Of a stretch of 64,000 bases of DNA, positions 1 to 64,000 are shown piece by piece. Position 1 is the first letter of the stretch. Every line of letters begins with the position of its first letter. The stretch comes from Halichondria panicea. Lineage: Eukaryota; Porifera; Demospongiae; Suberitida; Halichondriidae. The stretch covers positions 9,875,122 through 9,939,121 of the forward strand of contig NC_087377.1 in the NCBI RefSeq assembly GCF_963675165.1, in the 5' to 3' direction. Below the pieces are notes generated by a model. The model saw only the letters and a program-made list of their open reading frames with translations, was not told the origin of the DNA and searched no databases. The position numbers and the translations under genes were made by a program.

Positions 1-2
1 AC

Positions 3-185
3 ACGCTTGGGGTGTGGCAGGACGAGGAGTACTTGAGAGCAAAGGAGCTGCGCACTGCAAGGGATGACAGGAGAGACATCATGCCACACAGGCCCTGCGT
101 GTCTCTCTTGTTTTTGGAGCATGTGATCTCTGTTTTGTCAGTTGTTACAATTGTCTATCGTGTTACCTTGTCAATCTTGAGCTAA
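3..185 (+). CDS. Possible 3' end of an upstream gene (partial)
   Basis: Frame 3 is open from the window edge to a TAA at 183-185. The first ~35 codons are charged and GC-richer than the flank, with a WQDEEYLRAKELRTARDDRR-type stretch that looks like a real protein terminus. The remaining codons are AT-rich and hydrophobic and may be chance. The family is not recognised. The call rests on composition and an open frame only, so it could be an artefact. Confidence 0.22.
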   Translation, partial: TLGVWQDEEYLRAKELRTARDDRRDIMPHRPCVSLLFLEHVISVLSVVTIVYRVTLSILS

Positions 186-926
186 CTCCGCCGCTTAGCT
201 ATAGTTCTAGCACTCAACTCTGCCAATATTATACATGCAGTGGGTTGCCTTTACGACAAAAGTGGCGAAATATTATTGGTGCATGCACTCTTGTTCTCAA
301 TTCTAGCTATAATCTGTTCTTCTATTTGAATGCATTCGGCCCTTACTCATGCGCAGTACACTAAAAAAGGCATAATTATTTTAGCGGACTGCTGTATTTC
401 ATATATATTCGATCTAGCTGTGCTTGAGTTTGTCATACCGTCTTTCTTTTAATTACAGCGCTAATCATAGTTTTCCAGTGGCGCACAAAAAACCATGATT
501 CCAGTTTGGCGCTTATCTATAAGAACGTAGAGTAGATCTACTATATAGTAGCTGTTTCCAAGAGGCTATTAAATTGTACATGTATACTGTATATATTCTT
601 TGCGAACTTTGCGATGGTTGATCAATTCGCAACAATAAAATCCGCAAAAAACCACATGATTCTTGCCATGCAGAACGCAATAGTTAGGGTCAAAACTTCT
701 ACTGATTTGGCTCATTCGCAAAGGTTTTTCACCCGCAAATATTCTAGTAATACGGTAATTGCTTAGCCAGCAAAAAATAATTCCAGATTTATTTTATAGA
801 GTGGTGCTGTAATTAGAAGTAGATACAGTATCTCTATACTTATCATTTTTGTATAGCCCAAAAAAATAAAGTACATGTAGACAAAAGTACTAGAGCTATA
901 AAGTCATCAGACGGAAGATTAAACAT
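186..926. repeat. Intergenic, with a dispersed repeat relic at about 590-765
   Basis: No gene is seen. Positions 590-765 resemble 25608-25824: both are rich in 'ttcgcaaa/gcgaat' words and end in the same 'attctagtaatacggta' terminus. The second copy begins with the inverse of this end, so this is probably a short inverted-repeat element. The rest of the interval is AT-rich and without recognisable structure. Confidence 0.4.
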
Positions 927-1826
927 TCACTTGCTATTAGTCTTTCTCCCCACCACAAAAGCAATTGCTTTACAATCATTGAGAATATTTTGAGCTTCAT
1001 TTGGAATTGGGAATACATCACTAAACTCGACTGAAAATCCAGCTTGTTTGAAAGAGCTCGTCACATTTTCAAACGTAAGACCCAAATGAAACATTTTCTC
1101 CCCTCCATTAACATACCAGCTCTCTTCCAGCGAAATCAGGCTAGTTAGGTATCCTTGGGGTCGGACCAGCTTGCATAGTCGTAGAAGCGTTTCTTGATAG
1201 CTCTCAATCGTTGTGCATACGGCTTCACAACAGAAGTTGAAAGAGATGACATCAAACCATTCAGAACGATCACCAATATCGAGAATTCCATTTGGGTCTT
1301 CTTTGCGAATATCACATGTTACAATCGTCTTGATTTTACTTCTTAGGGACGTCACTCGACTTTGTGATTCACCAACCTTGCCCTCTAATGATCCCACAAT
1401 GTGATTAAAGTATGGAGTCCAATCATGAGCTTCAGCATCTTTATTTACCCAGAGCTCCACCTGTTTGAGATTCGGTTTGGAGAAGTCAGCGAAAGTGATG
1501 TCGGCAAAATACGGTGCAGCACTTATGAGAGGGTAAATTACGGGTCCACCACCTAGCTCGAGAAGCCTTGCTTTAGTGGGATCCCAAGAGCTATGGAACG
1601 TTTGGTAAAAGTGGTGGTAGCACTGGAGGTAAAATGGCTGCACTCCTCTCTCCTCATCAATGATGCCATTGGGAGCAATGAATCTTCTCTGCAAGTAGGT
1701 CTTGGCATTGAAGTGTTGATAGTTCTCAGGTTGGTGGCTTGCATGTAGATCCATCAGGCCTGCTATTAGCCTCGATTCCAGGCCGCTAAGAGAGGGCCTG
1801 GTATCGACTGTTTGCGCATGCGCCAC
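927..1826 (-). CDS. NNMT/PNMT/TEMT-family SAM-dependent methyltransferase
   Basis: The single 299-residue open frame runs from ATG to stop without introns, close to the usual ~260-290 residues of this family. The SAM-binding motif LLELGGGPVIYPL lies at residues 88-100. A TFADFSKPNLKQVELW stretch follows at 111-126, matching the family's 'TDYxxxNLxExxxW' segment. A central FDVISFNFCCEAVC strand and a C-terminal EESWYVNGGEKMFHLG segment correspond to the substrate-side loop. Family members transfer the S-adenosylmethionine methyl group to small amines or pyridines in the cytosol (nicotinamide, phenylethanolamine, indolethylamine, thioether). The substrate here cannot be read from sequence. The start is the first ATG of the frame. 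All core motifs are present and no lesion is seen. Its lack of introns contrasts with the other genes here and could reflect retroposition or simple gene structure. Confidence 0.9.
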   Translation of the reverse strand: MAHAQTVDTRPSLSGLESRLIAGLMDLHASHQPENYQHFNAKTYLQRRFIAPNGIIDEERGVQPFYLQCYHHFYQTFHSSWDPTKARLLELGGGPVIYPLISAAPYFADITFADFSKPNLKQVELWVNKDAEAHDWTPYFNHIVGSLEGKVGESQSRVTSLRSKIKTIVTCDIRKEDPNGILDIGDRSEWFDVISFNFCCEAVCTTIESYQETLLRLCKLVRPQGYLTSLISLEESWYVNGGEKMFHLGLTFENVTSSFKQAGFSVEFSDVFPIPNEAQNILNDCKAIAFVVGRKTNSK

Positions 1827-1882
1827 CTATTACCCAGAAAGTGGGTAATTCGGATACCATTGTATTTTGCTCAGTAAAACAA

Positions 1883-1903
1883 TGACGTCACAACGAACGG
1901 AAG
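1883..1903 (-). promoter_or_regulatory. CRE-like palindrome and ETS-like core upstream of the methyltransferase
   Basis: TGACGTCA, the full CREB/ATF palindrome, lies at 1883-1890, 57-64 bp upstream of the methyltransferase start codon. A CGGAAGT core, an ETS-type site, follows at about 1897-1903. Position and motif quality suggest a proximal promoter. This is inferred from motifs alone. Confidence 0.4.
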
Positions 1904-2454
1904 TGGATTGAAGAAGTGGATAGAAGTGTGATTGTAGCCCGTGTGATAGCATTCTAATAGCCACCCTTAGCCTACTATGTTAACAAAGGACTCACAGCCT
2001 GCAACAGTGTGGATAACAATCCTCTGAACGGAGGGGAAGGCTGACAATAGCCATTATGGATAGGCCACGCCCATCTGACACTAACCTTCGTGAAAGTCGA
2101 CTCTATCAGAAAGAAATTGCTGCTGTAACCAATACAGCTCTGTCTCTAGCTAGCTAGCTATATAGCTCTGTGTCTGACTTTATGAAGAGTATTCTTTGTC
2201 TGTATATGTTATTCAGGATATAATTCGGATAAAAATTCAGTTTAATAGGAAACATTACGGGAATAGTATCCAATAATTTTGCGCATGCGCAAGCAGTCAG
2301 TAGCAGGCCTAATTGTTTAGGCCTTGAGAAGGAGGCTAGCCTGCTATATACTATACTAGCAGTCCAAACACGTACACATAAAACAGTTACTAAAAAAGGT
2401 CAACTTGACATTCCAGGCCAAATGGATGCAATCAAAGGTCAAATTATACCTGCG
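1904..2454. other. Intergenic, no gene seen
   Basis: A short 'tagctagctagc' run lies near 2147. Words shared with 35.3 kb (gcagtccaaacac...aaaacagttactaaaaaaggtcaa) lie at 2355-2420, so this is another dispersed repeat remnant. No open frame with coding character was found. Confidence 0.4.
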
Positions 2455-3022
2455 GCACTTATTATGCCTCGGTGCGCATGCGTAAGCGAGGTAGATCTAC
2501 GCAGAGGTGTTTGTGTGTGTACGTGTACGTGTGTAGACTATTTCAGCTGCAAGTAAGAGTTTCTATAGGCTTCTAGTCATGTTTTCTTGGCATGCTATTT
2601 GTGGATTTGCAAAATAAAGCTTCGTTCTCGAGTTATGCCTAGTTTTGCTTACTTGGAATGCCATTGCAGCCTTTTCAGAAGAGTCCGTAGCAAAATTTGT
2701 TCACCGAGTGTTGCTACTCTACTTAGTAGTTAGCTATGCACTAGAACGCTAGCTATTGGTAGCTGCAAGAGTGAGAAGAGAGCTGCAAGGCTCTGCTGAT
2801 AGCATAGCCATTTAGACTTGAACTTTGGCATCGATCGTTTTTAACAGCAATCATGGTCGATCATTACCCACTATTTGAGTTTCCCTGCGATTGCATGCAA
2901 AATTTAAATGTTCATCATGATAATTATAAATCAATCAATGTGTGTATAAAAGCTAGCTAGTAGTTTTATGTTATGTAGCTTTGGCACCTCCACCGAGGCA
3001 TCAGCACCCACGGTGCTTTAAT
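2455..3022 (+). repeat. Dispersed repeat family A, copy 1
   Basis: The copy starts at a 'tgcctcggtgcgcatgcg' head and runs through 'gtttctataggcttctagtc' and 'agagctgcaaggct' blocks to a 'ccaccgaggcatcagcaccc' tail. The same blocks occur in the same order at 4247-4735 and 62546-62920, and a truncated copy lies at 44205-44360. No open frame is shared, so it behaves as a non-coding element of ~0.5 kb. The superfamily is not recognised. Confidence 0.65.
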
Positions 3023-4246
3023 TTCTGTTGTGATTATAAAGATGAAGCTAGTGGTGCATGGTGAATAAACCCGGGGCAGGAGGGTAAACTCGTAAAACAT
3101 AAGCCCACTTTTGATATTGGCGTACCTCCTCTTCCGGGTCCGAGTCTCGCGAGCAGACTTGTCAAGTCTGCTCAAGAGACTACTCTGACTCTAGCCATGG
3201 AAGGTATTTTCCAATCTTGTGGTTTCGAAGAATGCAATAAAAGGTCAATTTTCTCTCAAGCTGGTTCCTCTGGGGCGCGATAGCTCAACCGATAATAAAG
3301 AGGATCAAGCTATTATAGTGGTGGTGTAAAAATCAGTTTTACAGTTTACAGTTTTTCTTTCGAGGCTATGCTTCACCAAGCGTACCTCGAGGCAGCTAAA
3401 TACTACGTGAAAGAGCAACTCACAGCGCGCATGTGCTGGTACTCATACAGCGTGCGCAAACGTCATCAATTGCGAGTTGCTAGATCGAGGTATCATGCAG
3501 TTCAACACTCTTCTCTAGCTTCTATATATATATACAGATTACTGGTATGAGCATGAACATGTCGATCCGTGTTACACCTCAATCCCTAAACTGCTGATTC
3601 TAACTGGATTACTGGGCCCTATAATGTTTCATGAAGTTTTACCTGTTGGTGCTTTCTTGCCTTTTTGTATACATTCCTTTTGTAGCTGCTGCCAGTAGAT
3701 TCTACAACCATATATAGATAAATCACTAAAAATGGATTGGCAACAATAAGCGTCGAAAACTATCCGCGTTTCCGACGTCTTATACTGTCCGTAGAATCCT
3801 GCTGCGAAACCTTTACTTCCATTTGATACTTCAGGCCATATGAGACACATGCAGTACACATGCTTGCACTATATTAAACTATAATTATAGTTATAGCTAT
3901 AATAATATAGATACTATACACTACTGTAACAATAATGGGTGCAGAAACATCCTTAAAGAGTGAACAATATCGACCTATATAACAATATCCATTTTTTGGT
4001 TGTCATTTCCAAATGATGAGCTACCATCACTAAATAGAAGTTTTGGTGGGGCTTGGAAAGGGCGAATTTACCAAAACAGCAATAAAAAGAGTCTTTCCTG
4101 GGGTTAGGAGCCAAACACGGCTAGATCTTAGCTTTACATTATACATAATTATGCAGCTTATGCGACCACGTAGTCCGTCTCCAATCAATTTATCTATGTT
4201 GCAATCTAAATTAGTAAGTAGGTACTGTTCTACATGTGTACTATAG
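3023..4246. other. Intergenic, no gene supported
   Basis: Several 60-110-codon frames on both strands lack family signature, splice context and coding composition. Nothing else is recognised in this 1.2-kb stretch. Confidence 0.4.
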
Positions 4247-4735
4247 TTATGCCTTGGTGCATGCACATGCGTGTGTGTAGCATATTTTAATCGGCCTGGA
4301 TTCAAGGCTATAGTGTGTGTGTGTGTGTGTAGACTGCAATGGCTGCTTGAATGAATGAAGTGCAAGTATGAGAGTTTCTATAGGCTTCTATAGTCGTTTT
4401 CTTGGATTTTCTTGGATTTAAATTCGTAGATTTGCAAAATAATGTTGGTTCTCGAGTTATGTCTAGTTTTTTGTTGATACCATTTCAGAGAAGAGTGCGT
4501 AGAAAAACTATAGCTGTTGGTAGCTGCAAGAGTGAGAAGAGAGCTGCAAGGCTTATATATAGACTTGGACTTTTGGGATCAATCCTTTTTAACAACAATC
4601 ATGGTTGATCAACATCATTTCCCAGTGCTGCAGGCAGCAAATTTAAAATTAAAAATGTTCATCATGAATATAACGTGCTAATAGCTGCTTATGATTATGT
4701 AGCTTTTACACCAAGGCATCAGCACCCAAGGTACA
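4247..4735 (+). repeat. Dispersed repeat family A, copy 2
   Basis: It has the same block order as the copy at 2455-3022, including a (TG)n tract at 4312-4330, the 'gtttctataggcttctatag' block and the 'aaggcatcagcacccaagg' tail. It is shortened internally compared with copy 1. Confidence 0.65.
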
Positions 4736-4849
4736 AATAGTCCTCTTAATTGTTATAAGCATGCACACCTCAATGATTAGCTATTATAAACAATTATACA
4801 TACAATCCTGCATGACTCACTTAATATAATTGTGTTGTATCTGTTAATT

Positions 4850-5065
4850 GTCTTCACTTTAACACAGATAAATATTCTTGATTGCAGCAAGGGTAGAATA
4901 GAACACACACACAGAGCACAGTACAGAACCTTCTTATATACAAAGCTAAGTAACTTCTAGATGTTACCACTAAGTACAGTTCCAATTCTAGCTAGATTGT
5001 TCTAGATCATTACAGATACATTACAGCTACTTCTAGATAGTTCCAGTGGATACTACAAATTGTAA
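4850..5065 (+). repeat. Dispersed repeat shared with 61780-61980
   Basis: About 200 bp are nearly collinear with 61780-61980. Both contain 'gtagaatagaacac', 'agagcacagtacagaacctt', 'ctagctagattgtt' and 'agttccagtggatactac'. The absence of inverted ends and the single-orientation match would fit a solo LTR or a SINE-like element, but the boundaries cannot be fixed from two copies. Confidence 0.5.
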
Positions 5066-5743
5066 CAAAACATTTTAACACAAAACTATGTCCAATGTTG
5101 TTCAGTATAATTATACTGACTGCATGATGGTCCTATAGTATGCATAATAAGTAACAATAAAATTAATCATTTCACTAGTTTGAAGATAGTTTGGTGTATT
5201 AGGAACAATAGTTCAACATCCGACAGAACACAGCGCTATTATGGAAATATATTTTGTTAATTTGAAGAAATTTTTGAGGTTCTAAAAGTACGACACTCCA
5301 AAGTGTATGTATTTTTACGGCGTAATAGTATATAAATAAGTAAGTATATTTATGATCTATGTAGGGTAACTTACTAGTTTTTACATGCAAGCTGTATGTT
5401 TATGAAACATGTACTAGTACACAACCACAATGACCAAAAAAAACAGAATTCAATCACAGAAAGTAGTATGTAAAATAATTATACCCGCTATACGGTAATT
5501 GGGTACTATTATAACTAATACATCAGTACACCAAACTATTTTCACTCTGTACGGTATCGATGCGGAGTGACGTATTATCCGAGAACGGTTTAGGATTTGA
5601 AAGGATGGAAACAAATAATTTTATGCCAAACACATCTTCTCCACTCAATAGATTCTACTTATACCCTCGTCAGTCATCGTGTCACTACAGTTTTTCTAAA
5701 CAGAGAGCAGGCTAGATAATAGATGATAATCATCTAGTACCAG
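5066..5743. other. Intergenic with one half-end of the CCGTATAGCGGG repeat
   Basis: AT-rich sequence. 'tacccgctatacggtaatt' at about 5484-5500 is one terminal inverted repeat of the short palindromic family seen complete at 20976-21174. No gene is supported. Confidence 0.4.
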
Positions 5744-6519
5744 CTAAAAGTGTGTTTTGTGTACATTGACAGTAACACAATCACTTTGAAAATAGTTTGC
5801 GAATGTAACTACAGCCGCATTTAGAGTTGAAACAGTGGGGTGAAAGTCTTGTAGCTTGAGCAGAAGTGACCCAGCATCGACTACCAGTCCCTCCTCATAC
5901 AGTTGCTGTGCTACCCTCCTCACACGCACAGTGAGGGAGAATCCAGACTCAATTGTTTTGGCAGCTCTGATTTTGAGCATTGGAAGTACCTGGCAAAAAG
6001 GTGCATGTTTAGATTTTCGACCATCATCGATTTTTGTAGATATTATTATATTCACATAATTGGAGGTATAAAGAGTTATGGAATGTCTTGATAACGACTA
6101 TGAACTCCAATTATAGAGATCTTCTGAAAATTATGAAAATGAAAAAACAAATTTAAGATACGGATTTATATAAATCTAGATCAAGGTAACCCCGTATATA
6201 ATTATCGACTACCATAATTATAATTTTCGTATGGGGCAAATTTCATAGTTTTCGTATAATAATTATTATAGCATAATTATTAATTGAAAAAACTGCAAAA
6301 ACTTCACCATGCAATCTGAGATTTAGAATATGAAAGATTAATTGCACCAACAAATATTAATTTTACCCGCTATAATAAAGGTATAAGAATTGACTTACAT
6401 CGACCATTGACCGTATGGTTGACTTAATATTATTGATTGAAACTGACAAGAATCTCAACTTCAGCGCTTCAGATGAACTGGATTTGGATATCAACTCCAT
6501 GCACCAATCTCTCATCAAC
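5744..6519 (-). CDS. Two-exon C-terminal gene fragment, family not recognised
   Basis: Exon 1 (6519-6399) follows a 'catgctcag' acceptor and ends at GAT|GTAAGTC. Exon 2 (5989-5744) follows a 'tttttgccag' acceptor and ends in TAG. Joined in frame they give ~121 residues of helix-rich protein: basic and Leu/Ile-rich, with an RVAQQLYEEGLVVDAGSLLL helix pair and a final HKTHF. Amphipathic helices with 'EAGSLLL'-like spacing recall helical-repeat trafficking or scaffold proteins, but no family is assigned. Upstream exons were not found in the next 2 kb on this strand; an inverted-repeat relic begins at about 6580. This may therefore be a truncated duplicate. The good consensus splice sites make chance unlikely. 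Confidence 0.55.
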
Positions 6520-7574
6520 CTGAGCATGAGTATACTATACCAGTAGGCACGCAGATACATACGTACATGCAGATATACATATACCGTATAGCGGGTTATT
6601 TTCGTATGGTGGAATTTTCGTTCATACGACTGCGGAATTCCCCAATTGATGTTAAACATGAATCCTGAGCTGTACACATATTTAAATTAAATTCATAAAT
6701 TCATAAAAATTCATATGAAAATTGATAACTGTGGTGTGTACTGGTGTGATTGCATGTTCATGATGTGTTGTGATCTATCTTGATCTCTATCCTGATGTGT
6801 TTTGTTTGATTGTTGTGTGATTCACAGTTTTTCCTTGGTTTCCGATTATCATGCACCCTATATTTTTTTTTGTAATTATGACCCTTTACCAACTTTTATG
6901 TGCCTATGCGCAGCATAGGCACAAGAGCTAGCTAGCTATAGCTACACTCATTTCAGCAACGAAGGATAAATATTTTTGCCGACCATAAATACAACGAAAA
7001 TATGACGCATGCACAGATAGTATCAGGCCTAGTTGTTCACCTAACCTTTATAACTCGGCCTGGGATCGAGACTATACATACAATAAAACTACACCCTTAA
7101 AGGGCTGAGTCTATATAGGACCGGGGGTCTCTGAAATGCTACACTATAATATATGTAGTTATTGCATGAACGAATACGGCCTCGAGACCATGCACTAATT
7201 ACTATAATCACATGTTGTCCTATTATTCACTGTGATTCGTACAGTGATTAATCGCGTATCAGTAATTGCACGTCGTCATTAACGACGTGCAATTACTGCC
7301 TTGACAACCGCACGTTCGAATAACGGCCACGGCAAATTTTTTTACTGAAACTGCAGCTAAAAATGTCCTTAAAACTGCATCACAAACGATTAACACAATC
7401 AATAGTATGGCTACTCGTGTAATAAGGGATTAATAGCACGAGTAACAAGCAATGGCAAGGATACTAATTGCACGAGGCGTAGTTGCACTCTTAGCCATAC
7501 TATTAATTATACCATAGATAAACAAACAGATTGGATTGGAAACGCCTATCTGGCCCACGTAATAGAGGCTAGTT
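6520..7574. repeat. Intergenic repeat relics
   Basis: A 'taccgtatagcgggttattttcg' end of the short palindromic family lies at about 6580-6640. A relic of the 'ggcctagttgttc...ctcggcctgggatcgagg' family (complete at 40128-40199) lies at about 7022-7075. A strong hairpin at 7261-7297 is listed separately. No coding region is seen. Confidence 0.45.
7261..7297. repeat. Perfect hairpin, 16-bp arms
   Basis: The left arm AGTAATTGCACGTCGT and its exact complement flank a 5-nt spacer. Related 'attgcacga/tcgtgcaatta' words continue to about 7490, so it is probably the core of an old inverted-repeat element. Confidence 0.6.
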
Positions 7575-8238
7575 CTCAGGTGCATTAAGGACTGGGACCT
7601 TCAATTATTGCTGAATTTGCAAATTATAAGCCCCGCCCACACGGTCGCCATGGTTCCGCCCACGCGTTCATTACTTCAACGTACCACTCCCTTTTCATTT
7701 TACAGTAATTCAGCTAGTTTAGAGAAGTGACTTAGTCGGCGTTTAAAACACCCTCTAGTAAAGCTTGCGAGGCAATAGATGACTTCCATAAGCCTTCCTT
7801 AGCTGATTTATCCTTGTACTTTGTCAAAAAATTGTTGACCGTGTCCCTGGGAAGCCTACTATCCAAGATGAGACTGCTACATCAAACAACTTTCTGTTAT
7901 TTCTCCCTTGCAAAGACCAGGAGGGCTAAGCGCTAGAGTGAGTTGTTAGCTTAGATAGAACTAAGTATAATGAGCAGCAGCAATAGCTAGTAGACTTAGT
8001 GTTTAAACGCCGATTTTTCAATAGAAAAGTGAAATAGTGCTTCGACAAAACGGACCACCCCCACTGATCAATTAGTGGGCGGGGCTTCATTTTAATATTT
8101 TCCTAGAGAATGGAAGCCAGTGTTTCATTTCATCATAAAAGTTTTACACAGATTAATATACACAGTAAACAGCAGCAGGTTGAAGTGCCTCTTATAAATG
8201 TCTTTTTTATGTTGGTCCCAGTCCTTAATGCACCTGAG
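7575..8238. mobile_element. Foldback MITE, 0.66 kb
   Basis: The ends are inverted copies: CTCAGGTGCATTAAGGACTG at the left, and its complement at 8219-8238. Internal pairs are also inverted: 'agccccgcccac' with 'gtgggcggggct', and 'tcggcgttta' with 'taaacgccga'. No open frame lies inside. A clear target duplication could not be fixed. Confidence 0.7.
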
Positions 8239-8659
8239 TTACGGTCACATGACAGGAAGCTCTAAAATTAACTCTTTTTCCACTGCAAGTCCATAGCAAC
8301 AGCATCTACAATCTGTAAAATTATGTGGGACTGTTTATACACTAGCTCGGAAGCAAGAAGCAAAGTGTATTAAACGTAGAGAGACACTGCAACATCAGAC
8401 ATAATTTTTAATTGTTTCGTAAAATTAATTGTAAAATTAATTGTATAATCGATTATAAATCATTATTATTGTGTAATACATTGTTGTAACATTGTACAAC
8501 AATTTCTTCCTGGGTCTCTATAGGAGAGGCTTGTCATTGATAACTCCTCTGAATCACAAAATTAACACAATACGTACAAACATGACATAGTTATAATCAT
8601 TACAAAGTATATACACACACACAGCGTCAAAAATGTATGTAATGAAATGTACACATGGC
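8239..8659. other. Intergenic, no gene seen
   Basis: AT-rich sequence with no shared repeat or coding signature recognised, apart from a short run of 'aaaattaattgtaaaattaat' near 8425. Confidence 0.35.
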
Positions 8660-10685
8660 TCATATCCAGGTATTAAAACAGGTACCTAACATCATTCATT
8701 TTGTATGGTGAAATTAATCTTTCAAGTATTACAAGGATATATAATTATGAGGGTGTACACGCATGTACCGTAATTACGACTCCTCCATAATTTATCCATA
8801 CTCAGTTTTTTATCCTCAACTCATATTGTAAGGCAGTTTCCCAATACTCATGCAGCAGACTGAACTATAATTATAGTCCAATATACACACCAGATTCTAC
8901 TACTGCGGCTATTTATGGTGGTGCTGTTGGTGAGATACTGGTGTTAGTGTGTCTTATTGGTATCTGCTTGATTGCCCTACTCTTACTGAGGAAAAAGCTA
9001 TCTAGTGAAGAACAAATAGCTGCTCCACTTTATGAGGAAGTAGGTCTTTCAGGAAATGACATTCAACTCGAGCCCAATGGTGCATATGGAAAGGTATACA
9101 TGTGCACTCATTACAATGTAAATTTGATTATTTTGAAAATGGTACACATGTTTCACAACACGTACCGCATGCACGCAGGCTGTTAGATGCTCCAAGGGTA
9201 TTCAACTACAATCTAACCAGGCTTATGAACTAGTGAGTTATTTTACTGTACCTTGTATAGATCTGATAATTATTGTTACTCAGGATGCACTCAATTACAA
9301 GCTCATCAAAGGATATGATTTTAACCAGACGTAGAAAGTCATATATATAGAACTGTTGCAGTAGCTTGAGATACTAGTTGATTCATACTATAACAACTGA
9401 ACTCATTGTAGAATCAATGATCAATGATACATTGATCATGGTTGCAGTTAACAAAAGATGCATGCTAATTCATCTGTTGGATTATTCATTTTACCTTAAA
9501 AGGATGTCACATTACTTTGTGCACAGTTTTTGTGTAGAGGTATCAATAGTTCAACACTCCTCTATACTCTTGCTAATAAGGTCTCAAAAATACAATTCAC
9601 TTTTTTGTAAATTCTGAACACCACTCTGCTTCAATTTCTATAAACTTCCCTGCTGTTGTGCAGCAGATTTTCCAGCTTCTTGCCAGGAGGAGGTACGACA
9701 GGCATGGTGTAGCTCAGCAATTAGCCACTGATTGAACTCAGCAATAACGTTGAATGTGGGCGGATATAATTAGTGGTCTGTGGCCTAGTTTACCATAATT
9801 TCTGTTTCACTGGTTGTAGTAACTCGCAAATAATGTTCAGCTTATAAAAAATAACTGATTGAACCATGACATACACTCAGAGAGTTGCTCAAATACAAAA
9901 CAGCACGTACTTTAATTACTAGTGTATAGATGAATCGGGAACACAGTCGCTTTATAGGACAATGATATTAAACTATGTATCTATGGCTCATGCTCCTATA
10001 ATTGAGCATGCACAGTATTGTGATATTGTATTCTGAACAGTTAACTGTAGCTATACTTATAATGCTCTCGTAATCGTATATAGTATAGGCATGACGCTAT
10101 AATACAGTTTTAGCAATGTTTCTTTATTCAGTATCATCACACATTTTCAGAAGGTTTTCTAGAGACGCCGAGACATGCACTATATCCAAACCACATCACA
10201 TTATACCAGCAATGAGCTGTGCATTTGCAGGCAATTCATTACTTACAATCGTTGTATGAATTGCTTGAAAGTTATAGTGTAGGTATAGTCTTCTACGTGT
10301 ATAAAGAAGAATCCCGAAAAAATTTTACTGGCTGTTTTTTGCTTCAAATCTTTTCGTTTGTACGAGTACCTATGTCAAAGACAGAAATTGTTCTCGTCAA
10401 AGCCAGAAAATTGATGCCTATTATCCCACCATTATTCTCAGACAACCATGTGGCACTGCTGTTTATCAATAAAGTGGGTGGATCAAGGTGTGGTTTATCT
10501 ATTCGATTATCCGGCATATTCACTTATCCGGCCTGCTTCTGGAACCAAGGTGTCCGGATAATCGAAGTTCTACTGTAATGATAATTATGACTGAGGCAGA
10601 TTGATACAAAATAGTACATGCAGTCTTGTACCATGATGTGCTCTAGCACTAAGGAATCCATTGAAACTCTCAGGATTGTAATTTT
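8660..10685 (+). repeat. Segmental duplication block, copy 1 (tail exons plus 3' flank)
   Basis: Positions 8880-10685 are nearly identical to 17510-19315 and collinear with 48440-51082. The first 200 bp (8690-8880) match 47660-47855 instead. The block carries the membrane/tail exons of a receptor (8894-9334) and ~1.3 kb of 3' flank. Its end holds a 5'-truncated pogo/Tigger-type repeat (ending 'gaagttctactgta' near 10577). Copies 1 and 2 share a truncation that copy 3 lacks, so 1 and 2 are the younger pair. Confidence 0.85.
8894..9334 (+). pseudogene. Orphan receptor membrane and tail exons
   Basis: Three exons with the same splice sites and phases as receptor A: 8894-9093 (membrane, LYEEV, NDIQLEPN and AYGK), 9179-9232 (GIQLQSNQAYEL) and 9284-9334 (ending FNQT then TAG). 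No signal, Ig or Fn3 exon lies upstream on this strand, so these exons have no ectodomain. A GAG codon at 8932-8934 puts a glutamate in the membrane segment where receptor A has valine. The last exon is frame-shifted and shorter than in receptor A, which ends RRRKS. It is most simply a partial duplicate. Confidence 0.75.
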
Positions 10686-11773
10686 CAACCTTGTGAGCAC
10701 AGTGGATTCTCACTGCAAGCTAGGACCCGACTACATTCTGGCCACTGGTTTGCAGTTACCACGCACATACAGCCACATCAGAATTAAACAAGACTCATCT
10801 CATACTTACAGTTGCATGCCTCGCTGTGTTCTGTCAAGTGGTTAACTCCATTGTATATTCAAACAGTCTAAAGTGAGATATTGACGGTTAAGTTTATATA
10901 CTGAATAACAACATCAATTTTTATCGTGGCATGGCTATATGCACGGCCGCATCCGATAAGATAATTATAGCTATAATTATAGAGAGATCCCGAATACCGG
11001 AATAGCGAGTGGCCATACTTTAGGGTGAGTTTTGTGCAGTAAACATATAGCTAGCATTCCGTACCAAGCCAAATGGCGGGTATATCGGGTGGCCGTACTT
11101 CAGGGAGCCGGAATAGCGAGAGTGTACTGTACGTTAGAGCTGCAATTTTTGTTGCCTTTCAGTGTTTTCTAGATCCGAGTGAATGGTTGCTGGGTTCAAT
11201 GGAAACAGCAAATGATGGGAAGTATCAACTCATATACATGAAAAGTGGACAGCCCACTTTGTGTGTACGCGTGTATCTTGGAGACGTGTTCAACTAGATG
11301 TTGAAGTAAAGTCCGTGCTGACCAAAAGTTGACATGGCACTGCAATGCTGCTTTCGAATGCTCGAAACAATAATGGGATACTATCGAACATTATTTAATT
11401 GCCCTGAATGGTTACCTACAAATTAATCATGTTCAATAAATATTTGTAATAACAATTTTAATGTTATTTTGGTAACAATGGGTGATCTGTTTTCGTCGTC
11501 CACCTGCACCTGTTTCTATAGCTTGCTCACTGGAGTCCTGGTACCAATGTACTCATAGTAGTCTACTTAGTAAAGTAGAGCTGAAAGCCTCCTAAGTACA
11601 GCTCTAGGAGGCTTTCAGCATCATCCACTACTCCTTCATGAATGTTGTGCCCTGAGGCTTATAATTATTATGTGAAGAATTCTAGGGGTGTGGTTGTGGT
11701 TAAATAACTTCCGTTCTGAACAAAGAGAGAAACTTCCAATTAGATGCGACCATACAGAGGAGGGAGGACACGA
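10686..11773. other. Intergenic; direct repeat and one hairpin
   Basis: 'cggaatagcgagtggcc'-type words recur at about 10997 and 11108. Positions 11580-11619 form a 15-bp-arm hairpin (GCTGAAAGCCTCCTA and its complement) around a 10-nt loop. Open frames here lack coding signature. Confidence 0.4.
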
Positions 11774-12381
11774 TTAACCTTAGCTCTAATTAGCTAATTA
11801 TCGTGACCTTTTAATTACATTCTTTGAACGATTCGTCTTTTCTTTCTTTATAACCTCTATATATTGGAACACACAGAACAGTACTGTAGTATGAGTGACA
11901 GGCAATTTTCTTGCAGGCACAGAGCAAACCATACAAATAAAGGGGTGCTAGAAGCTGAGACTGTTAGTGTCATTGATGTTCTTCATGTTGGAGACACTCT
12001 GAACTACACAATTCCATGTTGCAGCTTTATCACAGAGACAGGAGTGCCTGGGGTGCTTCTCACAGGGATCTTGGAGACAGGGGTGCCTGGGGTGCTCCTC
12101 ATAGGGATCCTGTCTCCAGGATTAAGAGTGCTTCTCACAGAGACAAGATCAGAGTGCCTGGGATGCTTCTCACAGGGATCTTAGAGATAGGAGTACTTGA
12201 GGTGCTTCTTATAGGGGTCCTATTACCTTCAGGTCCTGACAACTTGGCCATAGGGGTATCTCCAGTAGGAGAAAAGGCTTACTTTGCTCTAGCCCTTGTG
12301 TCCAATATGTAGAGGTTATAAAGAAAGAAAAGATGAATCGTTCAAAGGTCGCGATAATTAGCTAATTAGAGCTAAGGTTAA
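11774..12381. mobile_element. Inverted-repeat element with TTAA ends and a minisatellite core
   Basis: About 85-90 bp at each end are inverted copies: 'TTAACCTTAGCTCTAATTAG' at left, its complement at right, plus 'gaacgattcgtcttttcttt' with its partner. Both ends finish in TTAA, the target of piggyBac and some Kolobok elements. The core (about 12030-12230) is a degenerate ~30-bp tandem array around 'gtgcctggggtgctcctcat' and 'agggatcttggagacagg'. No transposase frame is present, so it is non-autonomous. Confidence 0.65.
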
Positions 12382-12960
12382 AAGTGATTCACGTGATGTT
12401 TTAGTCTACGTACTGTAGTGGCTCTGGGACCATCCGTGTATCTCCTCATAACTCCCGCAAAAGCCCGGGAAACTTATTGCATACATCTCAGAGCTACCCC
12501 CATTACTGAATCACATGCCCCCTGATAGTAGGTATCAATTGGAAACAAAGAAAATATAATCTCGATTGTCATGAAGTAGCTAGAGGTACACAGAGCGCCT
12601 TTTCATGCTTGTGTTCCTATAGTACCTTTGATATAGCTAAGGCTTTGTAACTAAATAGTATCCTGTGTCCCAAATGGCCTCAAGTATTAGATGTTTAGCA
12701 GCAGAACTGCTTGTGGACTTCTTACAGAGAGCAAAACAATTCTCTTGAATTATTCATGTTTAGCCCTAGTGTCAAAAAGTAAACCTCGATTAAAACCGCG
12801 GAGATACACGGATGGTACTTCGAGGGTACTTCCGCAGTGGTTCAAACCTCTCCTCTGCATCAGCCCCACCCTTTTATGTTGACGCATGCGTGTGAGGCTA
12901 CTTTCTGTATATAATTATAGCCAGTGTTTTTAGTTCAATCTAGATAAGCTACATTGTGAA
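12382..12960. repeat. Promoter-side flank of receptor A with a weak inverted pair
   Basis: 'gggaccatccgtgtatctcc' near 12427 and 'ggagatacacggatggtact' near 12799 are inverted copies, so an old ~0.4-kb inverted-repeat element probably ends about 120 bp upstream of the receptor A start codon. No clear TATA or initiator was identified. Confidence 0.45.
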
Positions 12961-15900
12961 ATGGAGATACTAGCACTAAAGCTGTTTTTTGTCATCTGCT
13001 TATCAAGAGTGGAACTGTCTACTCAAGTTGTTCCAGGTATTTCATCCAACAAATCAAGATTGATTTAGCTACAGTGCATAAAAAATAGATTATGTGTAGA
13101 TCTTCCAAGGGTCTATAATTTTATTCTGCAATACACGTTTGTTTTGCAGAAGTACTGGATGGCCCAGTGACACAGACTGTCCCTGTGACCCAGTATGAAG
13201 CCCAGTTCACCTGTCGTGCTCGAGCCTCTGCCGTATTCTGGTACATCAATGGCGAAACACTCTTTAACAATATTCCCAGCTGGATAATACTGTACGACGA
13301 TATACATGACTTTCCTAATGTTGAGGTGACGAGACGAATCGGTGTGAGAACTCAAGGACGTAATCGGACGAAGATCGAGTGTCTTGCTACAGGCTCTGAT
13401 CAGGCCACTGTTAGATCTGAACCACCTGTATTTCTCTATATTGTCGGTAAGTACTGCATGCATGCATGTATCATAGTGATTATCAGTTCAGCCAGCACTG
13501 TTGTTCTGCTAACCGGTATCCATGCATATATACACGTGTATACTACCTCATAATCATAGAGGACATGCAGTAAATGTCTCAATAATATCCCCTACAGATG
13601 TTCTCAATGCCCCTGTCACTGAGCTAGTTACGGTCAACACAACAGCTTTAAGGGTATCCTGGTTTGAGCCGTTTGCTCACACTGGTTTTCCTATTCTCAA
13701 CTACACTCTAATCATTCGAAGCACTGCTGACCACTCAGCACCCCTCTACAATGCCTCACTGAGTGCCCTGGAGTATGTGTTAACCACGGACAGTGTTCAC
13801 AGAGATTGCCACAATATAACGTTTGAGGTCATTGCCACGAACAGTATAGGACCTAGTGCTGCAGGTGTCGCCATTGGTGGATTTCCAATATGTGAGTCAA
13901 TTTTTATGCTGGTGTCATTGTATTAACGAGTATATCCAACAATGTACCTCCCTCACACGCACAAGCCACCAATGCTGCATGCACTGCACAAGCCGGGAAA
14001 ACTAGAAGGCTAAATTATTTTATATCCCGTTGCTATGTTGTTGCCAAGTGCAATATGAAGCATATTGCACTGCTGAAAAGTCATATTGCACTGCTGAAAA
14101 GTCATATTGCACTGACCACAAAACGCCCCTCTGGCATAATTAAATTAAATATTGTACCATGAGAAATAATAAGTATCAAAGTAAGTCCAGCCATGCATGA
14201 ATGTTCAGCACTGCTGGAGTTTCTTCTTTGCAACCATGCAGGTTTTAAAATCGTCCCAGGCTCATTTTGTGAAGATTCTGTGATCCTAGGCCTAGTCCTC
14301 CACTTCTTGATGCACGGTCAATTCTGGCTTCATCATAGCATGCACTAGAAGCGGCTCTTTTTGCAGGGGGCTTGAGCTGTTTTGCAGCAGTGTAGAGGCG
14401 AGCTTCTTTGGCTTGGTTGTGATACCGAGGATAGTGCTAGTGGAGGGGGCCGGGGCTGTTCGAGCAGCAGTTACACTGAGTAGTATAGTGGGGTGTGGCT
14501 GTTTCTTCGCAGCAGTAAATGGGCTGGGGCTGTTTCTTTGCAGCAGTAGAGGGGTGGGGCTATTTTGCAGCACCAGAAGTGGGGTGGGGCTGTTTTGCAG
14601 TGGTTTCAGCGTTGGAACTACAACAATTTTGTGTCAAGCCATTCGTCTGTCATGCCAATCTTATACGCTGCATATACTGGCGTCTAGGAGAGAGAAGAGA
14701 TGGAGCTGTGTCTAGAGTTGTCTTTGTCATCTTTTTGTGCAGTTTATATTGTGTTACTAAGACAGTATTATGTTGCTATGCCCTCGGGATATAAACTAGT
14801 TATTACACGTGCACTCGGGATGCATGGAATATATTGCACTCAGCCCTCGGGGCTTACGCCCTCGTGCTTCAGTGCAATATATTCCATACATCCCTCGTGC
14901 CCGTGTTATAACTATAACATAGTTACTGTACTGCATGCATGGTTCTCAGTCTGTTTATAATGTATTAGGCATGCATAATCTTCCGACTATAAGGTGTTAT
15001 ATAGATATTAATAGCTATAGTGCATAATCGACAGTGGTCCAGCTATAGGACAAGCATGGGAATTCTCCGTGGTTAATTGTACCATCGTTGTGCAGGATGC
15101 TGATACTGTGTTTTGGTGTTTCAAATACTCCAAACCCCCTTGTGTACATGTACAATGTTTATCTCTGGCACTTTCATTTTGAGTGAATTGATTCAAGGGT
15201 ATCTCACTAAGTTGATTACTGCATGCAAAGCTAATATTATTGTGCTCTCTCGTACAGTCATACAATTTTTATCTGCCAGGGTTTTTTCAAAAGTTGTGTT
15301 TTTTTTACAGTTCTTGGGGACTTTCTGCTCCCTCCTGTTGTCGTGATTACCTTCACAGCAGACTTGACCCCCATCATTAACGTCATATTTAAGGTGAATT
15401 TTACAATCATATACACGCACACTGAAATCTTAATTCGTATACATATACAAGATATATGCCGTTCAATGGAATCAAAATTAATTTCAATGCTTCATTGTGT
15501 ATACATAATCATGTGTGTCTGTTTACTTATAGTTTACTGTTTCTAAAATAAAAAAAATGCAGCACATTAATTGTTTTGCACACAGCCTCCAACAGTGTGC
15601 TGGTTTCAAGACGCCAGTTATGAACTGAGAATCCTGGATGTCTCAACTCAAGCCCTAAGTCTTTCCACTAGAATTGGAAGTTACCGTGGCGGTGGCATAG
15701 CAACTATATCGGAAGCGTATAATGATATATATACGATTCCCTCTATTCTGCTACTGGTAACTCGCCAGAATAGAGGGAATCGCTGGGGATCAGGTTAGTT
15801 AATATGTACTCAAAGTAGCCAGAGAGATGCATAAATGTTGCCTTCAGTCTCCAATGACTGTGCAACACCAGCTAGAAGTTTACATAGAAACTTATTGTCA

Positions 15901-17984
15901 ATAAAACTGTACCAGCTCAGCAAAAAAGTGGTGCACGTGATCGTGTCCAACCTCCTCGGAGATATAGTATAGGCAAGCAAAATGATTCGATCTCTAAACT
16001 GTGGCTTACTGTAGACACAGCTATATAATTATACAGTCTATAGATACGTTGCCTGTTTCCATTCGCATTCAAAAAGTTGGAAGTGAAACGGTTATGACTT
16101 TCAAAATGCATTTGACAGTATAATTATATCTTCAATTCATACTACAGTATAATTATAGCAACCGTCCTATACAACGAGCTAATTGAATTTATCAGTGCAT
16201 AGTATGTCTGAAGTTACCTAAAGCCCACCCTCCACCCAGTAACCTGAAATGGTCCCTTTTATAGTATAACACTGTTAACAGATTCAGTGGTAGGCAGAAA
16301 ACGTTTTTCATGCGTCTGGTGCATTCCACAGCCACCACAAGTAGTTGAAACTAGTTGTCCTATAAAAGGAGTGATGTGTACACGGAAAGGAATGCACAAG
16401 GAATGCAGTCTACACTAAGACTATTATTGACTTCATATCACAATTTATATGGGGCCTTATGGGTGTTAATGATATTCATAGACCGCGGTAGTAACACAAA
16501 ATGGTACAGTCTCTTTATGAAGAATAACTCTGCAACAATGTATAAGTTATAGTTATAACACGGGCACAAGGGATGTATGGAATATATTGCACTGAAGCAC
16601 GAGGGCGCCAGCCCCGAGGGCTGAGTGCAATATATGCCATGCAGCCCGAGTGCACGTGTTATAACTAGTTTATATCCCGAGGGCATAGCAACATAACACT
16701 GTCCTAGTAACACAATATAAACAGCACAAAAAAAGACAGAGACAACTCTAGACACAGCTCCATCTCTTCTCTCTTCTAGACGCCAGTATCTGCAGCGTAT
16801 AAGATTGGCATGACCGACGAATGGCTTGACACAAAATTGTTGGAGTTGGAAATCTGCAAAACAGCCCCACCCCACTTCTGGTGCTGCAAAACAGCCCCGC
16901 CCCACTTACTGCTGCAAAGAAACAGCCCCACCCCACTACTCAGTGAATACTAGCTGCTGGTCTACGCTCGGCCTCATAACCAAGCCAAGAAAGCTCGCTT
17001 CTACACTGCTGCAAAACAGCTCATAGTGCTACGGTGAAGCAGAATTGACATGCATCACGATGTCGAGGACTAGGTCGATCTAGGAACACAGAATCTTCCA
17101 CAAAATAAATCTTGGACAATTTTAAAACCTACACGGTTGCAAGAAGAAACTCCAGCAGTGCTGAACATTCATTCCTGCATGGCTGGACATACTTTGATAC
17201 TTGTTATTTCTCATGCGTATTAATTTAATTTTAATTTAATTGTCTGTCTAAATGCCAGAGGGCCGTTTTGCGGTCAGTGCAATATGACTTTGCGGTCAGT
17301 GCAATATGACTTTCAGCAGTGCAATATGCTTCATATTGCACTTGGCAACAACGTAGCAACGGGATATAACAAGAAGTAATGAATGATATAGGCTTCACTG
17401 TTGTGGTCACGGGTCATTTGTATAATTATAGTGCCTTGCAATCCAGCAGCAATGGTCCTGCATTCCTTGCATGTATGCATAACTTCGTACTTTCAAAAGT
17501 GGTTTTTATCCAATATACACACCAGATTCTACTACTGCGGCTATTTATGGTGGTGCTGTTGGTGTGATACTGGTGTTAGTGTGTCTTATTGGTATCTGCT
17601 TGATTGCCCTACTCTTACTGAGGAAAAAGCTATCTAGTGAAGAACAAATAGCTGCTCCACTTTATGAGGAAGTAGGTCTTTCAGGAAATGACATTCAACT
17701 CGAGCCCAATGATGCATATGGAAAGGTATATATACATGTGCACTCATTACAATGTAAATTTGATTATTTTGTTAAAATGGTACACATGTTTCACAACACG
17801 TACCGCATGCACGCAGGCTGTTAGATGCTCCAAGGGTATTCAAGTACAATCTAACCAGGCTTATGAACTAGTGAGTTATTTTACTGTACCTTGTATAGAT
17901 CTGATAATTATTGTTACTCAGGATGCACTCAATTACAACCTCATCAAGGGATGTGGGATTTTAACCAGACGTAGAAAGTCATAA
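12961..17984 (+). CDS. Receptor A: signal, Ig-like, Fn3, membrane, tyrosine tail
   Basis: Exons: 12961-13036 (signal peptide MEILALKLFFVICLSR), 13150-13446 (Ig-like; Cys pair QFTC...KIEC, VFWYI core), 13598-13891 (Fn3; LRVSWFEP, ITFEVIATNSIG), 17526-17725 (membrane GAVGVILVLVCLIGICLIAL, then RKK, PLYEEVG, NDIQLEPN and AYGK), 17817-17870 (GIQVQSNQAYEL), 17922-17984 (ends RRRKS, TAA). All junctions are GT-AG and phases match (1,1,1,0,0), giving 327 residues. The ~3.6-kb intron before the membrane exon holds relic exons of a second Fn3 domain and two opposed repeat elements. Joining exon 3 straight to the membrane exon keeps the frame. The YEEV motif suits SH2 binding, and N-x-A-Y resembles PTB motifs. 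It is predicted to be a type I surface receptor; the ligand is unknown. Transcript data would be needed to exclude the longer form. Confidence 0.72.
14021..14919 (+). mobile_element. 0.9-kb repeat element, forward copy (in receptor A intron)
   Basis: It begins TATATCCCGTTGCTATG, then has three 'catattgcactg' direct repeats. A GC-richer ~30-bp minisatellite ('gggtggggctgttttgcagc') spans about 14350-14620. It ends in a 'gaatatattgcactcagccc' palindrome and 'cccgtgttataac'. A complementary copy lies at 16545-17368. The long frames in the minisatellite are repeat translation, not genes. No transposase is seen. Confidence 0.7.
15311..15730 (+). pseudogene. Relic exons of a second Fn3 domain (receptor A)
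   Basis: Exon 15311-15393 has a 'ttttttacag' acceptor and AAG|GTGAAT donor. It matches in position, length (83 nt) and phase (1 to 0) the first-half Fn3 exons of receptors B (26260-26348), C (43860-43945) and E (60376-60461). A second-half exon starts at 15586 (PPTVCWFQDASYELRILD...) and aligns with the C and E exons up to 'NDIYT'. It is then cut at about 15732, where the duplicated 15733-16198 segment begins. Its tail, the donor and the Cys-module exon are missing, so the longer receptor form can no longer be spliced in frame. Confidence 0.6.
15733..16198 (+). repeat. Duplicated segment shared with 46338-46803
   Basis: It begins with a hairpin (ACGATTCCCTCTATTCTG and its complement, 15733-15782). 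It continues through 'agccagagagat', 'cttattgtcaataaa' and 'cagctatataattatac' blocks identical in order at 46338-46803. The last ~200 bp also match 19.91-20.06, 52.16-52.28 and 56.24-56.37 kb, which lie in the CCP-receptor introns. The segment is therefore intron material of the CCP gene lineage. Confidence 0.7.
16545..17368 (-). mobile_element. 0.9-kb repeat element, inverted copy
   Basis: It is complementary to 14021-14919 over its full length: ttataacacggg end, gaatatattgcactg palindrome, minisatellite near 16855-16960, 'gcatattgcac' repeats and GGGATATA end. The two copies, ~1.6 kb apart, give this intron a long inverted repeat. Confidence 0.7.
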
Positions 17985-19314
17985 TATAGAACTGTTGTAG
18001 TAGCTCGAGATACTAGTTGATTCATACTATAACAACTGAACTCATTGTAGAATCAATGATCAATGATACATTGATCATGGTTGCAGTTAACAAAAGATGC
18101 ATGCTAATTCATCTGTTGGATTATTCATTTTACCTTAAAAGGATGTCACATTACTTTGTGCACAGTTTTTGTGTAGAGGTATCAATAGTTCAACACTCCT
18201 CTATACTCTTGCTAATAAGGTCTCAAAAATACAATTCACTTTTTTGTAAATTCTGAACACCACTCTGCTTCAATTTCTATAAACTTCCCTGCTGTTGTGC
18301 AGCAGATTTTCCAGCTTCTTGCCAGGAGGAGGTACGACAGGCATGGTGTAGCTCAGCAATTAGCCACTGATTGAACTCAGCAATAACGTTGAATGTGGGC
18401 GGATATAATTAGTGGTCTGTGGCCTAGTTTACCATAATTTCTGTTTCACTGGTTGTAGTAACTCGCAAATAATGTTCAGCTTATAAAAAATAACTGATTG
18501 AACCATTACATACACTCAGAGAGTTGCTCAAATACAAAACAGCACGTACTTTAATTACTAGTGTATAGATGAACCGGGAACACAGTCGCTTTATAGGACA
18601 ATGATATTAAACTATGTATCTATAGCTCATGCTCCTATAATTGAGCATGCACAGTATTGTGATATTGTATTCTGAACAGTTAACTGTAGCTATACTTATA
18701 ATGCTCTCGTAATCATATATAGTATAGGCATGACGCTATAATACAGTTTTAGCAATGTTTCTTTATTCAGTATCACACATTTTCAGAAGATTTTCTAGAG
18801 ACGCCAAGACATGCACTATATCCAAACCACATCACATTATACCAGCAATGAGCTGTGCATTTGCAGGCAATTCGTTACTTACAATCATTGTATGAATTGC
18901 CTGAAAGTTATAGTGTAGGTATAGTCTTCCACGTGTATAAAGAAGAATCCCGAAAAAATTTTACTGGCTGTTTTTTGCTTCAAATCTTTTCGTTTGTACG
19001 AGTACCTATGTCAAAGACAGAAATTGTTCTCGTCAAAGCCAGAAAATTGATGCCTATTATCCCACCATTATTCTCAGACAACCATGTAGCACTGCTGTTT
19101 ATCAATAAAGTGGGTGGATCAAGGTGTGGTTTATCTATTCGATTATCCGGCATATTCACTTATCCGGCCTGCTTCTGGAACCAAGGTGTCTGGATAATCG
19201 AGGTTCTACTGTAATGATAATTATGACTGAGGCAGATTGATACAAAATAGTACATGCAGTCTTGTACCATGATGTGCTCTAACACTAAGGAATCCATTGA
19301 AACTCTCAGGATTG
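17400..19314 (+). repeat. Segmental duplication block, copy 2
   Basis: Positions 17510-19314 pair with 8880-10685 and 48440-51082. 17400-17510 pairs only with 48335-48450. It contains the receptor A tail exons, and 17985-19314 is their 3' flank. The flank includes a hairpin around 'caggcaattcgttacttac' (about 18863-18903) and a truncated pogo/Tigger-type end (about 19070-19217). No separate gene is supported: the 119-codon frame there spans the hairpin and the repeat end. Confidence 0.85.
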
Positions 19315-20075
19315 TATAATTATGAATACGTATGACGGTTCTTGTATGTATAGTTAAATGAACAACATCATTATTGTAAGTGACAATATCAAAACAAGCA
19401 TTGAAATTAAACGATCTAATCAAGTTCTTCTCACATGACCATATATACTTAGGCCTGGTCGGATTCATTGCATGGGAGGGCGGACCACCTGAATGTAATA
19501 CCAAGGATTAAAAAATGCAGACTTATTCGTATACTAATAAGCCACTTGTTCATAAACCTGATTACAATCCAGTTAAATGTCTCGTGTTAAAATCACTTTA
19601 ATCGTATTGTTAATTATGGGTTATCATTCATTTAACGGGGACATTTTTCTCACCTGTCCATAAGCACTATTCGACTCTAGTTGAATGTCTGTTGCAATAG
19701 TGGTAATTTCATCGTACAATGGGCTAGCCGTGGCTTTCTGGTTCTCACTAGTTTCCGTTGAGAGATTTTGCCTCTTTCTCTTGACAATCAATGCCACAAC
19801 CAGGACGAGTACAGTAAAACACACCAGCACACCACCAATACTACCCACAACCACACCGACTATAGGCCCAATTATGGAAACACCTGCAGATGGAGCTGCA
19901 TAAAGGAATGACACAGCTATATAATTATACAACCTATAGATCTGTTGCCTGTTCCCATTCACATTTAAAAAGTTGAAAGTATAAAAAAGTATACGATTTT
20001 AACTTTTAAAATGCATTCGACAATAACTTTCAATTCATATTACAATAGCAACCGTCATAAGACGAGCTAATTGGA
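19315..20075 (-). repeat. Segmental duplication 2: 3' end of a CCP receptor
   Basis: It is collinear with 51551-52275 and in part with 55640-56370. Shared landmarks are 'gacaatatcaaaacaagcattg', 'ttgcatgggagggcgg', the tail exon and the 'cagctatataattatacaac' intron. In 19535-19580, read on the minus strand, a tail-like segment has TAA at 19573-19575 where the 55.8-kb copy reads CAA within DIQLDSNQAY. Confidence 0.7.
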
Positions 20076-20675
20076 TTTATAGAATAAAACACCTATAACT
20101 GACATTTTACAACTCACCGTAAGTTTGCGGCACACACATGATTTCCTCAGGCTCAGTGCTCCAGATTCCAGCATTAGATGGTGTTGGGTCCAGTCAGTGA
20201 GAGTCCATTGTCACACTGGTAAGTCAGCATTGTTCCCTCCAACACTGTCTCATTCAACCTCTCATAGTCGACTATAGTGCCGTTGGATGGCTCCTCAGGT
20301 AGAGAGCAATTCACTGTTATGGAACAAAAGGTCATGATATCACAAAAATAAAGGAACTGAAGATGATTTTACCTGGTCTCTCTCTACACACCAAGCTCCC
20401 AGGATTCTCCACCCACTCTCCCCTACCACCCACATCAGTGCATGTGTTGGTCCTCACATCAAGGGGGAACAGTCTCTGGTCACAGCGATAGGTGACCTGT
20501 GAACGTAGTGGAAAGGGTGGTGTTCCACCATTGATATCCACACTGCCTCTGTATGGTGTAACAGGGTGGCCACAGGTGACTGGGGGGATATAATTATGAG
20601 GTCACCAATAGAAACTGTACACATAATTTAAACGTACGTTGCCATACGTAAGTTCCTCCGTGTGTACGTGTACAG

Positions 20676-20785
20676 ATTGCAGAACTCCACCGAGTATAAC
20701 CGTCACTCCCAGTACCAACCAGACGGTACCCATCAACACAGACACCAGCGTCACCTATCGTTGCCAATCTGTCTATAAAAATTAA
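20676..20785 (+). pseudogene. Relic 5' half of an Ig-like exon, opposite strand to B'
   Basis: After a 'gtgtacag' acceptor the frame reads DCRTPPSITVTPSTNQTVP...VTYRCQS and stops at TAA (20783-20785). It resembles the start of the receptor B Ig exon (IITVSPTGNQTVP...ITYTCNV). The rest of the domain is absent. It lies on the plus strand inside a minus-strand gene, so it marks an old inversion or insertion. Confidence 0.5.
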
Positions 20786-20975
20786 TGCTGTCTAGGGCTA
20801 CATGCACGCATCGTGTATTTAACCTCAGGCAAGGCCATTTTACAAAGGGGTAGTATGAAACAGAATACATTCTGTAACCAAGCTCTGAAAAAAATGTGTT
20901 GAAAAAACATGTCTTTCTGACGTATTTACATTGAATTGACGCAATTGTTTTACCTGACTGATCATGACAGGCACA

Positions 20976-21174
20976 TACCGTATAGCGTGTAATTTTCGTG
21001 GGGCAAAAATTCGTGGTTTTCGTGGTTGGAGGTCTGACCACGAATATTTTACCCACGAATGAAGCGACCTTGCCTACCTTTACCTGCAGTGCAAGCAGCA
21101 ACCACGAAAATATTACCCACGAATATTGCTGAACCACGAATATTTTGTCCCCGAAAATTACCCGCTATACGGTA
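20976..21174. mobile_element. Palindromic TA-flanked MITE (CCGTATAGCGGGTAATTTTCG family)
   Basis: Both ends are inverted: 'taccgtatagcgtgtaattt' and 'aaaattacccgctatacggta'. Repeated 'ccacgaatatttt' words lie inside. TA at both flanks fits Tc1/mariner-type targeting. Relics of the family occur near 5484, 6580, 44870-44960, 45992, 48225 and 62110-62205. This copy splits the B' signal-peptide exon. Confidence 0.8.
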
Positions 21175-21237
21175 TCTCCAGGTGAATAGACAGAGCACTA
21201 TTAACACTATGAAACTATCTTGGACGCTTCCCGACAT

Positions 21238-21562
21238 CTTTCTCAGGTCACGCAAGATCAATCTTTTTTCAATTTTGGCAGATTACTAGTTGGGCGTGGC
21301 CCCACCCTGGACGCGAACGTAGGGCCACACCGTTATAACGCCCACGCAGAGACACCATGCAGAATTCATCACCTTTTGCTTGCGATGACATTGTTTGTTA
21401 CACAGAAATAAGCTAGTACACAATGGTGGGAATGCAACAAGGACACAAAGCACGGCCTTTCTGTTATTGTGAAACTATAAAGGTAGTATAAAGGTAGCTA
21501 TACACAAAGATGCTATAAAAACAGTATATTAACTGTTCAGCTCAGTACAACGAATGATGTCC
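21238..21562. mobile_element. Spacer between B' and B with a hAT-like element end
   Basis: Positions 21290-21331 carry TAGTTGGGCGTGGCCCCACC and 'ctggacgcgaacgtaggg', the terminal sequence of the complete hAT-like element at 29752-30144. No second end was recognised nearby, so it is a truncated copy. The remainder holds no gene. Confidence 0.55.
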
Positions 21563-24500
21563 CTAGAGTTCAGCAATGATGTTTTCACCATCTCCTCCGT
21601 CCCCACCGTCAATCTGAACGTCCTCGTCACTCTCCTCTCCTGTTACACGGATCTCAGAGTGGAGCGGGAGCAGAAACTCGCGTATGGATTGCTGTAGGAG
21701 AATGTGCAGTCAATGGAAATGCAAGAAACGGAAATGTAGAAATAAGATAATTTATCGAAATTGATAGGATAGGAAAAATAGAACACAGCTTATAATGTTA
21801 AGAAACAGTAAATTGCATGGAATTCTTGTAAGCTGTAAAAGGACTGGAATGAAATGAATGTCTGCTATCATATATACCGTGCAGTGTACACAAACACAAC
21901 AGCTCCTACATGTATCTACCACAGTGAGGCATGTCCACTCACAGTTGGCGTGGCCCTGGCTGACTTCTTCTCGAGAGTGGTCATCTTCCTCTCCTTGAGA
22001 GCCCTGCGAATGAGGGCCCTGTTGAGGTGGAGATGAGCTTTTTTCTTGTCACGGCTAATGTGAAGCGAGAACGCTGCCGTGGAGTCGGTGAGGGACGGCT
22101 GTGCCAGCTGTGAAGTGTGTGAGGGGTGTGAAGGTATGTGATAGTGTGAAGGCCTAGGGGGCGGTACACATGAAGGTATTTTAGATACAGTCAGCATGAA
22201 TATACAGTACTTGAATATAGAAGCTAGATTCAAAGGCCCTGGTCTTCTAGAAGCCTAGGTGTTGCTAGTTGTGAATTTCTGTGCTTAGGCTGTATGGGTG
22301 TGCACATGTATGTATTACTCACAGAAAGAGGGGGTGGTCCACCAGCAGCATCACTTGGAGTGAAAGCTATGGACGCCTGAAAAAAGATCGATTTATAAAT
22401 AACGGTGCAGCTAGCACATAAAACAACATTCAAACGTTGATTACTTGCGAGTCAACTTGCCAGTATGCGAATGATTACATTGTATATACATTACATTGTA
22501 CGAATAACCACCTCTTCAGTTCCGTCCACAAGTGATCTGCCTCTCCTGAAGCTCGCCTGTAAGGGCACAAGTACTAAGTACTCACAAGTATGACGAATGG
22601 ACCAGTATATTTATATTCGCATAATTATATAGTTCAACTAAGGAAAGAAAATATACGCTTAGCCTTACATGCACAGACTAGGATACAAATACAAAACCAA
22701 CCTTCTTCTTTTTTGGTAGCTCGTGATCTGCCATTAGCCACTGCTTGTCAAAGTCGACGGAGACCTTCTCTTCGTCGTACCTCATAATCTTGGGCTGCTT
22801 ACTTGCTCGTCGTTTGTACTCCACCATCGCTATCACTATGACAACGGCTATGATGATGAGGACGGCCAAGATGACCCCTATCGTAATACCAGCAATGGCA
22901 CCACCAGACAGACTATCAGGTGGAGCTGTAACAGCAGGAGTGGAAAACAATGTTCAAAATCATATCTAGCAATGTAGCAGTCATAATTATCATGAGACCG
23001 AGTGTTTTATGACACACAAGCACGAAGGTGAAGCCCCGATGGCGAGTTGCCTGTGCATTTACATAAAATACGAGGATCCTCATACTATAATGTGTCTTAT
23101 CACGACGACCCCTTACCAAATCATGCATCGAGACTACGCGACTGTGTAATTAGCATGACTTTTAATACACCCTTGTCACTTTGACAACGTAACCTCGACA
23201 ACGTATATACGTAAGTACAGTGTATATGTATGCGATTTACTTCAAGTACTTGTATGTACAGTATAGCTAGCAATTACCTCACTGAGTTATTGTGTGCAAG
23301 TGCTAGTTAACAAGCTCAAGAACAAGTTGGTATCCATGCACACAGACAACAACACAGTGGCTACATGTACATGTATGAACCATGCAGCACTAACGAGGTG
23401 TCAACCTATACATATACATGCATGTGCTAGGGGCATAACAGCTACGATGCATGTACAATATGAGCTCACTTGGTGGAACACAGCCGGTCACCATGGTGTA
23501 GTTATCAGCATCAGCGGAGTTAATTGTTACTCGGGTTGCCGCCATTCCAAAAACCATGTCAGATTCCCAATCCACAGCTTTGATACTGGTATACGCATTC
23601 TGCATGTTCTGTGTCATAGAGCACATACTACCTGCGTTGACAGGCACAAAGATAGTCTCCACATCACCACTAGTTACAGTTAGCCTGAAGGCACACCCCA
23701 GGCCGGCAATCATGTTGACAAAGGTGCACTCGAGGAAGACGTTGGTGTCGAAGAACGTGATGCTGGCTGATTGTACGTCAGTTGTCCCTGTGTGTGTGTG
23801 TGTGCGTGTATGAACGGGTTTATGTGATATGGTTAGTGAAGGTTTGTGTGCAAGACCACAACATAATTATGCTATGGAAAAATCTCCCACAAGGTCACGT
23901 ACTAATATTAATATAATGTACTATATTGCCAAAGGACAGATACACACACACACACACACACACACACATGACTAGTTCTATCTCTATGGCTACAAGCATG
24001 CAAGTACACAGGATACCCAAACATGTCATGCAGAGAGGGACTAGCTGTGGTCTGCACACACTAATGACAACAAGCAATGAAAAACCCTATAATGCTCAAA
24101 TAGAGAAGCCTTCTCGAGCAATGAGAATGAAATCAGAGAACATACCCCAGCCTAAAACAAAATGCTTAAATATAAACAACTAAGGAGCGCTTCACTAAAT
24201 TCATGAGTACACAATTTCGATCACTACGCAAACAATTTGAGTATCTCTGTTCCCAATTCTCCTTCACTCACCCATCAAGACATTCTGTAGCTCTTAATAA
24301 TTACTCGATTACGTACTACCACACGGTATGGATCATTTGTGCTTACTGAATGACACAGGAACGAGGGTGGTCCGACATGTGACAGTGATGCAGGCGGACA
24401 CAGTGACCTGGTATTCTTCATCCTGCTGTAGCATACCACTGGGCACAGGGAGGGTGATGGGGCTCTGGCCGGCTATAAGGCGGTCCGTTACCAGGTACGT

Positions 24501-27500
24501 CATGGAGTCCGTCTCGTTACCCATGGCAACGTTCACCATGTAACTGACGAGAGGGAAGTTCATAACACTGCAGATGGTAGCAGGCTGAGAAGGGAGGGGG
24601 GAATAGACACATGTTAGGGTATACATTACAAGTTCCATACAACATGACATACATGTATTGTACATACTGTTACAGTAGGATAATTGTTTTTCGATCGTAC
24701 AATGTATTGCAGTACAGTTATGTATGTATTAGTTAATGTACAGTGTAGAGGGGTTTATGACAGTAAACCTCCCGACTAAGAGGGCGTAAGCCCGAGGGGG
24801 AGGTGTGGTTTACTGTCATAAACCCCAAGGCACTGTGCATTAATTGATATATGTCCCATCTGATTGGCTGGCTGCTTGCTATGCATCAAGCTGCATGACT
24901 ACCACATAGCAACACTATTCAAACAAGAAGACAACTAGGAAAAGATAGCTCGTTCACACCCTGCTGTCCACACTCAAATCCTTGCGCAGCCTGGACAGAA
25001 TATGAGCAGCCAGCCCCTCCCTCAAAGCGAACGGTACAGAGCCACTCCCCCTCTCTGTTCAATTAGTCAGCCCCTCCCTCCACTTACTGCGCAGCAACCA
25101 GCCAGAAGAAACAACACAGCTAGCTCTAGACGGTGTCTAGACCAGCTCTCTTCAGCTATGCCAGGCTAGTAGGCAAGCAAAGGTAAGTTTAAAATAGCCA
25201 CTCCTATATTATTACTAAACTGGCTTCTTTTTATTTAAATACAGAAGCTGAACAGGCCTAGTGCAGTGCGTGCAGTACTAGTGCTAGTGAGCAAGGCTCA
25301 GCCTGAGCCCTAGCCCTCTCCCAGAGTGTCTCTAAAGCAGCTCCTTCTGCAAGCACACAGCAGAATTTTTAATGAACTAGCCTACAGACTACACCCTCTG
25401 TCTCTATGTTTTCATTTATGACATTTTGTTTCTCATGCAAGACATTTTCATTCATCGAAAACACCATTAATTTATTTTTACTGCATATGCTTGAGGTGCC
25501 AATTTATGAGCCATATTTTCCCTTGTAGCCCTGAGGTGCCAATTTATGACAGTTAAACCCCACTAGACTGCATGGCAAAAGTGTAGTAGGTGGGAAATAT
25601 GTGTAAATACTAGAATATTTTGCTGGTGAAAAAGCTTTGCGAATGAGCCAAATAAGCAGAAAAATTAAACCTTTGCGATCTAACTATTGCGTTCTGGCAA
25701 AAGGTCGTGTGTATTTACCAGTACTAATTTAGGTGTTGCGATTTTATTGCTGCGAATTCATCAACCTCGCAAAGTTCTTTGCATATTATGTTTGATGCTT
25801 GCAAAACATTCTAGTAATACGGTACGTGGAAGGAACATGAACATAATGAATGTGCGGCTTCCGAACAAGACACGCAAGCTATTCACTGTGTGCGCGTACA
25901 CTTGTGTACAGTGGTTTGTTCCATATGACAGCTACACAATTACAATGTGTTTAAGAGCCTGACAGCTAGTACATTGACAAGCAACCTTGCACTAGCTGAC
26001 TGTAGTCCCGTATGGAGTTGTTGACACACACTAATGATCACACATTATTATGATCACACATTATTAGTTGTCATGACAGAGCAGCAGGGAATGGAAAGCA
26101 ATAATATTTCAGCTAGCTCAATAAGCGCAATAAATTATTGATTTACAGAAAGACATGCATGCTATACATGTAGATGTTTTTGAGCTGGCTTAGTATTAAG
26201 TAACTAAGCGTAGTAAACACAACGTTTCCATATCAATTACTGTCCACTACACGACTCACATTGAAGGTGACGTCGACAGCCACATCCCCACCAGAGAGAT
26301 TGATTCTAGACACTCTCAGTGAACTGCTCAGATCTCTGATGTCAGGAGCTGCAGCAGAAACCATGGCAGATGAAGTCAGAGGTAGTTAGTTTATATTCTA
26401 TATAATTATGACATGTACATCCGGTTACTATAGGTCAGTTTATATTATAGCATACACTCACTACTGTTACACTAACACTAGATGTGACTACCCATGAAAC
26501 TGTATCTACATGTATCAGGTACACAGCAATTACTGCACTAGCTGATATTACATTCTTGTTACACGCTACACAAACAAAGCACGTCAGCACGTGAAATGCC
26601 AATTCAACACACTATCAAGAAACAATTGATGTATGTACATCAATACGCCCCCTCTACACTTCACACACACACACCACACTCACTAATAGGGATGGTTTCT
26701 TGCCGTGTGACGTTCATTCCCTGACCAGCAGCGTTACTAGCCGACACAAATATATCGTGCGTTGCACACGCCTCGTTCAACTCATCCGTAAACTCGTAAC
26801 TCGTGTCTGTAGTGGTCACGTTGAAGTTGAAGGTTGGTCCAGTCACAGTCACAGTGTAGGTGGTAGTGACGGGGTCATCTTCGTCGATGATGGTGTTACC
26901 GGGTTGGTCCCAGGAGAGGACAAGTCGAGTTGTGTCGGTAGGGATCGGGTTGAACGCAAAGTTCTCAGGAGGACCAGGGATATCTGTGTAAGTGCGTGCG
27001 TGGGGGTGGGGGGGTGGGGTGGATGCGTGTGTGTGTTTGTGTGTGCGTATGTGTGTGTGTGTAGGGGGGGGTAATACATTTAGCTTTTTGTTAGTTATAA
27101 TCTGGTGATTGTACGATTGTACTATTGTAATACCTACATGTTTAGCCTACATTGGTTGTTACTAAACAATGTATGACACATACTCTTTAAGGCTATAAAT
27201 TACAGGCAGCATAATTTATGTATCACGGAGCAAGCTGGTACATACACTTTGCAAAGAAGCTTAATGATATAAACTTGAACAACCGGCCCGGCCAACATAC
27301 AATACAGTGCACACTAGACAACACACATCACATGCATGGATGGACACACCACATGAACTCACCAAATGTTCGCACATAGTAGTTGTCTCCGAACACAATT
27401 TCAACACGTGACTGTTGCAAAGCCGAGCAACGCAGTTGGATGTTACTACCCAACCTTTCTCTGCCAAGACTCGTCACAATGATGTTGGTCATTCAGCCCT

Positions 27501-29452
27501 CGGTGGGCGGATCAAGTATGAGTCCATTATCGGCGAGGATTTGTGCGTTCGATGACCCGGGACTGAGTTGCACCACGCCGAACACCCACTCTACGATAAA
27601 CCCAGCTGGTACGTTGCAGGTGTACGTAATGTTGACATCACTTCCAGCAGGCACGGTCTGGTTGCCAGTGGGCGATACAGTGATGATTTGAGACTCTATA
27701 AAGGAGAATTCATTGAGAGTAATTATCGTGTCTGTGATGTGACTAGAATTTTCAAAGTGGTCAATCCTCAATCTCAACAAATTTGCCTAAAAACAACAGG
27801 TCTATGAAGTGTTTCTCTATAAGGTGTGGTGTTTCTCTTTTGTTTATAGAGGAGGTTATTTTTGTCTATAGGTGGTTAGGTACAAATCGACCAGTGTGTG
27901 GGCACATCAAGGGTACGGTTCACCCATACACGTACATCAAAGCCTTTGACAAAGGACACACCTAATTCTCTATAAGGTGTGGTGTTTCTCTTTTGTTTAT
28001 AGAGGAGGCTATTTTTGTCTATAGGTGGTTAGGTACAAAATACCACCAATCGACCAGTGCGTGGGCACATCAAGGGTAAGGTTCTCCCATACATGTACAT
28101 CAAAGCCTTTGACAAAGGACACACCTAATGTGTTCAAAACAAGTACAGCGCACTTAACCCTTTAACCGTCGGATTCTTAATTAACAGTGAAGTGAAATGT
28201 CTGTAAATTCTCTATCAGGTTTCCAGAGCAATAAAATGCCTAGCAACCATATACCAATAGAATGCCCATACAACAAGGAATAAAATGGTGCAATATGTGT
28301 TGCCATAACAACCACGGTTATTACGCTCACCCGTTTTTATCATTTTAAATGCTCGGCCAGCGGTGAGATAAAATCCAAAAATTTTTTTTTTTATGGATCA
28401 GCCTATCATATGGTATAAAGGCTTGACTAAGCTTGATTTTCACATCATATGAATGTAACAGTGCTAAAATATATCAATTTGAAGTACAATACGTACATGT
28501 ATTACTATATCGGTGAACGATCTATGAAATTTACAAGCTCACATAAAGACTGTTCATTACTGCTAATTCTATTTTAGCTATACTATACTTACACTACTGA
28601 TATTCTAGCTATACTATACTACTTGCCAGAGTCACACAGTGAGCCCTCTCCTGGTCTTTCACCGTCCTGGTCCATAGCTCTAGCGTCTAGGTCCATGTCA
28701 TGCATGTCCTCAGTCCCAGACAGTTCATCAGCGTCTGGCATAAAGCTGGTAGCCTTTGGGAGGTATCCTACTATCCCCTCTCCTTCATAGGCACTGTCAT
28801 CACCAGAGGAGACATCGCCATTGCTGTCCTCAAGCTGTTCAAGCACATCGGCACAAGTAAACAACCTAGCCATAGCTATAAACTTCGTGCGGTAAGATGC
28901 TAATGAAATTTTAACATAGCAATGTGGCTTGGAAAATTCTAGACTAAATTGCACGTGATTCTACAGCTCTTCCTCTATACAGGGATGTGCGTAGTTCGAG
29001 CTACTTCCTAAGTATCGCAGAATTAGAATTTCGCAAAAAAAGTCACTATTGCGGGCCACGATCGTGGCCCGTGACGGTTAAAGGGTTAAAGAAACACCCC
29101 GAGTAAAACTATGGATGCTTTTCTGTTAATAAATACATACTAAGCCAACTTCTAAGCAATCACAGCGCGCGTTAGAGTGATGTCGTGCGCTTAAGAACAA
29201 GAAGAATGACATACAGTGGATTATTATTTTTATAGATCTAGGTACAGTAAATATTAATATATGAGTAGCTCTTACAATCAGCAAAACCATTTGCATGCAG
29301 TGTGTGTGTGCTGTGCGGATAGAAACAGAGCTAGCTACAACATGAACAATGGATGTGGTCACAACGCAACAAACAGCTCTGATTATGTAACTCTGCTCAC
29401 CTCCGATGCTCAACAGAAGACATGCTAAGAGGGACATACTTAACAGCTTCAT
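21563..29452 (-). CDS. Receptor B: Ig-like, 2 x Fn3, Cys module, membrane, long tail (one in-frame stop)
   Basis: Exons: 29452-29401 (signal MKLLSMSLLACLLLSIGG), 27695-27363 (Ig-like), 26983-26684 (Fn3; GPPENFAFNP, LVLSWDQP), 26348-26260 and 24584-24347 (split Fn3), 23787-23470 (module with LECTFV...GLGCAF), 22925-22702 (membrane GAIAGITIGVILAVLIII, then EYKRR), 22556-22512, 22376-22323, 22107-21943, 21691-21563 (ends IIAEL, TAG). Every junction is GT-AG and all phases agree; 1947 nt give 648 residues plus stop. The exception is TGA at 27493-27495, codon 85, with the Ig frame open on both sides. That may be a null allele, a sequencing error or readthrough. The ~170-residue tail is basic in the middle, has an acidic end, and lacks the YEEV/AYG motifs of receptor A, so its signalling partners should differ. 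Introns contain a piggyBac relic and several repeats. Confidence 0.75.
23934..23969. repeat. (CA)n microsatellite in receptor B intron
   Basis: About 14 uninterrupted CA units lie between the Cys-module exon and the second Fn3 half-exon. The flanking 300 bp on either side show nothing else. Confidence 0.8.
24750..25570. mobile_element. Possible MITE with a foldback left end (receptor B intron)
   Basis: 'GGGGTTTATGACAGTAAACC' (24750) is complemented at 24807-24826, forming a long hairpin. 'atttatgacagttaaacccc' recurs at about 25542-25562, so the element may span 24750-25562. A direct repeat 'ttgaggtgccaatttatga' lies at about 25491 and 25531. No frame of interest is seen. Confidence 0.5.
25608..25824. 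mobile_element. Short inverted-repeat element, sister of 590-765
   Basis: The ends are TACTAGAATATTTTGC and 'gcaaaacattctagta'. The core is rich in 'cgcaaag/tttgcga' words, also found at 590-765. The next ~430 bp before the Fn3 half-exon at 26260 hold nothing recognised. Confidence 0.55.
27000..27068. repeat. GT-rich simple repeat in receptor B intron
   Basis: An impure (GT)n/(GGGT) tract starts about 17 bp upstream of the Fn3 exon acceptor (on the minus strand). It could influence splicing by acting as an extended pyrimidine/CA tract. Confidence 0.6.
27810..28127. repeat. ~155-bp tandem duplication (receptor B first intron)
   Basis: Two head-to-tail copies (about 27813-27963 and 27968-28128) start 'ttctctataaggtgtggtgt' and end 'gacaaaggacacaccta', with only a few differences plus a short indel ('aaataccacc'). 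High identity implies a recent event. Confidence 0.8.
28158..29085. mobile_element. piggyBac-type element with TTAA target duplication (0.93 kb)
   Basis: TTAA at 28154-28157 and 29086-29089 flank inverted ends CCCTTTAACCGTC and GACGGTTAAAGGG. A 'gggccacgatcgtggccc' palindrome sits just inside the right end. It lies in the intron between the signal and Ig exons of receptor B. It holds only the N-terminal part of a transposase-like frame (next entry), so it is non-autonomous. Confidence 0.85.
28619..28873 (-). pseudogene. N-terminal remnant of a piggyBac-type transposase
   Basis: From the ATG at 28873 the frame reads MARLFTCADVLEQLEDSN, followed by acidic Ser/Asp/Glu-rich sequence (SSGDDSAYEGEG...), then stops at 28619. 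Short leader plus acidic low-complexity N-terminus is typical of PGBD-type transposases. The catalytic domain is absent. The surrounding TTAA-flanked inverted ends support the assignment. Confidence 0.55.
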
Positions 29453-29530
29453 CTTGTCGAGTTGTCAGGCTACAGATTCCCTAGCGCACTTGAGTTGACT
29501 TGTCTAGCCTAGCCAGAATAAATTTTAAGA

Positions 29531-30660
29531 GCCTGGAATTTTGATTGCTTTTTAAACGCCCACTAACTACTTCCTGTATAGCTTCCGCAGTAAAATTGTG
29601 CTGAGCTGGCACACCCTTTTACATTGAAGTCATTGTAAAATCAATGCGTTTTTGCAGCCTCTGCATTCTGCAATGCATGCGCTATTATTCTAAATAAAGG
29701 AAGTTTGTGAAATATTAAAGTAAGAGCTACACAATGGTTTTTGTCCCAGAGTAATTGGGCGTGGCCCCACTCTGGACGCGAACGTAGGGTTGGGCACCAC
29801 TGCAATGTCAGGTTTGTTCCTGCTGCAAAAAATTTGCAGCCCAATCAGATTGCAGAGTTCAAGTGTGAAGGCGTGGCTCATTAATGAACGAGTCAGTAAC
29901 TAGTAATTCTCTTTAGTTAAATCAAAATGCAACAATAGTAGACAAGCCAGCTTGATCCAGGAACACGCCAGGTTAGTTAGAGCTAGTGGTATGCATTCTA
30001 ACTGAGCTTTGCGGTTACCGCCCACTTGAAATTAATCATATTCCTGCTTAGCCACACCCTAAAGCTAAGTGTCGGTGGAACAAACCTGACATTGCAGTGG
30101 TGCCCAACCCTACGTTCGCGTCCAGGGTGGGGCCACGCCCAACTAGTCCCAGAGAGTGTTTGTCAACTATCAGTGAGCTAGCTGGTCTTGAAGATACCTA
30201 CTATATACACAGTAAGTGCAGTATAGTGCAGTAGTAGTAGATCTAAGAGGTAAACTAATGCTCCAAGATGGTGGAACATCTCCTCTACACAATTCTGCAG
30301 ATGCCTACTATGTATATAAGATGTTCCATCATCCTTGAGCATTAGACTACCTCTTAGATCTATACTACTGCACTTACTGTGTGTATAGTAGGTATCTTCA
30401 AGACCAGCTAGCTCACTGACAGTTGACAAAAACTCTCTGGGACAAAAACAATTGTGTAGCTCTTACTTCAATATTTCACAAACTTCCTTCATTTAGAATA
30501 ATAGCGCATGCATTGCAGAATGCAGAGGCTGCAAAAACGCATTAATTTTACAATGACTTCAATGTAAAAGGGTGTGCCAGCTCAGCACAATTTTACTGCG
30601 CAAGCTATATAGGAAGTAGTTAGTGGGCGTTCAGTTCAAATAGCAATCAAAATTCCAGGC
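29531..30660. mobile_element. Large foldback element, invaded by a hAT-like element
   Basis: Inverted ends CCTGGAATTTTGATTGC (left) and its complement (right) extend into arms of over 200 bp (29531-29742 against 30435-30660). A second inverted pair (30154-30290 against 30318-30434) nearly meets in the centre. With the 29752-30144 insertion removed, the element is essentially one long palindrome. Its left end lies 79 bp upstream of the receptor B start codon, so it forms part of that gene's 5' flank. Confidence 0.75.
29752..30144. mobile_element. hAT-like non-autonomous element, 393 bp
   Basis: Ends TAATTGGGCGTGGCCCCAC and 'gtggggccacgcccaacta' are inverted, and 'gcgaacgtagggttgggcac' is also inverted in the right arm. 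Identical GTCCCAGAG flanks (29743-29751, 30145-30153) are the target duplication; hAT elements make 8 bp, and the ninth base may be chance. No transposase is present. Confidence 0.75.
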
Positions 30661-30722
30661 GTGGAGGCCTCACTGAAAAAATGCGGAAACGGCTGGTTAG
30701 TTCTGCACGCTGTGCAATTTGA

Positions 30723-32343
30723 ATGCGAAGCCGAGAACCAAACAGGAAAACAGCTATCAAACGTTTAGAGAGAGATCTCATTAATGGCCCAAACCATTGT
30801 TTTGGGATTCATGACGCATGTAGCTCTGACTTCTGCTCAACAGCAAAGAAACGAGAAGAACCAACTTCTTCAAATGGTGCACTCAGTGAAGACCCAGACA
30901 CAGAGATTCTGGAGCCACCTGGAGAGGAAGATAACAATGATGGTAGCACTGAACAAGATCAGATAATGGGTACGTTTACAATAATGGTAACTCATGTAAT
31001 TATAATACCTATAATCAACTTATTGCAGAAATGGTCAGTACACAAGAAAGACTATGGGCAGAAACAACCACAGACGACCAAATTACGCAAAACGATGCTC
31101 GACTGGGGAATCACACCCCTATCAAAGCTAGTGTCTAACTGCAACACGGCATACAAGTGGTGCTAGCGAGGCTAGTAGCAAAGACTGGGCAGCTAATCGG
31201 CAACGAGACTACCAATTTGGCGGAGTGCTGGATGCACATCAGATGCAAGTTTGATGGTGGAAAGGTGATCAACAGATCCCAAAGTGGCTCATGGGAGCAC
31301 CGTTGTATGGGGGCTGGGCTCCAGCAAAATATGGGCAAGCAGTGGGGTTTGCAAGTTTGGGAAAACGTTACGGAATCACCCCCTAACCAATTGAAACTAT
31401 ACAGAACGTTCAGCCAAAAAACTAGCCAGTGACAACACACGTAAAGCAAGAGAAGACGTAAAAAGAAAACGAAGAAGTAGCAAATACAAAAAAACAGAAG
31501 ATAATTCAATTGCCGCTCGCAAGGCATATAGGAGAAACAATGAAGATGTAACACCAGATGAAAGGAGCGAGGAATTTCTTCAGAGCACTTGGAGCAATTG
31601 AAAAATGGGTTTTACGAAACGAAAGTGCGAGTAACCCCTGAAAATGTTCAAGAAATCGAAAGGAAAACCCAAGACCAAGCTGAAAATGAAGATTGGATTA
31701 ATGAAAGAAGGAAAAGAGTAACAGCTTCTAATGTTGGAGCCATTGCAAAATGAGAGCTAGTACCCAACGCAGTAAAAAGGTGGAACAGTTATTATATAAC
31801 TCTTTTAAAGGGAATGTTGCCACCCGTTACGGCATATCGAACGAAGATACAGCACGAGAGAAATACATAACTTACATGAAACAACAGGGGCATTCTAACT
31901 TGTCCGTTGAGAAATGTGGGTTGTTTGTATCCACTGAAAACCCTTGGTTAGCAGGAACACCAGATGGTTTGGTACACGATCCTGATTCCACTCAACCTCT
32001 TGGTTTGCTCGAAATTAAGAATTCATACTCTGTTCAAGAAATGACGATATCCGAAGCTGTTGAGAAACCTTCTTTCTATTTAGAAAAAAAAGGAAACGAT
32101 ATCTACCAACTGAAACCAAGACACAATTACTATTATCAAGTTCAGTGCCAATTGTATTGTGCAGACAGGCTCTGGTGTGACTTTGTTATCAGTACCGAGA
32201 AAGACATGCATGTCGAAAGAATTCAAAGAGACCCTTTGTGGTGGAACTCTAACATTGATAAACTCAAGATATTCTATTTCTCTTCTTTACTTCCTGAACT
32301 AGCATGCCCTAGACACCACACAGGAGGTATTAGAGAACTATAG
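30723..32343 (+). pseudogene. Broken gene with a YqaJ-type nuclease domain
   Basis: The first exon (30723 to about 30968) encodes a GPNHCFGIHDACSSDFC motif. An intron (about 30969-31027) leads to a second exon ending at an early TAA. After a frame change, conserved-looking sequence resumes (LVAKTGQLIGNETTNLAECW, SGSWEHRCMGAG). Another frame change near 31749 precedes the YqaJ-like domain at 31750-32343. The break falls within the typical RRKRVTASNVG start of that fold, followed by AGTPDG, LEIKN (the E-x-K nuclease motif) and YYYQVQCQLY. YqaJ is a restriction-endonuclease-like DNA nuclease fold, found in phages and in some eukaryotic transposons such as ISL2EU. At least three disruptions show it is not functional. 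Whether it belonged to a transposon here is inference. Confidence 0.72.
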
Positions 32344-32517
32344 GCTAATTCTTTTTATAATAATAGATCTTACTTTAGTATCCTTTTCATGTATCTTGCT
32401 CTTAGACCACATCATCTCTTGAGATCCATCACTCAGTCTCTACCCTGTACACACCCCGGCCCCTATACTTAGCTATTTATGTGACAAAGCTAGCTAGCTA
32501 TACTAGTACTGTTGATA

Positions 32518-33109
32518 CAGACCTTTGCAGAGTTCTTGCAACTCGACGTCTAAAGCGGAAGTTACCGTCACGTGATATTCATGTACATTAAAGCCACACA
32601 ACATCACGTGAGCCCAACATTGCTGAGTGAGGCAAGTTTTTTACATTGAGTTCTCAAGATGCGCTATATGCATCACTAAATTACTTGTTACTAGTTATTC
32701 AGAGAAGTCTGAAATAGGATTGTAGCTTCCCAGTATTATATGAAGTGGCTTGCCCCAGCCTGCCCGCTCATTTTGTGTTGCTGCAAGCTGTTGAGAGTCT
32801 AGTCATAGACAGTAAAAGCTTTAAAGCTAAGCCTTAGCTCCAGCTGGATATATAGTTCTGTGACACAGGCTGTGTGACTAATAGTAACTCACAAAACGAT
32901 TGGAAATACTCATCAGCTAGCTAGCTGTTCATGTTCAAAGCCTTTCCTCCTATATAGGTCGAATTTTTCCCAGTTTAACAAAATTAAATAGGCTTTATTG
33001 GAGAAAAATTGGTTAGGAATGAGCCAGAATTCAATCTTGTTATGTAATGGTTCACGTGACAGGCACTTCCGCTCTAGACATGGAGTTGCAAGAACTCTGC
33101 AAAGGTCTG
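32518..33109. mobile_element. TA-flanked foldback MITE family F, copy 1
   Basis: Ends CAGACCTTTGCAGAGTTCTT and its complement are flanked by TA on both sides. The arms extend through 'gcggaagt...cacgtga' and 'ccaatttttctccaata'-type blocks. The sister copy is 35556-36788. Confidence 0.8.
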
Positions 33110-33715
33110 TACTGTTTCCCGTTTCTTGTACAGTTAATGTTTGTTACGCTGATGTTGATTGGCTGACTTAAGGTTAGGGTATTGTGATCACTCATGAATA
33201 TTCATGAGTTTAATTCTGTCAGCTTTTTCTCTTTTGCAGGTTCAAAGAAGTCTGCTGTACTCATATTGTATGATTATCAACTCTATTGCTATTGTTTTGT
33301 GTAAGAATGCCATAATTATGAAGATGCATGAATGAGAAAGTGGGCATCAAAACCGCAAATATATAGACTATTTTTTGCGTCAATTTATAAGAGCAGTAAG
33401 TACTTTCAGCAAGCTTTATTGGTATCTATATGTAGCTAAGTACCTTCCAGAGGGCCAGACAAAGAGATATTCGTTGTAAAACTTCATACAGGCGAGTAAA
33501 AGCTAAGAGTAGACGGTAATTATCTAAAAATACGCTTGATCTTCCGATAAACAGGAGGCTAGCTCCAACCAGATTGACTTTTTTCAAAATTTCTCTTTGT
33601 CTGGCCCTGCCCCTACCTTTCTTTAATTGGATAGAGCCCTCAGTTGAAGATTCCCGGGTTTATCCATGCTAAAATTTGACGCAAGAAAACTCCAGTACAA
33701 CTTGTCTTATATATG
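33110..33715. other. Intergenic, no gene seen
   Basis: No recognisable repeat or coding signal beyond a 'ctcatgaatattcatgag' palindrome at about 33191. Confidence 0.35.
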
Positions 33716-34930
33716 CTTAGCCTCTTTGCAGCCTCTCCTTTTTCTGTTCTTTGTCACTGTAGTTCAATAAGATAAAATACGGGACGAATTGGAGGAACAA
33801 AGAAAAAAAGAAGGAAGAGACTAAGAAAAAGGAGAGCCTGCCTTGCTAAGTCGCGTGACGGTAGACGAGTGGTAGACGAGTGAAAATGAACGTGGGCAAT
33901 CACTAGCTGGGCGGAGCCTGACAGAGCAAAAAGCTACAGCATGCCTACGCATTGCAAACTCTAAATAAAAGCTGTTAGCATCGTAGATAGTAAGCCAGAA
34001 TCAAGCGTGGAGACATCGTAGACAAGGGCTTACCTAGTAAAGACTAAAGAGACTAAATATCTAAATTTAGCTCAGTTTTTTTTCCTGAGTTCAGAACAGA
34101 CCCACTTGATTAGTAGATATAATTATTACAGCAGTATATGTATACAGCAGCAGTCGGACGATATAAGAGAACTAGTATCTTTCACTTCATCCAAAACCAG
34201 GGCAGGCTGCTCAGGCCATTCCCTTCAAATTAAATTTGCTAGAAATAACTATTCAAGACACTTCTACTTCATTAGAATTGCAAAAGTATGGAATAAATTG
34301 CCGTCGAATTTAATAAATCTAGATTCATCTCTAGGAACAATCAAGAAAAAGACTTCGGACTTTTTAGTGTCAGATTTTCTAGAAAACTTTAACACAAATA
34401 ACTTATGTTCATTTCATATTGTTTGCCCATGCTCTAAATGTCATATATAGGATCCTCTGTTAACTATACTTATCACTCTATAGATTATATAATATACATC
34501 AGCTGCTCCAATATTGGAGTAAGTCTGTCAGCTATTTCCTCTCACCCAATAATTTTCACTTAATTTCTTTTGTGCATAGCTGTAAAGTTCACATAATAAT
34601 AATAATAATAATAGTCTACTCTACTCTAGTCTTTCATACTTCCTCTACTGACTAAAGGTCTCACGAAGGCTGACTCTACTGCACTGTACTGTACTGTTCA
34701 TAACAGATTATGTTCCTGGTAAATGCGCTCCAAGTACTGTGTGGGAGGACAGTTATTGAGGTTTTCTCTCGCCCACGCTCGTTAAAATTTGTCTACGTCA
34801 ATAGGGGATCACGCGACTTAGCAAGGCAGGCTCTCCTTTTTCTTAGTTGCTTCCTTCTTTCTTTCTTTGTTCCTCCAATTTTCTCTTCTGTGACAAAGAA
34901 CAGAAAAAGGAGAGGCTGCGAAGGAGGCTA
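33716..34930. mobile_element. Long-terminal-inverted-repeat element containing a LINE remnant
   Basis: About 140 bp at 33716-33858 ('gcagcctctcctttttctgt', 'aattggaggaacaaagaaa', 'aaaaggagagcctgccttgc', 'aagtcgcgtga') are inverted at about 34795-34930. The interior holds a 3' LINE piece and no transposase. Target duplication was not resolved. Confidence 0.65.
34106..34614 (+). pseudogene. 3' end of a non-LTR retrotransposon (LINE)
   Basis: The frame contains YFIRIAKVWNKLPSNLIN and ends with FNTNNLCSFHIVCPCSKC, the typical C-terminus after the reverse transcriptase in several LINE clades (F-x-R-x-x-x-x-WN-x-LP, then a Cys-rich end). The 3' tail is a (TAA)n microsatellite at 34594-34614. It is 5'-truncated, as LINE insertions usually are. 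Confidence 0.65.
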
Positions 34931-35555
34931 TCTTATGCTTACACTAGAAACATAGCTATATAATGATATTCATACTCCATAAATATCGCGGGGGCGAAAC
35001 ACAATACCCTAACCTTCAGTAGAGTCACCAACTACCTAGCCTGGGGAGTTGGTAGGGTGAGGGGCTGAGCTGTTTATCGCAAGCCAAGCCCCGCAGCTAT
35101 GAATATCATTAGCGGTTATCACCCGGTTGGAGATGACGCATGAATCCCGGGCCGCGGGCCTGGGCGAGGGAGAATAAATAGGTGAGAAGCTTAGCTGCGA
35201 GCCCCCTCCAACAACGCTCCATCACGGTGTCATAGGAATGAATGACTCCCCTAAATACTAGTAGCAGTCCAAACATGTACGTACGTACACATAAAACAGT
35301 TACTAAAAAAGGTCAACCAAAACATTTGACCTTTGACCCTTGTTGCGTGGGATGCCAATAACATTTGACCTTTGACCTCATTTTCTGTCTGATCATTGAT
35401 ATGCGAGTGATTCAGCAGAAATTATTGCTGATCTCAGGCCGAGTTTTTCGCTTTTATAACGGTTAGGCGAACAACTGGGCCTGGTACTAGCCTAGCCTCG
35501 ATCCCAGGCCGAGTTTTTGCTTTTATAACGGTTAGGCGAACAACTAGGCCTGGTA
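34931..35555. repeat. Repeat mosaic: small inverted pair and family G tandem
   Basis: 'aatgatattcata' (34963) and 'tatgaatatcatt' (35099) form an inverted pair about 150 bp across. Positions 35270-35345 share 'gcagtccaaaca' and 'acagttactaaaaaaggtca' with 2355-2420. Positions 35435-35555 are two direct copies of family G ('caggccgagtttttcgct', 'aacggttaggcgaacaact'). Confidence 0.6.
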
Positions 35556-36788
35556 CAGGGATTTGAGGAGTTCTTGCAACTGTGATGTCGAGAGCGGAAG
35601 TACCTGTCACGTGAACCGTTAGATGACAGACACATGCACAAATCTCCCTATCTCATCCCTCCCCGCCCTTCTAGGTCGCCCTTCGATGCTATGGTCATGC
35701 TGTCAGCTGGATCGTTCTATGCATGGCCCCTCAAATTTCAGAATCAGGCTCCTAGTGGGCTGTGACGGGCTCGAGCTGGATGCGTCCAGGTTTAGATATC
35801 GCAACAGAGGAAATATCTCTCCCGGTGATGCATCGTGCAAACTATGCAACACTGAAGAAGAATCACCTTCACACTTTTTAGTAAGTTGCCCTGCTCTCTC
35901 AATGCGCAGACTTGCTCTCCTGCAGGATGCCCCATCCTGCATCAGTGTTCACCTCCCCCACGACCCAAGGGCACTACATGACACCCTCTACAATCTCCTG
36001 CAAGGCCTTGTCTGGCTGAAAGCTGCCCATGCGCAAGAGTGGCTCTTGCTCTTCATCAAAGATCTAAGGCAAACCCGCGCTGATCTCCTTCTCACAAGCA
36101 CATTGGTTTAAAGCTCCACCCTCTTACTGCGTGTTATAATAATACCCATTTTCAATATTCTTTTTCGTCTGCCCAATGGGCTACTCTTCATTATTTGGAG
36201 GCTACAAAGAAGAAGAAGAAGAACCGTTACGTAACAAGATTAAATTTTGGCTCATACAAATCCAATTTTTCTCCAATAGAGCCCATTTAATTTATTAAAC
36301 TGGGAAAACATCGTAAGCTTTGGCAAAGGCTTTGCACCACCACAGCATGCATGCATGCAGCTGAAGCTATCCTTGAGATTCTAATCGTTTTGTGAGCTAC
36401 TACTTGCCCCAGCCTGCCCGTAAGCTGTTGAAAAGTGTATCATTACTAGTGACTTTACTGAGACTAGTGGCACTAAGTCTCAGTAAAATCTCTCTTAGCA
36501 GCTGGATACACAGTTCTGTGACACAGGTTGTGTGACAGACTAATAGTAGTAGCTCACAAAACGATTGGAAATGCTCAAGGATAGCTTTAGCTAGCTAGCT
36601 AGCTGTGGTGCAAAGGCTTGCAGATGCAGAGCAAAGCCTGTATAGGTCGATTTTTTCCCAAAATAAATAAGGCCTAAATGCTTTATTGGAGAAAAATTGG
36701 TTTGGAATGACCCAGAATTACGTAACTGTTCACGTGACAGGTACTTCCGCTCTCGACATTACAGTTGCAAGAACTCCTCAAATCCCTG
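35556..36788. mobile_element. TA-flanked foldback MITE family F, copy 2, with LINE insertion
   Basis: Ends CAGGGATTTGAGGAGTTCTT and complement are TA-flanked (35554-35555; 36789-36790). The arms are as in copy 1. Without the 608 bp of LINE plus target duplication it would be ~625 bp, close to copy 1 (592 bp). Its right-hand TA is also the left-hand TA of the Tc1-like element. Confidence 0.8.
35622..36221 (+). pseudogene. 5'-truncated LINE insertion with 8-bp target duplication
   Basis: AACCGTTA occurs at 35614-35621 and 36222-36229. Copy 1 of the host MITE has the uninterrupted site. The frame 35623-36111 reads FRIRLLVGCDGLELDASRFR and then a CKLCNTEEESPSHFLVSCP zinc-knuckle, the usual C-terminal C-x2-C...H-x4-C of Jockey/CR1/RTE-type polyproteins. 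The 3' end is a (GAA)n tail (36204-36221). This is a dead-on-arrival insertion. Confidence 0.82.
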
Positions 36789-36902
36789 TACTGTTGTTTT
36801 TACTTCCCTTCGAATAATTATGCGTATGCGTATGCGTGTATGCGTATGCGTATGCCACGTGTGAAACCATTTTTTATTTTCGAGACAACTTATTAAACTA
36901 AG

Positions 36903-38020
36903 ATGGATCACTGGGACATCCATTGTCGAACAAATGGCCCCCAAGGCAGCATTGAAGTAGGCGCATTTCACATGCGTGAAGACTGTGAGTCTAGTACATC
37001 TGGTGTGGTACGTGCTAGTGGGACTGACATCACGGTGATAAGCCCTAGCTCAAGCCCAGAGATTGCACAAACTGTGAGTTCATACAAGTATACTTATTAC
37101 ACACCTACTGCTGCTATAGATTTACTACACATTCATACTAAAATACTGTCACACAGAATTAATTATGTGACACAAGGCATTAATAAATTTAGCAGCCCAG
37201 TGAGATGTTATGGTATTATTTATTACAGAGTGACCATGGAAGTGCACCGAAACAGTCCCCTCAAGTTCAAGTGGAGTATTCATTGAAGATCATTAACCGT
37301 CTTATTCCAGGTGGTGCCGTGGAACGGTTCTCAGCAAGTGTCTTTCATAGCAAACAAGAATTGGAGGAGAAAATTATGTGTACTTTGGTATCTGAGAAGC
37401 TCATTAAAAGTACTGATGGCGTACAGTTTGGCTACATAATGCCTGGTCATGGTTTCAAAGGAAAGCAGCAACTAGTTGATAGTGATGCTGATGTGGCAAC
37501 AATGTATGACTCTTACAAAAAGAAAACCCCTATAATCATTTGGGCAAAGATAAAAGCACATGCTCGAAAGCGCCTCTCTATTTCTGATGTCAATTCTGGT
37601 GCACCCCCGAAGAAGAAAAAGCCTGAAGAGGACAAAAACAAACCTGCCCGTCATTCAAGCTACCAAGGCCATTTGTCAAAAATGGCTGAAGTTGACTCTA
37701 TTGTTGATGAGCTAGAGGAAAAACACACTTCTGGAGAGTTTAGTCCTGAGCAACTTCGAGCCTGGGCTCATATGATTCAGCTAAACAAGCACGTATCATA
37801 TGACGAGCCTCCAGACAAGCCATTCTTTCGCCAATCAAAGTTGAAGAAACGATCTACATCCGAGCCTCAAGGAATATCACCTGCCAAACGAATCACACTG
37901 AGGTCTGAATGCATTGATCAGCTTGAGAAATGGCACAAGCTGATGGAGCTAGGTGCTATTACACAAGATCAATATGTAGAGCATAAGGATACAATCATGA
38001 GTGACATCAAGAAGTTTTGA
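36903..38020 (+). CDS. Accessory protein of the Tc1-like element, spliced
   Basis: Exon 1 is 36903-37073 (ends ACT|GTGAGT) and exon 2 is 37229-38020 (after TATTACAG), phase 0, giving ~320 residues. Exon 2 begins with a folded-looking region (VEYSLKIINRLIPGGAVERF) of ~90 residues, possibly PB1- or ubiquitin-like. A lysine cluster (PPKKKKPEEDK) resembles a nuclear signal. A motif PEQLRAWAHMIQLNKHVSY leads to PPDKPFF. The last ~35 residues (LEKWHKLMELGAITQDQYVE) have the L-x3-G-x-I/A-T-x-x-x-[FY] pattern of SHOCT oligomerisation domains. No nuclease or HTH motif is seen. It lies between the element's ends and converges on the transposase. A role in DNA binding, regulation or host interaction is inference; capture of a host gene is another possibility. 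Confidence 0.68.
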
Positions 38021-38059
38021 GTGTAATATTAAAGCAAGAACATTGTAAAGTAATCATAC

Positions 38060-39043
38060 TTATGCATATCCACTATCACTTATCCAACCTATACATTGTT
38101 CTTTTGTGATGTTGTCAAAAGCTGATTGAATAATACTTTGAGGGTCATCTGTTGTCTGATATAGTTCATCATGATCTTTAATGAAGTACTTTACAGAACT
38201 AAAGGTTTCCTCTATTGGATTACGGTCCGGGCTGTATGGAGGCAGAAACATAACTAGTATTCCAGCATCCTCAAGTAGCTCGATGACTTCCGGCACATGG
38301 TGAATGGAACAATTGTCCAGGACTATCACTGACTTGCTGCTTGAACCATCAAATGGGTTCATGTTGGGTATCAGAGTTCCTCTAAGAAAATCGAAAAATT
38401 TGTCTCCATTAAAAGTTCCCGTAGTGAGTTCGACTCCAAGTAGCCCTTCAGAGCAAATAGCAGCAAGTGCAGAGATTCTAATTCCACGTACTAGGAAGCG
38501 ATGACATACTGGGGGTAAGCCTTTCAGTGAGTACCCAAATTTCCTTAATGATTGGCGCTTATCGCTTCCAGTTTCGTCAATCCATACAAATTGTTCTTTC
38601 CTAAAGAGCAATGCATGTGCTAAGAAGTCAGCTCTATACTGAACGCTTCTTTGCTTGGCAATATACTGAATTTTCTTTCTTGTGAATCCATTCCTCTTCA
38701 TAACACGGCACACTGTAGCTTCAGATACTATCACTCCAGTTGCCTCTTTAATTATGCTGCATATCTCTCTCAGATAAGTACAAGGATTTTCAGATATTAT
38801 GCCAATGATCAGTAGCTCATGATAATCATCTAAGTGCCTGGTTTGTCGCCGAAGAGGTTGATTTTTGGCAACCACGTCTCCTGACATTTTAAATCGAGAA
38901 AAAATTCTGTGAGCAGTACTTGAAGCAATTTGCAAGCAAGCTCCTATCTCTTTGTAAGAAAGATTCATTCCAATGTGCTGCCATACAACTCTCCAGTCAA
39001 TGTCAGCTGAGTATGCAGCTTTCCTCCCAGGTTCAGCAGACAT
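38060..39043 (-). CDS. Tc1/IS630-type DD34E transposase
   Basis: The 327-residue intronless frame has a first helix-turn-helix at residues ~17-55 (NLSYKEIGACLQIASSTAHR) and a second at ~89-125 (LREICSIIKEATG... ATVCRVMKRNGF). Catalytic residues are D156 (VWIDETG), D243 (VIVLDNCSIHH) and E278 (PYSPDRNPIEE), with exactly 34 residues between the last two. Length is normal for the family (~330-350). There is no stop or frameshift, so it may still be active. The enzyme excises and reinserts the element at TA dinucleotides. The start is the first ATG, 100 bp inside the right inverted end. Confidence 0.93.
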   Translation of the reverse strand: MSAEPGRKAAYSADIDWRVVWQHIGMNLSYKEIGACLQIASSTAHRIFSRFKMSGDVVAKNQPLRRQTRHLDDYHELLIIGIISENPCTYLREICSIIKEATGVIVSEATVCRVMKRNGFTRKKIQYIAKQRSVQYRADFLAHALLFRKEQFVWIDETGSDKRQSLRKFGYSLKGLPPVCHRFLVRGIRISALAAICSEGLLGVELTTGTFNGDKFFDFLRGTLIPNMNPFDGSSSKSVIVLDNCSIHHVPEVIELLEDAGILVMFLPPYSPDRNPIEETFSSVKYFIKDHDELYQTTDDPQSIIQSAFDNITKEQCIGWISDSGYA

Positions 39044-39194
39044 CTTCGATTTTTAAAATTCCAGCGTATTTTAATCGGCCTGGTCTCGAGGCTAGGTACA
39101 ACGGATACGCATACGCATATTCGAAGGGAAGTGAAAACAACAGTATACTAGTTGTCTGCGCATGCGTCAGTCGTTTGTCAGATTCTGACCAATG

Positions 39195-41212
39195 GATATT
39201 CTCGTTCACTTTTGTGACATTTATATTCTAGTACTATCGTGTACTAGAAGTCAGTTCCCGTTTTATCATTATTGGAATCAATTGGAATGGCTCTTAGCTG
39301 AAGCTTCTCTCTTCTCTGAAGCAACAAGGGAAGAGGTATAAAGCTTTGTCAAGCTTGTTAAGGTCAGATATTTTTGTGTGGGCCCTATGGCTATGCTATC
39401 AAGTCTTGTTCATGTTTGGCAAGATCTACCGGTAGGTAGACTATAGTTTCATCATTAATATGGTGGATCAAGTGAAGAGTGTGAGCTAGAGAACTTGGTG
39501 CTGCCATCATCAGCTCGTCGACAATGACACTATAACCTGTTTAATACGAGAAATTTAGTATGTATAGATCTACACGTATTTAGAATGTCTACTTCTCTGT
39601 ACAGGAGAAGTAATATCCAGCTATCCCAACAGTGCTCCTCTTGGCTATACTAACGGACGAGACTTGACAGTTTGAGGTAAGGGTTTAACCGTCTTTGGTT
39701 TCTTTTAATATTGTCCTATACTCACAGGACTGGAGTATGACCTGCTCATTCGAGCATTGCTGGGTAGCTCAGAGACATCAAGAGAATCTATGTTTTCTCA
39801 AGCAAAATTTAACTGAGTTACGAGTTGGGGCCTAGAATCAGAGAAGTCCAGCAGCCTGCTAAATCTTTTTGAAACGTAATTTGAACACATTCAATCATCC
39901 TGAAGTTTCCCTGGGTCACTGTAATTGTGCTGCAGCACAATTGGCAACTCCCCACGCCTTTGTGAAGCAGCTCCCTATGTGCATCTTTTGTGTACTCCCT
40001 ATATGCATCTTTTGTGTACTCACTCTGTGCATTTTCTGTGTACAAATTTCGATTATTGATATATTAAATATTTTTGCCGACCACAAATATACAATGAAAA
40101 TTTGACGCATGCGCACACAACTAGTACCAGGCCTAGTTGTTCGCCTAACCGTTATAAAAGCGAAAACTCGGCCTGGGATCGAGGCTAGGCCTGGTACTAG
40201 TTGTCTGTGCATGCGTCAACCAATTAGCCCATTTCTGGCTATTAGTGTATTCTCGTTCACTTTTGTGACATTTTTATATTTGTGTACTATCGTGTAAGAA
40301 GTCAGTTCCCGTTTTATCATTATTGGAATCGATTGGAATGGCTCTTAGCTGAAGCTTCTGTCTTCTCTGAAGCTTAGAAAACATTATTCTGAAGACTGAA
40401 CAACAAGGGAAGAGGTATAAAGCTTTGTCAAGCTTATTAAGGTCAGATATTTTTGTGTGCCCTATGCTATCAAGTCTTGTTCATGTTTGGCAAGATCTAG
40501 GTAGACTATATATAGTTTAATCATTAATATGGTGGATCAAGTGAAGAGTGTGAGCTAGAGAACTTGGTACTGCCATCATCAGCTTGTTGACAATGGCACT
40601 ATAACCTGTTTAATACGAGAAATTTAATATGTATATAGATCTACACGTATTTAGAATGTCAACTTCTCTGTACAGAAGCAATGGTTACTATCCAGCTATC
40701 CCAACAGTGCTCCTCTTGGCTATACTAACGGACGAGACTGGACAGTTTGAGGTAAGGGTTTAACTGTCTTTGGTTTATTTTAATATTGTCCTATACTCAC
40801 AGGACTGGAGTATGACCTGCTCGTTCGAGCGTTATACTGGGTATCTCAGAGGCATCAAGAGAATCTACGTTTTCTCAAGCAAAATTTAATTGAGTCACGA
40901 GTTGGCTAGAATCAGAGAAGTCCAGCAGCCTGCTAAATCTTTTTGAAACGTAATTTGAAGGCATTCAATCATTCTGAAGTTGCCCTGGGTCACTGTAATC
41001 GTGCTGAAGCACAACTGGCAACTGGCCTTTGTGAAGCAGCTCCCTATGTGCATCTTTTGTGTATATACTCACTCTGTGCATTTTCATTTCAAATATTTTT
41101 GCCGACCACAAATACGATGAAAGTTTGACGCATGCGCAGACAACTAGAACCAGGCCCAGTTGTTCGCCTAACCGTTATAAAAGCGAAAACTCGGCCTGGG
41201 ATCGAGGCTACA
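39195..41212 (+). repeat. ~1-kb tandem duplication with family G ends
   Basis: Unit 1 (about 39195-40190) and unit 2 (about 40245-41212) are collinear with an offset of ~1.05 kb at the left: 'cgttcacttttgtgacattt', 'tcagttcccgttttatcatt', 'ggtggatcaagtgaagagtg', 'cttggctatactaacggacg', 'tttttgaaacgtaatttgaa'. Each ends in a family G block ('gttcgcctaaccgttataaa...cggcctgggatcgaggct'). A partial family G block lies at 39070-39098. No coding region is convincing. Confidence 0.75.
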
Positions 41213-41757
41213 TGGACACAAGCGTTTTGCAACTCCAACTTTGGGGGTTTTATTGTTTAGCCGGTTATTGTCCTTACATAATTACTATGTGACTCTCAGC
41301 ATATCCCCCTACAGAATAAACGGTAGGATGTGTCTGATGATCGATTTTTTTTGTCTGTTCTTACCATTTATCAGACACTAGCACATTTTCAGCTCTTGAA
41401 GACTTAGTAGTTGATATTTATCAATTCTTTTTTGCATACATTCATAGTAACACATGCTTTATCAGATGGTGCAAAAGAAAATTTTTTATCACTGCTTGTT
41501 TCCTTAGAATGAGTGTCTGAACATGCATTGTGTCTGAATATAGATACCTTACTCTACATGGAGATCAGTCCTTGAGCACTGAAGTGCTAACCCTCAGCTG
41601 TTGACATGAATAATAGTCTAATAAAGAGGAGTATGGTGTTTAGTGTCAATTTTAATAGGGTGACTGTAAAACTTCAATGCTGCAGGGATAATAATTATCG
41701 GTAAAGATCATTAATGAAATTAATTAACACTGGGACTTCCACCGGAAATGAATAATT
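41213..41757. other. 5' flank of receptor C, no gene seen
   Basis: AT-rich. Near 41735 'cttccaccggaaatgaata' resembles 'ctttcaccggaaacaaata' at 58094 upstream of receptor E, so the old promoter of C probably begins here. Confidence 0.4.
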
Positions 41758-42183
41758 AATTGTGACAGGCTCTGGGAAAACCAGACTATTGGAGCAGAAT
41801 TTAGTATTGAGCTACAGCTAAATTTATGCCTGCAGTATAAAATCTCAAATAAAATGTTATTGATGTATAAGTATCTACAGTCCTTCTACTACCTCTCTGT
41901 AAAATCTGATGCTCTAAATCCAACTCTTTCCATCGAAACGCTTCGTCCAAAGTTTCGCTATTACCTTATTTTTCCTAATTAAGCAATCTTTGAGAGTCGT
42001 TTTTCTCGATACTACATTTTACGGCTTCGAGTTTCCAACGCGCATGACTCGGGTATGAAACTAGGTATGTGAACACTAAGCATATCATTGTGTAGGCAAT
42101 GCTCTGCTCTATTATTTGGTACATTAATCACACATATTTTAGTCTGCTCCAATAGTCTGGTTTTCCCAGAGCCTGTCACAATT
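41758..42183. mobile_element. MITE inserted in the receptor C promoter region
   Basis: Ends AATTGTGACAGGCTCTGGGA and complement are inverted over ~40 bp (to 'aatagtctggttttcccaga'). It lies between the conserved 'caccggaaa' block and the start codon at 42232. Receptor E has no such insertion. Confidence 0.75.
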
Positions 42184-42964
42184 TATACACAAGCAATATA
42201 AAGTGGATAGTTGCACTTCAGTGAACTGACTATGGAGTTTGGATATTGTAAGGCAGCAGTCAGCAAGACTCTAACCATGATTGCTCTACACGTGGTTCTC
42301 CTTTGTGTCTTTGCTGCTGCAGAAGATGAAGGTAACAAAACACAGCTAAATCCACTGAGGGTTAACCCCACTGCACTGAGCAATAAGCTCTGAATGCAAG
42401 ATAATGCCTGTCTGTTCATTATCTTGCATGCAGCAAACGTGATCAGTTTTCAAGCAGAAAGAGAACTAATACCTGTTGGTCAACCAATGAGCTATACCTG
42501 CAAAGTGAAGGGTTGTGCAGTGTGGGAGTTTGGTACTTATTACTTCAACACAGCCTCCAGCGACTTTGCGGGAAATAGAAGCAATGTAATTGATGGAGTG
42601 AACATAACTGACTCTACTGACGCCAGTGGCAACGGCAATCATCTCTCCAAATTATTTCTTTCCTCGTCCATTGTCCAAAGTCTGAATGATACAGACATGG
42701 CCTGTGGTGCAACAACAAGTCTAACCATAAGACCAATTGGATACGAGCAGTTTAAAGTTAAAGTTTTTAGTAAGTTCTCAGATTTATTGCACATCAGAAA
42801 CTAATTCATACCCCCCCCCCCAGGTTCTCCCACTTCCCCTGGCAATGTGAGAGTGGTGTCAGAGAGGCAGAAAGAGGTCACTCTGGCGTGGGAACCTTAG
42901 TTCCTGCCGTTCAACATCTCGCAGTATCACCTCGGAGCACATTGAAGTGGTTTTACCTGCATGT

Positions 42965-43008
<44 letters not shown>
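42965..43008. repeat. (GT)n microsatellite
   Basis: About 20 GT units lie directly at the lost donor site of the dead Fn3 exon of receptor C. The paralog in E has only 'gtgtgtgtgt' there, so repeat expansion accompanied loss of the site. Confidence 0.85.
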
Positions 43009-43221
43009 AACATGTACATGTATATAGATGCTTGTTCAGTGCATGATACGATTACTCCAAGCCATATATTCATTCTGGTCATAGCATGCAGTCAGTCAAG
43101 TTATTAAGACTTCAAGACCGTGCACAAGTACAATTAAAATGAATATTCTTGCTGCACATAGTTTTGCAAGCATCATGTATTATGACGTAATAACACACGT
43201 CACTGAATAATACTGGCTGAT

Positions 43222-43260
43222 CATAGATACTATAAATTACTGTAATTTATAGTATCTATG
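43222..43260. repeat. Hairpin, ~18-bp arms
   Basis: CATAGATACTATAAATTAC is followed almost at once by its complement. It lies in a receptor C intron and is probably a MITE core. Confidence 0.65.
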
Positions 43261-44204
43261 GCTGATACAGCTCAGTCACAATAATAAGGAATAATTTAAA
43301 TAAAACAGGAGAAACATATGGCTTGAGCTGCCTTACAGGTTGGCTTACAATAATTATAGACACAAAAAAATAGATGCTATTTTTATCACTTCTAAATGTG
43401 TAGTTATAATTATAGCACCTACGATATATACACTGTGACAGTAATTGCTGATGTGTGATGTGTGAAATTATGTGATCTACAGTTACTAAAAAAAACTAGT
43501 GACCGCCGTGTGAGCTTGCCCAAGACTTACAAATGAAACATTCGTCTCATTTCACTTGCACTGTACTTTACTTGTCCCTTTTATGATAGTGTTTATAAAT
43601 AATCTCTGAATGGCGTTTTTTCAATAATGCAATTTCATAGCAACCAACTTCACGATCATAACTTAGTCATAGAATGAGGTACATGTATGTGCATGCAGAC
43701 TAAGCATAGCATTGCATAGGCATTTCTCTGCTCTATTACTATATGTATAGAGATCTCAACTTTTTTAGATCAAGCCAAGTAGTCCCTTTTCTCAGATTGC
43801 ATGATCACAGATCGATAATCCTCTCCGTGTGATACCTTCACTCCTCTATATATTCACAGTTCCTAAGGTGGATGCACTGAGTGACAGCATCTCTACCGAT
43901 ATTACAAAGAGTGGTGCTCAAGTTCAAGTCACAGTTTCTTTTGACGTGAGTTTGACATAATTTTACCAGTAACTCCATACTATGCATGTATGAGTGACAT
44001 GTTTTCCTATAATTATGTATACTGTAATGATCGACCGGTAACTCCCATCTTCATTAGTTTGAGCTATGTGGTACCGGGTGTTGTTGAACTTGACTATAGT
44101 TGTTGACACTGAGCTAGTATACAAATGAAGTTTTCACGCGCATAAAAAGGTGAATTCATAGTGTGTTATGTTGTGTTAAACTGCATGCATGCTGTTTTAG
44201 TTCT

Positions 44205-44960
44205 GAAATGCAAGTAAGAGTTTCTATAGCTTCTGTAGTCACATTTTCTGGGTTTTAACTTATGGATTATAATATAAATAATGCTCCGTTCTTGAGTTAT
44301 GTTTATAATTGCAGCCTTTTCAGAAGAACACGTAGCAAAACTTGTCCATGGAGTGCATGTTGCTACTAAACCCTTTACCTGCCATTGACTTGATTTTGCC
44401 TCATAAATGCGTGCCCTGCACTGCGCCCATCAAAAATGTCACAGGCAGTGTACAAAATTACTAAAATCAACCGGGGCCAGCACGTTTCCCTTTGCCTTAT
44501 ACGGCATTTTTAAGGTTTTAGTACCCACCGAGACGTCATTTGGCAAGTAGTTGAGGGTGTTCACCACAGTTTTGGTACCAACCTCATCATGTTCGGATAT
44601 AGGTGTTGTCCTGCAGTTCCAAGAGTACTTCGAGGCTGTCGAAAACCAAGAATCCTCAGCACATTCCGACCATTATTTGCAAAAAGGGTGGGATTTAATT
44701 AGGGTATTGGGTGTGGCTGAGTTGGGTTACTGGGTATAAATGAGGGCCAAAATTAAGGTCAGTGGATGAGAGCTTGAAATTTGGCGAGAATAAAAAAACT
44801 CGGCAGGTATACCATATAATAATAATAGCAGGTATATATAATTTTCGTTGGTTCACATTTTCATGAACCACCCATTTATATTTTAAATGTTCGTATAGCT
44901 TAAGATAATGACGTTGCGGTAGAATAATTTTAATTTTCGTATAAATAGTCCGCTATACGG
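44205..44960. repeat. Intron repeats: family A relic and CCGTATAGCGGG-family relic
   Basis: Positions 44205-44360 keep the 'gcaagtaagagtttctata...cagccttttcagaagaaca' blocks of family A. Positions about 44830-44960 end in 'tagtccgctatacgg', preceded by 'attttcgt' words, a decayed copy of the palindromic family complete at 20976-21174. The 63-codon frames here are not supported. Confidence 0.55.
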
Positions 44961-46337
44961 CCGTCAGTAATGGTTAAACAGAAAACGTATATAATCATGT
45001 AAGTCGGTAAGAGTCTGGCCACTCTAATATAAGTGCCCAACGTACTAGGTTTTTTTATTTTTGTGCGTCACTGGAAAATCAAAACTAATTTTTGTGGTGC
45101 TGCAATTAGAAGAAAGACGGTAGATCAATTCTACATGTATATAGACCACTAGGCTCAAACATCAGCACACAAACAAGTTTAACCAGCGCTGCCTTTGATT
45201 TTTCCTGGGTCCACCCCTGCATGCATGCATGTACTGTCCACTATAGTGAAGGTCAATTATGCTGCGCATGTCCATTAGCAAAGGTCAACTCTCGGGAATT
45301 CCCTGGGCCACCGTACTATTCAGCTCTGTCACATGCATGCAGCTACCATGCATGCATTCTAGCAATGATGTCCTTGCACCCGTACAGCAAGCCGTGTCAT
45401 GTCCGGCTCACCCGGTAACCAACTACACGGTGACGCTCACCTCAAGCACCTCCACCCCCATCATTCGGACAGTGACCACACCCCCTAAAGACAACGTCTC
45501 TATCACAGTGGGGGGTCTGAACGACAACACACTCTACACCTACCAGGTGCACGCTAACAATGCCATTGGAAGTGCAGCCTCAGCAGTGAAAACATTTTGT
45601 AAGTGCCTATATATATTTATTACTAAAATGTATAGGAGCTCTTTATATTGCCTAGCTAAAACGTGTTGCGTCCAAATTTGTAAAATATAATAGATCCAGA
45701 ACTAATTATAATTATACCCCTCCCCCTCCCCCTCAGACACGACTGATGTGCTCAGCGGCACTGCCATGGAGATGAATGAAGGTACACTGTTCCTGCGTTG
45801 TGAGTTTGTCCCCGGATCCAACGCACTTGGTTGTCAGGTGAGAGCATAGTAACAGCTGCAGTTCAAAAGAACGGACAGAAGCATGTCGTGCATGTATTGC
45901 ATTCAGTGCTGCCTAGCTAAACTAGCACTGCTGTAGTTGCCCTGTATATACTACTAGAGACTTAACTTCGTTGTGACCACATATATATATACCGTATGCA
46001 GCGGGAAATTTTCGCTATTTGGCTCGAGAAGCCCTCTGTTCGGGCTAAGTGCTCAGCCCTCGAAAAACATGAAATTTTGCTAGCAAAGGAGGTTGGCCAC
46101 GCGTCATTAATTGTGTGACATTCCTAAGGTCTCTGCTCACGTTACCATAGATACGGAATAGCTGAACATTTTTTTATGGATACTCTTGCTTTGCTAACTT
46201 ATAACACCCGACTAGCTGTACGTGTCTGTTGTCTGGTTGGACCAAGATTAAAGGGTTTTAGTTTAGCGTGCTATATGTAGCGTGCACTGTATACTGGCTG
46301 GCAAGATTCTAGCAAACACTGTATGCACAGTGCATAC

Positions 46338-46945
46338 GATTCCCTCTATTCTGCTACTGCATGGTAACTCGCCAGAATAGAGGGAATCACTGGGGATCGG
46401 GTTGGTTAATGTATACTCAAAGTAGCCAGAGAGATACATAAATGTTGCCTTCAGTCTCCAATGACCGTGCAACACCAGCTAGAAGTTTACATAGAAACTT
46501 ATTGTCAATAAAGCTGTGCCAGCTCAGCAAAAACGTGGTGCACGTGATCGTGTCCAACCTCCTTGGAGATATAGTATAGGCAAGCAAAATGATTCGATGT
46601 CTAAACTGTGGCTTACTGTAGACACAGCTATATAATTATACAGTCTATAGATATGTTGCCTGTTTCCATTCGCATTCAAAAAGTTGAAAGTGAAACGGTT
46701 ATGACTTTCAAAATGCATTCGACAGTATAATTATATTTTCAATTCATACTACAGTATAATTATAGCAACCGTTCTATAGAAGGAGCTAATTGAATTTATC
46801 AGTGCTGTTTAAAGCACCTAACTGCATGATATTGTGCAACTCACCTTCAGTTGGTGGCACACACATGATTGTCTCAGGCTCAGTGCTCCAGACTCCAGCA
46901 TTAGTGCACGTGATGGTGTTGTGTGCAGTCAGTGAGATATAGTAT
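46338..46945 (-). pseudogene. CCP-receptor fragment inside receptor C, opposite strand
   Basis: Positions 46338-46803 duplicate 15733-16198. At about 46945-46842 the minus strand reads NTITCTNAGVWSTEPETIMC, the 3' half of a CCP2 exon (compare 20118-20313 and 56403-56608), and ends at a GTGAGTTG donor. The 5' half is missing. Unlike the other two copies this half-exon has no frameshift, so it preserves the ancestral reading. Confidence 0.65.
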
Positions 46946-47659
46946 AGGCAAGCAAAATAATTCAATCTCTAAACTGTGGCTTAAATCTATATCTTTCGTA
47001 GCTAAATAGGCTTCTCTATATGCCACGCGACGCCCAACTACGCAGATAAGTTAATTACGGCGTCTCTAATACTAGGTGTGGCTTTTGGTAAACCATATTT
47101 CAGCGCTTTGCACCGTCTTTCATTTATAATAGCACCCCTTTCTCCAAACCTGGCAACGCCCTAACAATTTGTCCACTTTCTGTTGTGGGGATCACTATTC
47201 ACTATAGTATAATAGTTATGATCTCTTATCCTATATATAGCTGTTATATATACCATTTCTGGGAAATACATTTTTCATCATGTTGAGGCCTCTATTCCTA
47301 TGAAATTCTGCCAATACTTTAATTACATGTCTGTTTTTTTTCTATAGCATCTGACCTTTATCTACTCCACTACAGATTAAACTGGAGACCCTCACTCGCC
47401 TTGGTAACCTCACTCATTCCCTCTATCGTAGCCAACCAGATGCGGACTCTGTGGACACTGTCATCAACATCACTAACCTCTCCTGTTACGACAAGATGCT
47501 CGTGTTTGATATAGAGTCCGACAACACCACCGGTAACCTAGGCATGCCGGGAGAGTTCCATGTCAGTGGCAACAAGCCGTGTATCGCTCCTTTAAACACA
47601 GAAGGTAACGGTAAGAAAATAAAAATTGGTCCAATATAGAGCTGACTTAAACTATGTAA

Positions 47660-50600
47660 CATGTACCTAACATCATTCATTTTGTATGGTGAAATTAATC
47701 TTTAAGTATTACAAGGACATATAATTATGAGGGTGTACACGCATGTACCGTAATTACGACTCCTCCATAATTTATCCGTACTCAGTTTTATCCTCATCTT
47801 ATATTGTAAGGCAGTTTCCCAATACTCATGCAGCAGACTGAACTATAATTATAGCTATATTTAATAGTGGTTATTTTCGGAAGTCAGACAATTTTTAATG
47901 AGTGATCAGTTTGTGGAATATATTTTCGTTGCTGCATGCACTGTACGTAACGGTAGTCAATGATCGCTTCATTTGTGGGTAAAATATTTGTATTCAGGGA
48001 TTGGATTCAACCACAAAAACTATGAAGCCCCTCAAAAATTATTGTAACGCTTCAACTTCCGTACTATAAAGAAAAATCGACCTGAGAAGGTTGTATCTGA
48101 CCGTTTAGCTATGTTTGTTCAACAATTTTTGTGGAGGATTGCTAACCCTCGAAAACAGCGAAAATTAAGCGCCTTTGGTATACTATTATAATTACTAAAC
48201 GGTTGGATGCAACGTCATTGACAGACCGTATATATAGCGTGAAATTTATTCCACAAAATGTCTTTAGAGGCACTCCACGAAAGTTAAGTGAGCTTTTTGT
48301 GCCGTATATATGTTCTGTGTATAAACTGTCCACTGTTGTGGTCACGGGTCACTTGTATAATTATAGTGCCTTGCAATCCAGCAGCAATGGTTCTGCATTC
48401 CTTGTATCATGCATAACTACATACTTTCATTAAAAAGTGGTTTTTATCCAATATACGTACCAGATTCTCCAGATTCTACTATTGCGGCTATTTGGTGTTA
48501 GTGTGTCTTATTGGTATCGTCTTGATTGCCTTACTCTTACTGAGGAAAAAGCTATCTAGTGAAGAACAAATAGCTGCTCCAATTTACGAGGAAGTAGGTC
48601 TTTCAGGAAATGACATTCAACTCGAGTCCAATGATGCATATGGAAAGGTATACATGTCCACTCATTACGATGTTAACATGCATGTTTTCACAACACCGCA
48701 TGCATGCAGGCTGTTAGATGCTCCAAGGGTATTCAACTACAATCTAACCAGGCTTATGAACTAGCTATATAGTGAGTTATTTTACGTACCTGTATAGATC
48801 TGATAATTATTGTTACTCAGGCTCAATTACAAGCTCATCAAAGGATATGGATTTTAACCAGACGTAGAAAGTCATAATATAGAACTGTTGTAGTAGCTCG
48901 AGATACTAGTTGATTCATACTATAATAACTGAACTCATTGTAGAATCAATTGCAATGATCAATGCCATGCATGCATACAGTATTTGATATAAATATGGCA
49001 CTGCATGCAGATAATGCCAGTATATGAGCACGCAGCACTGCATGTGGTTTACAGTTCAGTAGAGCTCAAAGGAAACTGTCTGGCTTTCATGCAACAAAGT
49101 AGCCACCTTATCAAGAGCATGCGCAATGAGCTATGGCAGGCTATCTAGTGTATAAGAAGTCGAACTACAATACCAAAACTGTGCACAAAGTAACATGACT
49201 CGCACGTGATGAAGTAGTAATCTTCTATAGTAAATGTTAATCGTGGGGGTGTGTTAATTGAACAATGACATCTGATTTTAGCTATGTAGTCGTTTGCGTT
49301 CAACATTCAGAGCTGCTCACTGCACACTGATAGAAGACAATCTCTTCACAAAAATTATCTGAATGGAGACAATAGTCGGGTTGATCCTCCTCTTCACTTG
49401 TACTGTTTTACTCACTGTTAACAAATTCTGTGCGTTACGTAATGTATGCGCAAGCTTGCGCAAATGTCATGAGCAACTCGCAATTGACAGGATGTCACAT
49501 TACTTTGTGCATAGTGTTTGTTTAGAAGTATCAGTAGTTCAACACTCCTCTATACTCTTTCTAATAAGGTCTCAAAAAATACAATTCACTTTTTTTGTAA
49601 ATTCTGAGCACCACTCTGCTTCAATTTCTATAAACTCCCCTGCTGTTGTGCAGCAGATTTTTCCAGCTTCTTGCCAGGAGGATAATTAGTGGTCTGTGGC
49701 CTAGTTTACCATAATTTCTGTTTCATTGGTTGTAGTAACTCGCAAATAATGTTCAGCTTATAAACAATGAATCATGACATACACTCACTCAGAGAGGTAC
49801 TCAAATACAAAACAGCACGTACTTTACTGGTGTATAGATGAACCAGGAACACAGTCGCTTTATAGGACAATGATATTAAACTTATTATGTATCTATAGCT
49901 CATGCTCCTATAATTGTCTACTGAGCATGCATGCACAGTGTTGTGATCTTGTATCCTGAACACATGAGTGAACCTAAAGAATAGTTAACTGTAGCTTTAC
50001 TTATGCTCTCGTAATCCTAGGCATGACGCTATAATACGGTTTTAGCAATGTTTCTTTATTCAGTATCACTCATTTTCAGAAGGTTTTCCAGAGACGCCGA
50101 GACATGTCCATGCATGCACTATATCCATACCACATCACATTATACCAGCAATGAGCTGTGCATTTGCAGGCAATTCGTTGCTTACAATCATTGTACGAAT
50201 TGCCTGAAAGTTAGTATAGTGTAGGTATAGTCTTCTATACGTGTATAAAAAATCACGAAAAAATTTTACTGGCCGTTTTTTGCTTTCAATCTTTCTCGTT
50301 TGTACGAGTACCTATGTCAAAGACAGAAATTGTTCTCGTCAAAGTCAGAAAATTGATCCCTATTATCCCACCATTATTCTCAATACTCGGGAGCTATAGT
50401 ACCTAAGATAAAATCTGCCAAAGCCTACATAGGTGCATGCTTACTATATATATGTAAAGATCAGAAAATAATCAGAAGTCAAAGAGTGTTGTTGAACTGG
50501 CGAGTGTCAATCATACTTTGTTTTAATAACCTGTGATGCATAGTCCCTCTGCTCTGGTATGATCGACAGATGAACCAACTAGAACCTCGGCCAGAAGCTA

Positions 50601-51082
50601 TAGTGCTCGCAATGCATTAGAGAAATAAAGTATTGAGGTGATACTATACGGTAACTGTATTATATGAATGTAAATTAGAGGTACAGTAGAACCTCCATTA
50701 TCCGGCCCTCCATTATCCGGAACCTCCATTATCCGGCTTGGCAGTTTTCTTTTTATCAGATTAAATAATTCAGAAAATGGGTGTGTCCCTCAAATGCGTA
50801 TGCGCGTAGCAGCTGTTACCATGGAGACATGCCTGCTTATCTTTTGTGCTTGCGCAGATAACCATGTGGCACTGCTGTTTATCAATAAAGTGGGTGGATC
50901 AAGGCGTGGTTTATCTATTCGATTATCCGGCATATCCGGCCTGCTTCTGGAACCAAGGTGTCCGGATAATCGAGGTTCTACTGTAATGATAATTATGACT
51001 GAGGCAGATTGATACAAAATAGTACATGCAGTCTTGTACCATGATGTGCTCTAACACTAAGGAATACATTGAAACTCTCAGG
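47660..51082 (+). repeat. Segmental duplication block, copy 3
   Basis: It is collinear with 8660-10685 and 17400-19314 but carries extra sequence: 47856-48335 (including 'gaccgtatatatagcgtga' near 48225, a palindromic-family relic) and the full MITE at 50684-50983. It contains the receptor C membrane/tail exons. Divergence is visibly greater than between copies 1 and 2. Confidence 0.8.
50684..50983. mobile_element. pogo/Tigger-type MITE, 300 bp, TA-flanked
   Basis: Ends CAGTAGAACCTCCATTATCC and 'ggataatcgaggttctactg' are inverted and TA-flanked. The CAGTAGAACCTCGATTATCC consensus is typical of pogo/Tigger elements. The two tail-block copies at 10.44-10.58 and 19.07-19.22 kb retain only its right half. 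A related end lies at about 63196-63262. Confidence 0.8.
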
Positions 51083-51550
51083 ATACTCATCCCATGTACT
51101 CTCCAGGGGTGTACCATGCAGGGGGTACATGGCTGTAGTGTCAGTCTGAAGCCTATCTTTTAAGGACCCTCTCTTTTAAAGAAATTTACTGTGACAAAAA
51201 TTGTGGAAAAGTACAAAAATGTGCGGGTGAAGTTGTAAATGTGGTTTGTCAAGTACAAGCACATCACACAAAATGTACACAGTGCCAATGCACCGCAGGG
51301 ATCAAAGAGTGTTTATTACTTACTACAGAGGTGGATCCAGGAAAAATTGAAGGGGGGCTCCAAACTAACGAGTACACAGTGCAAGTAGTGAAAATCGTGT
51401 GCAGCGCAAATTTTTTGTGGTGATGCCCACTTCTGGTCACACGTTGTGCAGTAAGACTAGGAAAATCCCATTCTCAGCCATTATAGTGTTGTTCCCGGCC
51501 TGTTGATTGTGCATGTTTAACATGTAAACACGTTAGTTTGCGTATGACAC
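51083..51550. other. Insertion specific to duplication copy 3
   Basis: Copy 2 runs directly from 'ctctcaggattg' into 'tataattatgaatacgtatg'. Here 468 bp intervene. They include 'tagtgttgttcccggcctgttga' (51484-51506), one arm of the palindrome at 55526-55579. No coding region is seen. Confidence 0.55.
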
Positions 51551-51906
51551 TTGTATAATTATGAATACGTATGACGGTTCTTGTATGTATATAGTTAAAT
51601 GAACAACATCATTATTGTAAGTGACAATATCAAAAAACAAGCATTGAAATTAAACGATCTAATCAAGTTCTTCTCACATGACCATAATTATATACTTAGG
51701 CCTGGTTGGATTGCATGGGAGGGCGGTCCACCTGAATGTAATACCAAGGATTGAAAAATGCAGACTTATTCGTATACTAGTAAGCTAGCCACTTGTTCAT
51801 AAGCCTGATTACAATCCAGTTAAATGTCTCGTGTTAAAATCACTTTAATCGTATTGTTAATAATTATTATGGGTTATCATTTATTTAACGGGGACATTTT
51901 TCTCAC

Positions 51907-52147
51907 CTGTCCATAAGCGCTATTCGACTCTAGTTGAATGTCTGTTGCAATAGTGGTAATTTCATCGTACAATGGGCTAGCCGTGGCTTTCTGGTTCTCA
52001 CTAGTTTCCATTGAGAGATTTTGCCTCTTTCTCCTGACAATCAATGCCACAACCTGACGAGTACAGTAAAACACACCAGCACACCACCAATACTACCCAC
52101 AGTCACACCAACTATAGGCCCAATTATGGAAACAGCTACAGATGGAG
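51907..52147 (-). pseudogene. CCP-receptor membrane/tail exon relic
   Basis: It is homologous to 19654-19895 (242 nt there, 241 here). One base is missing near 52054 ('cctgacgag' for 'ccaggacgag'), which shifts the frame inside the membrane segment. YDEI, TDIQLESN and AYGQ codons remain. No CCP exons lie upstream: homology ends at about 52275 in unrelated sequence. Confidence 0.75.
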
Positions 52148-52275
52148 CTGCATAAAGGAATGACACAGCTATATAATTATACAACCTATAGATCTGTTGC
52201 CTGTTTCCATTCACATTTAAAAAATTGAAAGTATAAAAAAGTATACGATTTTAACTTTTAAAATGCATTCGACAA

Positions 52276-53228
52276 TAACTTAACATTTTACACTTCACAC
52301 CGTCAAGTAAATTGGAGGAAAGTTCTCCCAAATGAATGGATCCCTCGTTGCCATCAATTATTACTGTTTTATCAAATGCCTTCATTTGATGTACGTGCGA
52401 ATATATACTACAATGTGCCAGTTGATCATCCTCCTCCTCTGTCACAAATTACTGCAATATAACTGACCACAACTATTTATAAATTGGACATTGATAATCA
52501 TGAGCATTATATTCATGGCTAACAGCTATTAATACGTGTCTAATTATAATTATGATGCATGTTATTGCTGCACTTGGTCGAATTTCAATAGAAATGTACA
52601 ACAAAAAATGACATGAGCGGTGAACAATGCATGATTGTTTATAGTCGTGCGAGTGTTAAATTAATGCAGTCATTGGAAATCGATCAACACAAAATTAGGT
52701 TAGGCGACAACATGCAGTACTTAATGTATACTTCAACATTAATTTGATGGCCATACACCTTTCGTTGTTATGTTAGCAAAAAAACCCTGGGCCCATACGG
52801 TATATACCATGCAGTCACTGACATATTTGACCCACTTGAATGTTACAACAGTAATGTCATTCCTTATGAGGGCATTGTACACAGCTTCCTTCACTACGTA
52901 TCCAAAGGAACCGTCTACAACGCAATTGCATTTGGAGTCACAGGATTGTCAGGTTCAACATGTACTTCTATATATACGTACAGGGACACCTTCGTCAATA
53001 AGTACACTTGTTTTTCAGAGTACGTTAAATTAATTAAAGCGATTAGTTAGGGACGTACCCAAGGCGACAGAGGACACTAATACTGCAATCTGATTGTTAA
53101 AGGTAGTGTTCTATCCAACATAGAAAATCATGTAGATCTACTTACTTAGATAATCACTTAGAAAATCATGTAGCAAAGATTAGATAAGTCTGATTGGCTA
53201 GAGACTCATGGTTGCTATGATCTAGACC
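52276..53228. other. Unassigned spacer with two weak exon-like frames
   Basis: The minus frame about 52445-52280 reads TEEEDDQLAHCSIYSHVHQM onward. The plus frame about 52797-52950 (after 'taccatgcag') reads VTDIFDPLECYNSNVIPYEG onward. Both look more protein-like than chance but lack matched splice partners or a known family. They may be pieces of another gene. Confidence 0.25.
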
Positions 53229-53382
53229 AGAGGAGGTACGACAGGCGCGGTGCAGCTCAAGCAATTAGCCTCTGATTGAACAATAATTATCCGCCCACGC
53301 ACAGCCCACGTCGTATGTTTTTGTTGAGAGTAATCAGAGGCTAATTTTACTTGAGCTGCACGGTGCCTGTCGGACCTCCTCT
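53229..53382. mobile_element. Small MITE with ~50-bp inverted ends
   Basis: AGAGGAGGTACGACAGGCGC and 'aagcaattagcctctgatt' on the left are complemented on the right. One end also occurs at about 9686-9735 and 18321-18370 in the tail blocks. Confidence 0.7.
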
Positions 53383-53585
53383 GTATCTAGACACTGTTTA
53401 GGAAGTTTGGAATTCCACATGATTTAGAAGCCCTCAGGGCTAGTAGAACCCTCACTACGTTCGGGATACTACAACCAGCCCTTTGGGCTACAGTGTCTAA
53501 CTATTTATAGACATTCCTTTTTTTGTTAGCGTAATCCCTATTTGGAACTCCCTTCCCTAAATGTTATCAGACAGTAGTCCATTTG
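53383..53585. other. Spacer, no feature seen
   Basis: A degenerate palindromic stretch ('agccctcagggct' near 53430) is present. Nothing else is recognised. Confidence 0.3.
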
Positions 53586-54426
53586 TACGGTGGCCCTGAG
53601 CGTTACTAGCTATTAGTTCACCTTAACTACTTGATAGTTCACCTACCTTAGCTACTTGATAGTTCGCCTACCTTAGCTACTTGATAGTTGACCTACCTTC
53701 GCTGCTTGATAGTTTACCTACCTTAGCTACTTCGCAGTTGACCTTTGAACTGTATGTTAATTCTATTTAATGCTGCTGTAGCCATACTGTACATAGCGAC
53801 TAGAGATCAATATAATGAGAGCTACATATGCACGTATACAGGTACTGAGGATTATCCAACAGCAATACAAGACTAGAGTATCGCACCAGAACCATTGTAT
53901 AGTACAGAATTTAGGAGATATAAACGTGAACAACTTGAACTGCATGTATTGTATTAGTCTGGGGCCAGACCTTTTCTCAGAGGGGGAGGGGGAAGAGAAG
54001 AGAAAGGTCTCTTAATCCTAGCTCTATTTGATTTTGTCCCAAGCTATTAGACTAGCTAGTATTGTGAATAACATGTAACTTCCAAATGAATCAAGTGTGG
54101 TACTCTCCTCTTGCATTGCTGTTACCCATAGGGTAGAACTAACCGGCTGCAGATAATCCTCAGTACCTGTATATATAACTCATTTATATTGAGTCGCATG
54201 GCTACAGCAGCAACATACAGTTCAAAGGTCAACTTCGAAGTAGCTAAGGTAGGTGAACTATCAAGTATAGCTAAGGTTGTTGAACTATCAAGTAAGTAGC
54301 TAAGGTAGGCGAACTATCAAGTTGAACTATCAAGTAGCTAAGGTAGGAAAACTATCAAGTAGCTAAGGTAGGTGAAAACTATCAAGTAGCTAAGGTGAAC
54401 TACTAGTAGCGCTCAGGGCCACCGTA
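53586..54426. mobile_element. Transposon with inverted tandem-repeat arms, 841 bp
   Basis: Inverted ends TACGGTGGCCCTGAGCG and complement are flanked by CATTTG on both sides (53580-53585 and 54427-54432), a 6-bp target duplication. Each arm is an array of about five copies of a ~26-29-bp unit ('tagctacttgatagttcacct'). The arrays are inverted relative to each other. The ~450-bp centre lacks a transposase. The superfamily is uncertain; 6-bp duplications are unusual and would fit, for example, Dada-like elements. Confidence 0.75.
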
Positions 54427-54432
54427 CATTTG

Positions 54433-55434
54433 CTTTCAAATTATCCTTGTCATAACATAATTTTTCAGCTTCTTGTATCAAGCACATTTAACCTTTTTTT
54501 GTTGCTGTTGGGGATTGACTTCATTATTAGCTTCATTTATAGGTATCTTGTCAGTCCTGTATGCTTCCTTTTGCATCGAACATTCATAAAGAAAAAACTA
54601 AGCTGCTTAGTAGACTATTGTAGTGCCGTGTACATAAATGGCTTGCTTCTTTGTCTTTCAAAATAATCTATGTCCAGAAGGACTATCTCTTAGTGTACAA
54701 CTCATGCAGTCCTACATGTAGCCTCGGTCCCAGGCCGATTTTTTTTTAATAGAACAAAGTTGAAAAATAGGCGACCTAGCGTTCAATTGGAGACGGATCG
54801 GCCTGGGGTCGAGGCTATCCAATATCAACATTGACAAGTTGCTCCTTTGTTGTTGTACGATTTGACCGGTAAAGGGATATAGTATCTAGTGTCAGAAGAA
54901 AATTCAGACATTGTGTCTGTTTGTCATGAATCATCATACGGAGAGCATTATAACACAGCATAATTATACTGACCATGTTCAATTGATAATCAATGGGGGG
55001 GGACCCATAGCAGCTTAAGTTAAAATTTCTCTGAACTTCCTCTTTTCAACCAATGAACATAATTATCTCAGATGTTTGCAAGTACATTTCAGTGTTCGTA
55101 GCTAAATATGATGTTAAATATGTTGACACCACTGCATGTACATCACACACACCCTCTGCAGGGTCAGAATCTAAACCCCCATATTTTTTGGCTACACATG
55201 CACCCCCTATTACATGCAAGTGCATCACAGTAGATCTAGTTTAATACATATGTTATAGTTGTGACACATGCACGAGTGCCACATGGGATATATTATTGGC
55301 TCAGTAGTGACTTAGGCCCGAGGGCCGCAGGCCTCGAGGGAAGGGGGGAAGGATCACCCCTACCCCAATAATGATTATAATTATATATGACTGCTATAAT
55401 TATAAGTAAAATTGCTATGGTGACTAGTGATTAT
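54433..55434. repeat. Spacer with one family G hairpin element
   Basis: 'tagcctcggtcccaggccga' at 54719 and 'tcggcctggggtcgaggcta' at 54807-54826 are the inverted ends of a 108-bp family G-like element. The rest (54827-55434) holds no gene. A GC-rich patch lies at 55315-55370. Confidence 0.5.
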
Positions 55435-55579
55435 CTTTGTATGGACCTGTTCCTTTTTGAATCTTATACAAGCTGTTAATTCCTTTTTGATAAGATTCAA
55501 AAAGGAACAGGTCCATACAAAGAATCAACAGGCCGGGAACAACACTACTATAGTATAGTGTTGTTCCCGGCCTGTTGAC
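55435..55579. repeat. Two adjacent near-perfect palindromes
   Basis: Palindrome 1 (about 55435-55524) has arms 'ctttgtatggacctgttcct...gaatctta' of ~33 bp around a 22-nt loop. Palindrome 2 (55526-55579) has 27-bp arms 'tcaacaggccgggaacaaca...' with almost no loop. One arm of palindrome 2 is also present at 51484-51506. Confidence 0.8.
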
Positions 55580-55932
55580 GATTTAACCATGCATACATAA
55601 AACAAACTATAACTGTGTTTGCATGATAATGCAAACATCATCCTAAGCTCACAACAGACAATGTGACTATCAAAACAAGCATTGAAATGCAAACAATCAA
55701 GTTTTTCTCACTTGACCATAATTATATTCATAAGCTTGGTTGGATTGCATGGGAGGGCGGATCACCTGAATGTAATTCCATACTTATATTCGTATATTTG
55801 TATTATATAAGTTATACTTGTTCATAATATAAGCCTGATTAGAATCCAGTTGAATATCTCGTGTTAAAGTCATACTGGCAATCTTAATCATGTATGGGGT
55901 TATGGGATTCTTCATTTGATTAGGGGTCTCAC
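55580..55932 (-). repeat. 3' flank of receptor D, part of segmental duplication 2
   Basis: Collinear with 19315-19650 and 51551-51900 (shared 'ttgcatgggagggcggatca', 'tcgtgttaaa'). A tail-exon-like piece (about 55880-55830, minus) reads DIQLDSNQAY, the only open copy of this motif in the three flanks. Confidence 0.6.
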
Positions 55933-57978
55933 CTGTCCATAAGCGCTATTCGACTCTAGTTGAATGTCTGTTCCAATAGTAGTAATTTCATCGTACAATG
56001 AGCTAGCCGGTGCTTTCTGGTTCTCACTAGTTTCCGTTGAGAGCTTTAGTCTCTTTCTCCTGACAATCAACACCACAATCAGATTCTCATGATGAGTTTT
56101 TATATCACGACGACCCCTTACGAAATCATGCCTCGAGGCTACGTGACCGTGTAATAAAATAATATAACACGGAGGGGACTGTATGACTCTTATTTACACC
56201 CTGCATGCATGTAGTAACATTGACAACGTGATATAAACAACCTAGTCTGTTGCCTGTTCCCATTCGCATATAAAAAGTTAAAAGTGTAAAAAAATTACAC
56301 GATTTTAACTTAAAAATAATATACTCGACAGTATAATTATATTTTCAATTCATACTACAATAGCAACCGTGCAGTTGAAAGCACCTATATTTTACAACTC
56401 ACCGTAAGGTAGCACACACACGATTGTCTCAGGCTCAGTGCTCCAGGCCAGACTCCAGCATTAGTGCAAGTGATGGTGTTGGGTACAGTCAGTAAGAGTC
56501 CATTGTAACACTGGTAAGTCAGCACTGTTCCCTCCAACACTGTCTCGTTCAACATCTCATAGCCAACTATAGTTTCGTTGGAAGGCTCCTTGAGTAAAGA
56601 GCAGTTTACTGTATTGGAACAAAAAGTACACTTAGTCTAGTACTGTTCAGATTACAGTACAGATTCTGAATCAAAAACATGCAAAGAAGAGAAAAATGGT
56701 TACCTGGCCTCTCCCTGCACACCAAGCTCCCAGGATTCTCCACCCACTCTCCCCTACAACCCACATCAGTGCATGTGCTGGTCCTCACATCAGGGGGGAA
56801 CAGTCTTTCGTCACAGCAATAGGTGACCTGTGAACCTAATGAGAAGGGTGGTGTCCCACCACTGATGTCCACACTACCTCTGGGTGGTACAGCAGGAGAA
56901 CCACAAGTTACTGGGGGATCTAAGTATATCCAATAGAAGCTGTCCACATAATTATAGTCAGCATGTACCTGTAACTGGATCGACTGCTGCAGTCAAATGT
57001 CCCAAGGTCAGGAGACCACCCAATACTGCTGCACATGTTGAAGTCTTCACTTCATTCTCTCCACTACAAGTATAAAGGTGAGTATGGATCCACTAATGGT
57101 GACAGGTATTGGTGATGATCACACCAGCAGCAGTAGACGGTGTGGGGCACTCAACTGCAAGGAGGACAAGGTATACACGTTTGTTAAAACCATGCATAAA
57201 TTTAAATGGCATATACTTAGATCCACAATTGGACGTTTTTTCTCATTCCAGCACAATTGTCAGCTCTGATGGTCACATTGTAAGGATTGTTATAGGAGAC
57301 AATGACTTGTGCCGAGGTGGTATCCACGGTGACTGGTGAGCCGGAGAGGGGTGGTGATGAAATTGTAAGGACATAGCTGACAGGCACACCACTAGTAGAG
57401 GAGGAGTCTCATCCAGAGTGATATTAGAGGAGCTATGAGTGGAGAACACTCTTGTGTTCAGTGGAGGGGAGGGTGGATCTGTGTAAATCAATTGTTCAAC
57501 ATTGTCATTTATTGAACAAAGAACTCACCAGCCACAGTGACATTGTGAGCTCTCTCCCACACACAACACCATCCTCTACAATGGAGGCCTCAGACAGTGA
57601 AGTGAGAGTGGCAGTGAGCATTCCTCTACTGGAGTCAGTGAGAACACCACGGAATGCTGGAGTACCTTGTGTACTATCAGTGTTGCTGGTACTTAAAGCA
57701 ATCCTGAACACTTGGCCTTGTGGTGGAGTGATGTCCCACAGTACAACGCTACCAGTAGAGTGCAGGTGAAGGTGGAAATGTCATTAGGACAGGCCACAGT
57801 GGGATTGGGTGTTAGTGTGGCTGCAAAATGTCTTTAATAATTAGTGACCCATAACTATTGCACTTAAACTAAATTAACCATCATTCTATAATTAATTATT
57901 AAAGCTAGCAAGATCTATAGTTCACCTACCTTCTACTTGCCATAAAGATACTAACAATACTAGTGTGACAGTAAACAT
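55933..57978 (-). pseudogene. Receptor D: signal, Ig-like, Fn3, two CCP, tail (broken)
   Basis: Exons: 57978-57930 (signal MFTVTLVLLVSLWQVEG), 57820-57529 (Ig-like; VACPNDISTFTC, then a shift before GSVVLWDITPPQGQ), 57478 to about 57250 (Fn3; DPPSPPLNTRVFS, then a shift before GVPVSYVLTISSPPLSG), relic near 57168 (VECPTPST... then stop), 56919-56704 (CCP1, open), 56608-56403 (CCP2, small insertion shifting the frame after NAGVW), about 56092-55933 (tail; SLYDEI, TDIQLESN, AYGQ). The front half of the membrane segment has been replaced by sequence also present at 23095-23215. CCP1 has YCCD where B' has YRCD, and VGCRG for VGGRG. With at least four lesions it is dead. It shows that the CCP lineage once had an Ig/Fn3 front end. 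Confidence 0.75.
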
Positions 57979-58246
57979 ATCTGATCTCTGCCCTGAGTGG
58001 TAATCATGCCAGTAACTGTGTATAGATCATCAAATTTGATTAAACACTGAGATCCGCCCTGTTGCAAAAATTTAATGTGGGTGTAGATCTAGACTTTCAC
58101 CGGAAACAAATAAAGTTTTAATTATGGAGTTTAAATGCCCAGCGACTCACACTGTACAAGTTCTGCAAAAGTGGTATGATAAAGTTGGTTTTGTATCTAG
58201 TTTAGTTATATATATATATCCTCCAAGTTACTTTAGTGAACTGACT
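57979..58246. promoter_or_regulatory. Shared head-to-head promoter region of receptors D and E
   Basis: The start codons of D (57978, -) and E (58247, +) are 268 bp apart, so both promoters lie here. CACCGGAAA (58098-58106), an ETS-like core, is conserved upstream of receptor C. An in-frame ATG at 58124 would add 41 residues to E but disagrees with paralog C. Confidence 0.5.
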
Positions 58247-61200
58247 ATGGAGTTTGGATATTGTAAGCCTAAAGCAGCAGTCAGCAATACTCTAACCATT
58301 CTTGCTCTGGTTCTCTTTTGTGTCTTTGCTGCTGCAAAAGATGAAGGTAAAAAGCACAACTATATCCACTTGCACTGCACTGAGCAATAAGCTAACTGTG
58401 AATGCAAAATAATATATTTTCACTGCCTATCATTCTGTTCATTATCTTGCATGCAGCAAATGTGCTCAGTTTTCAAGCAGAGAGAGACCTAATACCTGTT
58501 GGTCGACCTATGAGCTATAGCTGCAAAGTGAAGGGACGTGCAGTGTGGGAGTTTGGTACTTATTACTTCAACACAGCCTCCAGCGACTTTGTGGGAAATA
58601 GAAGCAATATCATTGAAGGAGTGAACATAACTGACTTTACTGATGCAAGTGGCAATCATCTTTCCAAATTATTTCTTTCTTCATCCATTGTCCAAAGTCT
58701 GAATGACACAGATATGGCCTGTGGTGCAACAATAAGTCGGAATATAAAACCAACTGAAAACGAGAAGATTAGAGTTAAAGTTTTTAGTAAGTTCTCAAGT
58801 TTATTGCACAGCAAAAAACAACAACTTCATCTCCCCCTTCCACAGGTTCCCCTACTTCCCCTGGAAATCTGAGAGTGGTGTCAGAGAGGCAGAAAGAGGT
58901 CACTCTGATGTGGGAACCTTCGTTCTTGGCATTCAACATCTCCCCTCAGTACAAAGTGTATGTGGATGGTGTCATCAAAGCTACGACGGAACAAAATTAT
59001 TTTGTGTTCTCAAAACTGGAGCACTCGTGTGATTCTCATCAGATACGAGTGGAAGCGTACAATGAAGTCGGCAGTAACACCTCTGAGCACATCGAAGTGG
59101 TCTTACCTGCAGGTGTGTGTGTATATGGGATGCCGTTTGTGTCAAGAACACCATGTGAAAACTGCATGTTCAATGTGCATAAAAATCCACGACTATACTG
59201 TATCGGTCTCCTGATTTACTAAATCCGGCTCACGCTATACTAAACTGGTCTCATGCCTTAGTAAATCGAAGGTTCCACAACGTGAGACCGCTTTAGGAAA
59301 TCAGGAGACCGGTTTAGTAAAGTGTGAGCCCGCTTTAGTAAAGGTGATAAGGCCACTCCAAGCCATACATTCTGGTCATAGTACTTTAGTCAAGAGGATA
59401 GAGGATGCGGATGGGAGGGTTATTAGACTTAACCATTTTAGAAAAAATGTTGTGCGATCTTACATGCAAGCATCATGTGATGTAATAACAAACACTTAAT
59501 AGTACCAAGGGCGTATGAAGAGAAGAGGGCATGCATGCAACTACAATCTATCATTATATTACAAATGGGCAGGGGCTTATGTCTAAAAATAGTAAAGAAT
59601 GCATTGCACGTGCACTTTATACTAGCCTTCTTTTACTCTTTCCCTAGTGGGCGATTGGCTAAATCATGGCTAAATATAGCATATCCTGCTGACTCATCAA
59701 TAATATGACGCATACACAGTATACACATTGTAAGTTGCATGCCCTCTTCTCTTCATACGCCCTTGATAGTACGTACTGATTCAGTTCAGTCACAATAAAA
59801 TTCATGAGAAATAAACAGGATGACCAGAAACTATTAAATACACATAATTTATTTAGAAGTCATAAAAATGAGCTTTTGTTGGTTAATCTACTGACTGCTA
59901 GCTCAGTGGAAAGTATTCAGTTAGATTTAGATTCTATTGTGTAAGCCAGCTTATAAGACAGCCTTAAACTTAGGGCTACTCCAAGCCACCCATGCACACT
60001 GTGACAGTCCATATAAATTATGTGATATGTGCATATAATTATAAAGACAACACAAAATAATAGTGCGTACTGATATAAACTTGTGAGCCTGCCCATAGAA
60101 CGTATAACGCTTTCATACACTGAATTAATCATTAAGCTATACACTCAGGAAACAGAATTGGCGATATTCCGTGCGTTCCGTGAAATAATGTGGCCATTTC
60201 TGACGGAAGGAATACTTTTAAGGACACCTATAATTTTATTATCCTGTCAAAAAATTGTCTCGTTTTACTTGCATGGTGCTTTACTTATCCCTTTGTGTTA
60301 GTGATTAGTCTCATTGCATAATATCCTCTCCATGGTGACGACCTTTGTGATACCTTCACTCCTCTATATGCACAGTTCCTGAGGTGGGTGCACTGAGTGA
60401 CAGCATCTCTACCGATATTACAAAGAGTGGTGCTCAAGTTCAATTCACAGTGTCCTTTAACGTGAGTTTGATTAATAATTTTGTCAGTGACTCCATACTA
60501 AACATTTTATGCATGCGTGAGTGGCATGGTCTATGTTGTGCTTTGGAGGAATAATGTGGGAATAATATCCAATTTGAAAATTTTTTCTTCAACAAAGAGG
60601 CCAGAGAGGTATGCTAAAGGATGTAATTATTGCTTGATACAGCTAGTAAGACTTACATTTTTAAAATTAGGTTGAGGGTGTGCCCAGAAAGACTGTCAAC
60701 AAGCAAGGCAGTCCTTCAAAGCGACCTGCTGAAGTGTCATACCGGCAAAACTTTTGGCTAATAATATAGCTTTAACGCTCATTGTGGTCAGATATCTATA
60801 CTACTGTTGTAAATACAGTGCATGCCTGGGTAATAATTATCAATATCAGCCAGATATATATATCTGGATAATACCCAGGGTGCAGACTGAAGCACCACCC
60901 ACCACCCTATTAGCTTGCATTGCTTTTTAACAAACTGAAGTGCATTAATGCGTGGCGAATCACAATGCAGAATGCAATTTATGTTATTGATCCTGAATTT
61001 GATCCTTGAAATTACTACACAATCACCATAAGTATAATTATTATGTCATGCATGCCCTGTGTGTACTGCTAATACAACTCGAGCCCATGCATGCAGTTGT
61101 ATTAGCTGCATGTACATCCCTCTTGCATGAGTAATAACCTATACTTATAGTGTAGCCCGTGTACAGCTATCAAAAACATGCAACTCCAAAAATGATGTCT

Positions 61201-64000
61201 TTTGCACCCATACAGCAAGCCGTGTCATGTCCCGCTCACCCGGTAACCAACTACACGGTGACGCTCACCTCAAGTATGTCTACCCCTATCACTCGGACAG
61301 TGGCCATACCCCCTGAAGACAGCGTCTCTATCACAGTGGGGGGTCTGAATGACAACACACTCTACACTTACCAGGTGCACGCAAACAATGTCATTGGAAG
61401 TGCCTCCACAGCAATGAAAACATTCTGTAAGTGCACATAATATATTTACTAGGTATTATATTATGCATTCACAATAAAAGCTTTGCGCAGAGTTATATTT
61501 AAGGGAGAAAGAAGAAGAGTAGAGTGAGATCTGAATATATATGGATGTGGTCTCTCCAGAACTCTCTGATTTCTCTTTCTAAGAGCAACAAGACGCTTGG
61601 TCCTATCTTAGGTGTTGTTGTTGGTTTTGTCCATGGGAGACTTTTTATATATAGCTACGGCCTAGCTAGCTATAGCATATAGTCACCGCTCAGTTCAGTC
61701 TAGCTTATATTTTATTACAATGCCAATAGTAGATCAGTTTGGAGGTCAGGGGGTATACTCTCATTGTCCCCACTTTAACACTGATAAATATTATTGTTTG
61801 CAGCAACGTAGAATAGAACACATATACACAGAGCACAGTACAGAACCTTATATTATATACAAAGCTAAACTATAGATGTTACCAACTAAATACAGTTCTA
61901 ACTCTAGCTAGATTGTTATAGGTCAATACAGATACATTACAGCTACTTCTAGATAGTTCCAGTGGATACTACACTACTGTTGCATGTAACACGTACAGTA
62001 CATTCCTGGGTATACTGTATACGAGTAGAAAAGTTTGAGGTGTTTTTAATTTCGGGTTTTTCGTGGGTGGCTGCAGAAGATTTTAAAACCCATGGAAGGC
62101 TTCGTATGTGCATGCGAGATAAGTGCCACACCCTAACTCCACGATATTTACTACCCGCGAAATTTTCTAAATATTGAATTGCACGAAATTTTACACCCAT
62201 ACGGTATTGGTATAATACTCATGCAGGATATGTTGCTTTTTACCTAAAGCACCACCCACCTCCGTATAGATTGCATTGCTTTTATAAGAAACTTTATTGT
62301 GGTTGTTTGCAGTACGCATTTCTGAGGATGCATGTATTCGTAGCGAATTACATGCAGTCATGTAGAATCTTGCAACCTGATTGGTTCATTACATAATGAC
62401 CCTTGAGATTATTAATAACATAATTATAATGAATCTCATTAACCGGGCAACCAGTTAGACGCATAGAGGCTCAAATGTCATTGATGCTACTTGGAAACCA
62501 GTATGACGCAGGACTATTATGCAATCAGTAATAAATAGGTTATTATATGCCTCGGTTGCGCCATGCGCAGCGGTATAGTGTGTGTGTAGAGTGCTACAGC
62601 TGCTCAGATATAGATGAAGTGAAAGTAAGAGTTTCTATATAGGCTTCTGGACTCAGTGCAATTTGTGGAATTGCAAGATAATGCTTTGCATGTTCTTGAG
62701 TTATGGCTAGTTTTGTCTGAGTGAGAAAAAGCTGCAAAGCCATGCACACTGTTTCTCATTTTAAATAGCTAATTATGGACTTTGAACTTTCGGCAGCCTT
62801 TTTAGCAACAACCAAAGTCGATCATTTCCCAATGCAGTATAATACCGTTTTTTATAGTAGCTTCATTGCTATAAAGATTTGGCGCCTCCACCAAAGAATC
62901 AGCACCCGCGATGCTTTTATTACTTATGCAAGAGGGATGTACAGCTAATATACAACTCGAGAGTTTTATTAGCAGTACAGCACAAGGGCATGAGTAAAAA
63001 CCTTTATTGCTCATTGTGTCAAGACATCAAAGGCATTTGCACTAGTTGTAAATACAGTATCACCCAGGATGTAGTCAATATAAATGGATGATGATATTGA
63101 TGAGCCTCGATATCTGAACACCTGGTATCCCCACCTCATCAGAAACCACGTGGACCCTTAATGCGTAGATGTTTGCTATGAATATCATTATGTGGCAAAT
63201 CTTTCATCCGGATAATGGAGAAATCAGATGATCGGGGTTCGAATAATCAAGGCTCAACTGTACCCACCATGTAAACTAAATCACAACCCTTCACCTATAG
63301 TTAGCTTAAGAAACTAGAGTGCATTGATGCCTGGCGAATCCTAATGCAGCTGTCCATAGACTGTAGTCCATAAGGTAATGATCCTTGAAATTATTACACA
63401 ATCAACAATAAGTAGGTTATTACGTCATACCCTCGTGCTGCACTGCTAATATAACTCGAGCCCGAGCGACATAGCCCCTCAGGCTCGAGTTGTATTAGCT
63501 GTTTATCCCTCTTGCATGAATAATAACCTATACTAACATATATACGTATTCACTGCATGACCCACAAAAGAAACCCTTTTGCTATGAGAGACAGTTTTCT
63601 TTAGCCCTGTGAGATTTATAGAAAATAGTGCTGAACTGTAAATGTAAAGAAAGGTTTTCTGAATCTGTCAAAATTGCCATGTACATTTTATTTATCACTA
63701 CCCCCGGGCCGGGGCCCCTGCCACCAGATACTACTGATGTGCGCCGTGCCACTGCCATAGAGATGAATAATGACACACTGTTTCTGCACTGTGAGTTTTT
63801 GCTGGGGTCAAACGCACTTGGCTGTCAGGTGAGAGCACAAAACAATAGCTCAAATGAAATGTGCATTGCATAACTTGTATAATAATAGCTACCCTCGGTT
63901 GTACTATCATCTCATTGTGCGTTAAAAATGGATCTCAACTGCTTAGTTTATTCTTTAGCTCTAATTCTGGAGTCCTAAACGCTCGTTTGAGCACTTACTT
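58247..64000 (+). CDS. Receptor E: signal, Ig-like, 2 x Fn3, Cys module (3' end beyond window)
   Basis: Exons: 58247-58346 (signal MEFGYCKPKAAVSN..., 33 residues), 58457-58786 (Ig-like; AVWEFGTYYF, ITDFTDASG, DTDMACG), 58846-59112 (Fn3; VTLMWEPSFLAFN, IRVEAYNEVGS), 60376-60461 and 61216-61426 (split Fn3; ITKSGAQVQFTVSF, then NYTVTLTSS, TVGGLNDNTLYTYQVHANN), 63728-63828 (first Cys-module exon; LFLHCEFLLGSNALGC). All donors and acceptors are consensus, phases agree (1,1,1,0,1,0), and 365 residues are open without a lesion. The next Cys-module exon, membrane and tail exons should lie past the window edge. The exon sizes 100, 86, 211 and 101 nt equal those of receptor C exactly, so C and E are recent duplicates. 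Predicted type I surface receptor; ligand and tail unknown. Confidence 0.8.
59205..59345. repeat. Short interspersed palindromic repeats in a receptor E intron
   Basis: 'gatttactaaa', 'ggtctcctgattt', 'aaatcaggagacc' and 'gctttagtaaa' words recur in both orientations, giving several alternative hairpins over 140 bp. Confidence 0.5.
60880..61140 (+). repeat. Dispersed repeat in receptor E introns (also 63300-63540)
   Basis: Shared blocks with 63300-63540 are 'gtgcattaatgcgtggcgaatc', 'tgatccttgaaattactaca', 'tgctaatacaactcgagcc' and 'ccctcttgcatgagtaataa'. Reversed pieces occur at about 62925-62990. Both copies contain an internal 'ctcgag' inverted pair. Confidence 0.55.
61780..61980 (+). repeat. 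Second copy of the repeat at 4850-5065
   Basis: Same order of blocks from 'gtagaatagaacac' to 'agttccagtggatactac'. It is located in the receptor E intron before the Cys-module exon. Confidence 0.5.
62100..62920 (+). repeat. Palindromic-family relic and family A copy 3
   Basis: About 62110-62205 ends 'cacgaaattttacacccatacggta', a relic of the family at 20976-21174. 62546-62920 is a family A copy ('tgcctcggttgcgccatgcg' head, 'ccaccaaagaatcagcaccc' tail). Both sit in the receptor E intron. Confidence 0.6.
63196..63262. repeat. Decayed pogo/Tigger-type end
   Basis: 'ccggataatggagaaatcag' and 'ggttcgaataatcaaggctcaactgta' resemble the CAGTAGAACCTCGATTATCC end of 50684-50983, complemented. Confidence 0.4.

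Follow-up and report, generated by a model that had tools for sequence, protein, structure and literature searches.

A receptor gene cluster of Halichondria panicea at the edge of a multi-megabase complex of related genes for predicted cell-surface receptors

The window analysed here comprises 64,000 nucleotides of the Halichondria panicea genome (assembly GCF_963675165.1, contig NC_087377.1, positions 9,875,122 to 9,939,121 of the forward strand). We mapped the receptor loci by tblastn of the exons over 174 kb, from 20 kb before the window to 90 kb behind it, in combination with an inspection of the splice sites. The preliminary description had placed six receptor loci or partial loci, an orphan tail set and several relics on both strands, and all of them were recovered in their places with consensus splice sites (Table 1). 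Chance similarity is excluded, because the E-values within the cluster go down to 1e-60 and a search of the complete 131 Mb matches the two tail classes with one another at an E-value of 2e-8.

The strict exon plan with phase-compatible introns was confirmed as well. The exon order signal peptide (SP), Ig, Fn3a, Fn3b1, Fn3b2, X1 and X2, with introns of phase 1, 1, 1, 0, 1 and 0, is common to the loci B, E, E', B2 and F. The module borders are in phase 1, and AG/GT was found at every border except for the broken Fn3a of B. In the loci which possess a membrane/tail exon, it is entered in phase 1. Based on exon mapping and splice borders, E, B2 and E' are intact genes. The X2 exon has five copies genome-wide, all within the cluster, and more copies of the Ig-like exon of locus A are located on the same chromosome at C1:10.11, 10.15 and 14.76 Mb. 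The region of the orphan tail set is a 98% repeat of 17509-19316, and the front of locus D is 76% identical to the front of an intact gene of the CCP lineage which lies 7-8 kb upstream of the window.

Table 1. Receptor exons, relics and the tandem block, in window coordinates.
Feature	Position	Strand	Evidence
Orphan membrane-span + tyrosine-tail exon, class a (PLYEEV..DIQLEPNGAYGKV)	8893..9096	+	tblastn, splice borders, hydrophobic span
Orphan tail set, second tail exon (..SNQAYELVSY)	9179..9241	+	tblastn, splice borders
Locus A Ig-like exon, divergent, C-x8-W pattern, no Pfam call	13149..13448	+	Pfam scan, splice borders
Locus A Fn3-like exon, weak Pfam fn3 (E 0.07)	13591..13893	+	Pfam, splice borders
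Membrane-span + tyrosine-tail exon, class a, downstream of locus A	17525..17728	+	tblastn, splice borders
Locus A second tail exon	17817..17879	+	tblastn, splice borders
Locus C membrane-span + tyrosine-tail exon, class c (PLYDEI..DIQLESNSAYGQV), one canonical ITIM	19651..19890	-	tblastn, hydropathy
Locus C CCP3 exon, in-frame stops (damaged)	20165..20311	-	tblastn
Locus C CCP2 exon; close relative above Pfam Sushi cut-off	20386..20580	-	tblastn, Pfam
Locus B signal-peptide exon	42232..42330	+	tblastn, splice borders
Locus B Ig-like exon, phase 1-1	42433..42771	+	splice borders
Locus B Fn3a exon, premature stop, truncated into (GT)n (damaged)	42823..42939	+	
Tandem block, first copy	43435..64000, on to 80,873	not assigned	
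Locus B Fn3b first half	43859..43945	+	splice borders
Locus B Fn3b second half	45388..45597	+	splice borders
Locus B X1 exon, unclassified domain, first half	45739..45837	+	splice borders
CCP3 relic inside locus B	46861..46956	-	tblastn
Locus B X2 exon, unclassified domain, second half	47376..47606	+	splice borders
Locus B membrane-span/tail exon, 5' part deleted, frameshifted	48486..48650	+	tblastn, splice borders
Locus B second tail exon	48710..48763	+	splice borders
Relic of class-c membrane-span/tail exon, frameshifted	51904..52142	-	tblastn
Locus D class-c tail exon, half of membrane span lost	55930..56082	-	tblastn, hydropathy
Locus D CCP3 exon, truncated	56448..56606	-	tblastn
Locus D CCP2 exon	56717..56911	-	tblastn
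Locus D Fn3 + Ig-like front region	57248..57979	-	tblastn
Locus E signal-peptide exon	58247..58345	+	tblastn, splice borders, hydropathy
Locus E Ig-like exon, phase 1-1	58456..58788	+	splice borders
Locus E Fn3a exon, Pfam fn3 E 4.5e-4, just under cut-off	58848..59114	+	Pfam, splice borders
Locus E Fn3b first half	60375..60461	+	splice borders
Locus E Fn3b second half	61216..61425	+	Pfam, splice borders
Locus E X1 exon	63730..63828	+	tblastn, splice borders
Locus E X2 exon, beyond window	65490-65720	+	tblastn, splice borders
Locus E membrane-span/tail exon, beyond window	67278-67487	+	tblastn, splice borders
Locus E second tail exon, beyond window; locus end 67963	67913-67963	+	tblastn, splice borders

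Most copies had been described as damaged in different ways while others are intact. The lesions do differ by locus. In B, Fn3a carries a stop and is truncated into (GT)n, and the membrane exon has a deletion at its start; CCP3 of C contains stops, the tail relic at 52 kb is frameshifted and D has lost half of its membrane span. E is the sole intact locus of the window, whose edge cuts through it. The part of the cluster from 43,435 onward recurs in tandem about 51 kb downstream with 99.26% identity over 24.7 kb. The two copies of this tandem block (43,435-80,873 and 94,445-132,364) have a length of about 38 kb and are 97.5-99.3% identical, except around 70 kb, where they diverge over a short distance. 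The proposed birth-and-death evolution is supported by the tandem copies, by relics broken in different ways and by the recent 38-kb duplicated block, and the proposed interchangeable parts by B and B2, which have near-identical back halves and differing Ig fronts. The span of about 55 kb given for the cluster is far too small, considering the tandem repeat spaced at 51 kb downstream and the main array 1.3-5 Mb away.

Of the label Ig/Fn3/CCP, Fn3 and CCP (Sushi) are supported by Pfam in the receptor exons; for Ig, no Pfam family was found in the front exons at E-values up to 10. CCP2, CCP3, CCPp and CCPq are above the Pfam Sushi cut-off, in the CCP lineage and the main array only, and the two Fn3b halves of locus E, when joined, reach 27 bits with fn3, above the cut-off. 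Searching the PDB by sequence and comparing the front profiles of window and array gave no significant Ig match either. The front exons show a Cys-x7/8-Trp...Cys pattern, and for the array Ig exon nearly all best Foldseek matches of a weak AlphaFold model are Ig V domains. Both AlphaFold models of front exons are poor (pLDDT 43 and 47) and therefore the fold matches are a lead only; an Ig-like fold of the front exon is possible. SRCR, Wreath, Calx-beta and VWD modules were not found in the part of the receptor exons which was scanned, without a Wreath model, and only fn3 and Sushi reached the Pfam cut-off there.

The tail exon carries at least two tyrosine docking motifs, [P]xY(E/D)E(V/I/M) and NxAYGx(V/L). 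The tyrosine motif grammar, which was proposed to be common to the tails of the Ig/Fn3 and CCP lineages, holds genome-wide, with 16 invariant positions across three tail classes and a core YxxI/L/V motif in all classes (YEEM in E). A reading as canonical ITAM or ITIM tails was mostly rejected: the canonical ITIM is present in class c only, the canonical ITAM in none. The tails were also rejected as parts of receptor kinases; those read end past the motifs with no kinase attached, and none of the tyrosine-kinase matches that were scored lies in C1:9-15 Mb. The genome contains SH2 genes of the Src-like, Syk-like and SHP-like types, on C2, C9 and C3, respectively. Relatives of the tails were not found in the collections of prokaryote and viral contigs, which were searched in view of a possible host contamination.

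That the tails are interchangeable is visible in the DNA. Compared across tail classes, the CCP3 exon of window and array genes has 82-87% DNA identity, the homology ends at the exon and the tails beyond it are about one-third identical, from which we conclude that tails were exchanged. Within one tail class the homology past CCP3 continues through the tail. In the gene L028, the CCP ectodomain of the array is joined to a c-like tail.

The window is the edge of a multi-megabase complex with well over a hundred related genes for predicted cell-surface receptors. The 3.7 Mb of C1 between 11.25 and 14.93 Mb contain at least 150 related tail exons, of which 148 lack a stop, as well as about 81 front (Ig) exons that are full-length and stop-free. 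The array genes are tandem genes of 1.6-2.4 kb with signal peptide, Ig-like, Fn3, two to three CCP domains, membrane span and tyrosine tail. The array was sampled (about 300 kb of genome sequence was read in all), and tandem complete genes were seen in a sample of 36 kb. By hydropathy, the complete genes have an SP exon and one hydrophobic span each, which is a single-pass type I layout. Each gene is made up of exons that are exchangeable one by one and mostly bordered in phase 1, in the order signal peptide, Ig-like and Fn3, then either CCP/Sushi or, in the window lineage, a second Fn3 and the lineage-specific X, and it ends with one membrane-span/tail exon without a kinase. The copies multiply in tandem, break and swap fronts and tails.

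Positive selection on the window Ig exons, which was raised in the preliminary description, was rejected with a dN/dS of 0.21-0.34 over four copies; purifying selection acts on the Ig, Fn3 and X exons of the window. Hypervariability was found instead in the main array, where the variation of the Ig exons lies in two loop-like segments, placed like the loops of V domains, with a dN/dS of 0.87 (CI 0.64-1.16, i.e. not above 1) versus 0.22 in the framework, which leaves positive selection on these segments unproven. In the near-identical paralogues L050 and L052, one variable segment has a 10-fold local excess of differences, and framework, introns and tails are 98-100% identical. Both silent and replacement changes are raised in this segment (pS 0.16, pN 0.22), which points to local sequence exchange and not to amino-acid selection alone.

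We propose, with a probability of roughly 0.6, that C1 of this demosponge carries, at about 9.3-14.9 Mb, a chromosome-scale complex of single-pass recognition receptors encoded in the germline, of which the window forms the proximal edge. The complex is most likely a germline repertoire for recognition that signals via SH2 proteins, and the earlier interpretation as a whole is partly supported. The swappable parts on a common kind of signalling tail make these genes candidates for sponge self/non-self receptors. A ligand from another cell or a microbe would contact the Ig loops and CCP modules, the tail tyrosines would be phosphorylated by Src-type kinases, and SHP- or Syk-type SH2 proteins would then be recruited, giving an inhibiting or an activating signal. 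The array would combine a large number of specificities with a small number of output tails, and unequal crossing-over and short-tract exchange could generate further specificities.

A repertoire for microbe recognition and not allorecognition, with receptors reading bacterial or dietary-microbe surfaces, is a tenable minority reading. The repertoire is large and germline-encoded, and in other sponges microbial signals alter the expression of Sushi/Fn3/Ig genes (PMC6208332, PMC8242945), but the likeness of the tails and of the Ig-plus-sushi layout to Botryllus and Hydractinia allorecognition receptors is at least as strong (PMC12065747, PMC11067881). We regard it as unlikely that the locus is a true histocompatibility-type complex deciding fusion or rejection, in which short-tract exchange between the copies of a linked multi-megabase V-like Ig/Fn3/CCP array would diversify the CDR-like loops in the germline and the YxxV tails would signal to Src/Syk/SHP-type SH2 proteins. 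Ordinary adhesion or tissue-patterning receptors after a lineage-specific tandem expansion, with diversity from relaxed constraint, are an improbable explanation, too. Fn3, CCP and Ig modules are common in adhesion proteins, and the purifying selection in the window as well as the dN/dS of the hypervariable segments would suit them, but the limitation of the variation to two loop-like segments in an otherwise near-identical pair, the copy number of over a hundred and the exchange of fronts on common signalling tails argue against it. It is similarly doubtful that B/B2, E/E' and the 51-kb repeat are an assembly artefact of two joined haplotypes, with half the copies and B/B2 as divergent alleles: the E and E' Ig exons are identical, several array genes are identical pairs at fixed offsets and the identity of the block copies lies inside the range of sponge heterozygosity, but there is no N gap between the copies, about 9 kb lie between the units, an older third unit (F) with the same order comes next and the array has many clearly distinct copies. 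Part of the copies in the assembly may represent duplicated haplotypes.

Among known systems, Botryllus FcoR and Hydractinia Alr come closest to the proposed recognition complex. The fester co-receptors (FcoR) of the Botryllus schlosseri fuhc locus form a large linked multigene family, in which 53 loci have been counted so far. The encoded type I receptors consist of a signal peptide, a V-type Ig domain, sushi, a membrane span and a tail with core YxxI/L/V motifs, with ITIM/hemITAM in some loci (PMC12065747). By layout, the sponge receptors share with FcoR the large linked family, the signal peptide, sushi in the ectodomain (Pfam), the membrane span and the core tail motif. Unlike FcoR, which has two C2 Ig domains and no Fn3, they have Fn3 and two to three CCP in that place, and the sponge cluster has far more loci and a canonical ITIM in one tail class only. 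With Hydractinia Alr they share the type I layout with signal peptide (hydropathy) and the tandem clusters with pseudogenes, whereas Alr ectodomains consist of V-set/I-set Ig without sushi and Alr1/2 are proven allodeterminants, the sponge cluster being known from the sequence of one assembly.

Sponge aggregation factors are extracellular proteoglycan components. They are the candidate put forward in the literature for sponge self/non-self recognition (Grice et al. 2017, cited in PMC12065747), and the membrane receptors with signalling tails described here differ from them and have unrelated domains. Tandem clusters and segmental duplication are shared with the sea urchin immune family Sp185/333 (SpTransformer), for which gene instability is also described (PMC5103432, PMC8634487); this is another gene family, which interacts with pathogens, and the sponge receptor modules are not reported for it in the text consulted. 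Sponge SRCR-type receptors show massive lineage-specific expansion, at times combined with Fn3 or Sushi (PMC10855680, PMC6208332), whereas an SRCR domain was not seen in any exon examined here.

According to a 2025 review, candidate allorecognition proteins of sponges, cnidarians and ascidians show no conservation (PMC12065747). If the proposed reading is true, sponges would be equipped with machinery of the kind found in Hydractinia and Botryllus, and the likeness would stem from common descent of the signalling logic or from convergence. Loop-confined variation among near-identical copies would amount to germline V-like diversity without somatic recombination. The analysis names one chromosome interval, which is directly testable by grafting genetics and long-read population data. 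Silicatein gene clusters are present in the genome as well, supporting its demosponge origin.

A query with the class-c tail (PLYDEI type) of the window's CCP loci against the assembly (131 Mb in 39 contigs; window at C1:9,875,122-9,939,121) weakly matched dozens of sites on C1:11.3-14.8 Mb. Re-querying with an array tail returned at least 150 matches (150 scored of 294 candidates), all located at C1:11.25-14.93 Mb and all with E<1e-21. No stop was found in 148 of the 150, and they lie in long same-strand blocks, 109 on the plus and 41 on the minus strand. For one CCP (Sushi module) exon query there were 1,244 first-look candidates, of which 150 were scored and about 110 closely resemble the window CCP3. 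The array Ig exon has about 81 full-length stop-free copies, counted manually from the match table, nearly all within C1:11.25-14.93 Mb. In a 36-kb sample of this array the genes are positioned head to tail, each 1.6-2.4 kb long with fragments between them, in the exon order signal peptide (SP), Ig-like, Fn3, CCP, CCP, sometimes a third CCP, and membrane span with tail. As in the window lineage, the SP/Ig intron is in phase 1, and splicing restores an Ala codon. The sequences thus place the window CCP genes in the main-array family and the Ig/Fn3/X genes in a small sister branch. A limited literature search found no description of the C1 array, although one may exist elsewhere. Another CCP cluster lies at C6:2.30-2.37 Mb, with 57-60% identity to the window CCP3 and one kinase match inside at 2.325 Mb.

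Exons were mapped by tblastn over the window and its flanks (20 kb upstream, 90 kb downstream). The plus-strand lineage has the order SP, Ig-like, Fn3a, Fn3b (two exons), the unclassified domain X (two exons), membrane span plus tail, and a second tail exon. The strict front exon plan with phase-compatible introns held in loci B and E and in their downstream relatives E', B2 and F: inspected exon borders carry AG/GT, except the broken Fn3a of B, and the phases are 1,1,1,0,1,0 across SP, Ig, Fn3a, Fn3b1, Fn3b2, X1 and X2. Where a membrane exon exists, it is likewise entered in phase 1. Only five X exons were found genome-wide, and the Ig exon of locus A has more copies at C1:10.11, 10.15 and 14.76 Mb. 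On the minus strand the order is Ig-like, Fn3, CCP1-3 and membrane span plus tail; copies are broken at 20, 47, 52 and 56 kb, and a gene complete from Ig-like exon to tail lies 7-9 kb upstream of the window. Damage varies per copy, as the preliminary description stated, but among the genes starting in the window only E is intact, its final exons lying at 65.5-68 kb, beyond the window edge.

The interval 43,435-80,873 is repeated at 94,445-132,364 (window coordinates), with no N between the two copies. The copies agree at 99.26% over 24.7 kb and at 97.5-99% for most of the rest, apart from a more divergent patch (92%) near 70 kb. Between B and B2 the X exons are identical and the Fn3b exons nearly so, the Ig exons have a dS of 0.22, and the switch in similarity is located in the intron after Fn3a. 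This pattern fits an unequal exchange joining different fronts to the same back; a tandem assembly of two haplotypes whose front alleles differ strongly would also fit.

Of the proposed Ig/Fn3/CCP make-up, Pfam confirmed Fn3 (27 bits once the two Fn3b exons are joined) and Sushi (up to 36.8 bits) but called no Ig family for the front exon, so the label Ig-like rests on a Cys-x7/8-Trp...Cys pattern and on position. An AlphaFold model of the array Ig exon from 12 sequences was poor (pLDDT 43); the PDB entries listed as its matches are almost all Ig V domains (antibodies, T-cell receptors, NKp44; TM-scores ~0.43-0.59), which may serve as a lead. Positive selection on the window Ig exons, raised earlier, was not detected (dN/dS 0.21-0.34, no diversifying signal). 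Among 19 distinct array Ig sequences, some partial, dN/dS is 0.22 (CI 0.11-0.40) in the framework and 0.87 (CI 0.64-1.16) in two variable segments with in-frame length changes, the second directly after the second conserved Cys, the position of the V-domain F-G loop. In segment 1 the array loci L050 and L052 differ at 18.4% of positions (16/87, with a 6-base gap in addition), compared with 1.8% for the 2.2 kb around it (Fisher p 4e-11). Silent changes are also raised in this segment, which makes conversion or exchange of a tract a better explanation than selection by itself.

The shared tyrosine motif grammar of both lineages was borne out: the three tail classes, a (PLYEEV type), c and m (array tails), have 16 invariant positions in common around two tyrosines. 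CCP3 exon DNA is 82-87% identical between the tail-c genes of the window and the tail-m genes of the array, in alignments of 192-216 bp, so homology across classes ends about the exon borders, in agreement with interchangeable tails. Same-class alignments extend further, to ~960-1,120 bp in class c and 536 bp, through the tail, in class m. L028 (C1:14.71 Mb) combines an array CCPp-q-r ectodomain with a tail nearer class c (E 3e-7) than class m (E 6e-6). Tail swapping through intron recombination is the simplest reading of these sequences. An explanation by faster tail divergence alone is less likely, given that inside a class the tails diverge about as fast as the CCPs. In two genes the tyrosine motif is repeated in tandem inside a single tail exon, with PLYDEI.. 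three times in L004 (C1:9.866 Mb) and NQAYGPL three times in L022 (C1:11.48 Mb), so signalling valence itself seems to be evolving. A small receptor cluster at C10:1.31-1.33 Mb (L020, L023, L025) has other ectodomains and a tail with SENIDLKTNQAYGNI ... VVYEEIPA; the tyrosine grammar therefore extends beyond the array.

The receptors have a predicted secretion signal, one membrane span and no kinase, and their conserved tail tyrosines are in an SH2-type YxxV context, some also NxxY. The genome contains Src-like genes at C2:7.25 Mb, where SH2 and kinase share a single frame. The domain order SH2-SH2-kinase at C9:5.255-5.259 Mb is Syk-like, and SH2-SH2-phosphatase at C3:8.4046-8.4063 Mb is SHP-like. 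Ig loops and CCPs would bind ligand, and phosphorylated tail tyrosines would recruit SH2 proteins, with an inhibiting or activating output that may be used in self/non-self or microbe recognition. Directly beyond the array, about 30 full-length matches to kinase domains cluster at C1:15.5-17.4 Mb, most of them in open frames of 270-500 aa, and C10:1.70-1.94 Mb holds a tandem tyrosine-kinase gene cluster with long open frames. At C4:0.04-2.6 Mb, tyrosine-phosphatase exon matches, well over a hundred of them, make up a large array. They may belong to receptor phosphatases, which could counteract phosphorylation of the tails.

Among published layouts, that of Botryllus FcoR comes closest, with a V-type Ig, a sushi domain, a pair of C2 Ig domains, a membrane span and a tail with core YxxI/L/V, ITIM or hemITAM at 53 loci (PMC12065747). 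Hydractinia Alr follows, a cluster of at least 41 IgSF loci that includes numerous apparent pseudogenes (PMC11067881). In layout the sponge receptors resemble both, but they are not strict members of either family: a C2 Ig pair, a Pfam-called Ig domain and a canonical ITAM are all absent. For sponges, published immune studies describe Sushi/Fn3/Ig transcripts that respond to microbial signals and receptor repertoires that are individual-specific (PMC6208332, PMC8242945), as well as SRCR expansions (PMC10855680).

Other features of the window
Feature	Position	Strand	Remarks
Methyltransferase gene, NNMT/PNMT/TEMT family	927-1826	minus	Pfam E 1.8e-45; flanks cluster
Ig/Fn3-like membrane protein	22678-28000	minus	neighbours cluster genes; tail without tyrosine motif; no family called by Pfam
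Its membrane exon	22678-22953	minus	
Its Cys-rich domain	23468-23764	minus	
Its Fn3-like part	26676-26984	minus	
Its Ig-like part	27496-27696	minus	
Tc1/mariner-type DDE transposase	38060-39052	minus	open 330-aa frame; Pfam DDE_3, 92.6 bits; inside cluster

Positions 30001-32000 have a strong AT skew (0.20), unlike the remaining window. Elsewhere in the assembly, a silicatein query marks the genome as that of a demosponge: it matched clusters of multi-exon genes, several of them, on C2 and C6, piecewise and mostly at 65-88% identity, whereas single-exon cathepsin-like genes were well below these with 49-53%.
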